From the NCBI GenBank assembly GCA_021738405.1, contig JAIPCC010000009.1:1-46575 (forward strand): a DNA stretch of 46,575 nucleotides. The letters run 5' to 3'. The position numbers and the translations under genes were made by a program. Positions 1-46,575 of this stretch are shown here, in pieces (positions within the stretch are counted from its first letter, which is position 1; each line of letters starts with the position of its first letter). This stretch comes from Crocinitomicaceae bacterium. GTDB taxonomy: Bacteria; Bacteroidota; Bacteroidia; Flavobacteriales_D; Crocinitomicaceae. The notes under the pieces were generated by a model. It searched no databases. It was given only the letters and a program-made list of their open reading frames with translations, and was not told the DNA's origin.

Positions 1-139
1 TTTTGCTGTCTAAGAATTGGATTTGGACATAGCTGATGGGCTCTCCTTTTTTATCGATAACCCTGCCCATTACAACGGTTTGCTGGCCCCAAATTGCCAA
101 AAAGCAAATGTTGAACAAAATGAAACTAAGTAAACGCAT
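1..139 (-). CDS. Exported protein N-terminus with carboxypeptidase-regulatory-like fold (partial)
   Basis: Reading leftward from an ATG at 139-137, the frame stays open to the window edge (about 46 residues). It begins with a signal peptide (MRLLSFILFNICFLAIWG, then QQ). A short stretch then resembles the start of a CarboxypepD_reg-like beta-sandwich: VVMGRVIDKKGEPISYVQIQ, with the usual G-x-V-x-D...G-x-P-I pattern. This domain is common at the N-terminus of Bacteroidota outer-membrane receptors and surface proteins, so the remainder could be a TonB-linked barrel or a simple secreted protein; that cannot be decided here. The start overlaps the tatC stop by one base (TGATG), so the gene is probably co-transcribed and translationally coupled with tatC. 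Confidence 0.7.
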   Translation of the reverse strand, partial: MRLLSFILFNICFLAIWGQQTVVMGRVIDKKGEPISYVQIQFLDSK

Positions 140-918
140 CAGTTTTTTTCTTGCTTCACTACCCTTTTAGCCACTAAAATACTCACCTCAAAAAGTAAGT
201 AAATCGGAATGGTCACAATAACCTGAGAAATGACGTCTGGCGGTGTAATCACAGCCGCCAAGATGAGGATCACTACAATGGCGTGCTTGCGGTATTTGAT
301 GAGGAAGTCTGGTGTAAAAAGCCCGATTTTGACCAAAAGGAAGGTGACAATCGGAAACAAGAAGAACAAGCCCGTGTAAAAAACAGTGGAGAGAATGGTG
401 CTCATGTAGGAGGCGATCGTCACGTCGGTTTTGATTTCGGGGGTGATCTGAAAAGCCCCAAAGAATTGAACGCTCAATGGCGCCACAATATAATAGCCGA
501 AGAGAATGCCCAAGAAAAAAAGCAAACTGACATAAAATACGATGCCTTTGGCCATGTTTTTTTCATTGCCTTTGAGCCCCGGCTTGATAAAAGCCCAGAG
601 TTGATAAAATATATAAGGGAACGCCAACACGACCCCACCCATAATACTCATCATGAGCGCATAAGAAAATTGACCGGCAAGTGTTGTGCTTTGGAAATCT
701 ACGTTGATTTGATCTACGCAAACGCCAAGGTATTTGCAAAGGAGTTCGAAGGTGATGAAGTGTGGGTCTACCATGTTGAGAAAGACATTCTCCATGATTT
801 CTCGTTGGTAGATCCAAATCACGGTCGAAAAGATGATCACTGCCACTGCTGCCCTGAGCAAGCGCCAGCGGAGTTCTTCTAGATGATCTAAAAATGACAT
901 TGGTTGATCCTCAGACAT
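139..918 (-). CDS. tatC: Sec-independent (twin-arginine) protein translocase subunit TatC
   Basis: TatC is the inner-membrane receptor of the Tat pathway. It binds twin-arginine signal peptides and, with TatA/B-type partners, moves folded proteins to the periplasm. The 259-residue product has the family N-terminal signature FLDHLEELRWRL (residues 9-20), including the signal-peptide-binding Glu15, and about six hydrophobic membrane segments. The periplasmic loop around residues 45-80 carries two cysteines (LCKYLGVCVD), unusual compared with enterobacterial TatC. The ATG at 918 is preceded by TAATTTTA four bases upstream, which supports this start over the internal Met7. No tatA/B gene is adjacent in the window; the downstream gene encodes an exported protein. 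Confidence 0.96.
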   Translation of the reverse strand: MSEDQPMSFLDHLEELRWRLLRAAVAVIIFSTVIWIYQREIMENVFLNMVDPHFITFELLCKYLGVCVDQINVDFQSTTLAGQFSYALMMSIMGGVVLAFPYIFYQLWAFIKPGLKGNEKNMAKGIVFYVSLLFFLGILFGYYIVAPLSVQFFGAFQITPEIKTDVTIASYMSTILSTVFYTGLFFLFPIVTFLLVKIGLFTPDFLIKYRKHAIVVILILAAVITPPDVISQVIVTIPIYLLFEVSILVAKRVVKQEKN

Positions 919-922
919 GCAG

Positions 923-930
923 TAAAATTA
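923..930 (-). promoter_or_regulatory. Putative -7 element for tatC (leaderless spacing)
   Basis: The minus strand reads TAATTTTA, one mismatch from the Bacteroidota TAnnTTTG, followed by CTGC and then the ATG. The four-base spacing matches seven other gene starts in this window. No clear -33 TTTG is visible. Confidence 0.4.
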
Positions 931-971
931 AGGATTTATTCCGGAAATGAGCAATGAAAAGAAGAACGTAA

Positions 972-1000
972 ATTGTTTACGATGTGCTAGCTGAACTTTG
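972..1000 (+). promoter_or_regulatory. Putative promoter for the 103-aa protein
   Basis: ATTG at 972-975 and GAACTTTG at 993-1000 are separated by 17 bases. This is close to the Bacteroidota TTTG / TAnnTTTG promoter, with one mismatch in each element. It would give a leader of about 15 bases. Confidence 0.4.
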
Positions 1001-1020
1001 TATCATCAAAACGAAACGCC

Positions 1021-1332
1021 ATGAATAAAAAATTTGCAATTCAACACATTTGGTTCAACAACCAAGACGCAGAGGTCACACTAGTAGGACTCATGCAAGA
1101 CGACATTTTAGTCTATGAATCTAAGTTGGTCATTAAGATGTCTCAGCTCAATGGCGTGGTATCAAAGCTGCAAAAGACAGCAGGCATTGAAGTGAGCGAG
1201 TACATGTGCAGATTTGAGCTCGGCTTTATTACCGAATACGAAATAAAGTTCCCGACTAGTGTACAATGCTTTTTAGACCTACAAGAAATTATAGGTGCAG
1301 ATCAGAATTTGGTCAGAAGAATTGTAGCTTAA
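1021..1332 (+). CDS. Small cytosolic protein of unknown function (103 aa)
   Basis: I do not recognise the family. The product (MNKKFAIQHIWFNN...) has no signal peptide or membrane segment and alternates polar and hydrophobic residues, like a small alpha/beta or all-beta fold. It contains one Cys in the middle (EYMCRFELG) and another near the C-terminus. It stands alone, with a plausible promoter at 972-1000. Its stop lies five bases from the stop of the convergent lipoprotein gene, leaving no room for a conventional intrinsic terminator. Codon use and a sensible start make it likely to be real. Confidence 0.75.
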   Translation: MNKKFAIQHIWFNNQDAEVTLVGLMQDDILVYESKLVIKMSQLNGVVSKLQKTAGIEVSEYMCRFELGFITEYEIKFPTSVQCFLDLQEIIGADQNLVRRIVA

Positions 1333-1337
1333 GAGGC

Positions 1338-1706
1338 TTATGGCTGGATGAAAACGGTTTCTTCGTTTACTTTTTCGGCCTCAATTTTGATGATGCCTTG
1401 TCCAGTTTTGTTGCCTTTTTGTGCTTTGATATCGAGTACAGCTACACCTGCCTGACCTAATTGATACAATTCGTTGTAATTGAAAGTAGCAAGGCCGTTT
1501 GCGTTCGTGTAAGCGGTGTCAAAAACAGCAACTTGCTGCGGTGTACTTTGTGTGTTGGTACCGTACAATACAACCATGGCGTTTGAAACACTTGCGTTGG
1601 TCTCGTCTTTGACATAAATATGCGCAACGGTATCCATTTTTTTACGACATGCACTTAAAGAGACAAGTGTCGTAGCTGCAACAGCAAATAAAAGAATCTT
1701 TTTCAT
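1338..1706 (-). CDS. Small lipoprotein with one Ig/CarboxypepD_reg-like domain (first of three)
   Basis: 122 residues. The lipoprotein signal peptide ends in the lipobox LSAC (Cys about residue 20) followed by RKK, so it should be lipidated and envelope-anchored. The mature part is a single beta-sandwich-like domain (about residues 27-120): a beta strand VAHIYVKDE, a loop with NAMVVLYG, the motif DTAYTNANGLATFNYNEL, and a C-terminal strand. This resembles transthyretin/CarboxypepD_reg-type folds. It is clearly related in layout to the next two upstream genes: lipobox, V-V/I-L/I strand, D-T/S-x-x-x-N-x-x-G-x-x-x-F-D/N. It lies five bases after its neighbour, so an operon is likely. Its function is unknown. 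Confidence 0.85.
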   Translation of the reverse strand: MKKILLFAVAATTLVSLSACRKKMDTVAHIYVKDETNASVSNAMVVLYGTNTQSTPQQVAVFDTAYTNANGLATFNYNELYQLGQAGVAVLDIKAQKGNKTGQGIIKIEAEKVNEETVFIQP

Positions 1707-1711
1707 GGTGA

Positions 1712-2083
1712 TTAGTTGGGTAAGTAGATGGTCTCGACAGCAGTGGTGTGCACTTTAGCACGGGTATAGCCGTAAGCTATTTTGTTGTTGTATTTGACGA
1801 TGATGTCAAAATAACCCGTTTTGTTGCTTTCGCCTGCTACGGAGAAATATGGATCCATGTCAAATGACGTAAATCCGGAAGAATTGGTAAAAGTGGTGTC
1901 TACGTATGCCAAAGTAGCGGGCGTAGATTGTTGGTCAGCGATGATAATGACCTTAGCGCCGTCGATGAGCTGATTAGAAGAAGAGCGGACAAAGACCTTA
2001 ATAATAGCTGGGTCTGTAGGCTCGCAGCCGCCCAAGATAAAGAGCAGTGAAAGCGCAAAAAAGCTGGTTAGTATAGTTTTCAT
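1712..2083 (-). CDS. Small lipoprotein with one Ig/CarboxypepD_reg-like domain (second of three)
   Basis: The frame can be extended upstream to a TTG at 2101, but the ATG at 2083 gives a clean lipoprotein signal (MKTILTSFFALSLLFILGGC), so I use that start (123 aa). After the lipid-bearing Cys comes EPTDPAIIKVFVRS and then the same single-domain plan as its neighbours, including DTTFTNSSGFTSFDMDPYF. A promoter-like TAAATTTG lies 15 bases upstream. The function is unknown; likely outer-membrane or periplasmic-facing lipoprotein. The three copies probably arose by tandem duplication followed by strong divergence. Confidence 0.82.
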   Translation of the reverse strand: MKTILTSFFALSLLFILGGCEPTDPAIIKVFVRSSSNQLIDGAKVIIIADQQSTPATLAYVDTTFTNSSGFTSFDMDPYFSVAGESNKTGYFDIIVKYNNKIAYGYTRAKVHTTAVETIYLPN

Positions 2084-2098
2084 AGGTTTTGAATGTTT

Positions 2099-2129
2099 CA
2101 AATTTACATTTTAATTTTTGAATTTTAAA
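2099..2129 (-). promoter_or_regulatory. Putative promoter for the second lipoprotein gene
   Basis: On the minus strand TTTA (2129-2126), a 19-base spacer and TAAATTTG (2106-2099) fit the Bacteroidota -33/-7 layout. It would give the second and first lipoprotein genes their own transcript, separate from the third. Confidence 0.45.
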
Positions 2130-2145
2130 ACTTCGAAAGGGGTGT

Positions 2146-2541
2146 TTATTGTATTTGAAGCAGTACTTGATTGCGTTCTTGTTCCGTAATTTCTGCAAGT
2201 GCCTCGCCAGTGAGGCCAAAATAAAAGCCCTTGACTTTGATTTGCATCACGCCGATTTGCCCTGGTTTGTAAAATGAGCTGAGGTCAAAATACGCTTTGC
2301 CTGAAGCATTTGATACCGAGCTGTCTTGCACGGCGATCGGATTGTGTGCGGTGTCTGTAGGCTCTGCCACAAGCCACACCTTGGCGTCGGGAAGAATGGT
2401 GCCATTTGCCGTGACCACAGTTACCTCTAGGGTAGTGGGTGGCGTTTCTTTACACGACACCAAAAAAAACACCAAAGCAAGCAGCGATAGAAATGCAGTG
2501 GCAGCGATAGTGTTCAGCTTTTTTTTCTTGTACATTTGCAT
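2146..2541 (-). CDS. Small lipoprotein with one Ig/CarboxypepD_reg-like domain (third of three)
   Basis: About 131 residues from the ATG at 2541; an ATG at 2535 is equally possible, and the TTG at 2550 is less likely. A lysine-rich n-region (MYKKKKLN) precedes a hydrophobic core and the lipobox LVSC. The mature domain has a strand LEVTVVTANG, then LPDAKVWLVAEP, then the shared motif DSSVSNASGKAYFDLSSFYKPGQ, where it aligns best with the first copy (YKPGQIGV versus YQLGQAGV). The gene is divergent from pheS, with about 65 bases between the starts. The role is unknown. Confidence 0.82.
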   Translation of the reverse strand: MQMYKKKKLNTIAATAFLSLLALVFFLVSCKETPPTTLEVTVVTANGTILPDAKVWLVAEPTDTAHNPIAVQDSSVSNASGKAYFDLSSFYKPGQIGVMQIKVKGFYFGLTGEALAEITEQERNQVLLQIQ

Positions 2542-2558
2542 GAAGACCAAGATTTTTC

Positions 2559-2571
2559 GTTGTTAAACAAC
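2559..2571. repeat. 13-bp perfect palindrome between lipoprotein operon and pheS
   Basis: GTTGTT-A-AACAAC is a perfect inverted repeat in the divergent intergenic region, 18 bases upstream of the lipoprotein start and 38 upstream of pheS. It could be an operator for either transcript; short palindromes also occur by chance. Confidence 0.35.
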
Positions 2572-2608
2572 AAGAAGGGTCAAAAGGTTACAACAGAACC
2601 GCTTAAAA

Positions 2609-3628
2609 ATGAATATTGAAGTTTTATCTCTCGAATTAAATCAAGTTCAGCTCCAAGACGAACAAGCGCTCGAACAATTCCGCATCCGTTTTTTGGGTTC
2701 AAAGAACGTACTCAAAGATTTGTATGCCGCCATTAAAGACATTCCCAACGATCAAAAGCGCGCTTATGGTCAGCAGGTCAATGCGCTCAAAGAACGCGCC
2801 GAACAAATCTACCACGAAGCCAAAGCAGCTTTAACCCAAACCCAAACCACCAGCGCTGCCGAAGACCTCAGCAGACCCGCTGGCGACCCTAAAATCGGTG
2901 CGCATCATCCACTTTCGCTGATCCGCCGTGAAATCATCGAAATATTCAACCGTGTTGGTTTTGTGGTGTCTGAAGGCCCAGAAATCGAAGACGACTGGCA
3001 CAATTTCAGTGCGCTCAACTTTCCGCCTGAGCACCCTGCCCGCGATATGCAAGACACCTTTTTTATCTCAAAAGGGGAAAACGAGCTTGCGCTGCGCACG
3101 CACACAAGTAGCGTTCAAGTGCGCGTCATGGAAGACCAAGCACCCCCAATCAGAACCATTTCTCCGGGCCGCGTGTACCGCAACGAAGCCATTTCGGCGC
3201 GTGCGCATTGCTTTTTCCATCAGGTTGAAGGGCTCTACATAGATAAAGGCGTCTCCTTTGCAGACCTCAAACAAACCTTATTATACTTTGCGCAGGCACT
3301 TTTTGGTCCTCAAACCCAAATTCGCATGCGCCCATCTTATTTTCCTTTTACTGAACCCAGTGCCGAGGTCGATGTATCTTGCTCGCTTTGCAACGCCAAA
3401 GGTTGCAATGTCTGTAAGTATACTGGTTGGCTCGAAATCATGGGTTGCGGTATGGTAGATCCAAACGTGCTCGAAGCTTGCGGCATTGACCCAGAAGTCT
3501 ATACTGGTTTTGCCTTCGGTATGGGCGTGGAGCGCATTGCACAGCTCAAGTACCGCGTCACCGATCTGCGTTTGTATTCTGAAAACGACGTGCGTTTCTT
3601 GCGTCAATTTAAACCTGGTATGGCATGA
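2609..3628 (+). CDS. pheS: Phenylalanine--tRNA ligase alpha subunit
   Basis: Catalytic subunit of the cytosolic (alpha-beta)2 enzyme that charges tRNA-Phe. The 339-residue length is normal. Residues 1-85 form the N-terminal coiled-coil arm. Class II motif 2 is visible as GRVYRNEAISARAH...FFHQVEG, and motif 3 as FGMGVERIAQLKYRVTDLR. A Cys cluster (CSLCNAKGCNVC, about residues 258-269) sits before GWLEIMGCGMV; it could bind zinc and is absent from the E. coli enzyme. pheT is not in the window, so the subunits are encoded apart. The next gene starts inside its stop codon (ATGA). Confidence 0.97.
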   Translation: MNIEVLSLELNQVQLQDEQALEQFRIRFLGSKNVLKDLYAAIKDIPNDQKRAYGQQVNALKERAEQIYHEAKAALTQTQTTSAAEDLSRPAGDPKIGAHHPLSLIRREIIEIFNRVGFVVSEGPEIEDDWHNFSALNFPPEHPARDMQDTFFISKGENELALRTHTSSVQVRVMEDQAPPIRTISPGRVYRNEAISARAHCFFHQVEGLYIDKGVSFADLKQTLLYFAQALFGPQTQIRMRPSYFPFTEPSAEVDVSCSLCNAKGCNVCKYTGWLEIMGCGMVDPNVLEACGIDPEVYTGFAFGMGVERIAQLKYRVTDLRLYSENDVRFLRQFKPGMA

Positions 3629-3966
3629 GTTGGTTACATTTCACAAGTCCTAACCATTGGGAAGAACTCTTGAGTGCTTCTGAGCAAGCGCCTCAACTGA
3701 TCTTTAAGCACAGCACGCGCTGTTCTATTTCTTCTATGGTCCTGAACCGTTTTGAAGCCAGTGAATTGTATCGCTCAGCTGCCCTGCCATGTTGGTTCCT
3801 CGATCTCATTGCCTTTCGGGACTTATCCAACCTGATTGCCGCCGAAACGCAAGTTTGGCATGAGTCGCCGCAGTGTATCGTCATCGACAAAAGCAAGGTT
3901 ATTTACGCAGAAAGCCATGGTACAATAGACGCCAAGGCCATTCAACAATTGATCCTCGACAAATGA
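3625..3966 (+). CDS. ytxJ: YtxJ-type monothiol bacilliredoxin (DUF2847)
   Basis: 113 residues with a thioredoxin-like fold. The family motif F-K-H-S-x-x-C-x-I-S-x-x-x-x-x-x-F-E is present as FKHSTRCSISSMVLNRFE, with a single active-site Cys (about residue 36), which points to a monothiol mechanism. The position before I-S is Ser here, usually Pro. Members are linked to bacillithiol-dependent protein redox repair, so this gene suggests, but does not prove, that the organism makes bacillithiol. It overlaps pheS and the following cyclotransferase gene by four bases each (ATGA), so all three are probably co-translated. Confidence 0.88.
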   Translation: MSWLHFTSPNHWEELLSASEQAPQLIFKHSTRCSISSMVLNRFEASELYRSAALPCWFLDLIAFRDLSNLIAAETQVWHESPQCIVIDKSKVIYAESHGTIDAKAIQQLILDK

Positions 3967-5042
3967 AAAAAATAATCATCTGGGTATTGGTATTGGGCCT
4001 ATTAGTTGGCTTTTTAGCACCGCTTTTCACTTCCTCGAGCGATAGCTCAACACAAGCGGCCACTTTTGGTTTCAAAGAAAATTTAGCCACCACCTACGGC
4101 AAAACCATTGCCATTCCACTCAAAGTCACTGAAAACTGCACGGCACTTCAGCTCAAAATTGCCGATTCAGTGGTGCTAGAGGTCCCCAAACCAAAGCAGA
4201 AAGAAGTTTATTTCTTAGACACCAAGGATTTCAAGCCAGGCGCTTATCTGCTCGATTTACAAGTGCAAGACGCCGCCGGCAATTTATATACCGAGCAGCG
4301 CAACCTGCGCATTTTATCCGATATCAAACCCGAAAGATGGTCTTTGAAATTGGGTGCCGAATTCACCCACGACACCCGCAATTACACGCAAGGTCTGACC
4401 TTCTGGAACGGCGAACTCTTTGAATCTACTGGTGATCCCAACCAAGATGGCAGCTCCATGGTTTCTAAAATCAATATGGCAACAGGGCAGCCGGTTCAGC
4501 AAGGCAAAACCACCTTTAAGCAGCAACTCGATGCCAGCAAATTTGGCGAGGGCATCGCTATTTTTGGCAATGAAATTTTTCAGCTCACCTGGAAAAACCA
4601 GCAATGTTTTGTCTATGACCTCAACACCTTTCAGCTCAAACGCGAGTTGGCTTACAACGGCGAAGGTTGGGGACTTTGCACCGACGGCAAGCAACTCATT
4701 ATGTCCGACGGTACCGAACGCCTCACTTTTAGAGACCCTAAAACCTTTGAAACGCTGCGCACTTTGGAGGTCTATTCTGATCAAGGCCCGCTGCCACAGC
4801 TCAACGAACTCGAGTACATAGACGGGCTGATTTATGCGAATATTTACACGACGAATTTCGTCGCCGTTATTGAACCAGCGCTCGGAAGAGTCATTGCGCT
4901 GATAGATGCCAGTAATTTGGTGGCTGCAGGCAAAGGCAATGGTGAAGTCTTGAACGGCATTGCGCATAATGTCAAAACAGGAAAAACGTACATGACGGGT
5001 AAAAACTGGCCAAAAATGTTTGAAGTAAGTATCATCAAATAG
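3963..5042 (+). CDS. Glutaminyl-peptide cyclotransferase (glutamine cyclotransferase), membrane-anchored
   Basis: Converts N-terminal Gln of exported proteins to pyroglutamate. The ATG at 3963 overlaps the ytxJ stop (ATGA) and gives a signal anchor (MKKIIIWVLVLGLLVGFLAP); a longer upstream frame lacks any signal and is rejected. The 359-residue protein has an Ig-like N-terminal part (about 35-125). A five-bladed propeller of the plant/bacterial QC family follows, with YTQGL, ESTG, FGEG, LTWK, GEGWGL, SDG, LNELEY, NGIA and TGKNWP in the expected order. The active site should face the periplasm. Its substrates are probably the many exported proteins with Gln after the signal cleavage site, several of them encoded in this window. 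Confidence 0.95.
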   Translation: MKKIIIWVLVLGLLVGFLAPLFTSSSDSSTQAATFGFKENLATTYGKTIAIPLKVTENCTALQLKIADSVVLEVPKPKQKEVYFLDTKDFKPGAYLLDLQVQDAAGNLYTEQRNLRILSDIKPERWSLKLGAEFTHDTRNYTQGLTFWNGELFESTGDPNQDGSSMVSKINMATGQPVQQGKTTFKQQLDASKFGEGIAIFGNEIFQLTWKNQQCFVYDLNTFQLKRELAYNGEGWGLCTDGKQLIMSDGTERLTFRDPKTFETLRTLEVYSDQGPLPQLNELEYIDGLIYANIYTTNFVAVIEPALGRVIALIDASNLVAAGKGNGEVLNGIAHNVKTGKTYMTGKNWPKMFEVSIIK

Positions 5043-5093
5043 CGCAAATGCAAAACCTGTTTCGTTCACACGCACTTTCTCCAAATTTCTAAG

Positions 5094-5101
5094 CATCTTT
5101 G
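5094..5101 (+). promoter_or_regulatory. Putative -7 element upstream of the PASTA gene
   Basis: CATCTTTG, one mismatch from TAnnTTTG, ends 22 bases before the ATG at 5124. No good -33 partner is seen. If active it would separate the PASTA/T9SS/rluD genes from the pheS transcript. Confidence 0.35.
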
Positions 5102-5123
5102 TAATACATATACCGAATTCTTT

Positions 5124-5945
5124 ATGTTGGATAAAATCAAAAGTACGCTTAGGTTGGTCATTCCTTTTATCAAGACCAAACTTTTCTGGAAACACTTTGG
5201 CCTCGTCATTTTGTTTTACTTGGTCATGGTTTTTGCCACCATTCTCTATCTCGATTTTGCCACCAACCACGGCGAAAAAATCGCGGTTCCCAATTTAGTA
5301 GGCATCTCCGGTGAAAAAGCCAAAAACCGCATTGAAGAGCTCGACCTCACGTATCAAATTGTTGACAGCATCTACGATCCATCCTTACCAGAAGGCACCG
5401 TTGTAGAGCAGCTCGTGGAGCCAACTTCGCTTTCTCAGGTCTATGTAAAATCAGGGCGTATTATTGGTCTTAGGTTATCTAAAAAGAGCCAACTCGTTGA
5501 AATGCCGAGTTTGTTGCACAAGCAAATCCAATTTGCGCAAAGTATCCTCGAGCAAAGAGGTTTGCGTTTCTCTATTCAATACCAGCCCACTGCCGAGGCC
5601 AACGGTTCGGTCCTCGATCAGCGTTACAAAGGCCGTCGCATCAAAGAAGGTGAGCGCTTGCCAATTGGCGCTGTGGTCACACTCATTGTGGGGCAAAACG
5701 ACGAAGGCGAGCCAATTGCTTTGCCAAATTTATTGGGCCTCACGATGTCAGAAGCCAAGTATATTTTTGATACTTTGGGCGTGAGCAGTTACTCGTTCAT
5801 TTGTCCGGATTGTTTAACGGGTCAAGATTCTGCAGCTGCCCGAATTTTTTCGCAGTCTCCAGAATATATTGAAGCAACGACCGTTTTTAAATCCACACAA
5901 TTTATCCTCTCGATGCAAAAAGGAGGAGACGGACAAAATCCTTAA
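5124..5945 (+). CDS. Membrane-anchored protein with three PASTA domains
   Basis: 273 residues: a short cytosolic N-terminus, one membrane segment (about residues 28-46, FGLVILFYLVMVFATILYL) and three consecutive PASTA repeats in the periplasm. The repeats start near VPNLVGISGEKAK (51), MPSLLHKQIQFAQ (124) and LPNLLGLTMSEAK (196). PASTA domains bind peptidoglycan stem peptides or muropeptides and are usually attached to Ser/Thr kinases or class B PBPs; here no catalytic domain is present. It precedes a T9SS cargo gene and an RluD-type gene. A role in cell-wall sensing or anchoring is inference. Confidence 0.9.
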   Translation: MLDKIKSTLRLVIPFIKTKLFWKHFGLVILFYLVMVFATILYLDFATNHGEKIAVPNLVGISGEKAKNRIEELDLTYQIVDSIYDPSLPEGTVVEQLVEPTSLSQVYVKSGRIIGLRLSKKSQLVEMPSLLHKQIQFAQSILEQRGLRFSIQYQPTAEANGSVLDQRYKGRRIKEGERLPIGAVVTLIVGQNDEGEPIALPNLLGLTMSEAKYIFDTLGVSSYSFICPDCLTGQDSAAARIFSQSPEYIEATTVFKSTQFILSMQKGGDGQNP

Positions 5946-5948
5946 GAT

Positions 5949-8171
5949 ATGACGCGCTTTATTTTTACTTTTTTTGCTAGTATTTCCATCACAGCGCTGT
6001 GGTCACAAGGATTTGAAATGGGTCCAATTAGTCGGAATATTGAGCTAGGAACTTCAAAAGGCCAGCTAAAAAGTGCGCTAAACTCCATTGACAGCACCTT
6101 TTATTATACCTCAGATACGCTCAATCTTCCGTTTTTTGATGAGTTTTCTACAGATAAATTCCAACAATACAGCGCGCAGTTCAATGATCCAGGCGTAACA
6201 TCCACTCTCTACTTTCAACTCCTCGATCCGAGTACACTCGCGCCATTTGCTGCGGCTCAAACCTTTACCGATCAGGCCACGTTTCGCCGCACTTTTGACC
6301 AAACCACCAGCACTTTTACCGATTCTATTTTCCCAACTACCGCTGTAAAAGTGGCCGATTTCTCCGCTTTCCCCCTGAGTTTTCAGACGCTCAGCCTTTA
6401 CCCGCCTTATTACATCTACGATACGATTGGCGTGGTAGACACCCCTGATACCGTTTGGGTACAAAACCCAAGTTATGTCCAAGATTCTGCCCGCATTTTC
6501 TTTGCCACGCTCAACGACCCGAATGCACTCTGGCTAGATGCACACGCATACTGGAACAACCGTTTTGCGGTCAATCCGCGCTCGCTCGGCGTAGTGACTT
6601 TCGATGGCTTAGATGCCAGTGGGTTCCCGTATGCCATTGGCACAACTTTCACCAATACCGCTGATTACCTGCATTCAAAACCCCTAGACCTCAGTGGGTA
6701 TACGGCTGCTGATTCGCTCTACTTTTCCTTTTTGGTGCAGCCCGAAGGTCTTGGCGACGTGCCAGAAGCGACCGATTCTTTGCGCCTAGAGTTTTATGCC
6801 AAAGACTTGGGTCAGTGGTTTCACGTTTGGGCCACAGCAGGCGACACCACCGCGCCGTTTAAAGTGGTGCACATTCCGGTCAAAGACGCCAAGTATTTCA
6901 AACGCGGATTTCAGTTCCGCTTCAGTAATTACGGCGCGCTATCTGGCGCCTTAGACCATTTTCATATCGATTACGTTCACTTGCGCACGCAATCCAATTT
7001 GGCCGATACGCTATTCAAAGATTTTGCTTGGGTATATCCTATGAATACACTGTTGCAAGATTACACTGCTGTGCCTTGGGATCACTACAAAAACACGCCT
7101 AAGCCATTCAGAAATGATTTCCCGGTTGTGTTGCACAACGGTAGTGCTACGCCAGAAAACAATCAGTTCCCTGGTCAATTCACCATTGATCAAGCAGGCA
7201 ATCTATTAGGACAATTTTCGGTGGCGGGTAGTCAGTTATCGAATGGCGATTTGAATTATGCGCCCAACACCACCTATGCGTCTACGCACAACATCAGTGC
7301 TTCGGGTTCGTTTCCAACGAGTGGTGGTGGCAACGAACAAGCTTTTCGCGTCAGTGGCGCATTAAATGTGCAGTTTCCGAACCTTGCACTCAACGACACC
7401 ACGAGCTTTTATCAACCGTTTTCCAATTTTTACAGCTACGACGACGGCAGTGCAGAGGCGGCTTTTGGCCCAACCGGAGCGCAATCGCGCTTGGCTATAC
7501 AGTTCGATGCATACGAGGCCGATTCTTTAATAGGTGTATCGTTTCATTTTGTACCCTCTGTCATCGATGTTTCGAGCAAATTGTTCTTGATCAGTGTTTG
7601 GAGCAATGAAAATGGGCATCCGGGCACGCTGCTCTACGAAGACGACGTATTTTTCCCGAGAGTGCCACTTTACGGCGATGAGCGCGGCATTTTTGTACCC
7701 TATTACTTTACGGATACACAAAAAGTGAGTGTGGCATCTTCTTTCTTTATCGGTTGGCGACAACTCGATGCAGAGCGCCTCAATTTAGGTTTGGATAGAA
7801 ACATCGACCAGTCGGATAAAATTCAATACAGCGTCGATGGCGGATTTACTTGGCTTACCTCGCCTTATGAGGGTGCTGCTATGGTGCATCCGATCTTTTC
7901 TACAGCACTCGATGCAAGCTTAGGACTTTCAGAAGAAGCAGTTGCACCTGCAACCTGGAGCGTTTTTCCAAACCCAGGTCAAAAGGAAGTGCAGGTAGAC
8001 TTGCCAATTGCTTATCAAGGAAAACAAATTATTTTGTGTGACGCTATGGGTAAGGTCCAGGTGTCTCAGACAGAAAGCACTTTTGATATCAGCATGTTGC
8101 CAAATGGCGTTTATTTCTTGCGTTGCCCTCAAACAACTTTGGGTACCTTAAAGCTGATCATCAACAACTAA
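5949..8171 (+). CDS. Large secreted protein with C-terminal type A T9SS sorting domain
   Basis: 740 residues. The signal peptide MTRFIFTFFASISITALWS is followed by Gln, then a long beta-rich region rich in Asp, Ser and Thr that I do not recognise. A C-terminal sorting domain starts near residue 671 with VFPNPG, has DISMLPNGVYFLR and ends in Lys-Leu-Ile-Ile-Asn-Asn. Such domains direct export through the T9SS and are normally cleaved off when the cargo is attached to the surface or released. The gene starts three bases after the PASTA gene and overlaps the next start by one base (TAATG), so it lies in the same operon. Its function beyond secretion is unknown. Confidence 0.88.
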   Translation: MTRFIFTFFASISITALWSQGFEMGPISRNIELGTSKGQLKSALNSIDSTFYYTSDTLNLPFFDEFSTDKFQQYSAQFNDPGVTSTLYFQLLDPSTLAPFAAAQTFTDQATFRRTFDQTTSTFTDSIFPTTAVKVADFSAFPLSFQTLSLYPPYYIYDTIGVVDTPDTVWVQNPSYVQDSARIFFATLNDPNALWLDAHAYWNNRFAVNPRSLGVVTFDGLDASGFPYAIGTTFTNTADYLHSKPLDLSGYTAADSLYFSFLVQPEGLGDVPEATDSLRLEFYAKDLGQWFHVWATAGDTTAPFKVVHIPVKDAKYFKRGFQFRFSNYGALSGALDHFHIDYVHLRTQSNLADTLFKDFAWVYPMNTLLQDYTAVPWDHYKNTPKPFRNDFPVVLHNGSATPENNQFPGQFTIDQAGNLLGQFSVAGSQLSNGDLNYAPNTTYASTHNISASGSFPTSGGGNEQAFRVSGALNVQFPNLALNDTTSFYQPFSNFYSYDDGSAEAAFGPTGAQSRLAIQFDAYEADSLIGVSFHFVPSVIDVSSKLFLISVWSNENGHPGTLLYEDDVFFPRVPLYGDERGIFVPYYFTDTQKVSVASSFFIGWRQLDAERLNLGLDRNIDQSDKIQYSVDGGFTWLTSPYEGAAMVHPIFSTALDASLGLSEEAVAPATWSVFPNPGQKEVQVDLPIAYQGKQIILCDAMGKVQVSQTESTFDISMLPNGVYFLRCPQTTLGTLKLIINN

Positions 8172-9202
8172 TGAGCGAAAATTTAGAGATTGAAGTAGAG
8201 GAAGCAGACCTCTTTGAACATTACCGTTTCAAAGCAGACCCCGGTCAGGAAGTCGTTCGGATCGACAAATTTTTGTTGGACCGCATGGCCGACACCTCCC
8301 GAAATAAAATTCAGGTAGCCGCTAAAAATGGCAATATCCATGTCAATGGTCAGCCGGTAAAGCAAAATTACCGCGTCAAACCGGGCGACGAAATCGCAAT
8401 TGTACTGCCGTATCCGGTCCGAGAAATCGAACTCATAGCCCAAGATATTCCGATAGATGTGGCATACGAAGACGACGATTTATTGGTCGTAAATAAAGCA
8501 GCTAACATGGTGGTGCATCCGGGCTACGGCAATTATTCGGGCACGCTCGTCAATGCACTCGTATTTCATTTTGATCATTTGCCTACGCGCCCCAAAGACT
8601 ATTTTGGCAGGCCGGGCTTGGTGCACCGCATAGACAAACACACCACCGGATTGCTCGTTGTGGCCAAAACCGAGAATGCCCTTAACGACTTAGCCAAGCA
8701 ATTCTATGACCGCACCACACAACGGCGCTATTACGCTTTGGCTTGGGGCGATATTGCCGAAGACGGCACCATTGAAGGACACATCGGCAGGTCGCTCAAA
8801 AACCGCAAGGTTATGACTGTTTTTCCGGATGGCGCATACGGCAAACCAGCCATCACGCATTTCAAGGTTTTGGAGCGTTTTGGCTACGTTACGCTCATCG
8901 AATGCAAACTCGAAACGGGCAGAACCCACCAAATTCGTGCGCACATGCAATCCATTGGGCACCCATTGTTTAACGATTTGGAATACGGCGGCGATCGCAT
9001 CTTGAAAGGCACTAAATCGTCGGCATATGAAAAGTTCATGGTCAATAATTTTGCCCTGCTCCCCGGACAAGCCCTGCACGCCAAAACGCTCGGTTTTATT
9101 CAGCCGCGCACCAAAGAGTATTTAGAGTTTGATTCTGAGCTACCTGAGGGTTTTCAGCGCTTATTGGAACGCTGGAGAACCTATTGTTCGGATTTTAAAT
9201 AA
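8171..9202 (+). CDS. rluD: RluA/RluD-family 23S rRNA pseudouridine synthase
   Basis: 343 residues from the ATG at 8171 (TAATG overlap with the previous gene); a longer in-frame start at 8123 lies wholly inside the neighbour and is unlikely. An N-terminal S4 RNA-binding domain (about residues 25-85) is followed by the pseudouridine synthase catalytic domain. The signature HRIDKHTTGLLVVAKTE puts the catalytic Asp at residue 155, and GRTHQIRAHMQ is the conserved late motif. RluD modifies helix 69 of 23S rRNA; the closely related RluA and RluC have other targets, so the exact site is uncertain. Coupling to a secreted-protein gene is odd but probably only positional. Confidence 0.9.
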   Translation: MSENLEIEVEEADLFEHYRFKADPGQEVVRIDKFLLDRMADTSRNKIQVAAKNGNIHVNGQPVKQNYRVKPGDEIAIVLPYPVREIELIAQDIPIDVAYEDDDLLVVNKAANMVVHPGYGNYSGTLVNALVFHFDHLPTRPKDYFGRPGLVHRIDKHTTGLLVVAKTENALNDLAKQFYDRTTQRRYYALAWGDIAEDGTIEGHIGRSLKNRKVMTVFPDGAYGKPAITHFKVLERFGYVTLIECKLETGRTHQIRAHMQSIGHPLFNDLEYGGDRILKGTKSSAYEKFMVNNFALLPGQALHAKTLGFIQPRTKEYLEFDSELPEGFQRLLERWRTYCSDFK

Positions 9203-9218
9203 AATTTCTCTATTTTTG
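9187..9218 (+). promoter_or_regulatory. Promoter for the OmpA-family gene at 9256
   Basis: TTCG (9187-9190), a 20-base spacer and a perfect TAnnTTTG (TATTTTTG, 9211-9218) just after the rluD stop. Transcription should begin near 9223-9226, right at the start of a hairpin. Confidence 0.55.
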
Positions 9219-9223
9219 CTTTC

Positions 9224-9240
9224 CTTGGTTCTTAACCAAG
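9224..9240 (+). promoter_or_regulatory. Stem-loop at the predicted 5' end of the OmpA-family mRNA
   Basis: CTTGGTT and AACCAAG form a 7-bp perfect stem with a 3-base loop. It lies directly after the predicted transcription start. It has no downstream T-run, so a terminator for rluD is unlikely; a 5'-terminal stabilising hairpin is a reasonable guess. Confidence 0.5.
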
Positions 9241-9255
9241 CTAAAACTACGCTTT

Positions 9256-11397
9256 ATGAAACAACTATTCATTGCCGCTATTTTAACGCTCTTCACAGCA
9301 TCGGTAAGCTTTTCACAAAACGCTCCCGATCCAAAATTCGTGCGCGAAGCCAACGAAGTCTTCATTTCTGGCAATTACTTTGAAGCCATTAACGTCTGTC
9401 AAGATGCCTACAAAAAGTTAGGTGCTCGCGGTTCTTTGCGTCAAAAAGGCGACATGGCCTTTAAAATTGCGGAATCTTACCGCGCACTCGAAATCTTCGA
9501 CAAAGCAAACGATTGGTACGGTACCTGTATCGAACTCAAGTATTTCGATGTTGTCCCTGAAATATATTACTACAAAGGCGACATGCAGCGCATGATGAAA
9601 GACTTTGACAACGCCATCAAAAGCTACCGCGAATACAAGCGCATTGCGCCTAAGTCTCGTACCAAAGAGGTAGACGACGCTATCATGGCTTGTGAAAAAT
9701 ACAAAGACTTTGATGAGTTCGAAACTTCCAAATTGGTCGTGAAGCCAGAAGTCAAAATCAATACCAAGCAAATGGATATGGCGCCTACCTTCATGGACAA
9801 AAAAGGTAAAGTCATTGTTTTCAGCTCTTCGCGTGACGAAAGCACTGGCGCTCAACGCGACCCTATTTCTGGTGAAAAATACATGGACCTCTACATCGCG
9901 GAATACGATGTGAACGGCAACCCAACAAATGTAAAATCCCTCGACACTAAAGGTGTGGTCAACACCACCCAAAACGAAGGTTCAGCTACTTTTGATTCAA
10001 AGCGCAAAAACATCTACTTCACGCGTTGCCCTAACGCAGAAAAAATGGATCTAGGCTGTGAAATCTGGACTGCTGTCATGAACGGCGAAGATTTCGATGA
10101 TCCGCGCAAAATCTCTTTAACAATCTCTGATACCATTTCTGTTGGGCACCCATGCTTATCTCCAGACGACCAAATGCTCATTTTTGCATCAGACATGAAG
10201 CAAAGCCCGAACGGCGAAAAATCTTTTGGCGGCCGCGACCTCTGGTATGTGAATTTTGACAAACGCACCAAAATGTGGGATTCCGTTCCACACAACATGG
10301 GCGCCATGTTCAATACCGCTGGTAACGAACTCTTCCCATCTATCGGACCAAATGGCCAACTCTATTTTGCATCTGACGGCTTACCAGGAATCGGGGGTCT
10401 TGACCTTTTTGTTGCAGAGCAAGTAGCTGGCGAAAACAAATGGACTGCTGTCAAAAACATGGGTTACCCTTTCAACTCACAAGGTAACGACTACGCTATG
10501 TCTGATTTCGACGGCAAGTCTGGTTTCTTTACCTCTGAGCGCAAAACCACTAGTAACCAAGAATACGCACCAGATATCTGGAGCTTCACTACACCTCCAA
10601 ACCTTTTTGATTTGCGCGTGACCGTCTATGAGTCAGGTAAAAAATCTAAGAAATTAGCTGGTGCAAAAGTTTACGTAACGGTTTCCGATGGCACGAGCTG
10701 GGAAGGTGTTACCGACGCAAAAGGTAAAATCATCTGGAAAGAGCGTCCAGACAAAAAAGGACGTTATATCTTAACAGGTAAAGAATACACCCTCAAAGCA
10801 GAGAAAGAAGGTTTTTACGAAGACAAAAAAGGCGCTAAAATCTCTACACTTGGAATGGACCAAAGCCAAAGCTTCTTGATCGAGATGCCGTTGTTGCCTG
10901 TTGGCATCATCCGCACTCCTGAAATTCGCTACGTATTTGACCAATGGGTGTTTATCAACGACGCAACTTGTATGTCCTTAGACTCCCTTAAGTTCTTAGA
11001 CAGCATGCTCAAAGAATACCCGAACATCACCATCGACTTGTTCTCACACACCGATGCACGTGGTGGCGACGCGCGCAACCAAATGCTTTCTGAAAACCGT
11101 GCAAAAGCAGTTTACAAGCACCTCGTTGAAACATGTGGCATCGATCCACGCCGTATTCGCCCTGTAGGTCGCGGCGAGGCTGAGCCTGCAACTTGGGTAG
11201 ACGAATCCGGTAAAACAGTCGTGCTCACTGAAGATTATATCAATCAGTTCAAGACCACTGACAAAGCGAAGTTTGAAATGCTGCATACGATCAACCGCCG
11301 CACCACTGCCAAGATCACCAGCACCACCTTTGATCCGAACACGGCACCGCCGGCAGACCCAGAATACCGCAAGTTTAAACAACTTCCAAGATTATAA
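9256..11397 (+). CDS. PorE-like OmpA-family protein (TPR, beta-propeller, CarboxypepD_reg-like, OmpA)
   Basis: 713 residues. The signal peptide ends SVSFS with Gln at +1. The domain order is TPR repeats (about 25-135), a PD40/WD40-like propeller (about 165-460, with repeated SPDDQMLIFAS- and GPNGQLYFASDG-type blades), a CarboxypepD_reg-like domain (about 470-545), and an OmpA C-terminal peptidoglycan-binding domain. The last has HTDARG...NQMLSENRAKAV, with the usual Asp and Arg present. This order matches PorE, a T9SS accessory protein, but the same architecture occurs in several Bacteroidota paralogues and this copy has no lipobox, so PorE itself is not certain. It is monocistronic, with its own promoter and terminator; codon use suggests high expression. 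Confidence 0.88.
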   Translation: MKQLFIAAILTLFTASVSFSQNAPDPKFVREANEVFISGNYFEAINVCQDAYKKLGARGSLRQKGDMAFKIAESYRALEIFDKANDWYGTCIELKYFDVVPEIYYYKGDMQRMMKDFDNAIKSYREYKRIAPKSRTKEVDDAIMACEKYKDFDEFETSKLVVKPEVKINTKQMDMAPTFMDKKGKVIVFSSSRDESTGAQRDPISGEKYMDLYIAEYDVNGNPTNVKSLDTKGVVNTTQNEGSATFDSKRKNIYFTRCPNAEKMDLGCEIWTAVMNGEDFDDPRKISLTISDTISVGHPCLSPDDQMLIFASDMKQSPNGEKSFGGRDLWYVNFDKRTKMWDSVPHNMGAMFNTAGNELFPSIGPNGQLYFASDGLPGIGGLDLFVAEQVAGENKWTAVKNMGYPFNSQGNDYAMSDFDGKSGFFTSERKTTSNQEYAPDIWSFTTPPNLFDLRVTVYESGKKSKKLAGAKVYVTVSDGTSWEGVTDAKGKIIWKERPDKKGRYILTGKEYTLKAEKEGFYEDKKGAKISTLGMDQSQSFLIEMPLLPVGIIRTPEIRYVFDQWVFINDATCMSLDSLKFLDSMLKEYPNITIDLFSHTDARGGDARNQMLSENRAKAVYKHLVETCGIDPRRIRPVGRGEAEPATWVDESGKTVVLTEDYINQFKTTDKAKFEMLHTINRRTTAKITSTTFDPNTAPPADPEYRKFKQLPRL

Positions 11398-11401
11398 AAA
11401 G

Positions 11402-11430
11402 AAAGGCGTCGGAAGGCGCCTTTTGTTTTG
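11402..11430 (+). terminator. Intrinsic terminator after the OmpA-family gene
   Basis: AAAGGCG and CGCCTTT form a 7-bp stem around an 8-base loop, followed by TTGTTTTG. It begins five bases after the stop codon. Confidence 0.8.
11423..11430 (+). promoter_or_regulatory. Possible -7 element for the PspC-like gene, inside the terminator tail
   Basis: TTGTTTTG (one mismatch from TAnnTTTG) is followed by AGCC and the ATG at 11435. The spacing equals that at seven other starts here. The T-rich terminator tail could produce this match by chance. Confidence 0.25.
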
Positions 11431-11434
11431 AGCC

Positions 11435-11674
11435 ATGAGACGCCTTTTACAAAAAATCGTATTCTTCTTTGAGTTGCAGTCGTTTGGCGTCTGCGAATGG
11501 TGGGCGCGCAGATTGGGCATCCGCACCAACAAAGTACGTTTAGGCTTCATCTATCTTAGTTTCATAGGCTTGGGCTCTCCTGTCCTGCTTTACCTCATTA
11601 TGGCCTGGATCCTCGAGCACAAACATTATTTTAAGTTTCAAGCAAAGCGCAAACAATCTATCTGGGATTTATGA
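11435..11674 (+). CDS. PspC-domain small membrane protein
   Basis: 79 residues matching the short Bacteroidota PspC-like family: a basic amphipathic N-terminus (MRRLLQKIVFFFELQSFGVCEWWARRLGI), then one or two membrane segments (VRLGFIYLSFIGLGSPVLLY and LIMAWILE) and a basic tail. PspC proteins take part in envelope-stress sensing in proteobacteria; in Bacteroidota the stand-alone short form has no settled role. It starts four bases past the terminator of the OmpA-family gene and overlaps the following reductase gene by four bases (ATGA). Confidence 0.8.
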   Translation: MRRLLQKIVFFFELQSFGVCEWWARRLGIRTNKVRLGFIYLSFIGLGSPVLLYLIMAWILEHKHYFKFQAKRKQSIWDL

Positions 11675-12552
11675 AATTGTTGATTACCGGAAGCAATGGC
11701 CTTTTGGGCCAAAAGCTTATCGATTTATGTGTGGCCAAGCAATTGGATTTCCTTGCCACGTCAAGCGGTGCAAATCGCTATTCCATTTGCCCCAAAGACA
11801 AATACCAAACCCTAGACATCACCGACGAGCAAAACATACAAGCGGTGCTCGAAAGTTACCAGCCCACGCACGTGATCCACACGGCAGCCATGACCAACGT
11901 TGATCAATGCGAGTTGCAGCCCGAGGCTTGTGATTTAGTCAACCGCCAAGCTGTATTCATGTTGGCTAAATATTGCCAACTGCACCAGATTCATTTGCAG
12001 TTGCTGTCTACCGATTTTGTTTTTGATGGCCAGGACGGCCCTTATGTTGAGACTGACGCGCCAAATCCGCTGAGTGTCTACGCACGCTCAAAGGTAGAGG
12101 CTGAAAAAATACTTCAAGCAACCGAAGGCTTGCACTTTTCTATTGTCCGAACTATTATTGTTTACGGCAAAGGCGAACAGCTCTCTAGATCAAACCTGAT
12201 TCTATGGGCCAAAGAAGCATTGCAAAAAGGCAATCCTTTGCAAATTGTCAACGATCAGTTCAGGGCACCAACCTGGGCCGACGACCTCGCTTGGGCTTGT
12301 GTGCGCATCTGTGAACTCAACCAAGAAGGCATTTTTCATATCGCTGGGCCTGAAGTGCTCTCCATTTACGATATCGTGGCGCGTGTAGCTGCGTTTTACA
12401 AGCTCCCAATGGAGCAGGTTACCCAATTGAGCAGCGAAACGCTTCAGCAGCCCGCAAAGCGCCCTGCCCGCACGGGCTTTGTGCTCGACAAAGCGAACGA
12501 ACTATTGGGCTATCGCCCGCATACATTAGAGCAAACTTTTGCCTTTTTGTAG
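11671..12552 (+). CDS. RmlD-like NAD(P)-dependent sugar-nucleotide reductase (SDR)
   Basis: 293 residues of the extended SDR family. The nucleotide-binding loop is GSNGLLGQ (residues 7-14). HTAAMTNVDQCE and the active-site region STDFVFDG...NPLSVYARSK (YxxxK) follow in the order typical of dTDP-4-dehydrorhamnose reductase. A full rhamnose pathway (rmlA/B/C) is not nearby, so the substrate is uncertain; stand-alone RmlD-like proteins in Bacteroidota are often annotated simply as SDR or sugar-nucleotide-binding proteins. It is translationally coupled to the PspC-like gene, which suggests an envelope-related role (inference). Confidence 0.85.
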   Translation: MKLLITGSNGLLGQKLIDLCVAKQLDFLATSSGANRYSICPKDKYQTLDITDEQNIQAVLESYQPTHVIHTAAMTNVDQCELQPEACDLVNRQAVFMLAKYCQLHQIHLQLLSTDFVFDGQDGPYVETDAPNPLSVYARSKVEAEKILQATEGLHFSIVRTIIVYGKGEQLSRSNLILWAKEALQKGNPLQIVNDQFRAPTWADDLAWACVRICELNQEGIFHIAGPEVLSIYDIVARVAAFYKLPMEQVTQLSSETLQQPAKRPARTGFVLDKANELLGYRPHTLEQTFAFL

Positions 12553-12574
12553 TTGAGAAAAAATTTTATCTTTA
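12546..12574 (+). promoter_or_regulatory. Promoter for the permease pair
   Basis: TTTG (12546-12549), a 17-base spacer and TATCTTTA (12567-12574). The -33 element lies in the last codons of the reductase gene. The leader would be about 15 bases, A-rich, without a Shine-Dalgarno sequence. Confidence 0.55.
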
Positions 12575-12594
12575 CCTACCTAAAAAAATAGAAA

Positions 12595-14106
12595 ATGAGT
12601 GTTTGGAGAAAAAAACCGGTAAGTCACTTTCATCGTGACATGAAAAAAAATGACCTCAACCGCGTTCTGACCCGTTGGGGTCTTACTTCATTAGGTATTG
12701 GCGCCATTATCGGTGGCGGTATCTTTACCTTAACTGGAATCGCTGCCCACGACCACGCAGGTCCGGCTTTGGCTTTGTCTTTTGTAATTGCAGGTGTGGG
12801 CTGTTTATTTGCTTCGCTTTGTTACGCAGAGTTTGCCTCCATTTTACCTGTAGAGGGCTCGGCATATGCTTATTCTTACGGCACCATGGGTGAGCTTTTC
12901 GCCTGGATCATTGGCTGGAACCTCATTTTGGAATACATGATGGGTGCTACAACGGTGGCGGTAGCCTGGAGTGGTTATTTTGAGAAATTACTGCATCAAT
13001 TTGGCATACATCCGCCCATGTGGCTCATGAACGACCCGATTACCGCAGCTGAAAAAGCACAAGAAGCGGGCATTGCCACGCCCGAATTTGCTTTTAATTT
13101 ACCTGCCTTTTTGATCACTTGGGTGGTTACGTCTATTCTCATTAGAGGGATCAAGGAAGCTGCAAAAACCAATAACCTGATTGTCATTCTCAAGGTCGCG
13201 GTAGTATTGTTTGTGATCTTTGTAGGTTTCTTCTTCATCGATACGGATAACTACGTGCCATTCATTCCTGAAACCGTACACAACGCCGACGGTTCTTCAT
13301 CCTTTGGTTGGTCTGGGGTAGTAACCGCCGCCACCATTGTATTCTTTGCATATATCGGCTTTGATGCTGTCTCAACCCAAGCGGGCGAAGCCATTAACCC
13401 GAAGAAAGATGTGCCATTTGCCATTATTATGTCCCTAGTCATTTGTACGGTACTGTATATTGTAGTTTCCTTGGTACTAACCGGAATGGTTCCTTACAAC
13501 GAGCTTGACATCAAAGCTCCTGTTGCCTCAGCTTTTGAGGGCATCGGGATGCCATGGGCCACAACACTCATTACCGTTGCTGCTGTGGCTGGTCTGACAT
13601 CAGTTATGTTGGTCATGATGCTCGGTCAGACACGTATTTTCTTGGGCATGGCCAAAGATGGCTTGCTTCCATTTAATATTTTCGGTAAAATCCACGAAAC
13701 GTACAAAACACCGTTTAGAAGTACGATTCTTGTTGGCGCAGTAGTTTCTGTTGTTGCTGCTACAACACCAATCGATAAAGTATCAGAAATGTGCTCAATG
13801 GGAACTTTGCTTGCCTTTGCCATGATATCAATAGCTGTTTTGATCATGCGCATTCGCCAACCAGAATTGGAGCGTCCGTTCAAAACGCCTGCAGTATGGT
13901 TTGTGGCCATCGCTGGTGCCACTTTCAACTTTGGCCTGATGTATTTTGTGCGTCCTGACACCTGGGTAGCGTTCATTGTTTGGTCTACCTTAGGCCTCAT
14001 CGTTTACTTCTTGTATTCTCGCAAACATAGCAACCTCAATAATTACGAATTTGAGGAGTCACTCAAAGGCCACGATGCCATTGTGAATGCTTCAGAAGAA
14101 GATTAA
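12595..14106 (+). CDS. APC-family amino acid permease (cationic amino acid transporter-like)
   Basis: 503 residues and about 12-14 membrane segments. The first helix carries the APC substrate-binding motif GIGAIIGGGIFTLTG, followed by GPALALSFVIAGVGCLFASLCYAEF, as in the CAT/YfnA subgroup of the amino acid-polyamine-organocation superfamily. An extra loop near residues 140-165 contains acidic and Ala-rich residues. It should import amino acids across the inner membrane with cations; the substrate cannot be read from sequence. It is followed by a second permease with a one-base overlap (TAATG), so the two are co-expressed. Confidence 0.92.
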   Translation: MSVWRKKPVSHFHRDMKKNDLNRVLTRWGLTSLGIGAIIGGGIFTLTGIAAHDHAGPALALSFVIAGVGCLFASLCYAEFASILPVEGSAYAYSYGTMGELFAWIIGWNLILEYMMGATTVAVAWSGYFEKLLHQFGIHPPMWLMNDPITAAEKAQEAGIATPEFAFNLPAFLITWVVTSILIRGIKEAAKTNNLIVILKVAVVLFVIFVGFFFIDTDNYVPFIPETVHNADGSSSFGWSGVVTAATIVFFAYIGFDAVSTQAGEAINPKKDVPFAIIMSLVICTVLYIVVSLVLTGMVPYNELDIKAPVASAFEGIGMPWATTLITVAAVAGLTSVMLVMMLGQTRIFLGMAKDGLLPFNIFGKIHETYKTPFRSTILVGAVVSVVAATTPIDKVSEMCSMGTLLAFAMISIAVLIMRIRQPELERPFKTPAVWFVAIAGATFNFGLMYFVRPDTWVAFIVWSTLGLIVYFLYSRKHSNLNNYEFEESLKGHDAIVNASEED

Positions 14107-15551
14107 TGCAGTCAGACGCTAAAAAAACGCTCGGTCTTCTCGATGCCACCTTATTGGTATCGGGCTCCATGATCGGTTCGGGTATCTTTATTGTTTCTAC
14201 ACTCATGCTGCGCGATATCGGGTCGCCAGCTTGGTTGTTGGTCTTGTGGGTACTCACAGGCCTGATCACTGTTTTTGCTGCGCTGAGCTACGGAGAACTC
14301 GCTGGCATGATGCCCAACGCAGGTGGGCAGTATGTGTATATCCAACGCGCTTATGGTAAAATGGCGTCTTTTCTCTACGGCTGGACTGTCTTTACGGTCA
14401 TTCAGACGGGCGTTATTGCAGCTGTAGCCGTAGCCTTTGCCAAATACACGGCCATATTTTTTCCGGAATTAAATGATGTAGTTTTCACAACCCCATTTTT
14501 GGCCGTGACCTGGGCCCAATTGCTCGCGATTGCCTCTGTAGTGTTCTTGACTTACTCGAACGCAAGAGGTGTACAAAACGGCAAAGTCATTCAGTTTGTA
14601 TTCACATTTGCGAAGCTCTTTGCTTTAGGCGCTTTAATTGTATTGGGAATTTATATCGGCCTGAAAACAGATGTTTTTGCACTCAATTTTAGCGATGCCT
14701 GGAAAGCCACCAAAACCGTTGTAAGCAATGACGGAGCTAAAGTTTTTCAGATCCCGCTTACTGGTTGGGCGCTCGTTGGGGCATTAGGTGCTACTATCAT
14801 CAACTCTTTGTTCTCTGCCGATGCTTGGAACAACGTTACTTTTATTGCGGGTGAAATCAAAGACCCTAAAAAGAACATCCCCAAGAGTTTGTTTTTTGGC
14901 ACTTTAATCGTCACTGTCATTTACATTTTAGCCAATATCGCTTACCTCGCTTTATTGCCAATTAACGGTAGTCCGGATGGGCTCAACCCAATTGATCAAG
15001 GAATGCTCTTTGCCAGTAATGACCGCGTTGGCGCTTCTGCAGCTTACGTGATCTTTGGCGACGCAGGCATTCTATTGATGGCAGGCCTCATTATGGTTTC
15101 GACTTTTGGTTGTAATAATGGTCTGGTATTAGCGGGTTCGCGTTTGTTCTACGCGATGTCTAAAGACGGGCTTTTCTTCAAAAGTGCTGCTCAGCTCAAT
15201 TCAAATGGAGTTCCGGCACGTGCACTCTGGATTCAATGCGCCTGGGCCAGTGCGCTCTGTTTGTCGGGTAAGTATGGCGATTTGCTCACTTATAGCACAT
15301 TTGCAAGTTTGTTGTTTTACATCATTACCATTTACGGCATTTTTAGACTTCGGAAGTTAGAGCCTGATACACCAAGGCCTTACAAAGCTTGGGGTTATCC
15401 TTACATTCCTGCACTTTACATCGTGCTCACACTCGCTATATGTGTCAATTTATTGATCTACGATTTCCGCAATGCGGGCATGGGCCTTTTTATTGTACTG
15501 CTCGGCATTCCGGTATATTACTTAATCGAGTCAAAAAGAAAGGTAGCTTAG
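14106..15551 (+). CDS. APC-family amino acid permease (second, different subgroup)
   Basis: 481 residues and about 12 membrane segments. Helix 1 has SGSMIGSGIFIVSTLML, and the next segment WLLVLWVLTGLITVFAALSYGELAGMMPNAGGQYVY is typical of the LAT/SteT-like APC branch (exchangers or importers of neutral amino acids). It is clearly distinct in sequence from the permease before it, so the pair is not a recent duplication. Translation is probably coupled to the upstream gene through TAATG. The substrate is unknown. Confidence 0.92.
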   Translation: MQSDAKKTLGLLDATLLVSGSMIGSGIFIVSTLMLRDIGSPAWLLVLWVLTGLITVFAALSYGELAGMMPNAGGQYVYIQRAYGKMASFLYGWTVFTVIQTGVIAAVAVAFAKYTAIFFPELNDVVFTTPFLAVTWAQLLAIASVVFLTYSNARGVQNGKVIQFVFTFAKLFALGALIVLGIYIGLKTDVFALNFSDAWKATKTVVSNDGAKVFQIPLTGWALVGALGATIINSLFSADAWNNVTFIAGEIKDPKKNIPKSLFFGTLIVTVIYILANIAYLALLPINGSPDGLNPIDQGMLFASNDRVGASAAYVIFGDAGILLMAGLIMVSTFGCNNGLVLAGSRLFYAMSKDGLFFKSAAQLNSNGVPARALWIQCAWASALCLSGKYGDLLTYSTFASLLFYIITIYGIFRLRKLEPDTPRPYKAWGYPYIPALYIVLTLAICVNLLIYDFRNAGMGLFIVLLGIPVYYLIESKRKVA

Positions 15552-15563
15552 CCAATAAGCCCA

Positions 15564-15585
15564 GTAAGTTCTCGTTGAGGCTTAC
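15564..15585 (+). promoter_or_regulatory. Hairpin abutting the start codon of the HhH gene
   Basis: GTAAG/CTTAC (5 bp) enclosing CTC/GAG (3 bp) around a GTT loop, ending on the base before the ATG at 15586. It could limit translation initiation or act as a weak terminator; there is no T-run. Confidence 0.3.
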
Positions 15586-16467
15586 ATGAAAAAACCATTT
15601 GTCATTTTTTCCAAGCGTTTAGAGCGCGGCACCATGCTATGGTTGTGTGTTTGTGTGGTGGTTATTTTTGCGCCTCGAATAGAGGCGTATTTTGTGAATC
15701 CAGACTTGAGCTACACCTGGCAGCACAAAATGGAGCAAAAAGTGCAGCGGGCTTTTCAAATGCCTTCGAAATCTACCGCTAGGCGTTCATATTCAAAGCT
15801 TTGGAAGCGCTGTAATCCAGCGGGTCTTACTGCGGCCGATTGGCAAAGGTTGGGCCTGAGTCCGAAGCAAGCTGCTTCCTTGCTGCGCTATAAAGATAAA
15901 TACGGGCTGCATTCGCTGTCTCAAATGCAACATATACGCGTACTGCCATCAGAATTGCTCAATCAAATCTCGGATTCCTTGTATTTTGAACCCACTCCAA
16001 GTGCTAAATCAAGCGTTGTAAATCAGGAAGAAAATGGCTTACCCGACAAAAGGCAAGAAACTAAGGGGCAATTCGGAAAGTTGGATATCAATTCAGCTAC
16101 TGAAGTGATGTTAGTGGCCTTACCGGGCCTTGGTGCATATTCCGCGGCAAAGATCATTGCTTATCGCGAGCGTTTAGGTGGGTTTTTAGCGCTTGATCAA
16201 CTGCAAGAAATTCAAGGGATTAAGCCAGAAATACTGCAAAAAGTACTGCCTTATTTGGTGCTAGAACAAGGCGTCAAACGCATGTCGATCAATGAAGTGA
16301 GCTACGAAACACTCAAACAACATCCGTATTTAACTTGGAATCAGGCCAATTCCATCATAAAAATGCGCAAACAAAAGGGTGCGTTTAAAGAAATAAATGA
16401 GCTCAAAGAATCGGTATTAATTGACGACGATACATACAAAAAACTCTTACCTTATGTATCTTTGTGA
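15586..16467 (+). CDS. Membrane-anchored helix-hairpin-helix (ComEA-like) protein
   Basis: 293 residues. An N-terminal membrane segment (about 18-31, MLWLCVCVVVIFAP) is followed by a basic linker and three related DNA-binding-type modules: a degenerate one near GLSPKQAASLLRYKDKYGL, a ComEA-type helix-hairpin-helix starting near residue 165 (LDINSATEVMLVALPGLG, then IIAYRERLGGF), and another starting near 232 (MSINEVSYETLKQHPYL, then IIKMRKQKGAF). ComEA-like proteins bind DNA at the cell surface during natural uptake. No comEC or pilus genes are nearby, so competence is only a possibility. Its last codons contain the promoter of apt. Confidence 0.85.
   Translation: MKKPFVIFSKRLERGTMLWLCVCVVVIFAPRIEAYFVNPDLSYTWQHKMEQKVQRAFQMPSKSTARRSYSKLWKRCNPAGLTAADWQRLGLSPKQAASLLRYKDKYGLHSLSQMQHIRVLPSELLNQISDSLYFEPTPSAKSSVVNQEENGLPDKRQETKGQFGKLDINSATEVMLVALPGLGAYSAAKIIAYRERLGGFLALDQLQEIQGIKPEILQKVLPYLVLEQGVKRMSINEVSYETLKQHPYLTWNQANSIIKMRKQKGAFKEINELKESVLIDDDTYKKLLPYVSL
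16457..16464 (+). promoter_or_regulatory. -7 element for apt (leaderless spacing)
   Basis: A perfect TATCTTTG inside the last codons of the HhH gene, then TGAC and the apt ATG at 16469. The stop codon TGA of the upstream gene lies between promoter and start. No clear -33. Confidence 0.55.
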
Positions 16468-16468
16468 C

Positions 16469-16999
16469 ATGACAATCCACGAACAACTCAAAGCGGTCAT
16501 CCGCGATGTGCCCGATTTTCCGAAGCCAGGCATCCTCTTCAAGGATATTTCAACTATTATGCTCAGTCCGGAAGTATCTAATGCGGTCCTCGATCATTTG
16601 GTTGCTCAGTACAAAGATGCTGGGCTTGATGCCATTGCAGGTATTGAAAGCCGAGGCTTTCTTTTTGGCTATCCGTTGGCCATGCGTTTAGGCTTACCTT
16701 TTGTACTGATTCGCAAAGAAGGCAAACTTCCATATGACAAAATCAAACATGCCTACAACTTAGAATACGGCTCGGCAGTCATTGAAATGCACACCGATGC
16801 CATCAAGGTAGGGCAGCGCGTCCTGATCCACGACGACCTACTCGCAACGGGCGGATCTGCTGCGGCAGCGGCTACGCTCATTGAAAAAAGCGGTGGGGTA
16901 GTGGCAGGCTTTGACTTCTTAGTGGCACTTGATTTTTTAAATGGCGCTGAGCACCTCGCCAAATTCAGCGAGCAAATGAACGCCATTGTTCATTATTAA
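16469..16999 (+). CDS. apt: Adenine phosphoribosyltransferase
   Basis: Salvages adenine to AMP using PRPP in the cytosol. The 176-residue length and sequence are typical: PDFPKPGILFKDIS near the N-terminus, GIESRGFLFG for purine binding, and the PRPP loop VLIHDDLLATGGSA (residues 118-131) with its paired Asp. I start at the ATG at 16469 because the family begins just before IRDVPDFPKPG and a TATCTTTG sits four bases upstream; a longer frame from 16421 would overlap the previous gene by 47 bases and adds nothing family-like. Confidence 0.97.
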   Translation: MTIHEQLKAVIRDVPDFPKPGILFKDISTIMLSPEVSNAVLDHLVAQYKDAGLDAIAGIESRGFLFGYPLAMRLGLPFVLIRKEGKLPYDKIKHAYNLEYGSAVIEMHTDAIKVGQRVLIHDDLLATGGSAAAAATLIEKSGGVVAGFDFLVALDFLNGAEHLAKFSEQMNAIVHY

Positions 17000-17069
17000 C
17001 TTGAGTACATGACCTAACTTCATCACCGCATATTTCATCAACAAACAACAACAATCATCAATCAACAAC

Positions 17070-18209
17070 ATGAGTAACTATTTTACTGAACAACAGCAGC
17101 TCCTGGCCCAAATGGTACGGGACTTCGCGGAGCGAGAAATCCGCCCTCAAATGAAACACTGGGATGACCACGAAATTTTCCCGATCGAGGTCATGAAAAA
17201 AATGGGTGAGCTCGGTTTGCTCGGTATTTTCATCCCCGAACAATACGGCGGATCCGGTTTTGGCTACAATGAATACGCTACGGTCCTGATGGAACTCGGC
17301 AAGGTTTGCGGAGGCGTTGGCCTCAGTGTGGCTGCACACAACTCGCTTTGCACCGGCCACATCTATTACCACGGTTCAGAGGCTCAAAAACAAAAATATT
17401 TACCCAAATTAGCAAGCGGTGAGTGGATCGGCGCTTGGGGCCTTACCGAAGCCAATACCGGCTCTGACGCCATGCGCATGAAAGCTACAGCAGTTTTAGA
17501 TGGCGATCATTGGGTTTTGAACGGTTCCAAAAACTGGATCACGCACGGGCTTTCAGGCGATGTAGCCGTTGTACTGATTCGCACGGGCGAACTCCTCGAT
17601 AGCAAAGGTATTACTGCATTTATTGTAGAGAAAGGCACACCGGGCTTTTCAGCCGTTAAAATCAAAGATAAATTAGGCGTGCGCGCAAGTGAAACCGCCG
17701 AGCTTATTTTTGACAACGTACGCATCCCCAAAGACAACGTGCTAGGCGAGGTGGGGCAGGGCTTTGTACAAGCCATGCAAATTCTAGATGGCGGTCGTAT
17801 CTCTATTGCCTCCTTGAGCTGTGGTATTGCCAGAGGCGCATTTGAAGCTTCTGTTAAATACGCCAAAGAACGCGAGCAATTTGGTCAGCCTATTGCCCAT
17901 TTTCAAGCGATTGCCTTCAAATTGGCCGACATGGCGACACAAATAGAAGCCGCCGAACTCCTTACTTTTCAGGCAGCTGCTAAGAAAGACGCCAAGTTGC
18001 CTGTCACCAAAGAGGGCGCTTTTGCCAAATACTTTGCCTCAGAGGTTTCGGTCAAGTGTGGCAATGAAGCCGTTCAAATTATGGGGGGTTATGGCTACAC
18101 CAAAGAATATCCTGCAGAGAAATTTCTACGCGACTCCAAACTCATGACCATTGGAGAGGGCACGTCTGAAATCCAAAAGTTGGTTATTTCTAGAGAAATA
18201 TTGAAATAA
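17070..18209 (+). CDS. Acyl-CoA dehydrogenase
   Basis: FAD enzyme oxidising an acyl-CoA to the trans-2-enoyl-CoA. 379 residues with the three family domains. [12 protein letters not shown] is the FAD/substrate signature in the middle beta domain. [19 protein letters not shown] and IGEGTSEIQ close the C-terminal helical domain, with the catalytic base Glu363 in GEGTSEIQ, as in short-chain and branched-chain enzymes. Chain-length preference cannot be stated. It is preceded by a 70-base gap whose last 34 bases are almost only C and A with repeated CAA triplets, giving an unstructured leader. No other fatty-acid oxidation gene is adjacent. Confidence 0.94.
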
Positions 18210-18211
18210 TT

Positions 18212-18242
18212 TTTGTAGAATTGAATTTCTCTCGTATCTTTG
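18212..18242 (+). promoter_or_regulatory. Consensus promoter for rpsU
   Basis: TTTG (18212-18215), exactly 19 bases, then TATCTTTG (18235-18242): a perfect match to the Bacteroidota sigma-ABfr promoter. It is the strongest promoter I can read in the window. Confidence 0.8.
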
Positions 18243-18275
18243 CGACCCTAGTTTATAACAAAGAAATTAAAGCAT

Positions 18276-18467
18276 ATGTTGATCATTCCAATTAAAGAAG
18301 GCGAGAACATCGAACGCGCATTGAAGAAGTACAAGAAAAAGTACGAGAAAACCAATGTAATGAAACAATTGCGTGCCCGAAGAGAATTCGTGAAGCCGTC
18401 TATTTCTAATCGCCAGGAAGTGATTCGCGCAGCTTACAAACAAAGAATGCAAAGTCAGCAATTGTAA
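18276..18467 (+). CDS. rpsU: 30S ribosomal protein S21
   Basis: 63 residues, basic, with the S21 pattern (MLIIPIKEGENIERALKKYKKKYEK, then LRARREF, KPS, RR/RQ). S21 binds the 30S platform near the 3' end of 16S rRNA and aids initiation. The gene has a consensus promoter and is closed by a strong UUCG-loop terminator, so it is a monocistronic, probably highly expressed unit. In Bacteroidota S21 has been linked to the general absence of Shine-Dalgarno use (established knowledge in outline). Confidence 0.97.
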   Translation: MLIIPIKEGENIERALKKYKKKYEKTNVMKQLRARREFVKPSISNRQEVIRAAYKQRMQSQQL

Positions 18468-18491
18468 CCATTTGCTACAAAATACGTATGG

Positions 18492-18515
18492 AAAGGAGCT
18501 TCGGCTCCTTTTTTT
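18492..18515 (+). terminator. Intrinsic terminator with UUCG loop after rpsU
   Basis: AAAGGAGC and GCTCCTTT form an 8-bp stem closed by TTCG, and the T-run continues to 18515. The xerC ATG is the very next base. Confidence 0.9.
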
Positions 18516-19394
18516 ATGCTCCAAGAATTCGACAATTATTTACGCCAAGAGAAACGCTACTCAGCTCATACCTGTTTAGCCTATCTACAGGACCTCCAGC
18601 AGTTCAGCGCTTTTGCAGGCTGCGCAGTGCTTTCCGATTGGCAAGAGCAGAATAGTGCCATCATCAGAGGCTGGATGGTATCGCTGCTCGAACAAGGCCT
18701 GAGCAAGCGGACGGTCAATCGCAAACTTGCCGCCTTGCGCACCTTTTTCAAGTGGTTGCGCAAAGAGGGTAGGCTCGCCGAAAATCCCATGACACGCATT
18801 CAAGGCCCCAAAGGCGAAAAACGCTTGCCAGTTTTTGTCAAAGAATCTGAACTCGCTGCGCAGAAAGTAAGCGCGCTTTTCAGCACAGATTTTGAAGGCC
18901 TGCGCAACCAACTCATCGTAGAGCTCTTTTATCAAACGGGCATGCGTCTGTCTGAGCTCATCGACCTCAAAGAAGCTGCAGTCAATGCGCAGCACCTCAA
19001 GGTTTTGGGTAAGCGCAACAAAGAGCGCCTCATTCCTATTGCCCCTGAACTCACTATTAAAATCAATCAATACCGCGCGGCAAAACAAGCCCTGAGCCTC
19101 GACCACCCCAATTTGTTGGTGCGCCGAAACGGAGCGGCGTTGTATCCGCAACTCGTTTATCGCCTCGTTAGAGAAGTACTCGGCACCTTGAGCGGTGTAG
19201 AGAAGCGCAGCCCCCATGTCTTGCGTCATACTTTTGCCACACATATGCTCAATAATGGCGCTGGCCTCGAGACCCTCAAAGACCTGCTCGGCCACGCTAA
19301 TTTATCGGCCACGCAAGTCTATACACACAATTCATTTGCCCAATTGCGCAAGGCTTATGGAAGCGCACATCCAAGAGCACTGAAATCACAGTAA
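18516..19394 (+). CDS. xerC: Tyrosine recombinase XerC/XerD family
   Basis: Site-specific recombinase expected to resolve chromosome dimers at dif during division. 292 residues: an N-terminal SAM-like core-binding domain (about 1-85) and a C-terminal catalytic domain. Catalytic residues are visible: Arg144 (GMRLSEL), His234 and Arg237 (HVLRH), His260 (LGHANL) and Tyr269 (VYTH). Length and motifs fit the housekeeping Xer type rather than a mobile-element integrase. The start directly abuts the rpsU terminator, and no promoter is evident between, so expression may rely on read-through. Confidence 0.92.
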   Translation: MLQEFDNYLRQEKRYSAHTCLAYLQDLQQFSAFAGCAVLSDWQEQNSAIIRGWMVSLLEQGLSKRTVNRKLAALRTFFKWLRKEGRLAENPMTRIQGPKGEKRLPVFVKESELAAQKVSALFSTDFEGLRNQLIVELFYQTGMRLSELIDLKEAAVNAQHLKVLGKRNKERLIPIAPELTIKINQYRAAKQALSLDHPNLLVRRNGAALYPQLVYRLVREVLGTLSGVEKRSPHVLRHTFATHMLNNGAGLETLKDLLGHANLSATQVYTHNSFAQLRKAYGSAHPRALKSQ

Positions 19395-19421
19395 TTTAAT
19401 AGGCAAAGCGCTGAAATTGCC

Positions 19422-19429
19422 TATCTTTG
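19422..19429 (+). promoter_or_regulatory. -7 element for the PfkB kinase gene
   Basis: A perfect TATCTTTG, 17 bases before the ATG at 19447, downstream of the xerC stop. No convincing -33. It would serve the kinase/DUF349/membrane-protein operon. Confidence 0.5.
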
Positions 19430-19446
19430 CGGCACAATTTAGAACT

Positions 19447-20367
19447 ATGAATTTAGCAGCAGTTGGTAGTGTCGCGTTCGATGCCATTGAAACACCCTTC
19501 GGGAAAACTGACAAAATCGTTGGTGGCGCGGGCTCTTATATCGCCTTGGCATCCTCTTTCTTTGTTAAAGAACAGAGTCTGATTTCTGTTGTCGGTGGAG
19601 ATTTCCCCCAAGAGTTCCTCTCTTTATTAGAAGCAAAAGGGGTAGATATCACCGGAATTGAAGTCAAACAAGACGAAAAAACCTTTTTCTGGTCGGGTCG
19701 TTACCACACCGATATGAATTCGCGCGATACCCTCGTTACCGAACTCAATGTGCTTGCCGATTTTGCGCCAGTGGTACCAGCGCATGCTCAAAATGCTGCG
19801 TTCTTGATGCTCGGCAACTTGAGCCCTGCGGTTCAGTTGTCTGTAATCAAGCAAATGACTACTCGTCCAAAGCTCATCGCTATGGATACCATGAATTTCT
19901 GGATGGATATCGCACTAGACGACCTCAAAGAAACAATCAAACATATTGACATCCTGATCATCAACGACGAAGAAGCGCGCCAGCTTTCAGGTGTTTACTC
20001 GCTGCGCAAAGCGGCCGGAATTATCCGCGCAATGGGCCCGTCTATCCTCATCATCAAAAAAGGCGAACACGGCGCGTTGTTGTTCCACGAAGCAAACGTT
20101 TTTTATGCCCCTGCACTTCCCTTAGAAGAAGTATTTGATCCAACCGGAGCCGGAGACACCTTTGCCGGAGGGTTCATGGGCTACCTCGCCGCTGCACCAA
20201 ACCTAGATTTCGAAACCATGAAACGCGCTATTATTGCAGGCTCTGCACTTGCTTCATTCTGTGTGGAGAAGTTTGGAACCGAGCGTTTACTCGAAATCAA
20301 TCAAGAAGACTTACACAAGCGCATGCAAGAATTTGTCGCTTTATCTACCTTTCAACTGGAAGCCTAA
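19447..20367 (+). CDS. PfkB-family sugar or nucleoside kinase
   Basis: 306 residues from the ATG at 19447, chosen because it begins the Rossmann strand MNLAAVGSVAFDAIETP and follows a -7 element. The ribokinase fold is supported by GGAGSYIALASSFF near the N-terminus and by the C-terminal signature DPTGAGDTFAGGFMGYLA, in which the Asp of GAGD is the catalytic base. In Bacteroidota this subgroup is usually annotated as PfkB-family carbohydrate kinase or adenosine-kinase-like; the substrate is not certain. It overlaps the DUF349 gene by one base (TAATG). Confidence 0.9.
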   Translation: MNLAAVGSVAFDAIETPFGKTDKIVGGAGSYIALASSFFVKEQSLISVVGGDFPQEFLSLLEAKGVDITGIEVKQDEKTFFWSGRYHTDMNSRDTLVTELNVLADFAPVVPAHAQNAAFLMLGNLSPAVQLSVIKQMTTRPKLIAMDTMNFWMDIALDDLKETIKHIDILIINDEEARQLSGVYSLRKAAGIIRAMGPSILIIKKGEHGALLFHEANVFYAPALPLEEVFDPTGAGDTFAGGFMGYLAAAPNLDFETMKRAIIAGSALASFCVEKFGTERLLEINQEDLHKRMQEFVALSTFQLEA

Positions 20368-22076
20368 TGGAATTACAGCACTACACCGAACAAATTGTGG
20401 CTTTGAGCCAGCAAGAAGACCTTTTGCAATTAGGCCGCACCGCCAGTGAGCACAAGCAGCATTTTGAAGATCTTTTGATTGAACTCGAACGCCAAGAGCA
20501 AGTCAAGCGACTAGAAGCAGCCGATCAAGGCCAGACCTACGAAGAGATCGACTACAAGCCGCAAAAAGAAGCTTTTTTTGAAGCCTTCAATGAATTTGTA
20601 ACCAAGCGCAAAGCACAACAACAGCTTCAGCAGACCCTCGAGACACAAAACCTCAAACTCAAAAGAGACCTCATTACACGGCTCAAAGAAGTCATAGACA
20701 ACGAAGAGAAAATCGGCACTGCTTTTCAGGCCTACAAAGAAATTCACGAGACCTGGAAAAAAATCGGCGCCATTCCGCGCGAGCAGCGCGAAACCATTCA
20801 AAAGGAATACTCGCGTTTGCTAGAAATCTTCTTTTATAACATTAAGATTTACAAAGAGCTCAAAGAACACGACTACCGTCGCAACAAACAACTCAAAGAA
20901 GACCTGATTTTCAAGCTCAAGCAGTTGCGCGTGACCTCACTCGAACAGCGCGACCTCGAAGCGCAGCTTCATGTGCTTCAAGACGAATGGGAAGAAATCG
21001 GCCCGGTTCAAAACGAAGATTGGGAGCTCATGAAAACTGCCTATTGGGAAGCCGTGCGCAGCATCTACGACAAAATCAACGAACACTACGAAGCCCAAAG
21101 ACAAGTTCTTAAAGCCAACATAGATGCCAAGAAAAAACTGGTTGCCGATCTAGCTGAGCGCTTGAAAGAAGCCGACCAATGGAACAACTTCAAGCACTGG
21201 GAAACCCAAACTGCTTTTGTCCTCGATTTACAGGCCCAATGGAAAACAATCGGTTCTGGAAGCCGCAAAGAGAACGAAGCCATTTACCAAGCTTTTAGAG
21301 CGCAGTGCGACGAATTCTTTGCTGCTAAAAAGAACTTCTCCAAGGAGATAGATGCTGCAAGTCAAGAGATTGTCACTAAGAAAAAAGGCCTCATCGAAAA
21401 AGCACAAGCCTTGAGTAGCTCTACAGACTGGAAAAACACCGCCGATCAACTCAAGAAACTCCAAAAACAGTGGCAAGATTTCGGCTCTGCAGGTCAGCGC
21501 TACGAAAACAAACTCTGGAAAGATTTTAGAGCGGCTTGTAACGGATTTTTCGATGCGCGCCAAGCACATTTTGAAGGGCAAGATGCAGAAAATACCGAAA
21601 ACCTCACTGCGAAGCTCGCCTTAATCGAAACGCTCAATCAGTTTGCCTTGCCTACAGACAAGCAAGCTGCATTGGCACAATTGCGCGATTTTCAGCAACA
21701 ATTCAACGCAATTGGTCAGGTAGGACTCAAAGAAAGACAAAACGTCTATACAGCGTTCAAAACACGCATGGATGAGCTTTACAAAGACCTCAAACTCGAA
21801 GGGCAAGAAAAAGAACGCATTTTCTTTCAAGCGAAACTCGAAGGCTTATTGGCTTCGCCAGACAAACAACGCCTTTTGCAGTCAGAACGCCAAGAAATCC
21901 GCAAGCAAATCGACTTCCTACAAAAAGATATTTTCACGCTAGAAAACAACCTCGGATTCTTCGCGCGCTCCAAAGGCGCAGACCAACTTCGCCTCGATGT
22001 TCAGAAAAAAGTCGAAGCAGCGCAAGAAAAAATCCAAGGCCTGAAAGCCAAGCTCAAACTCATTCCGAATGAATAG
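20367..22076 (+). CDS. DUF349-repeat, coiled-coil protein
   Basis: 569 residues, highly charged and almost entirely helical, rich in Glu, Lys and Gln. Several DUF349 repeats of about 70 residues are visible by their W-K-x-I-G or W-x-x-x-G core: TWKKIGAIPREQ, EWEEIGPVQNED, QWKTIGSGSRKEN, QWQDFGSAGQRYE and QFNAIGQVGLKER. DUF349 proteins are widespread in Bacteroidota and Actinobacteria and poorly understood. No catalytic motif or signal is seen. It is coupled to the kinase upstream and overlaps the membrane-protein gene by eight bases downstream. Confidence 0.9.
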   Translation: MELQHYTEQIVALSQQEDLLQLGRTASEHKQHFEDLLIELERQEQVKRLEAADQGQTYEEIDYKPQKEAFFEAFNEFVTKRKAQQQLQQTLETQNLKLKRDLITRLKEVIDNEEKIGTAFQAYKEIHETWKKIGAIPREQRETIQKEYSRLLEIFFYNIKIYKELKEHDYRRNKQLKEDLIFKLKQLRVTSLEQRDLEAQLHVLQDEWEEIGPVQNEDWELMKTAYWEAVRSIYDKINEHYEAQRQVLKANIDAKKKLVADLAERLKEADQWNNFKHWETQTAFVLDLQAQWKTIGSGSRKENEAIYQAFRAQCDEFFAAKKNFSKEIDAASQEIVTKKKGLIEKAQALSSSTDWKNTADQLKKLQKQWQDFGSAGQRYENKLWKDFRAACNGFFDARQAHFEGQDAENTENLTAKLALIETLNQFALPTDKQAALAQLRDFQQQFNAIGQVGLKERQNVYTAFKTRMDELYKDLKLEGQEKERIFFQAKLEGLLASPDKQRLLQSERQEIRKQIDFLQKDIFTLENNLGFFARSKGADQLRLDVQKKVEAAQEKIQGLKAKLKLIPNE

Positions 22077-22728
22077 CTTCATCAATTTAATTTTGCTCGT
22101 CTTGAGCTTTCCAGCGCTCTTGTTTTCTGTTTTTGTGGGCTTTGATCTCCCTATTGACTTTCTAAACACCACTGGTAAGCGACTTCCCTACAGCAATGAA
22201 GTTTACCTTGTTTTGGGCTTGATCCTCTTGATCATCGGCCTTAGACGCACGATCCGCCGCTGGATGGGCGTATCAATGGTCAAGCAAGTCGGCAAATTTG
22301 TCTGGAACGAACCCATCAGTAAAGAGCGTCGCTTGCGCGTGTTTGTTTACAATTCGATAGAAGGTGTGGTCTTTTTGAGCCTTGCTTTTGCCCATTGGTT
22401 TTTGACGCCATCCGCTGTTTTTGTGCTGCTGGTTTACCTCATTTTAGCGCTTGACTCCTTTCTTTTTGTCCTGATCAATCAGGCAAATTTTAGGGTGGGC
22501 CTGAGCTCAAAAGCCATTCTTGTTGCAGACAGAGAAGTCTTGCTTATTTATCTAAATGGACTCAGAAAGGTATCCGTTAGCCAGCAGACAGTTTACTTTG
22601 ACTACAGCGAAAACCTCCAACTTTCTTTTCCGCTTGATTGCATCGAAGAACCGCAAAAAACCAACTTCTTTGCGGCCTTAGAAGGTCAAATAGACCGCGA
22701 TCGCGTGCTATTTCAGCACACAAAATAG
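22069..22728 (+). CDS. Integral membrane protein of unknown function
   Basis: 219 residues. About four hydrophobic segments (near 5-25, 45-62, 100-118 and 120-142) are followed by a soluble C-terminal part (about 150-219) with alternating beta-type residues, possibly PH-like. An acidic-basic loop with RRTIRRWMGV lies between segments two and three. I do not recognise the family. The start lies inside the end of the DUF349 gene (ATGAATAG), so its translation probably depends on that gene. Its last 18 bases hold the likely -33 element of the glycosyltransferase gene. Confidence 0.8.
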   Translation: MNSFINLILLVLSFPALLFSVFVGFDLPIDFLNTTGKRLPYSNEVYLVLGLILLIIGLRRTIRRWMGVSMVKQVGKFVWNEPISKERRLRVFVYNSIEGVVFLSLAFAHWFLTPSAVFVLLVYLILALDSFLFVLINQANFRVGLSSKAILVADREVLLIYLNGLRKVSVSQQTVYFDYSENLQLSFPLDCIEEPQKTNFFAALEGQIDRDRVLFQHTK

Positions 22729-22742
22729 ATTTCGTACTTTCG
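22711..22742 (+). promoter_or_regulatory. Putative promoter for the glycosyltransferase gene (leaderless spacing)
   Basis: TTTC (22711-22714), a 20-base spacer, TACTTTCG (22735-22742, one mismatch), then TAGC and the ATG at 22747. Confidence 0.5.
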
Positions 22743-22746
22743 TAGC

Positions 22747-23748
22747 ATGCGAGGTGCAGCTCCCCAGAAAATTCTCATTGTTCGCCTAAGTTCTATTGGC
22801 GATATCGTCCTGACTTTTCCTGTAGTAGCAGCCATCAAATCGTGTTTTCCAGCGTGTCAAATAGATTATGTCACCAAAAAGCAATTCGCAGCTTTACTCG
22901 AAGCTTGCCCCGGTATCAATCAGGCTTTTTACTTTGACAACTCCTTGGCGCAATTGCGTCAACAACTAGATTTCAAGCACTACGATGCTGTTTTTGACCT
23001 CCACCACAACCTCCGGACACGTTTGTTGCTTTTTGCTAGTGCGGCACCAGTTTATCGCTTCCCAAAAAACAACTTCCAAAAATGGTTGTTGACCAAGTTT
23101 AAGGTGCGCCCAAAGCAACGCAAGCATGTGGTCGAGCGCTATCTTGCACCGCTGCAAGAATTCGTACATGATTGGGAGCCGCTGAATGCCTCTTTCCAAT
23201 ACAATATTCCTATTACAGCGCAATTCGACATTGAAAAAAGATTTAGCGTTAAGCCAAAAACCTACATTGCCATTGCCATTGGCGCACAGTTTGCCACCAA
23301 GCGACTGCCTACAGATTTGCTCATTCAACTCATCGGGCAAATGAGGCAGCCAATTGTCCTTTTAGGTGGGAAGGAAGACCTTCAAACAGCTGTACTGATC
23401 CTCGAGAATTGTCGTCAAAATGAACTGGTTTCTGCCGTGGGCCAGACAAACATTCATGAGTCGGCCTGGTTGGTTCAAAATGCAAAAGCCTTGCTTACCC
23501 ACGACACTGGCTTGATGCATATTGGCGCTAGTTTTGAGCTGCCCATTCATGTTATTTGGGGCAATACCACTCGTGATTTCGGGATGTATCCTTACCGTTT
23601 AGAACAAGAAGATGTTTACCATTATGAGGTCGCGAATTTAGCTTGTAGGCCCTGTTCCAAAATTGGTCATCAGCAATGTCCGAAGGGGCATTTTGACTGC
23701 ATGCGCAAGCAAGATTTACAGCAAATTGCAGCCGCACTGAATCAGTGA
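22747..23748 (+). CDS. Glycosyltransferase family 9 (LPS heptosyltransferase-like)
   Basis: 333 residues with the GT-B fold of GT9. The N-terminal phosphate-loop region KILIVRLSSIGDIVLTFPVV, the middle region FDLHHNLRTR, and the C-terminal donor-binding region LLTHDTGLMHIGASFELP followed by HVIWGNTT are all recognisable. Members transfer heptose or related sugars to lipid A-core at the cytosolic face of the inner membrane. Bacteroidota often lack classical heptose cores, so the actual sugar is uncertain. A Cys-rich tail (ACRPCSKIGHQQCPKGHFDCM) resembles that of other GT9 enzymes. The 3' end overlaps the convergent thioesterase gene by seven bases. Confidence 0.92.
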   Translation: MRGAAPQKILIVRLSSIGDIVLTFPVVAAIKSCFPACQIDYVTKKQFAALLEACPGINQAFYFDNSLAQLRQQLDFKHYDAVFDLHHNLRTRLLLFASAAPVYRFPKNNFQKWLLTKFKVRPKQRKHVVERYLAPLQEFVHDWEPLNASFQYNIPITAQFDIEKRFSVKPKTYIAIAIGAQFATKRLPTDLLIQLIGQMRQPIVLLGGKEDLQTAVLILENCRQNELVSAVGQTNIHESAWLVQNAKALLTHDTGLMHIGASFELPIHVIWGNTTRDFGMYPYRLEQEDVYHYEVANLACRPCSKIGHQQCPKGHFDCMRKQDLQQIAAALNQ

Positions 23749-24263
23749 GCGTCGTCTAGAAATAATTTTTTGAGTTCAGTGGCCTCAGAGGGCTTCATTT
23801 TACCGGCTAGGATGAGTGCCAATTGTTTGCGTCTGAGTGCGCCTTCATAGCGTGTCTTCTCTTCTTCTGTTTCCGGGATGAGTTCGGGCACCTGAATCGG
23901 ATTTCCATTCTGGTCTACAGCTACAAATGTGTAAATGGCCTCGTTGCATTTTTCGCGTTGTCCGGTAACGGCATCTTCGACAAATACATCTAAAAAGACC
24001 TCCATTGATGAATTAAATGCTCTAGATACTTTAGCCTCCAGGGTTACAATTGAGGCGTGGTTGATGGGTTTTTGAAAAGAGACGTTATTGACTGAAGCCG
24101 TGACTACAACACGTTTGGAGTGGCGGTGTGCAGAGACACTTGCAATGACGTCCATCCAAGCAAGGAGTTGGCCTCCGAAGAGATTGCCGAGCGTATTGGT
24201 ATCGTTGGGCAAAACAATTTTGGTTGTAATGGCAAGGGTGTCGATGGCTTTATTGGCTTTCAT
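23742..24263 (-). CDS. Acyl-CoA thioesterase, hotdog fold (YciA/BACH type)
   Basis: Hydrolyses acyl-CoA to free acid and CoA. 173 residues: one hotdog domain with the family motif NTLGNLFGGQLLAWMD (catalytic Asp at its end), then ASVSAHRHSKRVVVTASVNNVSF, and a charged helical tail rich in Glu and Lys. This is the single-domain form of the BACH/YciA group with broad substrate range. It is divergent from the metalloprotease gene. TAACTTTG lies four bases before its ATG, supporting this start. It converges with the glycosyltransferase gene with no terminator between. Confidence 0.93.
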   Translation of the reverse strand: MKANKAIDTLAITTKIVLPNDTNTLGNLFGGQLLAWMDVIASVSAHRHSKRVVVTASVNNVSFQKPINHASIVTLEAKVSRAFNSSMEVFLDVFVEDAVTGQREKCNEAIYTFVAVDQNGNPIQVPELIPETEEEKTRYEGALRRKQLALILAGKMKPSEATELKKLFLDDAH

Positions 24264-24267
24264 AGAA

Positions 24268-24275
24268 CAAAGTTA
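24268..24275 (-). promoter_or_regulatory. -7 element for the thioesterase gene (leaderless spacing)
   Basis: The minus strand reads TAACTTTG, a perfect TAnnTTTG, then TTCT and the ATG at 24263. No -33 TTTG at the usual distance. Confidence 0.55.
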
Positions 24276-24374
24276 ATGAATCAATGTTATCGATTATATT
24301 TAAAAGGACAATATAAAATTCAACAGACTTATTGTATTTTTACCACGAACTATAATGCTCTATCTGAATCAACT

Positions 24375-26570
24375 ATGAAACGTTACTCCATCTTGGTGCT
24401 CTTTTTAGGTGCACTTACACTTTTTTCTAGCGCCCAAGCTCAAAAACCACAGCGGGTATTGGACGTGCAAAACATGCGCGAAGGCGAAAATGTAGAATAC
24501 TGCATCACGCACAAAAAACACACAGCTTTGCTTCAAAATCCTGACTACGTCAAAGGCTTAGCAATTGCTGAAGCAGAATTCGAAACCGTTTCAAAAAAGG
24601 GAGAAAGCCAGAAAGCAACTATTTACACCATTCCGGTTGTATTTCACGTGCTGCACTTTGGTGGCATTGAGAATATTTCCGATGAGCAAATCCTAAATGC
24701 ATTGGCAATCCTGAACAGAGATTACCGCAAGCAAAATGCGGATACCGCAAACGTGCACCCAGATTTTCAAGGAATGCCTGCCGATGCAGAAATCGAATTC
24801 AAGCTGGCTACTATAGCGCCAAACGGACAATGCTTTAGCGGCATTACGCGTACGTTCTCTCCTTTGAGTCTTCAGGGCGACGACGGTGGCAACCAAGTAG
24901 ACGCCATTGTAGCGGGTAACAACGTTTACAACGGTCAGTGGCCAGGTAACAAATACCTCAATATCTTTATTTGTGCTGAAATTGGCGGAGCTGCCGGTTA
25001 TACTTACAAACCGAGCAACTGGGCCGCCACGAGCATGCAAAACGGCATCTGGATTCTTCACGATTATGTAGGTGCAATCGGTACCGGTTCAGTAGGTGCA
25101 AGCCGTGCACTCACTCATGAAGTAGGGCATTGGCTCAACCTCGACCACACCTGGGGCGGCAACAACAACCCCGGTAACACAACGAGCTGCAGCACCGACG
25201 ACAACGTGCAAGACACGCCTAACTGTATTGGTGTAACGGCTTGCTTGCTCAATTCCAACACTTGTAACTCAGACAACAACTATTGGGGCTTTGACATCCG
25301 CGACAACGTCGAAAACTACATGGATTACTCTTACTGCTCAAAAATGTATACGGAAGGCCAACGCACACGCATGCGCAACGCACTTCAGGTAACGAGCACT
25401 GGTCGTGCTAATGTAATTTCTGCAGCTAATTTGGCAGCTGTGGGTGCATCTGGAACGCCATATTTGTGTAAAACGGACTTTAGCGCCGATAAATCAACAA
25501 TTTGTCTTGGCAATACCGTTCAGTTCCAAGATGAATCTTACAATGCAGTAGCAAGCTGGAGTTGGGTGATTACCCCTTCAACAGGTTGGTCTTTTGCCAA
25601 TGGCACATCGGCAAGCTCAGCCAATCCGGCTATTACTTTTGATTCGCCTGGTATGTACGATGTCCAATTGACCGCAACTGACGGCACCAACAGCGACGCC
25701 GAGACCAAAACAGGATTTATTCGCGTGTTGGGTGCACCAGCAAGTATCCCTTATTGGGAAGGATTCGAGGCGTATTCAACTTTGAGTAATTTACCGAATT
25801 GGGAATTGTACAATGCGCCAATCAACAATGCATTTGTCATCGAGTCTAATTTTGGTCATTCCGGTACAAAATGTGCCCGCCTCAATAATTTTGGTCAGGC
25901 AGCTTCTAACATTGACGAACTCACCTCTACCAACATCGATTTATCGAGCATCGACACCACTACCGGTTCAGTAACGCTTTCTTTCCGCTATGCTTACCGC
26001 AAAAGAACTTCCAGTGACTACGAATACCTCAAAGTATTCATTACGGGCAACTGCGGTGAAAACTGGGCACAAAGAAAAACCCTTGGCGGAAACCAATTAT
26101 CTAATCAGGTTTCTTCAACTGCATGGGCACCAACAAGTCAAGCCGATTGGGTAACCGTTCACATGACCAACGTCACCGATAACTACTTTACCGACAATTT
26201 CCGCATGCGCTTCAAGTTTGAGGGTGAGGGCGGCAACAACTTCTTCCTTGACGACATCAATTTGTACAGTGGTGGCCCTTCCAATGATTTGGTATTGGCA
26301 GCTGTAGGCCAGAATCAATTTACTGATTTAAATCTTTATCCAAACCCAACAGATGGCGACATCCATGTGCAATTTACAGCTCAGGTTGGCGGTTCGGCTC
26401 AATTGCGCATCACCGATATCAGCGGCAAAAGCATTGCACACTATCCATTGCAAGTCCAAACCGGTACTAACTTAATCATTACCGATACCAAGCAATTGGC
26501 AAGCGGAAGCTACATCATGGTGCTTGAAATCAATGGCGAATCAAGCGTCCGACCGTTTGTTGTGAAATAA
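24375..26570 (+). CDS. Secreted M43 (pappalysin/cytophagalysin-like) metalloprotease with PKD and T9SS sorting domain
   Basis: 731 residues from the ATG at 24375; the frame is open further upstream but lacks a signal there. The signal peptide ends SSAQA with Gln at +1. The catalytic domain (about 95-350) carries the zinc motif HEVGHWLNLDH (His248, Glu249, His252, His258) and the downstream Met-turn region NYMDYSYCSKMYTEGQ, as in M43. Then come a PKD-like domain (about 368-455), a MAM/jelly-roll-like domain starting PYWEGFEAY (about 458-640), and a type A sorting domain starting NLYPNPTDG (about 652) with LASGSYIMVLE near the end. It should be an extracellular protease exported by the T9SS. 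Confidence 0.94.
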   Translation: MKRYSILVLFLGALTLFSSAQAQKPQRVLDVQNMREGENVEYCITHKKHTALLQNPDYVKGLAIAEAEFETVSKKGESQKATIYTIPVVFHVLHFGGIENISDEQILNALAILNRDYRKQNADTANVHPDFQGMPADAEIEFKLATIAPNGQCFSGITRTFSPLSLQGDDGGNQVDAIVAGNNVYNGQWPGNKYLNIFICAEIGGAAGYTYKPSNWAATSMQNGIWILHDYVGAIGTGSVGASRALTHEVGHWLNLDHTWGGNNNPGNTTSCSTDDNVQDTPNCIGVTACLLNSNTCNSDNNYWGFDIRDNVENYMDYSYCSKMYTEGQRTRMRNALQVTSTGRANVISAANLAAVGASGTPYLCKTDFSADKSTICLGNTVQFQDESYNAVASWSWVITPSTGWSFANGTSASSANPAITFDSPGMYDVQLTATDGTNSDAETKTGFIRVLGAPASIPYWEGFEAYSTLSNLPNWELYNAPINNAFVIESNFGHSGTKCARLNNFGQAASNIDELTSTNIDLSSIDTTTGSVTLSFRYAYRKRTSSDYEYLKVFITGNCGENWAQRKTLGGNQLSNQVSSTAWAPTSQADWVTVHMTNVTDNYFTDNFRMRFKFEGEGGNNFFLDDINLYSGGPSNDLVLAAVGQNQFTDLNLYPNPTDGDIHVQFTAQVGGSAQLRITDISGKSIAHYPLQVQTGTNLIITDTKQLASGSYIMVLEINGESSVRPFVVK

Positions 26571-26587
26571 ATTTGCGTGACGCGAGG

Positions 26588-28408
26588 TCAAATCAATTCA
26601 TCCTCGTTCTCACTGAAAAAATCAAATAGGAGTTTCGCTTTTGCGGCTCCTATTTTTTTTGTGATCAGCTCTGGTGCAGCTTCTTTCATTTTCGTCAAAG
26701 ATTTGAACTCATGGTAAAGCGCCTCTATTGTTTTTGGCCCCAAACCCTTCACTTGATCAAGGGCTGAGCCGACTGCATTTTTACTGCGGCGGTTGCGGTG
26801 ATGGCTGAGGCCAAAACGGTGTGCTTCGTCGCGGAGTTGCTGTACTAACTTTAATGCGAGCGAGCGACGGTCTAAAATCAGTGAACGCGAGAAGCCAGGC
26901 TTGTAAAGCTCTTCTAATCTTTTGGCCAAACCAACGAGTTTGAGTTCGTGCTGTAAACCAATTTCCTCAATAGCTTCTAACGCTGCGCCTAGCTGCCCTT
27001 TGCCGCCATCAATGATGATGAGGTCGGGTAGAGGCTGCCCTTCGGCTTTTAAGCGGCTGTAGCGCCTGCCAACAGCTTCTTTCATGGTGCTGAAGTCATC
27101 TGGCCCAACCACAGTTTTGACATTGAAGTGACGGTAGTCTGCTTTACTCGGTACACCATGCTTAAAAACAACACAGGCCGAGACCGGATTGGTGCCTTGT
27201 AAGTTTGAGTTATCGAAACATTCAATGTATAGCGGCGGCTTAGATAAGCCAAGTGCACTCTGCAGTTCTAAAACGGCCTGCATCGGTGCGTTTTGAACAG
27301 CTGTACTCTTGTTCATGGCAGCTTTTCGGGCCTGAAGTTGGGCATGGCGAACGTTGTCCATGGCCATCTCGAGTAATTGTTTTTTTTCGCCAATTTTGGG
27401 AAACAAACTTTTGGCGTCTGCAAGTAAAAGCGGATCCTTGAGGCCCACCACAATTTCTTTCGAACTGCTTTCAAAATGACCCCGAAGTTGTGGTATAATC
27501 TGCCTGTATAAAGTTTCAAGCGGCACATCTAGCGGATCGGACACCTTTGAAGTGTAAGCATGGACAATACTTCCTTCACAAATAACAAGGTAACTGAGCC
27601 AGGCATCAGGTTGGGCTTTTTCGACATAACACACGTCAAAATTTTGCGTGTGATCCGATACCATCATTGATTTGGATTGGTATTTTCCGAGTGCATCTAT
27701 AAGTTCTTTACAGCGTTGTGCAGCTTCAAATGCCTGGGTGCTCGCATGCGCCAGCATGTCTTTTTTGAGTTGCTGGATCAAAGAAAAGTTTTTGCCTTCT
27801 AATAAGAGGCGAATGGTTTGCAAAGTTTGGTCATACGCAACGCTGGATTGCATGCTTTCACAAGGCCCCGCGCATTTGCCAATATGATATTCGAGACAAA
27901 CTTTGTATTTGCGCTGTTCGAGTTTCTGCGTCCGCAAGTCGAGTGCACAAGTTCTGATCTGAAAAAGCTCGCGAATGAGTGTCAGCAATTGATGCATCTG
28001 CTTGACGTTGGGGTAGGGGCCATAATAGGTAGACCCGTCATTGAATTTTCGTCTGGTCGGAAAAACCCGCGGAAAAGCTTCATTTTTGATGACGATCCAA
28101 GGATAGGTTTTGTCGTCTTTGAGCAAGACGTTATAACGTGGCTTGTAACTCTTGATGAGGTTGTTCTCGAGCAATAAGGCATCGAGTTCGTTTTGCACGA
28201 CTGTAAAGCGCAAATCGCAAATGAGCTTGACCAAAGTGCGCGTTTTGCCGTCTAAATGATCTTTTTGAAAGTAGGAGCTGACGCGTTTTTTAAGGTCGAT
28301 AGCCTTGCCTACATAGATGATTGTTCCATTTTGATCCAAAAACTGATACACTCCCGGGTTGTGCGGTAGCGTATTCACTTTATTGGCCAGTTGGTCTTTG
28401 GAAATCAT
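26588..28408 (-). CDS. uvrC: UvrABC excinuclease subunit C
   Basis: Makes both incisions in nucleotide-excision repair. 606 residues, a normal length. The N-terminal GIY-YIG nuclease domain reads NPGVYQFLDQNGTIIYVGKA (residues 18-37). A Cys cluster follows (CALDLR...CLEYHIGKCAGPC). The C-terminal RNase H-like nuclease is seen at YIECFDNSNLQGTNPVSACVV and IIDGGKGQLGAALE, and a helix-hairpin-helix at VKGLGPKTIEALY. It is divergent from nadC across 54 bases. TAATTTTG lies four bases before the ATG, which fixes the start. Confidence 0.97.
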   Translation of the reverse strand: MISKDQLANKVNTLPHNPGVYQFLDQNGTIIYVGKAIDLKKRVSSYFQKDHLDGKTRTLVKLICDLRFTVVQNELDALLLENNLIKSYKPRYNVLLKDDKTYPWIVIKNEAFPRVFPTRRKFNDGSTYYGPYPNVKQMHQLLTLIRELFQIRTCALDLRTQKLEQRKYKVCLEYHIGKCAGPCESMQSSVAYDQTLQTIRLLLEGKNFSLIQQLKKDMLAHASTQAFEAAQRCKELIDALGKYQSKSMMVSDHTQNFDVCYVEKAQPDAWLSYLVICEGSIVHAYTSKVSDPLDVPLETLYRQIIPQLRGHFESSSKEIVVGLKDPLLLADAKSLFPKIGEKKQLLEMAMDNVRHAQLQARKAAMNKSTAVQNAPMQAVLELQSALGLSKPPLYIECFDNSNLQGTNPVSACVVFKHGVPSKADYRHFNVKTVVGPDDFSTMKEAVGRRYSRLKAEGQPLPDLIIIDGGKGQLGAALEAIEEIGLQHELKLVGLAKRLEELYKPGFSRSLILDRRSLALKLVQQLRDEAHRFGLSHHRNRRSKNAVGSALDQVKGLGPKTIEALYHEFKSLTKMKEAAPELITKKIGAAKAKLLFDFFSENEDELI

Positions 28409-28412
28409 GGCT

Positions 28413-28420
28413 CAAAATTA
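28413..28420 (-). promoter_or_regulatory. -7 element for uvrC (leaderless spacing)
   Basis: The minus strand reads TAATTTTG, a perfect TAnnTTTG, then AGCC and the ATG at 28408. It faces away from the nadC promoter within the same 54-base gap. Confidence 0.55.
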
Positions 28421-28425
28421 GAAAC

Positions 28426-28458
28426 ATTGTGCGGAATATCTCGCTCTTCTTATCTTTG
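28426..28458 (+). promoter_or_regulatory. Promoter for nadC (leaderless spacing)
   Basis: ATTG (28426-28429), a 21-base spacer, TATCTTTG (28451-28458, perfect), then TTGC and the ATG at 28463. Confidence 0.6.
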
Positions 28459-28462
28459 TTGC

Positions 28463-29299
28463 ATGCTAGATGAATTTATCAAATCGGCCTTACAGGAAGA
28501 TATCCAAGATGGCGACCACTCTTCAATGGCTTGTGTGCCTGTAACTGCCAACTCAAAAGCGATTTTATTGCTCAAAGAAGCCGGTGTGTTGGCGGGTATG
28601 CAAGTGGCCCAAAGAATTTGTGAAATTTACGACCCAAGCCTGCAAATGACCACCTATTTAAAGGATGGCGACCGCGTCAATTATGGCCAGATTGCATTTA
28701 CTTTGGAAGGATCAGCACGTTCTATTTTAGCGGTTGAGCGCTTGTTGTTGAATTGCATGCAGCACATGAGCGGCGTGGCTTCCAAAACTGCGCATTATGT
28801 CGACCTCATTGCAGGTACAAATTGCACTTTATTAGATACCCGTAAAACCACCCCCGGACTGCGCTTTTTGGATAAATATGCAGTAAAAATTGGCGGCGGC
28901 TCTAATCATCGTTTTGGGCTCTACGACATGATTATGCTCAAAGACAACCACATCGACTACGCTGGTGGCCTGAGTGCTGCCCTCGAGCGCACGCACACTT
29001 ACCTTGAGGAGCAAAAATTGGATCTGAAAGTCGAGGTTGAAGTTCGGTCAATGGATGAATTAACGCAGCTTTTAGCTATTGCTCAACCCTACGACCGCAT
29101 CATGCTTGATAATTTTACGCCAGGGGCGCTCAAAGTAGCCCTAACGCTCATTCCCTCAACGGTCGAGACAGAAGCATCAGGAGGTATTACCGAAGAAACA
29201 ATTAGGGCTTATGCCGAAACGGGCGTACAATTTATATCTGTAGGGGCGCTTACACATTCAGTGAAGGCACTAGACATGAGCCTCAAGGCGCAGCTTTAA
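28463..29299 (+). CDS. nadC: Nicotinate-nucleotide pyrophosphorylase (quinolinate phosphoribosyltransferase)
   Basis: Makes nicotinate mononucleotide from quinolinate and PRPP in NAD synthesis. 278 residues. Family motifs: EDIQDGDHSS near the N-terminus, ERLLLNCMQHMSGVAS, TRKTTPGLRFLDKYAVKIGGG (quoted in two overlapping parts: TRKTTPGLRFLDKY and KYAVKIGGG), HRFGLYDMIMLKDNH, IMLDNF and EASGGI. I start at 28463 because the family begins there and a perfect -7 element lies four bases before; a longer frame from 28391 overlaps the uvrC start. nadA and nadB are not in the window. The 3' end overlaps the convergent gene by 17 bases. Confidence 0.97.
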   Translation: MLDEFIKSALQEDIQDGDHSSMACVPVTANSKAILLLKEAGVLAGMQVAQRICEIYDPSLQMTTYLKDGDRVNYGQIAFTLEGSARSILAVERLLLNCMQHMSGVASKTAHYVDLIAGTNCTLLDTRKTTPGLRFLDKYAVKIGGGSNHRFGLYDMIMLKDNHIDYAGGLSAALERTHTYLEEQKLDLKVEVEVRSMDELTQLLAIAQPYDRIMLDNFTPGALKVALTLIPSTVETEASGGITEETIRAYAETGVQFISVGALTHSVKALDMSLKAQL

Positions 29300-29909
29300 A
29301 TTTAGCAACGGCCATGTGTAGGTCGATTGTTTCGCGTATTTGTACTTCAATTTCATGTTTTTGAGCACCCCGCTGAACAGTTGCGCTCAAAAATGTTGCT
29401 TCCTCTTCCTTTTGCCTAGTATGAATGTGGATTTCATCTTTAAAAGAAAGGTTTTCTATCCCAACCAACTTATAAATGGCTTCCTTGGCGCACCACAATT
29501 GCAAGTACCATTCTTTGTCATGAGTTGAACATAAAACTTTTTCATCTTCACGCGCAAATTTATTGATGATGCGAGCGGCATCGCGGTCTTTTTGTTCAAT
29601 GTCAATTCCGATTGGAAACGCTGCACTTGCAAGCGCAATAAAATCCTTGGTGTGTGAAATCGATAGTGCCAGTTCATTTGCAGAGAAATACGGCCGCCCA
29701 CTGCTGTGGTATAATATAGGCGAGTTGATTTTCAGTTGGTTGCGTAGGTAGCGCACCCCTAAAAATTCATTTTTGCGTTTAGGGTTAGAACGGGTATTCA
29801 GTAGTTCAATTTCTTCGGGATAAACAACGACGGCACCATGATCAAATGCATCTGAGCTCAATAACGCAAATTGAAAATCGGGGAGTTTGAAATTGAAGAG
29901 GTCGTACAT
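29283..29909 (-). CDS. 4'-phosphopantetheinyl transferase (Sfp/AcpT-type)
   Basis: Attaches phosphopantetheine from CoA to a serine on carrier proteins. 208 residues. The superfamily signatures are visible: ISHTKDFIALA, then GIDIEQKDRD (metal-binding Asp and Glu) and WCAKEAIYKL. The size and double-domain layout fit the Sfp type rather than the short AcpS type, so it may serve fatty-acid ACP or secondary-metabolism carriers; no carrier protein is nearby. It converges on nadC with a 17-base overlap and diverges from the TonB-receptor operon. Confidence 0.92.
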   Translation of the reverse strand: MYDLFNFKLPDFQFALLSSDAFDHGAVVVYPEEIELLNTRSNPKRKNEFLGVRYLRNQLKINSPILYHSSGRPYFSANELALSISHTKDFIALASAAFPIGIDIEQKDRDAARIINKFAREDEKVLCSTHDKEWYLQLWCAKEAIYKLVGIENLSFKDEIHIHTRQKEEEATFLSATVQRGAQKHEIEVQIRETIDLHMAVAKFKAAP

Positions 29910-29934
29910 CTCAATTGAATGCTAGAATATTGTA

Positions 29935-29942
29935 CAAAGATG
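29935..29942 (-). promoter_or_regulatory. Putative -7 element for the phosphopantetheinyl transferase gene
   Basis: The minus strand reads CATCTTTG, one mismatch from TAnnTTTG, 25 bases upstream of the ATG at 29909. No -33 seen. Confidence 0.35.
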
Positions 29943-29996
29943 CGCAAACATCTGATAGATTTTTGATGAATTTTATGTTAAGACTATGGATTTTTC

Positions 29997-30004
29997 TATA
30001 TTTA
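29997..30004 (+). promoter_or_regulatory. Putative -7 element for the TonB-receptor operon
   Basis: TATATTTA, one mismatch from TAnnTTTG, 44 bases upstream of the ATG at 30049, with a weak TATG 19 bases before it. If used, it excludes the in-frame ATG at 29986. The region is very AT-rich, so chance matches are likely. Confidence 0.3.
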
Positions 30005-30048
30005 CAATCTTTAAAAAACGAGAATTACTAAAATTTATACGCATTCAT

Positions 30049-33000
30049 ATGGTGGGTAGACTGAAATTATTGTTTTTAAGTGTTTTGTTTGTAAGCACTT
30101 ATGCATTTTCACAATCGGGTCTTGGTACGCTTCGCGGTACCGTGACGGATGAAGCAACCAAAGCTCCTTTGGAGTTTAGCAAAGTCTTGTTAAAGCAAGC
30201 CGGTGCTATACGTGGTAGTGCCATCACCGATGATAAGGGTAAATTCCAAATCAATGGTATCCAACCGGGTTCTTACGATGTGGAGGTAAGAAACGCTGAA
30301 GGGGGTTATCAAAACCTCACCATGCAGGGTGTTTCTATTTCTCCAGATCGCATCACTTTCTTGGACAAACTTACCTTGACGACCAAAACGCAAGAGACCA
30401 AAGAGGTAAAAGTAGTGCGCTACAAAGTTCCACTCATCGACCAAGATGGTGGTTCTTCAGGTGCTACCGTTACCCGCGAAGACATCGCTCGCCTCCCAGC
30501 GCGTTCTGCTACTGCGGTTGCAGGAACAGTAGGAGGGGTTAATGTCAATGAAGGTTCAGGTGCCATTTCTGTTCGCGGTACGCGCTCAGATGCAACTTAC
30601 TTTTATATAGATGGTATCAAAGTACGCGGTTCTTCCAACCTTCCTAAGTCAGCACTCGAAGAAGTTTCGGTCATCACAGGTGGTGTTCCTGCCAACTACG
30701 GAGACGTTACAGGTGGTATCATCTCCATCACAACCCGCGGACCATCTTCAGTTTATTTCGGAAGTTTAGAGGCAGTTAGTTCGGGTATTTACCTCAACGG
30801 AGCAGATCCGAACGGATACGATGGCAAAGTGCTTGGTTTAGATAAATTTGGTTACAACCTTGTAGAAGGTATGTTGTCGGGTCCACTTTGGATGCAACGC
30901 GACTCCGCTGGCAACAAAACCCGCCCACGCTTAGGTTTCTTAGTGTCTGCAAACTACACAGACCAACTAGACTCTCGTCCACTTGCAGGTGGCTCATACC
31001 GCATCACCAAAGAAGCGCGTGAAGAACTACTTGCTAACCCATTGCGCCCAACCTCTACTGGTTTTGGTACTTTCCACAATGCACTCTTCCTCAGAGCCGA
31101 TGATTTCGAGAAAACAGACTGGCGCATGAACGCCCGCAATAACGTCTTCTCTGCATCTGGTAAAATCGACGTCAATACAGGGCCATCAGTGAACCTTCAG
31201 TTCGGTGGATCCCTCAACTATTTCCAAGGTACATCTTACGGTTACGGTGGGTCCTTACTCAACTTCACCAACTACGGAGTTAGTAAAAACTTAGATTACC
31301 GCGTTTACGGGCGTCTCACGCAGCGTTTCAACAACGACCGCGAAGGCTCTAGTTCAAAAATCAAGTCTGCACTCTACAGCTTGATGGTAGACTACTCTAA
31401 GTCTTTCAACGAGTCTTATGACCCGAATCACAAATACAACATCTTTAATTATGGCCACGTAGGTAAGTTCGTTACCACAAGAGTTCCTTCTTACGAATTC
31501 GACCCGGCTACACAAATGTATGTCCATAACGGTTTCCGCGATGTAGAAGTAGACTTCACACCATCTGAAACTAATGCTGCATTGGCATCCATCACTACCC
31601 AATACTATAACATCTACGAAGGCAACCCAATTGGTCGTTACGAAAACCTTTTCCAAATCCAACAAGGTAACGCACTTCGCAACGGTGACTTACCAAATAG
31701 TGTTTATGGTATTTGGGCCAACATCGGTGCACCATCTAATGGTTTCGGTAAATCAGAAAACGACCAATTCCGCGTCACAGGTGCGGGTTCTGTTGTACTC
31801 GGTGACCACTCCATTTCTTTAGGTTTTGAATACGAGCAACGCGTAGACCGCGGCTGGACAAGCGGAGACAACGGCCCGTCAAGCATTTGGTCTATCGCAC
31901 GTCAGTTGGCTAACTTCCACATCAAAGAACTCGACCTGAATTCAGGCGTTGTTACCGACTCTGGTTCATTCAAAGCCATTACTTACAACCGTTTGAATGC
32001 AGGCGATGCCTTCCAAACAGGTACAGGCGAATACGGTGGTCAGGTCAACAACGACCAACAATCTTTCTTTGACTACAACCTTCGTCAAAAATTGGGTTAC
32101 AACCCAGCAGGTACTGATTTTGTAGACATCGACCAATACGACCCGAATTTGTTCCAATTTGACATGTTCTCTCCAGACGAACTACTCAACAGTGGCCAGT
32201 CCTATGTTTCTTACTGGGGTTACGACCACACAGGTCAAAAAGTTCGTGGCAATACCGACATCAACAAATACTTCAACGAATTCGATGAAAACGGTAACTA
32301 CAAACGTTTTGTAGGTGCATTCCAACCAATTTACATGGCTGGTTACATCATGGACAAATTTGCGTTCAAAGACATCGTCTTCAACATTGGTGTGCGTGTA
32401 GACGTATTCGATGCCAACCAACCTGTACTAAAAGATCCATTCTTATTCTACACTGCTAAAACTGTTCAAGAAGCAAGAGCGTTGGCAAGCAACGACCCTA
32501 ACCAATACAGCTGGGTAGACCTTCCAGAAGGTATGGGCGACGACTACGTTGTCTATGTAAACGATGTCAACAACCCATCTAGCATTAACGGTTTCAGAAA
32601 CGGTTCACAATGGTACGACGCTACCGGTACACCAATCGAAGACCCTTCTAAAATCCGTGGTGCCGCAGGTACTGCTCCATGGTTGCAAGATCCTTCACTC
32701 GAAACTCCTACAGCTGAGGCTTTTGAAGACTACAAAGCACAAGTGAACGTCATGCCGCGTATTGCTTTCTCATTCCCAATTTCTGAGGAGGCATCTTTCT
32801 TTGCACACTACGACATCCTCACCAAGCGTCCTACTTCAGGTTTCCGCTTCAACCCTTACGAGTACCAGTTCATTCAGACGCGCAATGCCGTAATCAACAA
32901 TGCTAACTTATTACCTGAGAAAACAGTAGACTACGAACTTGGTTTCCAACAAGTGGTAACACGTACGTCTTCAGTTAAAATTTCAGCGTTCTATCGCGAA

Positions 33001-33801
33001 CAACGCGACAATGTTCAGCTGATCAACGTATTTGAAGCATATCCTGTAACGTACAAAACTTATGGTAACCGCGACTTCGGTACCGTAAAAGGCTTAACAG
33101 TTGCTTACGACATGCGCCAGACTGGTAATATCCGTATGACAGCAAACTACACCTTGCAGTTTGCCGATGGTACAGGTTCAGACGCGACTTCAATGTCTGC
33201 ACTTGTCAATGCTGGCTTGCCTAACTTACGTGTGATCTTCCCTTATAGCTACGATCAGCGCCATGCGTTTAACTTCACTTTTGACTACCGTTACGGTGAA
33301 GGTCAAGACTACAACGGTCCAATGATTGGCAAGACGCGCATTTTTGAAAATACAGGCTTGAACCTTATTGCAAATGTCAACTCAGGTTCACCATACTCTT
33401 CTCAAACCTTCATTACTGACGAAGGAATCGGAAACCTTAATGCAGGTATCAATGGAACTTTGAACGGTTCTCGTTTGCCTTGGCAATACCGTTTGGATAT
33501 CCAAGCTGACAAAACCATCAACATTGAATATGGCAACAAAGACAACAAGAAGAAAACAGCCTTCTTGCAAGTTTATGTTCGCGCTACAAACTTGTTCAAT
33601 CAGTTCAATGTCTTGAACGTTTACCGCGCAACTGGTAACGCAGATGACGACGGCTATCTTGCAGCTGCTGCGAGCCAAACGTCAATTCAAAACCAAATCG
33701 ATGAGCAATCTTTCCGTGACTACTACACCATGAAGATTCAAAATCCGTTTAACATCAGTATACCTCGAACTATTCGTTTGGGAGTAAAATTTGATTTTTA
33801 A
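30049..33801 (+). CDS. TonB-dependent outer-membrane receptor with CarboxypepD_reg-like N-terminal domain
   Basis: 1250 residues from the ATG at 30049, which yields a proper signal peptide (MVGRLKLLFLSVLFVSTYAFS, Gln at +1); an ATG at 29986 adds 21 residues before the signal and is disfavoured. A CarboxypepD_reg-like domain (about 25-110: LGTLRGTVTDEATKAPLEFS) is followed by a plug domain with ISVRGTRSDATYFYIDGIKV and a long beta-barrel ending IRLGVKFDF. No SusD gene follows, so it is not a SusC/D pair. It is the first gene of a three-gene operon with a large secreted protein and a PorV/PorQ-like barrel. Its substrate is unknown. Codon choice (AAC, GAC, TTC, GGT) suggests high expression. Confidence 0.94.
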   Translation: MVGRLKLLFLSVLFVSTYAFSQSGLGTLRGTVTDEATKAPLEFSKVLLKQAGAIRGSAITDDKGKFQINGIQPGSYDVEVRNAEGGYQNLTMQGVSISPDRITFLDKLTLTTKTQETKEVKVVRYKVPLIDQDGGSSGATVTREDIARLPARSATAVAGTVGGVNVNEGSGAISVRGTRSDATYFYIDGIKVRGSSNLPKSALEEVSVITGGVPANYGDVTGGIISITTRGPSSVYFGSLEAVSSGIYLNGADPNGYDGKVLGLDKFGYNLVEGMLSGPLWMQRDSAGNKTRPRLGFLVSANYTDQLDSRPLAGGSYRITKEAREELLANPLRPTSTGFGTFHNALFLRADDFEKTDWRMNARNNVFSASGKIDVNTGPSVNLQFGGSLNYFQGTSYGYGGSLLNFTNYGVSKNLDYRVYGRLTQRFNNDREGSSSKIKSALYSLMVDYSKSFNESYDPNHKYNIFNYGHVGKFVTTRVPSYEFDPATQMYVHNGFRDVEVDFTPSETNAALASITTQYYNIYEGNPIGRYENLFQIQQGNALRNGDLPNSVYGIWANIGAPSNGFGKSENDQFRVTGAGSVVLGDHSISLGFEYEQRVDRGWTSGDNGPSSIWSIARQLANFHIKELDLNSGVVTDSGSFKAITYNRLNAGDAFQTGTGEYGGQVNNDQQSFFDYNLRQKLGYNPAGTDFVDIDQYDPNLFQFDMFSPDELLNSGQSYVSYWGYDHTGQKVRGNTDINKYFNEFDENGNYKRFVGAFQPIYMAGYIMDKFAFKDIVFNIGVRVDVFDANQPVLKDPFLFYTAKTVQEARALASNDPNQYSWVDLPEGMGDDYVVYVNDVNNPSSINGFRNGSQWYDATGTPIEDPSKIRGAAGTAPWLQDPSLETPTAEAFEDYKAQVNVMPRIAFSFPISEEASFFAHYDILTKRPTSGFRFNPYEYQFIQTRNAVINNANLLPEKTVDYELGFQQVVTRTSSVKISAFYREQRDNVQLINVFEAYPVTYKTYGNRDFGTVKGLTVAYDMRQTGNIRMTANYTLQFADGTGSDATSMSALVNAGLPNLRVIFPYSYDQRHAFNFTFDYRYGEGQDYNGPMIGKTRIFENTGLNLIANVNSGSPYSSQTFITDEGIGNLNAGINGTLNGSRLPWQYRLDIQADKTINIEYGNKDNKKKTAFLQVYVRATNLFNQFNVLNVYRATGNADDDGYLAAAASQTSIQNQIDEQSFRDYYTMKIQNPFNISIPRTIRLGVKFDF

Positions 33802-33820
33802 GAAGCTTTAACGAAGTATT

Positions 33821-36800
33821 ATGAAAAAGCAATTCATTGCCGCGTTTATTGGTCTAACCGTATCTTGCTCACAGGCATTTGCATACCTAGGCCCAAATGA
33901 CAAAGACTACAAGCCTACCGCTAAGCCGAAGGCAAACTGTAGCCCAGCAACTGCAAAGTTGACCATGAAGTTCAATGATGTATCTGCGCTCATCGAGCAG
34001 GGTGGAAGTATGTTCCAAAACCGTGCTGCTGGCGTCGCTGCCTACGAAGTACCGAAAGGAAGTAACCGCTTTGCTATTTTTGCCGGTGCACTCTGGATGG
34101 GTGGTACTGACGTCAATGGCCAGCTCAAATTAGCTGCATTGCGCTACCGCTCTGGTAACGATTTTTGGCCTGGTCCGCTCAGCGTTACACCAGGTTCGGG
34201 TAATTTCAACCCACTCAATCCGGTTGGCGACGACGCCATCCGCGATTTTGGTGAGGCCAACATCGATCCAGACCAATGTATCGCTTATGATAAATTCTAT
34301 ACCATCAGAAAAGCTGAGGTTGTCAAATTCAACCTTTGGTGGGAATGTAACGCAGGTATTACAACAGAAGGTTGCGATGACATCACTGCACCTACTAATG
34401 ACGAACTCAACCGCATCTATGGATGGCCAGCTCACGGCGACGTCTCAAGAGGTCAAGATTATTTCTTAGCCCCTTTTTACGACCGCGATCAAGACGGTAA
34501 CTACAATCCAGACAACGGTGACCACCCTTGGTACGACGACATCTTAGGTCGTGACGACATCGAATGTGGTATTGACCGTCGCATCTCACTCTACGGTGAC
34601 GAAACGCACTGGTGGGTCTTTAACGACAAAGGAAACATCCACACCGAAACCAATGGTGACCCTATTGGTATGGAGATCCGCGCACAAGCTTTCTCTTTTG
34701 CAACCAATGACGAAGTCAACCGCATGACGTTCTACAACTACGAACTCATCAACCGCGGTACCCAAACACTTTACAATACTTACTTCTCTCAATACCTCGA
34801 TGCCGACGTCGGAAACTACGCCGATGACTACACTGGTTGTGACGTTTCTCGCGGACTAGGTTACATGTACAATGGTGACCTCCTCGATGAAGCTGATGGT
34901 GGTAAATTAGGTTATGGTGAAAACCCTCCTGCAATTGGTTGTGACTTCTTCGAAGGTCCTTACCAAGATGCAGACGGTCTTGACAACCCTGGCCCTTATT
35001 ACGACGAGACTACCCAAACAGATGTTGTGCCTACAGTTGTTGATGCCTTAGCTAACAATGGTATCGTTTACAAAGGCATTGGTATCGGTTACTCTGATGG
35101 CATCATCGACAACGAGCGTTTCGGTATGCGCCGATTCACTTACTACACATCTACATCAGCATACCCATACAATGACCCAGGACCAGCTGCAGAATTCTAC
35201 AACTTCATGGAAGGTGAATGGGCAAATGGTTCTGAAATGTTCTACGGTGGTTTGGGATATACAGGATCAACTGGTGTAACTACAACCCCTTCAGACTATA
35301 TGTTCCCGGGTGCATCTGACCCGTTACATTGGTCTACACAAGGTGAGGACATGTCAACAAATGCGCTATATGCGAACGGATGGGATGAAACCACAAACAA
35401 CAACCCTTCTGGTGACCGACGTTTTGTACAGTCTGCGGGTCCGTTTACACTTCGTCCAGGAGCGATTAACAACATTACTGTAGGTATCGTTTATGGTCGT
35501 AGTACTGACGGTGGTCTTATGGCTTCTGTAGATGCAATGAAACGTGCCGATACAAAAGCGCAGGCTTTATTTGATGCTTGCTTCAAAATTCTTTCTCCTC
35601 CAGACGCACCGCGTCTCATTATCCAAGAATTGGAAAATGAATTGATCTTGATGATTGACAACCCGGTTTCTTCTAACAACTACCAAGAAGCATATGAAGA
35701 GTTGGATGAAATCAATATCACAGACCCTAGCGTAGACCGCTTCTACCGCTTCGAAGGTTACCAAATCTTCCAATTGAAAGCACAAGACGTTTCCATTGCA
35801 GATATCGCCGATGCCGACAAAGCACGTTTGGTTGCACAATGTGACATCAAAAACAATATTTCTCGCATCATCAACTTTGAGTTCGATGAAGCCTTAGGTT
35901 TCTCAGTTCCGGTTGAAAAAGTAGACGGCGAGAACAACGGCATTAGCCACTCTTTCTCCGTCAAAGAGGACGCTTTTGCTCAGGGTGCGCGTGCATTAGT
36001 CAATCACAAGCAATACTATTACGTAGCGGTTGCTTATGCTTATAACCAATTTAAAGAGTACGATCCAAATGACCCGTTGCTTTTAGATGGTCAAAAGATT
36101 CCATTTATTTCTTCCCGCTTGAACTTTGACGGTACGGCAATTGCCCCTGTTACAGCAATTCCACACAACCCAATGCCTGAAGCTGGCGGTACAGCTCAAC
36201 TTGTTGCCTACGGTTCTTCTCCGCGCATCACGCGCCTAGATGGCTACGGAAACGGCAACCGCAGCTTGGAGCTCACTTCGGCCAGCATGAATACCGTTTT
36301 GTCTGAGGGCTATATGGCCAATCCTACTTATGACTACGGTGCAGGCCCAGTGAACATCAAAGTAGTGGATCCGCTCAACTTGGCAAACGGTTACTTTGAG
36401 TGCAAATTCAGAGACTACACAGCGCCAAACATTGGCAACAGCGCCGACACCGCAAGCTGGGTCATTTACCGCTACGCCAATAAAGGCGACGCCACACCAA
36501 TAGACTCCGTAAGTTCAGAGCGCACCATTAAATCAGACAACGAGCAGATCATTCCGCAATGGGGTATTTCGGTTCAAATCTTCCAAACTAAATACACTGG
36601 TATCGGTAACTTAGCTTCTAAGTATGCGAGCATGATAGACGCGAGCATCGAGTTTGCAGATTCATCTAAGCGTTGGTTAACAGGTGTCAAAGACAACGAC
36701 GCATTTTTCCCGACCAACTGGGTGCGCTCTGGTGATTACACACCTGAGACAGACGTGAATGCTTCAGGTTACGAATGTTTACCTGATGGTCCAACGTACC

Positions 36801-37999
36801 TCAACCCTTGTAATTATCCAGATGAAGTAGGAGCAGATCCAACACAGGCCTATGAGCGCGTTTTAGAAGGAATTGTTGCACCACACCGTTTGGTGGGTTA
36901 CCAAGCAGACTACATGCCAATGGCTTACTTCGGCACCTTCTCTGGTTCTAGCAAGCTCAATGCTTCTATTTCCTTCTTACCAAGTGTAAACATCGTGCTT
37001 ACTTCAGACAAGAGCCTCTGGACACGCTGCCCAATTGTTGAGCTTGGTCGCAACACAGCCCTCAACGTAGGCGCTGCACAACCAGGTGCCTTGCGCAAGA
37101 GCCCGAGCGTGGACAAAAATGGTCAGCCCGACGGTACAGGAACAGGTATGGGTTGGTTCCCAGGTTACGCTGTAGACATCGAATCAGGAGCGCGTTTGTA
37201 CATGGCCTTTGGAGAAAACTCTTTCTTAGGTGGTGAAAACGGCGCCGACATGATCTGGAACCCAACTGACCGCTTAGTGAGCAACGTTGGTACACCGCTC
37301 ATGGGTGGTATGCATCCGGTATATGTGTTCAGCTACAACCAATCGAGCACCAACGGTTTCAGTTCAGGCTATAACTTCCCGGCTTATGTTCCTGCAGATG
37401 CAGAAAACAACGGTGGCAACCACGCTTACACCAAATACCTCGAGGTAGAAGGTAACAGCTCTTCAGCGAAGCGCGAGCTTTACGGCTCACTCACTTGGAT
37501 TGCTTACCCAATGCTTGCACCAGACCAAGAGTTGTTGTCTACAGACGTGACCATCCGTTTGCGCGTCAATAAAGAATACAAAAACTTTGTAGGCTCTGGC
37601 GAGAACGCAGGCAAGCCAATGTACGGTTGGTCTATGGAAGACATCGCTACAAAAGTTGGTTCGCAAGACATGCTCAAAGAAGCATTCGCCATGATCAATG
37701 TGGTGCCAAACCCATACTACGCTTTCTCTGAATACGAGCGTACACGTTTGGACACCAAAGTGAAAATTGTCAACCTTCCAGAAGTTTGTACGGTACGCAT
37801 CTACACCGCAAACGGTAAATTGGTGAGAACATTCAAGAAAGACAGTCCTCAAACATATATCGATTGGGATTTAACCAACTATAAATCTATTCCGGTTGCA
37901 GGTGGTATTTACCTCATTCATGTAGATGTACCAAATGTTGGTGAGCGCGTCTTGAAGTTCTTTGGCGGCATGCGTCAGGCGGATTTACAAGGTATTTAA
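33821..37999 (+). CDS. Very large secreted protein (1392 aa) with C-terminal sorting-like domain
   Basis: The signal peptide MKKQFIAAFIGLTVSCSQAFA is followed by a beta-rich extracellular region. Around residues 221-235 an Asp-rich loop (DRDQDGNYNPDNGD) looks like a calcium-binding repeat. Near residue 1294 a C-terminal domain starts VPNPYYAFSEYE, continues VKIVNLPEVCTVRIYTANG and IPVAGGIYLIHVDVP, and ends in LKFFGGMRQADLQGI. This resembles T9SS sorting domains but has a longer, conserved tail. The family recurs beside TonB receptors and PorV/PorQ-like barrels in Bacteroidota (my recollection); its role is unknown. It lies 19 bases after the receptor gene and 21 before the barrel gene, so it is in one operon. 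Confidence 0.88.
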   Translation: MKKQFIAAFIGLTVSCSQAFAYLGPNDKDYKPTAKPKANCSPATAKLTMKFNDVSALIEQGGSMFQNRAAGVAAYEVPKGSNRFAIFAGALWMGGTDVNGQLKLAALRYRSGNDFWPGPLSVTPGSGNFNPLNPVGDDAIRDFGEANIDPDQCIAYDKFYTIRKAEVVKFNLWWECNAGITTEGCDDITAPTNDELNRIYGWPAHGDVSRGQDYFLAPFYDRDQDGNYNPDNGDHPWYDDILGRDDIECGIDRRISLYGDETHWWVFNDKGNIHTETNGDPIGMEIRAQAFSFATNDEVNRMTFYNYELINRGTQTLYNTYFSQYLDADVGNYADDYTGCDVSRGLGYMYNGDLLDEADGGKLGYGENPPAIGCDFFEGPYQDADGLDNPGPYYDETTQTDVVPTVVDALANNGIVYKGIGIGYSDGIIDNERFGMRRFTYYTSTSAYPYNDPGPAAEFYNFMEGEWANGSEMFYGGLGYTGSTGVTTTPSDYMFPGASDPLHWSTQGEDMSTNALYANGWDETTNNNPSGDRRFVQSAGPFTLRPGAINNITVGIVYGRSTDGGLMASVDAMKRADTKAQALFDACFKILSPPDAPRLIIQELENELILMIDNPVSSNNYQEAYEELDEINITDPSVDRFYRFEGYQIFQLKAQDVSIADIADADKARLVAQCDIKNNISRIINFEFDEALGFSVPVEKVDGENNGISHSFSVKEDAFAQGARALVNHKQYYYVAVAYAYNQFKEYDPNDPLLLDGQKIPFISSRLNFDGTAIAPVTAIPHNPMPEAGGTAQLVAYGSSPRITRLDGYGNGNRSLELTSASMNTVLSEGYMANPTYDYGAGPVNIKVVDPLNLANGYFECKFRDYTAPNIGNSADTASWVIYRYANKGDATPIDSVSSERTIKSDNEQIIPQWGISVQIFQTKYTGIGNLASKYASMIDASIEFADSSKRWLTGVKDNDAFFPTNWVRSGDYTPETDVNASGYECLPDGPTYLNPCNYPDEVGADPTQAYERVLEGIVAPHRLVGYQADYMPMAYFGTFSGSSKLNASISFLPSVNIVLTSDKSLWTRCPIVELGRNTALNVGAAQPGALRKSPSVDKNGQPDGTGTGMGWFPGYAVDIESGARLYMAFGENSFLGGENGADMIWNPTDRLVSNVGTPLMGGMHPVYVFSYNQSSTNGFSSGYNFPAYVPADAENNGGNHAYTKYLEVEGNSSSAKRELYGSLTWIAYPMLAPDQELLSTDVTIRLRVNKEYKNFVGSGENAGKPMYGWSMEDIATKVGSQDMLKEAFAMINVVPNPYYAFSEYERTRLDTKVKIVNLPEVCTVRIYTANGKLVRTFKKDSPQTYIDWDLTNYKSIPVAGGIYLIHVDVPNVGERVLKFFGGMRQADLQGI

Positions 38000-38020
38000 T
38001 GATAGATTAGTTCGAAAGCT

Positions 38021-39076
38021 ATGAAAATGACATTCAAACAAATAGTATTTAGCGCAGGTCTTGTGGCCTCGCTGACTGCGCAGGCAGGTAACGAAGACCG
38101 CGTAGGTTCTGCCGGAGCTTCACAATTGTTGATTAACCCGTGGGCCAGATCTTCTGCAATTGGAGATGCTTCTTACGCGAACAGCAATGGTCTTGAAGCA
38201 ACCTACATGAACATCGCAGGTTTGGCTTTTACCGATAAAACACAGCTCAAGTACAACTATTCAAATTGGATGGGTAATGCGGGCATCTCGTTGAACGGTG
38301 CAGGTATTGCTCAGCGCATCTCCGATTCTGAAGTTTTCTCTGTTAGTGTTCAAGCGATGAATTATGGTGATATTCCAATTACAACTGTGGCAAACCCAGA
38401 AGGTAATATTGGTTTCTTTTCACCGCGTTTCAATATTTTTAGTGTAGGATACGCCAAAGAGTTTTCTTCATCTATTTATGGTGGAATCAATTTCAAGGTG
38501 ATTTCTGAGAGCATTTCCAACCTCAAGGCTAACGGAATTGCCATTGATGCGGGTATTCGATATGTATCTGGAGAACAAGACCAACTGAAGTTCGGTATTA
38601 CCTTAAAGAATGTTGGTCCAGTCATGCGCTACAAAGGTGATGGTTTGGCACAACAAGTAACATACGTGACTACAGGTTACAACGCATCACTTGAGCAACG
38701 TTCAGCTACTTTTGAATTGCCATCTCTTTTAGGTATTGGTGCTTCTTATGATTTCATCTTCAATGAAAGTAACAAATTGAACATGGCGCTCGGCTTTACT
38801 GCCAACTCTTTTATGAAAGATCAATTTCGCATTGGTTTTGATTACGGTGTAGCCAAAGACAACATGGCCTTCAACCTCAGAGCAGGATTCTGCTACGAAG
38901 ACGGTATGTTCACTGAAGAAACCAAATCAAGTGCTTTTAGCGGCCCTTCTGCAGGGTTTTCTATTGATGCTCTAGTTGGCGAAAATCAGAATGCATTAGG
39001 TTTAGAGTACGCTGCACGCTTTGCAGGTGTATTTGGTACAATTCATACAATCGGAGCTACCATTAGCTTAAAATAA
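38021..39076 (+). CDS. PorV/PorQ-family outer-membrane beta-barrel protein
   Basis: 351 residues. The signal peptide ends SLTAQA, and the mature N-terminal region has the family pattern SAGASQLLINPWARSSAIGDA...SNGLEATYMNIAGLA, followed by FadL-like barrel strands up to the terminal IHTIGATISLK. PorV is the T9SS shuttle that carries cargo from the translocon to the attachment complex; PorQ belongs to the same superfamily. This copy is encoded directly after a putative T9SS cargo and a TonB receptor rather than with sprA or porU, so it is more likely a dedicated paralogue than the housekeeping PorV (inference). Confidence 0.88.
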   Translation: MKMTFKQIVFSAGLVASLTAQAGNEDRVGSAGASQLLINPWARSSAIGDASYANSNGLEATYMNIAGLAFTDKTQLKYNYSNWMGNAGISLNGAGIAQRISDSEVFSVSVQAMNYGDIPITTVANPEGNIGFFSPRFNIFSVGYAKEFSSSIYGGINFKVISESISNLKANGIAIDAGIRYVSGEQDQLKFGITLKNVGPVMRYKGDGLAQQVTYVTTGYNASLEQRSATFELPSLLGIGASYDFIFNESNKLNMALGFTANSFMKDQFRIGFDYGVAKDNMAFNLRAGFCYEDGMFTEETKSSAFSGPSAGFSIDALVGENQNALGLEYAARFAGVFGTIHTIGATISLK

Positions 39077-39081
39077 TTTTC

Positions 39082-39089
39082 TAACTTTG
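39082..39089 (+). promoter_or_regulatory. -7 element upstream of greA
   Basis: A perfect TAACTTTG (TAnnTTTG) 52 bases before the greA ATG. Predicted transcription would start near 39094-39097, at the first base of the following hairpin. No clear -33. Confidence 0.45.
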
Positions 39090-39096
39090 TTAGGTG

Positions 39097-39131
39097 CAAG
39101 AGAGCTCTTATTAGGGCTCTCTTGTTTGTTT
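39097..39131 (+). terminator. Hairpin between the outer-membrane operon and greA
   Basis: CAAGAGAGC and GCTCTCTTG form a perfect 9-bp stem with a 10-base loop, followed by T-rich sequence (TTTGTTTCC). It can terminate the upstream operon; it also lies at the predicted 5' end of the greA mRNA. Confidence 0.7.
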
Positions 39132-39141
39132 CCATAAAACG

Positions 39142-39621
39142 ATGACCATGTCAAATATCAGTTACTATACTGCAGAAGGCTTACAAAAATTAAAAGATGA
39201 ACTTCATCATCTGAAAACTGTTCAGCGTCCTTCAATTTCTGAACAAATTGCCGAAGCAAGAGACAAGGGCGATTTATCTGAAAATGCCGAGTACGATGCT
39301 GCGAAAGAAGCGCAAGGCATTTTAGAAATGAAGATTTCCAAAATGGAAGCAATTGTTTCCAATGCGCGTTTAATAGATGAGTCGCACATGGACAACAGCA
39401 AGGTGTTTATCCTTTCAAAGGTCTTGATCAAAAACCCAAACAACGGAATGGAGATCGAATACACGCTTGTAGCAGAAAACGAAGCCGATCTTAAATTGCG
39501 CAAAATTTCCATTGAATCTCCAATCGGAAAAGGTCTCTTAGGAAAGAAAGTTGGCGATATCGCCGAGATTCAAACGCCAGGCGGCGTGATTCATTTTGAA
39601 ATCATATCTATTTCTAGATAG
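39142..39621 (+). CDS. greA: Transcription elongation factor GreA
   Basis: Rescues backtracked RNA polymerase by stimulating transcript cleavage. 159 residues from the ATG at 39142; the ATG at 39148 (157 aa, MSNISYYTAEGL) is equally good and closer to family length. The N-terminal coiled coil ends in the conserved tip ARDKGDLSENAEYDAAKE, with the acidic residues that enter the polymerase channel. The C-terminal FKBP-like domain ends SPIGKGLLGKKVGD. It is followed by the HIT gene with a one-base overlap. Confidence 0.96.
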   Translation: MTMSNISYYTAEGLQKLKDELHHLKTVQRPSISEQIAEARDKGDLSENAEYDAAKEAQGILEMKISKMEAIVSNARLIDESHMDNSKVFILSKVLIKNPNNGMEIEYTLVAENEADLKLRKISIESPIGKGLLGKKVGDIAEIQTPGGVIHFEIISISR

Positions 39622-40019
39622 TGGCGAGTTTATTTTCAAGGATCATAGCTGGTGAAATCCCTTGCCATAAAGTGGCAGAGAACGACGAATTTTTGGCTTT
39701 CCTTGACATCATGCCTTTGGCAAAAGGCCACACACTTGTTATTCCAAAGTTAGAAACTGACTATATTTTTGATATAGAAGATGAAAGTTACCAGCGCTTA
39801 TGGCTTTTTGCCAAGCAAGTCGCAGGCACGCTGCGTTTACACGTTCCTTGTAAGCGCATTGGCTTAAGTGTGATTGGTCTTGAGGTTCCGCATGCACACA
39901 TCCACCTCATTCCACTCCAACAGGTAGACGACATCAATTTTAGCAAGCCTAAAATAGCCGCCGATCCAGCAGAGTTACACGCTTTGGCAAGACTTTTGTT
40001 TGAAGGAACGCAGCAATAA
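39621..40019 (+). CDS. HIT-family nucleotide-binding hydrolase
   Basis: 132 residues with the histidine-triad motif HAHIHLIPL (His91, His93, His95) and the N-terminal signature FSRIIAGEIPCHKVAENDEFLAF, DIMPLAKGHTLVIPK. HIT proteins hydrolyse nucleoside phosphoramidates or dinucleotides; the substrate is not determined. The start codon is GTG and shares its first base with the greA stop (TAGTG), so translation probably re-initiates after greA. The family's usual N-terminus fits this GTG exactly. The greA-HIT order is common in Bacteroidota (my recollection). Confidence 0.94.
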   Translation: MASLFSRIIAGEIPCHKVAENDEFLAFLDIMPLAKGHTLVIPKLETDYIFDIEDESYQRLWLFAKQVAGTLRLHVPCKRIGLSVIGLEVPHAHIHLIPLQQVDDINFSKPKIAADPAELHALARLLFEGTQQ

Positions 40020-40026
40020 TCATCAG

Positions 40027-41010
40027 ATGAAAATACTAGCTTTATTATCTTGCTTTCTGTTTGTGGGAATGGCCTTTGCTCAACCCATGAGAGTTTTATT
40101 TGTTGGCAACTCCTATACACACTACAACAATATGCCAAAGCTTTTTGAGCAAATGGCGGATAGCAAGGGTGTAAAACTAGAGGTGGTCATGGATGCTAAA
40201 TCGAGCCATACCTTTCAAATGCACTCCAAACGACCTGAGTTATACAAAAATATCAACTCAACCAAATGGGATTACGTCGTTTTGCAGGGTTTTAGCCGCG
40301 AATTAGCACAAGATCGCGCTACAATAGACTCACAGAGCCTGCCTTACATCAAACAGCTCTTAGATTCAATTTATGCCAACAATAGCTGCACGAATGTTTT
40401 GTTGTTCCAGACTTGGGGCTACGATGGCGGATTCAAAGACGATTCATTAGGCATCGACTGGAGCTATCAAACGATGTCTGACCGCATCCATGAGGGATAC
40501 TTATACGTGAGCGAGCAACTCAACTTATCTATAGTGCCTGTCGGTAAAGTATGGGAAACCGTAAAAACAAACCATCCTCAAATTCAGCTCTATCAAGAAG
40601 ACAAACAACACCCTTCTCTTGCGGGTTCCTATTTAGCGGCATCCTGTTTTTATTCAGCATTGTTCAAAACAGAGCCAAACTTGAGTTTTATGGCTAAACT
40701 AGACCCTAAACAAGCTGAGCTCATACAGGAAATTGCAGGTGTTCAGGTCCTCATGAACAAGAGCCGCTATAAAATCAATCAGAATACGGTAGAACTTGAC
40801 ATCAAATTGACAGCAGAAGACAAAAAGGTTGTTCATTTGAGCGCTAATTATCCAAATGCCTCCAGTGTTACCTGGGATTTCGGTGACGGCATGTCCGAAA
40901 AGTCTTTCAAGACACGCCATGTATATGGCAAGCCGGGAGTTTACGAAATCAAAGTCAAGGTGCAAGATTCTTGTGGTGAGCGCTTATTGAAGCGCAAAAT
41001 CAGCATTTGA
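40027..41010 (+). CDS. Exported SGNH/GDSL-type hydrolase with C-terminal PKD-like domain
   Basis: 327 residues from the ATG at 40027. The signal peptide ends GMAFA with Gln at +1. The SGNH fold is indicated by block I MRVLFVGNSYTHYNN (nucleophile Ser in GNSYT), YVVLQGFSRE, LFQTWGY, and block V DKQHPSLAGSYLAA (catalytic Asp and His). From about residue 280 a PKD-like domain is seen (VTWDFGDGMSEKSF, then HVYGKPGVYEIKVKVQD). Such enzymes often remove acetyl or acyl groups from glycans; the substrate here is unknown. It follows the HIT gene by seven bases and faces two membrane acyltransferase genes. Confidence 0.85.
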   Translation: MKILALLSCFLFVGMAFAQPMRVLFVGNSYTHYNNMPKLFEQMADSKGVKLEVVMDAKSSHTFQMHSKRPELYKNINSTKWDYVVLQGFSRELAQDRATIDSQSLPYIKQLLDSIYANNSCTNVLLFQTWGYDGGFKDDSLGIDWSYQTMSDRIHEGYLYVSEQLNLSIVPVGKVWETVKTNHPQIQLYQEDKQHPSLAGSYLAASCFYSALFKTEPNLSFMAKLDPKQAELIQEIAGVQVLMNKSRYKINQNTVELDIKLTAEDKKVVHLSANYPNASSVTWDFGDGMSEKSFKTRHVYGKPGVYEIKVKVQDSCGERLLKRKISI

Positions 41011-41029
41011 TCAGAAGGCAATTATTTAA

Positions 41030-42139
41030 TCAGACAGGAATTCCAAAAAGTCGGCTGCTGTACTTTTTCATTGGCCACAAAATAAAGTGAAGCTTTGCGC
41101 GTATGACGTCAATGTAATAGACGTAGACTATAAAGATCAGCCAGAAACCTAGTGTGTATGGGATCACTTCATAAGGGCCCAGCTTTTCATGCAGAAAATC
41201 ATTGACCCCAATTCTGATCACGCTGCCGTAAAGCAACATCATGTGGATGATAAAAATGCTCAGCGTATTTTGCCCGATTTTTAGAAACAAATTATCCTTT
41301 TTGATTTTAAGTACATAGGTTTCTAAACCCAACAATAAGGAGAGAATGACCAACACCATTCCGAATTTATCTAGGAGCCAATCCATTTGATAGAAAGTAA
41401 TATCATTTAGGCCAGGAATACTTTGAAGCCAAACGAGGAAGGGTTTGATTCCAAAGAAAATAAGTAAGCCGGTGGCAAATGTCCCAAAGATGACGGGTAA
41501 GGACTTGACATAGTCTTTGTAGTGATAGAGCAAGACACCTAGCATGGCTCCGTACATGGTGTAGCCCATTCTTGGCGTAATCGGAAATTCAGAATGCGGC
41601 CCATGGAACATATTTTGAATGAAAGTGGGCGCATTTTCAGGCCAATAGTGCTCGCCTAAGGAACCGAAAAACAATTGAGAGTAAAACAGTAAAGTGCCAG
41701 CTAGCAAGTAATAGATCCAGAGGGGTATGACTTTAATCAAACGAAATAAACCGTAGAGCAGAATAATTGTCAAGATGCCAATTGCAATACATTGTAAGAC
41801 ATGAAAAGCATAAAACTGGAGTAGGTAGCCCCAAAAAAGCAGTTCAACAACGCGTTTAAATCCTTTGCGAACGCGCATATTCTGCCAAAACGACTGCTGT
41901 TCATTGCCAAGTAAGAGATAAGTAAAAATAAGGCCTGTTACCGTTAAAAATGTAGGAGAGGTAAAGCCGCGGATGAATTTCCAGGTTTGGTAGGCAGGAT
42001 ATGACTCATTGACCCACTCCGTTGAAAGTGAATCGTGGACAAAATGGCCCTCCAACATGAGCAGGATGGCAATGGTGCGCGCAATATCAATGAAATAAAG
42101 GCGGGTTTTGGGTTTATTGAGGCTTACTTGGTTTCCCAT
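41030..42139 (-). CDS. Membrane acyltransferase, HGSNAT/DUF1624-like (second of tandem pair)
   Basis: About 369 residues from the ATG at 42139, chosen over one at 42190 that would overlap the upstream gene by 77 bases. About ten membrane segments. The N-terminal catalytic signature R-x-x-F-I-D-x-x-R-x-x-A-I-L-L-M-L-x-G-H-F (RLYFIDIARTIAILLML, then EGHF) resembles heparan-alpha-glucosaminide N-acetyltransferase and related DUF1624/OpgC-like proteins, which move acyl groups across the inner membrane onto glycans. The His in GHF is a candidate catalytic residue. It overlaps and is paralogous to the gene before it. The acceptor is unknown. Confidence 0.82.
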   Translation of the reverse strand: MGNQVSLNKPKTRLYFIDIARTIAILLMLEGHFVHDSLSTEWVNESYPAYQTWKFIRGFTSPTFLTVTGLIFTYLLLGNEQQSFWQNMRVRKGFKRVVELLFWGYLLQFYAFHVLQCIAIGILTIILLYGLFRLIKVIPLWIYYLLAGTLLFYSQLFFGSLGEHYWPENAPTFIQNMFHGPHSEFPITPRMGYTMYGAMLGVLLYHYKDYVKSLPVIFGTFATGLLIFFGIKPFLVWLQSIPGLNDITFYQMDWLLDKFGMVLVILSLLLGLETYVLKIKKDNLFLKIGQNTLSIFIIHMMLLYGSVIRIGVNDFLHEKLGPYEVIPYTLGFWLIFIVYVYYIDVIRAKLHFILWPMKKYSSRLFGIPV

Positions 42140-43262
42140 TTGAGATAAAAAACGTGCGAAAGTTACGAAAGAAATGACGAATCGGCTCAAGAACCTGAAC
42201 CAATGCGATAAAGAAAGCTAAGAAGAAAAGGGCGCCCAAGACGGCTTCGAGGGCAGTCAGTTTGTTTTCCAAAAAGCTGCGCAAGCTATAGCCTGTGATT
42301 GCGCCGTATAGAATAATGGCGTGCCATACGTAGATTGCGAAGGTTTCTTGCCCAACAGCCATAAAGTAGGGGTGGCGTAAGCGTTCAAACCCGCTTATAT
42401 AGGTAAAGAAAATCAGCAACAAAGCCACAAAAAATGCGCGGTCAAAAGCCCAGAGGTATTTATAATGAAAATGAGTGAAATCACCGTTGTAGATAAACGT
42501 CATGATCCAGCCGACTAGATAGAAAGCCAAGCCCATCCCTATGAGGTAGCGGTATACATTTTTGTTCTTGAATCCGGTTCCGTGGATACTCAGGTAGTGG
42601 CCAAACCCAGCGCCTAAAAAAACAAAACCAATCCAAGGGAAAATCGAGAAACCTGTATCGGGCCCTTGTATCATATTTTGCAAAATCGGCGGAATGCCTA
42701 CCGGGAAATATCCGGGCTGAAGGCGCACGAGTGGGGTAAAACCGAAGATAAGCAGTGCCAAAAGCAAGTAAAAGATCCAACTGTGTTGCCTGATTTTGTA
42801 AAGTAAAGCACTCATCAAAAGCAATAATAAAAGGCCAACCCCAATGCATTGTAGGATATGGAAACCTAAAAAGTGAGGATTGAAATGCCCAGCGAAATAG
42901 TATTTGAGGTATTTGAGGTTGAGCTGCAGCAAATAACCGATAAGCAAAAGACTGAGCGCTCGGCGGACACCCTTCTTGACGCGCAGGAGCTTGAAAAACG
43001 GCGCATGGCCTTTTTGCCATTCTTTGTGCAGTAAAAAGGTGAAAACAGTTCCTGAAATAGTGAAAAATAGCGGTGCGGTGAGCCCCCTGAAAAAGCCCCA
43101 AGTACTGAACCAAGCACTGCCCGAAGAACCATGCAACCTCACTTCAGCCATGAAAGTGGGGTAACTTTCAAGCGTCATAGAGATAAAGTGCCCTTGCAGC
43201 ATCATGAGGATCGCAACGCTCCGACTGAAATCTAGAAAATGGATACGCTGTTTTTGACTCAT
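42114..43262 (-). CDS. Membrane acyltransferase, HGSNAT/DUF1624-like (first of tandem pair)
   Basis: 382 residues and about ten membrane segments. The same signature as its neighbour appears at residues 6-25 (IHFLDFSRSVAILMMLQGHF), then GFFRGLTAPLFFTISGTVFTFLL. Further shared blocks are HILQCIGVGLLLLLL, a LQNMIQGPDTGFSIFPWIGF-type loop (HILQCIAIGIL and IQNMFHGPHSEFPITPRMGY in the paralogue) and a late IYVWHAIILYG segment. The pair is a tandem duplication that has diverged well. Its ATG overlaps the stop of the OmpA-like gene (ATGA), tying it to the PorP/SprF-OmpA unit. Confidence 0.82.
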   Translation of the reverse strand: MSQKQRIHFLDFSRSVAILMMLQGHFISMTLESYPTFMAEVRLHGSSGSAWFSTWGFFRGLTAPLFFTISGTVFTFLLHKEWQKGHAPFFKLLRVKKGVRRALSLLLIGYLLQLNLKYLKYYFAGHFNPHFLGFHILQCIGVGLLLLLLMSALLYKIRQHSWIFYLLLALLIFGFTPLVRLQPGYFPVGIPPILQNMIQGPDTGFSIFPWIGFVFLGAGFGHYLSIHGTGFKNKNVYRYLIGMGLAFYLVGWIMTFIYNGDFTHFHYKYLWAFDRAFFVALLLIFFTYISGFERLRHPYFMAVGQETFAIYVWHAIILYGAITGYSLRSFLENKLTALEAVLGALFFLAFFIALVQVLEPIRHFFRNFRTFFISNGKPSKPQ

Positions 43263-45181
43263 CTGGGCGTAATTGGTTCGGTGCGTAGTTCGATGATCTC
43301 AATGCGTCTTTCTAAAGATGCATCTTTGGAATAAACAGAATTGCGTTGGTCGTAGTAGTTATCGCTCACGTCTTTGTTGGCTTTGTATTCACCCATTGGC
43401 ACTTCAATAAATTGCAAGCGCAGTGGGGTGGTCAGCATATAAGGTGCAAATTTACCACCATCTATCTCTTCAAAATAATTTTTAATGGCAGAAATGCGCC
43501 TATTTGTCAAATGTACGTTATAATCTGACTTGGCGAGCGGACTTGCAAATCCTTGCACCATGATACTGACCTGCTGACCCGACTGAAGTGCCTGCCAAAC
43601 CTGTTCTCTAAATAGGGCGAGGTTTTGCATCCCGAAGTCTACTTCTTGATCAAAAAACGCAAGCAAAGATTGAGCTTGTTGCACAGCCGCTAAAGAATCA
43701 CGGCCTTCGCTTACTTTTTGCAAGTATAGTGGGTATTGGCTTTTATATTTGGTATAGGTTTCTTCGTAGGAAAGTTCAGTAAAATCTGAGGTAGTTTTAG
43801 GGTTGGGATGGTCGTTTTCGAAATAGAGTCTGATGGGTAGTTCAACAATTTGGATGGCTGTTGATTCCTTCTTTTCTTCTTGCGGCTTAGGGCGCGGCAA
43901 ATATTGGTAAAAGACATCACTGCAACAGGTGGGATGAGAGGCATAAAGGCTGCCAATGCGGTTTGAACTCAAATAGGCAGTATCAGCTTCACAAAAGAAA
44001 TAGAGCTCATTGGCCGCACTATTCCACGGCAAGCCGAGGTTGATGGGCGGGCCAAATGTACCATCGGTTTGGAGGTTGGAATAAAATATATCGTAGCCAC
44101 CGAATCCGGCATGCCAGGTACTCGAGAAGTAAAGGCGTTTAAAAAGTGGATCAAACCAAGGCGATACCTCATTTTCAAAAGAATTCAGCCCAGATAAGTT
44201 GATAGGATTTTGAAGTGTTCCGTCTTGTGCAAATGTGGTCATCCAAAGGTCAAGATCTCCATTTGTTCTCGCAGACGTAGCAGCATAAATGAGTTTGAGT
44301 TGCCCGTTTAGTTCAAAAAGATGTGGCATGCTTTGGTAAGTAGCGATTGGAAGGGAGAGCAGCGCATTTGTATCGAGGTGCCAGCTATTTTCTTGCCTGA
44401 CCACTTTCATGATGCGGCATTTCAGGTTATTGGCTGTTCTGCTGCAGGCACTACACAGCGCAAAACTGCTGTCGGGCGCAAGCGTGAAGTTGCCGTACTC
44501 CTCTTGCGGACGCAGGCCTTTGATGAACACCTGATTTTTTGTTGAGGCCGGGAATTGATAAAGTTGGATGGTATATTGGCTACTGAAAATTTGTTCTTCG
44601 TCTGCGGCAGTAGAATCGGCTCTTAAGGAGCTAAAAATGAGGGTGTCGTTTAAAAAGAGGTGGCCAAATTCGGTATCGACGGTATTGACCGGATGCTGCA
44701 GTAAAGCGCTGTTTTCTTCGGCGCTGATGAATTTGAGTTGCTTAAGTACCCAATTGCAAGCCATAATTTCTTGTTCGGCCTTGAGGTAGGCACTATTTTT
44801 TTTGTCTTCGGCAAAAAACTTTTTGGCTTCTTTGAATTGTGCCAGAGCCTCTTTGTAGCGCCCTTGTTGCTTGAGCATGAGTGCATAATTGAGCTGCGCT
44901 TGCGGATATTTTTGCCCATCTGGATCTTGCTCAAATACCTTAAGAAAATAAGTGGCTGCGGTTTTGTAATCTTTGAATTGCTGATTGGCGCTTGCGATTT
45001 TCCAGTGTAGATCGAGGTTGTTGGGTTCCAATTCAAGTGCTTGATCATAGTAGCGCAAGGCTTCAATGTAGTCGAGTGCTTGCACTTGGGTATCGGCATG
45101 GGCAATGAGCCGCTGCAATTGCTTTTGCGCACCTAGCGGCGTGGCGAGCAACAGCAAATAAATCAGATATAGTCTGGGCAT
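43259..45181 (-). CDS. TPR / beta-propeller / OmpA-like envelope protein
   Basis: 640 residues. The signal peptide ends ATPLGA with Gln at +1. TPR repeats (about 20-150, for example ALRYYDQALELEPNN) are followed by a PD40-type propeller (about 170-420, with FDPLFKRLYFSSTWHAGFGGYD) and an OmpA-like C-terminal domain (about 430-640). In that domain the segment near residue 545 reads GFASPLAKSDYNVHLTNRR: the Tyr-Asn and Arg of the OmpA motif are kept, but the usual HTD is replaced by FAS. Peptidoglycan binding may therefore differ from classical OmpA. It is paired with a PorP/SprF-like gene, an arrangement seen with T9SS surface systems, but no large adhesin gene adjoins it. Confidence 0.87.
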   Translation of the reverse strand: MPRLYLIYLLLLATPLGAQKQLQRLIAHADTQVQALDYIEALRYYDQALELEPNNLDLHWKIASANQQFKDYKTAATYFLKVFEQDPDGQKYPQAQLNYALMLKQQGRYKEALAQFKEAKKFFAEDKKNSAYLKAEQEIMACNWVLKQLKFISAEENSALLQHPVNTVDTEFGHLFLNDTLIFSSLRADSTAADEEQIFSSQYTIQLYQFPASTKNQVFIKGLRPQEEYGNFTLAPDSSFALCSACSRTANNLKCRIMKVVRQENSWHLDTNALLSLPIATYQSMPHLFELNGQLKLIYAATSARTNGDLDLWMTTFAQDGTLQNPINLSGLNSFENEVSPWFDPLFKRLYFSSTWHAGFGGYDIFYSNLQTDGTFGPPINLGLPWNSAANELYFFCEADTAYLSSNRIGSLYASHPTCCSDVFYQYLPRPKPQEEKKESTAIQIVELPIRLYFENDHPNPKTTSDFTELSYEETYTKYKSQYPLYLQKVSEGRDSLAAVQQAQSLLAFFDQEVDFGMQNLALFREQVWQALQSGQQVSIMVQGFASPLAKSDYNVHLTNRRISAIKNYFEEIDGGKFAPYMLTTPLRLQFIEVPMGEYKANKDVSDNYYDQRNSVYSKDASLERRIEIIELRTEPITPR

Positions 45182-46140
45182 ATGCGGTATTGCAATTGTG
45201 GTGGTTGAAATTTACTGAAAACGTAGCGTACACTCAATTCAAATGCACCACGTCCTCTACTAGCCGGAACAAGTGAAGAATAATTGAAGTCGTAGGAAAT
45301 ACCGGTATAGAGCGGCCCGCGGGCGAGCCCAAACTGCAGGCAAAAAGCATCTTTGGTTCGCCACCATAGTGCTGAACTCAGTGTGATGTCGTCTTTTGAG
45401 GAGAGTAAATAACCAGCACTAGAACCGATGGTCAAAGCGCGATACGGCCCCTGTAAATTGAGCTGAAGACTCGGTTCAAAAAACAATTCAGGCGTGTACT
45501 GATAGCGCAGTTGTCCAAATAAATTGACCCTGATATCTCGTTTCGTGTTGTCGGTAAAGAAGCTCTGATTGGGCCGCGTGAGGTTAAAAATACTCAGCCC
45601 ACTTTGTATGGAGATTTGTTTGTTGAGCGCGTATTGGTGGATAAGTCCTAAGCCGAGCATGGGTTTGGTCATAGACGCGGTCTGAAAAAACTCATTGGTG
45701 GGCGCATTTGGATCAAAAATATAGCCGTTGTATTGGTTGTCAAAGTAGAAGGCACTGCTGTTGAGTTGCCGTTGATTGAAACCCAACTGAATGGCGGCCC
45801 TGAGTTGCTGTTGCTTATTGAGGGCAATTGGCCGACACAAACTCAGTTGCATTTCGTTGGTCTGAAACTTGCCGTCGCCAACTTGGTCGTGAAAATAATT
45901 GACTGAGATGCCCCATTGTTTCCATTTGGCATCGGCAGCAAGAGCAGTGGTTTGAAAAGGAATACTGACGCTGCGCCACTGTGTGCGGTAGTTGGCAGTT
46001 AGGCGGAGGTCTTCTTTGAAATGACCGGCGTGAGCAGGGTTGAGAAAGATGGGGTTGTTGTTGAATTGCGTCCAATGGATGTCTTGGGCAAACACTGGTG
46101 CTGCCCACAATAAAAATAGAATCCTGCAAAACTCCTTCAC
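45163..46140 (-). CDS. PorP/SprF-family outer-membrane protein
   Basis: 325 residues starting with GTG at 46140; the signal peptide ends AAPVFA with Gln at +1. The mature N-terminus DIHWTQFNNNPIFLNPAHAGHF is the hallmark of PorP/SprF proteins (H-x-x-Q-F, then P-x-x-L-N-P-A-x-x-G), followed by a beta-barrel with terminal aromatic strand SVRYVFSKF. PorP is a T9SS component, and SprF-type paralogues help secrete particular surface adhesins. The GTG start is supported by TAACTTCG four bases upstream. The gene overlaps the OmpA-like gene by 19 bases. It is probably a paralogue dedicated to a specific cargo (inference). Confidence 0.9.
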   Translation of the reverse strand: MKEFCRILFLLWAAPVFAQDIHWTQFNNNPIFLNPAHAGHFKEDLRLTANYRTQWRSVSIPFQTTALAADAKWKQWGISVNYFHDQVGDGKFQTNEMQLSLCRPIALNKQQQLRAAIQLGFNQRQLNSSAFYFDNQYNGYIFDPNAPTNEFFQTASMTKPMLGLGLIHQYALNKQISIQSGLSIFNLTRPNQSFFTDNTKRDIRVNLFGQLRYQYTPELFFEPSLQLNLQGPYRALTIGSSAGYLLSSKDDITLSSALWWRTKDAFCLQFGLARGPLYTGISYDFNYSSLVPASRGRGAFELSVRYVFSKFQPPQLQYRICPDYI

Positions 46141-46154
46141 GTAACGAAGTTACG
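46140..46154. repeat. Palindrome over the porP-like promoter and start
   Basis: CGTAAC-GAA-GTTACG is a perfect 6-bp inverted repeat with a 3-base spacer. It covers the -7 element and ends on the first base of the GTG start codon. It could be an operator or a hairpin. Confidence 0.4.
46145..46152 (-). promoter_or_regulatory. -7 element for the porP-like gene (leaderless spacing)
   Basis: The minus strand reads TAACTTCG, one mismatch from TAnnTTTG, then TTAC and the GTG at 46140. Confidence 0.45.
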
Positions 46155-46175
46155 AAAAAGCCTGCGGATTAGAAA

Positions 46176-46575
46176 TTATGGATTTGAACTGGAAACCGGA
46201 ATAATTTTACCGTTGAAAAAGGCGCCGTTGTGCAGTGCAAAATTGGCGATAAACTGAGCCATTTCGGTAGGGGAGGTTGGCGCAATATAGCCCGGAAAAG
46301 CAGCTGAAAGCATTTCGGTCTGAACTGCACCTAAACACAAGCAGTTCATGCGGAGCGAAGTGGCTTTGTATTCTTCTGCAAAAAGTTCTGTAAATGCACA
46401 AAGTGCTGCTTTGGAAGTGGAGTAAGCTGCGAGCCCTGCAAATTTCAGACTGCCCTGAAAACCGCCCATTGAACTGATGTTCACAATGTGTGCGTCAGCA
46501 GCCATCTGAGGAAGCAGACCTTCTGTGGCTTCCATGATGCCTATGACATTCACTTGGTAAGTTTCGGTCAAGTCT
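46176..46575 (-). CDS. Short-chain dehydrogenase/reductase (C-terminal part, gene continues beyond window)
   Basis: The frame is open to the right edge, so the N-terminal nucleotide-binding half is missing. The visible 133 residues include the classical SDR elements TYQVNVIGIMEATEGLLPQM, the active-site strand HIVNISSMGGFQG (catalytic Ser) and AAYSTSKAALCAFTELFAEE (YxxxK), then MNCLCLGAVQTEM. The in-frame TTG at 46571 encodes an internal Leu and is not a start. Substrate and pathway cannot be read. It is separated from the porP-like gene by 35 bases, which contain that gene's promoter. Confidence 0.9.
   Translation of the reverse strand, partial: DLTETYQVNVIGIMEATEGLLPQMAADAHIVNISSMGGFQGSLKFAGLAAYSTSKAALCAFTELFAEEYKATSLRMNCLCLGAVQTEMLSAAFPGYIAPTSPTEMAQFIANFALHNGAFFNGKIIPVSSSNP

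Follow-up and report, generated by a model that had tools for sequence, protein, structure and literature searches.

Leaderless mRNAs have already been reported in Bacteroidota, namely in Flavobacterium psychrophilum, F. johnsoniae, and Bacteroides thetaiotaomicron, where they are a minor class with reported shares of 3.7–13% (5.5% in F. psychrophilum; in F. johnsoniae, 13% have leaders of ≤10 nt, and in B. thetaiotaomicron, about 3.7% have leaders of <10 nt) (PMC9723704, PMC6847099, PMC7366714). According to these reports, the -7 element occupies positions -12 to -5 relative to mapped transcription starts, with a gap of 4 or 5 nt between element and start, and translation in F. johnsoniae is tuned by base context near the start codon (PMC9723704, PMC6847099, PMC7366714). 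Given this position, an element that ends 4 nt before a start codon (hereafter, spacing 4) is predicted to place +1 on the A of ATG. Gene starts in Bacteroidota have been studied mainly in Flavobacterium and Bacteroides. In Actinobacteria, Deinococcus-Thermus, and others, leaderless genes are reported to carry Pribnow-like boxes about 12 bp 5' of the start; of the 37 Bacteroidetes/Chlorobi genomes in this Pribnow-box survey, one was listed as having leaderless genes, with the warning that promoters of other types would escape (PMC3160421). The sites described here share the phylum and the TAnnTTTG motif with the leaderless genes of the three Bacteroidota species, and their spacing of 4 is the one predicted by the published position. 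Unlike the minor class reported there, leaderless-type sites make up 37% of the exact motif matches lying within 60 nt of a start here, by one way of counting that uses sequence alone. As in the leaderless genes of Actinobacteria and Deinococcus-Thermus, a promoter element abuts the start codon, but the element is a different one (PMC3160421).

The window (a 46,575-nt stretch of a Crocinitomicaceae bacterium contig) had been predicted to hold eight genes with a -7 element exactly 4 nt 5' of the start codon. All eight motifs were found at this spacing (Table 1), and their division into four perfect matches to TAnnTTTG (apt, thioesterase, uvrC, and nadC) and four with one mismatch (tatC, pspC, the glycosyltransferase 9 [GT9] gene, and porP) was correct. 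The earlier argument against chance holds once the count is tied to genes: of 40 starts in the window (41 were called, less one close to the window end), 7 show a match with ≤1 mismatch at exactly 4 nt, versus 0.33 expected (P ~4e-8). The gene starts in our counts come from our own simple caller, and porP is not among the seven because the caller picked another porP start. A gene-blind count of the 15-mer (≤1 mismatch) across the window found no excess (18 matches vs. 18.3 in shuffles). Scans of the window returned 0 Rfam matches and 0 tRNAs.

Table 1 Features of the window, in order of position
Feature	Sequence	Position	Strand	Relation to neighbouring features
tatC -7-like element	TAATTTTA	923..930	-	4 nt 5' of ATG 916-918
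Intrinsic-terminator hairpin and T-tract upstream of pspC	TTGTTTTG	11401..11430	+	Sequence given is the supposed -7 element at 11423-11430, the tail of the terminator
Motif upstream of apt	TATCTTTG	16457..16464	+	5' of ATG 16469; within last codons (3' end) of preceding gene
rpsU motif (leadered-class example)	TATCTTTG	18235..18242	+	33 nt 5' of ATG 18276
GT9 gene -7-like element	TACTTTCG	22735..22742	+	4 nt 5' of ATG 22747
4HBT thioesterase gene -7 element	TAACTTTG	24268..24275	-	4 nt 5' of ATG 24261-24263
uvrC/nadC divergent region, 54 nt		28409..28462	.	Holds both -7 elements
uvrC -7 element	TAATTTTG	28413..28420	-	4 nt 5' of ATG 28406-28408
nadC -7 element	TATCTTTG	28451..28458	+	4 nt 5' of ATG 28463-28465
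porP-like gene -7-like element	TAACTTCG	46145..46152	-	4 nt 5' of GTG 46138-46140

Across a sample of 643 called genes, covering 766 kb or 35% of the assembly, the histogram of distances between TAnnTTTG and start codons had the sharp peak at 4 that the original prediction anticipated, with an exact element there at 33 of 643 starts (shuffle mean 0.3). Exact elements numbered 52 at 3–6 nt, 14 at 7–13 nt, and 98 at 14–60 nt upstream. A second hump, at 14–18 nt with A-rich leaders, stands beside the peak and bears out the claim that two classes of start coexist. Genome-wide, the 15-mer TAnnTTTG-N4-ATG has 125 copies, compared to 23 for its reverse and 30 with the element at spacing 10. The 33 sites precede 31 ATG and 2 GTG codons; 29 of the 33 genes have no earlier in-frame start codon of any kind, and 31 have no earlier ATG. 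A mixture estimate of the leaderless share (13% of genes in this genome, 28% in a second genome, G376) was dropped, column-permuted controls having yielded 6–35% and 9–26%; excess counts were used in its place, and at spacing 4 with ≤1 mismatch the excess in this genome is 8.7 genes per 100.

The spacing-4 sites of this genome also show promoter features. Like the primary-sigma (sigma ABfr) promoters of Bacteroidota, they combine TAnnTTTG with G-poor free positions and an AT-rich -18 box: G occurs at 0 and 2 of the 33 sites at the two free positions (TAHHTTTG), and 102 of 132 bases at -20 to -17 are A or T, versus 390 of 660 in the flanks (P = 8e-5) and 46 of 88 in in-gene copies. The rarity of G discriminates little alone, because it is low in in-gene copies too (3 and 1 of 21). 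Unlike those promoters, the sites are set directly on start codons. The -33 element (TTTG; searched as TTG in the expected stretch) is not evident at them, with matches at 7 of 33 leaderless-type and 35 of 112 leadered sites and at 6 of 21 in-gene copies. Together with the sharp peak at 4, the independent promoter features give the leaderless class good support at the sequence level, to which conservation adds.

Among orthologous loci of the window genes, the spacing of 4–5 nt is kept upstream of three. For nadC, the element is exact at 4 in 25 of 26 orthologs and exact at 5 in the other; for the thioesterase gene, 13 of 22 orthologs have it exact at 4, seven exact at 5, and two with one mismatch at 5; and for uvrC, the 35 loci comprise 13 exact and 12 one-mismatch elements at 4, three exact at 5, and seven with none. 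Two promoters with ordinary leaders would not fit in the divergent region between uvrC and nadC. GT9 orthologs carry TACnTTCG at 4 in 11 of 22 cases (10 lack a start near the projected place, and one is off the locus). For tatC and porP, spacing 4 is almost confined to near kin: the tatC element lies at 4 in four of 29 loci, at 3, 5, or 6 in four, at 7–12 in 16, and at 13–40 in one, with none in four, and the porP-like element is at 4 in 2 of 30 loci, G041 being the only other genome. The apt site is doubtful as a promoter, with an element kept at 4–5 nt in 5 of 27 loci (at 4 in four and at 5 in one, all exact). The prediction that pspC is leaderless was ruled out, since its supposed element is the T-tract of a terminator. 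A hairpin at 11401-11424 (-15 kcal/mol, equally stable in 4 of 200 shuffles) begins 3 nt past the stop at 11397 and is followed by a T-rich tail, which fits the definition of an intrinsic terminator; the hairpin is present in near relatives too, and the site was matched in the consensus scan on the minus strand only.

The nearest named relatives are MAGs filed under Crocinitomicaceae, Cryomorphaceae, or Flavobacteriales. Of 120 genomes from the order, 117 have more elements at 4 than at 10. By the same count that gave 37% here, the leaderless-type share is 57% and 32% in two relatives and 14% in a farther genome, and the excess at spacing 4 (≤1 mismatch) is 13.0 genes per 100 in G376, 3.6 in G345, 0.3 in G154, and -0.1 in Dysgonomonas. 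The share formula is meaningless for Dysgonomonas (it yields 0.56), for which raw counts stand instead (0 sites at 3–6 nt, 39 at 7–60 nt); this comparison is weak because the 39 sites do not exceed the far background there. In G376, C directly before ATG was not significantly enriched (10 of 13 sites vs. 57%, P = 0.25) and the AT-rich box was absent (29% AT across 13 sites); C precedes ATG at 2 of 7 sites in G345 and 1 of 5 in G154.

We consider it very probable that many genes of this lineage have a primary-sigma promoter so placed that a leaderless mRNA results. This promoter would be the ordinary one, with its -7 element covering positions -12 to -5 counted from the start codon. We infer that RNA polymerase would begin at the A of ATG, or in some cases one or two bases earlier, and the ribosome would have to take the resulting leaderless mRNA by its 5'-terminal start codon. 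In the second class, transcription would start farther upstream, by about 10 nt or more, and produce A-rich leaders. An unlikely alternative is that the promoters are real and the transcription start is a few bases off, giving either a very short leader or a cut ATG with use of a later start codon, and thus no truly leaderless mRNA. The published gap of 4 or 5 nt favors it, because with a 5-nt gap the first transcribed base at spacing 4 would be the T of ATG, as do tatC orthologs, most of which have the element at 7–12. Against this, spacings 3, 5, and 6 are scarce beside the peak at 4, C lies directly 5' of ATG at 24 of the 33 sites in this genome (vs. 31%, P = 3e-6), which fits -1/+1 at the A, and the alignments of nadC and thioesterase orthologs begin at residue 1.

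Considerably less probable is that the spacing between TTTG and ATG reflects a translation-start context of leadered mRNAs and no promoter. The tuning by base context in F. johnsoniae speaks for such a context; however, 23 of the 33 spacing-4 genes are divergently arranged, compared to 88 of 481 genes without the motif, and do not lie in operon interiors, the AT-rich promoter box is present, and the A-rich context upstream of starts is a trait of the leadered class. In addition, back-to-back leaderless-type pairs with -7 elements on both sides have start codons 35–37 nt apart, a distance that cannot accommodate leaders in addition to promoters. Such predicted leaderless pairs are a new observation. 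In the sample from this genome, divergent pairs in which each side has a start codon were not in excess (7 vs. 9 in the convergent control), and differed from the control only by clustering at 11–13 nt (4 vs. 1 at 10–14 nt). A ten-bp phasing of divergent -7 pairs is suggestive only, as four periods were tried on genomes that are close kin, and it covers 50 of the 52 pairs of G461 and 25 of the 36 of G463. That the sites are chance matches, terminator tails, or coding sequence holds for pspC and possibly apt and agrees with the gene-blind window count, but for the class it is hardly credible, being contradicted by the 33 of 643 starts and by the uvrC, nadC, and thioesterase footprints.

About a third of the recognizable housekeeping promoters here appear to abut the start codon, and their mRNA is predicted to start with the gene's first letter, a mode reported to be uncommon in the phylum. 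Tentatively, leaderless expression may be a major, inherited mode of gene start in the order, overlooked because surveys sought Pribnow boxes and because Flavobacterium and Bacteroides supplied the transcript maps. In close relatives, it may have allowed minimal two-headed promoters with 35–37 bp between start codons, each -7 element situated some two helix turns upstream of the opposite one, where polymerase bound for one gene could exclude or assist the other. A search of the assembly for the 16S gene, with its anti-Shine-Dalgarno tail, found none. Bacteroidota ribosomes are reported to hide this tail (PMC9976891), so that how genes are started in the phylum is of open interest. A lineage in which about one in three recognizable promoters is predicted to be leaderless would be a natural system for start choice by such ribosomes without 5' context. 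The TAnnTTTG-N4-ATG rule provides candidates from sequence and can improve the annotation of starts and promoters, and promoter interference could be tested on the back-to-back pairs.

The −7 promoter element of Bacteroidota (TAnnTTTG) shows a sharply preferred distance to the start codon, measured from its final G, in the genome from which the window derives (G000). Based on 766 kb of the assembly (35%) with 643 called genes, exact elements were found at 0–2 nt in no case and at 3, 4, 5, and 6 nt in 5, 33, 6, and 8 cases, with a total of 14 at 7–13 nt and 98 at 14–60 nt, including a second hump of 38 at 14–18 nt. The histogram proposed in the original prediction has the expected sharp peak at 4 nt; dinucleotide shuffles gave about 0.35 sites per position. 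Gene starts were taken from a simple codon-usage caller that is blind to upstream sequence, and starts near stretch ends were excluded. Across all 91 contigs of the 2.16-Mb assembly, TANNTTTGNNNNATG occurred 125 times, compared to 23 for the reversed pattern and 30 for a version with a 10-nt gap. When genes were ignored, the window contained 18 matches to the 15-mer with at most one mismatch (18.3 in shuffles), whereas 7 of its 40 called starts carried such a site at exactly 4 nt (expected: 0.33); i.e., the excess over chance emerges only once the motif is tied to starts.

The placement of the start codons was checked in three ways. For 29 of the 33 genes with a 4-nt site, no earlier in-frame ATG, GTG, or TTG exists, the nadC (26 matches) and thioesterase (22 matches) orthologs align from residue 1, and some Pfam domains begin close to the start (DUF4286: residue 1; RuvX: 3; UPF0093: 4; GATase: 6). 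A Pfam family was assigned to 29 of the 33 genes, which mostly encode metabolic, DNA-repair, and RNA-modification enzymes (e.g., dUTPase, MnmE, MazG, GMP synthase, polyprenyl synthase, lumazine-binding protein, PurT, Sua5, RuvX, dehydroquinate synthase, proline dehydrogenase, GatC, UvrC, and NadC), with no ribosomal proteins or elongation factors among the 33 according to Pfam.

Based on their features, the 33 exact 4-nt sites resemble primary-sigma promoters rather than translation signals. The two free positions of the element seldom hold G (0/33 and 2/33), as reported for F. johnsoniae (PMC6847099), although G is likewise low there in copies within genes (3/21 and 1/21). The −20 to −17 box is AT-rich (102/132 bases) when compared to its flanks (390/660, P = 8e-5) or to in-gene copies (46/88, P = 1e-4), a property shared by leadered promoters; a −33 element was not evident at the 4-nt sites. 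Divergent orientation was found for 23 of the 33 genes, compared to 88 of 481 motif-less genes. C directly precedes ATG in 24/33 sites (31% elsewhere, P = 3e-6), as would be expected if this base were −1 and the A were +1. In F. psychrophilum, the element was mapped between positions −12 and −5 (PMC9723704), and in F. johnsoniae it lies 4–5 nt upstream of the transcription start; both would place +1 on the A of ATG or within one base of it. In G376, a genome from another family of the same order, C before ATG was not significantly enriched (10/13 vs 57%, P = 0.25) and the AT-rich box was absent (29% AT across 13 sites); C was present in 2/7 sites of G345 (another genus of the same family) and 1/5 of G154 (same class).

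All eight sites that had been listed in the window were recovered at 4 nt, four of them without a mismatch (apt, thioesterase, uvrC, and nadC) and four with one (tatC, pspC, GT9, and porP), and the gene names agree with Pfam (TatC, PspC, phosphoribosyltransferase, glycosyltransferase 9, 4HBT thioesterase, UvrC, quinolinate phosphoribosyltransferase, and PorP/SprF). Their conservation differs among genes. The exact element lies at 4 nt in 25 of 26 nadC orthologs and at 5 nt in the remaining one. Among 35 uvrC loci, spacing 4 is exact in 13 and has one mismatch (TAATTTTA) in 12, three have an exact element at 5 nt, and seven, including Dysgonomonas loci, have none. TAATTTTA, in which the final G is A, is retained in one group of relatives (L062–L070, L072–L074), suggesting that this weaker form is itself conserved. 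The 22 thioesterase orthologs have exact elements at 4 nt (13) or 5 nt (7), or one mismatch at 5 nt (2). For GT9, TACnTTCG is found at 4 nt in 11 of 22 orthologs, one match was off locus, and no start was found near the projected place in 10, which are more distant.

The locus sets of tatC, porP, apt, and pspC contain the window's own locus. The tatC element stays close to the gene, but its spacing drifts across 29 loci (4 nt: 4; 3, 5, or 6 nt: 4; 7–12 nt: 16; 13–40 nt: 1; none: 4). In apt (27 loci), the element is exact at 4 nt in four and at 5 nt in one, has one mismatch at 5 nt in one, lies farther away in five, and is absent in 16; in the window it is formed by the final codons of the gene before apt and may therefore reflect chance or a recent internal promoter. 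In porP (30 loci), spacing 4 with GTG occurs in two (the window and G041) and spacing 5 in one, with none in 21 and no start found in six. The pspC site was rejected as a leaderless promoter: what looked like a −7 element belongs to an intrinsic terminator 3 nt past the preceding stop codon, forming its T-tract. The hairpin (−15 kcal/mol; 4/200 shuffles equally stable) is retained by near relatives, in which the tail varies, and 21 of 30 genus loci lack a −7-like element.

Closely spaced divergent genes provide a structural argument for leaderless mRNAs. In our sample, seven divergent pairs have starts <45 nt apart; four carry leaderless-type elements on both sides and three carry none. The four two-sided pairs have starts 35–37 nt apart, leaving no room for leaders, in the layout CAT-N4-CAAAnnTA-N11..13-TAnnTTTG-N4-ATG (ATG or GTG). 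At 45–59 nt, 4 of 11 pairs (including uvrC/nadC) have both elements and 6 have one, and both were found in 1/20 pairs at 60–99 nt and 0/37 at 100–250 nt. One of five pairs <45 nt in G376 has both elements; the G345, G154, and Dysgonomonas samples contain no such pairs. Counting motif pairs makes a weaker case (within 60 nt: 7 divergent vs 9 convergent; cluster at 10–14 nt: 4 vs 1). Divergent exact pairs 6–34 nt apart exceeded the reversed pattern in our genome (54 vs 12) and in G461 (52/16), G463 (36/6), and G465 (58/14), with an approximately twofold excess in G457 and G459; the remaining seven of the 13 genomes had ratios of 0.9–1.4. The distances within these pairs hint at a 10-bp periodicity, as though both elements faced the same side of the helix (G461: P = 0.0004–0.006; G463: 0.02–0.05; own sample: 0.08–0.18; four periods tried in closely related, non-independent genomes).

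Compact divergent pairs and other features (L numbers are locus handles)
Position	Feature	Description
L101:3759-3793	dehydroquinate synthase/proline dehydrogenase	compact divergent pair, exact elements
L102:4782-4817	unnamed/Methyltransf_4	compact divergent pair, exact elements
L033:6493-6528	deaminase/colicin-V-like	compact divergent pair, one mismatch per side
L038:14505-14541	alpha-amylase/UPF0029	compact divergent pair, one mismatch per side
window 28409-28462	uvrC/nadC	compact divergent pair, 54 nt between starts, −7 elements both sides
window 11401-11424	terminator hairpin before pspC
window 11401-11435	terminator of preceding gene	T-tract runs straight into pspC start codon
window 18235-18290	rpsU (bS21)	leader of about 30 nt, GGAGG-like core not present

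As predicted, a second class of starts coexists with the first, although the distances separating the two are also populated to some extent. Where the element lies 7–60 nt upstream, leaders are A-rich (51–66% A at −9 to −12, 55% at −6). The rpsU leader of the window has no GGAGG-like core, although a strong Shine-Dalgarno sequence at this gene has been reported for about 80% of Flavobacteriales.

After background subtraction, the leaderless-type share (exact elements at 3–6 nt vs 7–60 nt) was 37% in our genome (52 and 112 sites) and, in small samples, 57% in G376 (16 and 14), 32% in G345 (9 and 33), and 14% in G154 (8 and 69). Dysgonomonas capnocytophagoides had 0 and 39 sites, and even the 39 equal background in this small sample. 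Order-wide, spacing 4 exceeded spacing 10 in 117 of 120 genomes (at least twofold in 66), with family ratios ranging from 3.6 in f2 (30 genomes) down to 1.1 in f54 (2) and a value of 2.3 in f1, the window's family (31). Among 24 genomes reached through named loci, some of which look identical to those of the order set, the excess was at least twofold in 19 and 1.06–1.45 in five, including Dysgonomonas. In the phylum set (296 genomes), the excess over the reversed pattern was strong in some families (f24, 9 genomes: 360 vs 117) and slight in others (f6, 29 genomes: 3351 vs 2536), and deficits also occurred (e.g., in G060 of f17: 1 vs 10). The excess in f2 and f24 is even stronger than in the window's family. 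The named relatives are MAGs filed under Crocinitomicaceae, Cryomorphaceae, or Flavobacteriales; three records (L051, L060, L065) that contain close orthologs of this lineage but are titled Chryseobacterium gleum or Sphingomonadales look mislabelled.

The best reading is leaderless initiation from a primary-sigma promoter positioned on the start codon: the primary sigma factor would set +1 on this codon, and the ribosome would initiate on the 5′-terminal AUG. The sequence shows the spacing, the promoter features, and their conservation, from which the transcription start, the mode of translation, and any coupling of paired promoters are inferred. A 16S rRNA gene was not found in the assembly, which is rated 99.7% complete. 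Published work describes leaderless mRNAs as a minor class in Bacteroidota, at 5.5% in F. psychrophilum, 13% (leaders of ≤10 nt) in F. johnsoniae, and about 3.7% (leaders of <10 nt) in B. thetaiotaomicron; our share, estimated from sequence, is not directly comparable with these measured values. Of 37 Bacteroidetes/Chlorobi genomes surveyed with Pribnow-like boxes, 1 was reported to have leaderless genes, and the authors cautioned that other promoter types would escape their survey (PMC3160421). Base frequencies pointed to leaderless signals in Bacteroidetes in a further study, which did not resolve them (PMC5397173). In the open-access literature, we found no report of leaderless genes in the window's family. 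Leaderless initiation of this kind is already known, and as far as we searched, its apparent weight in this lineage would be new.
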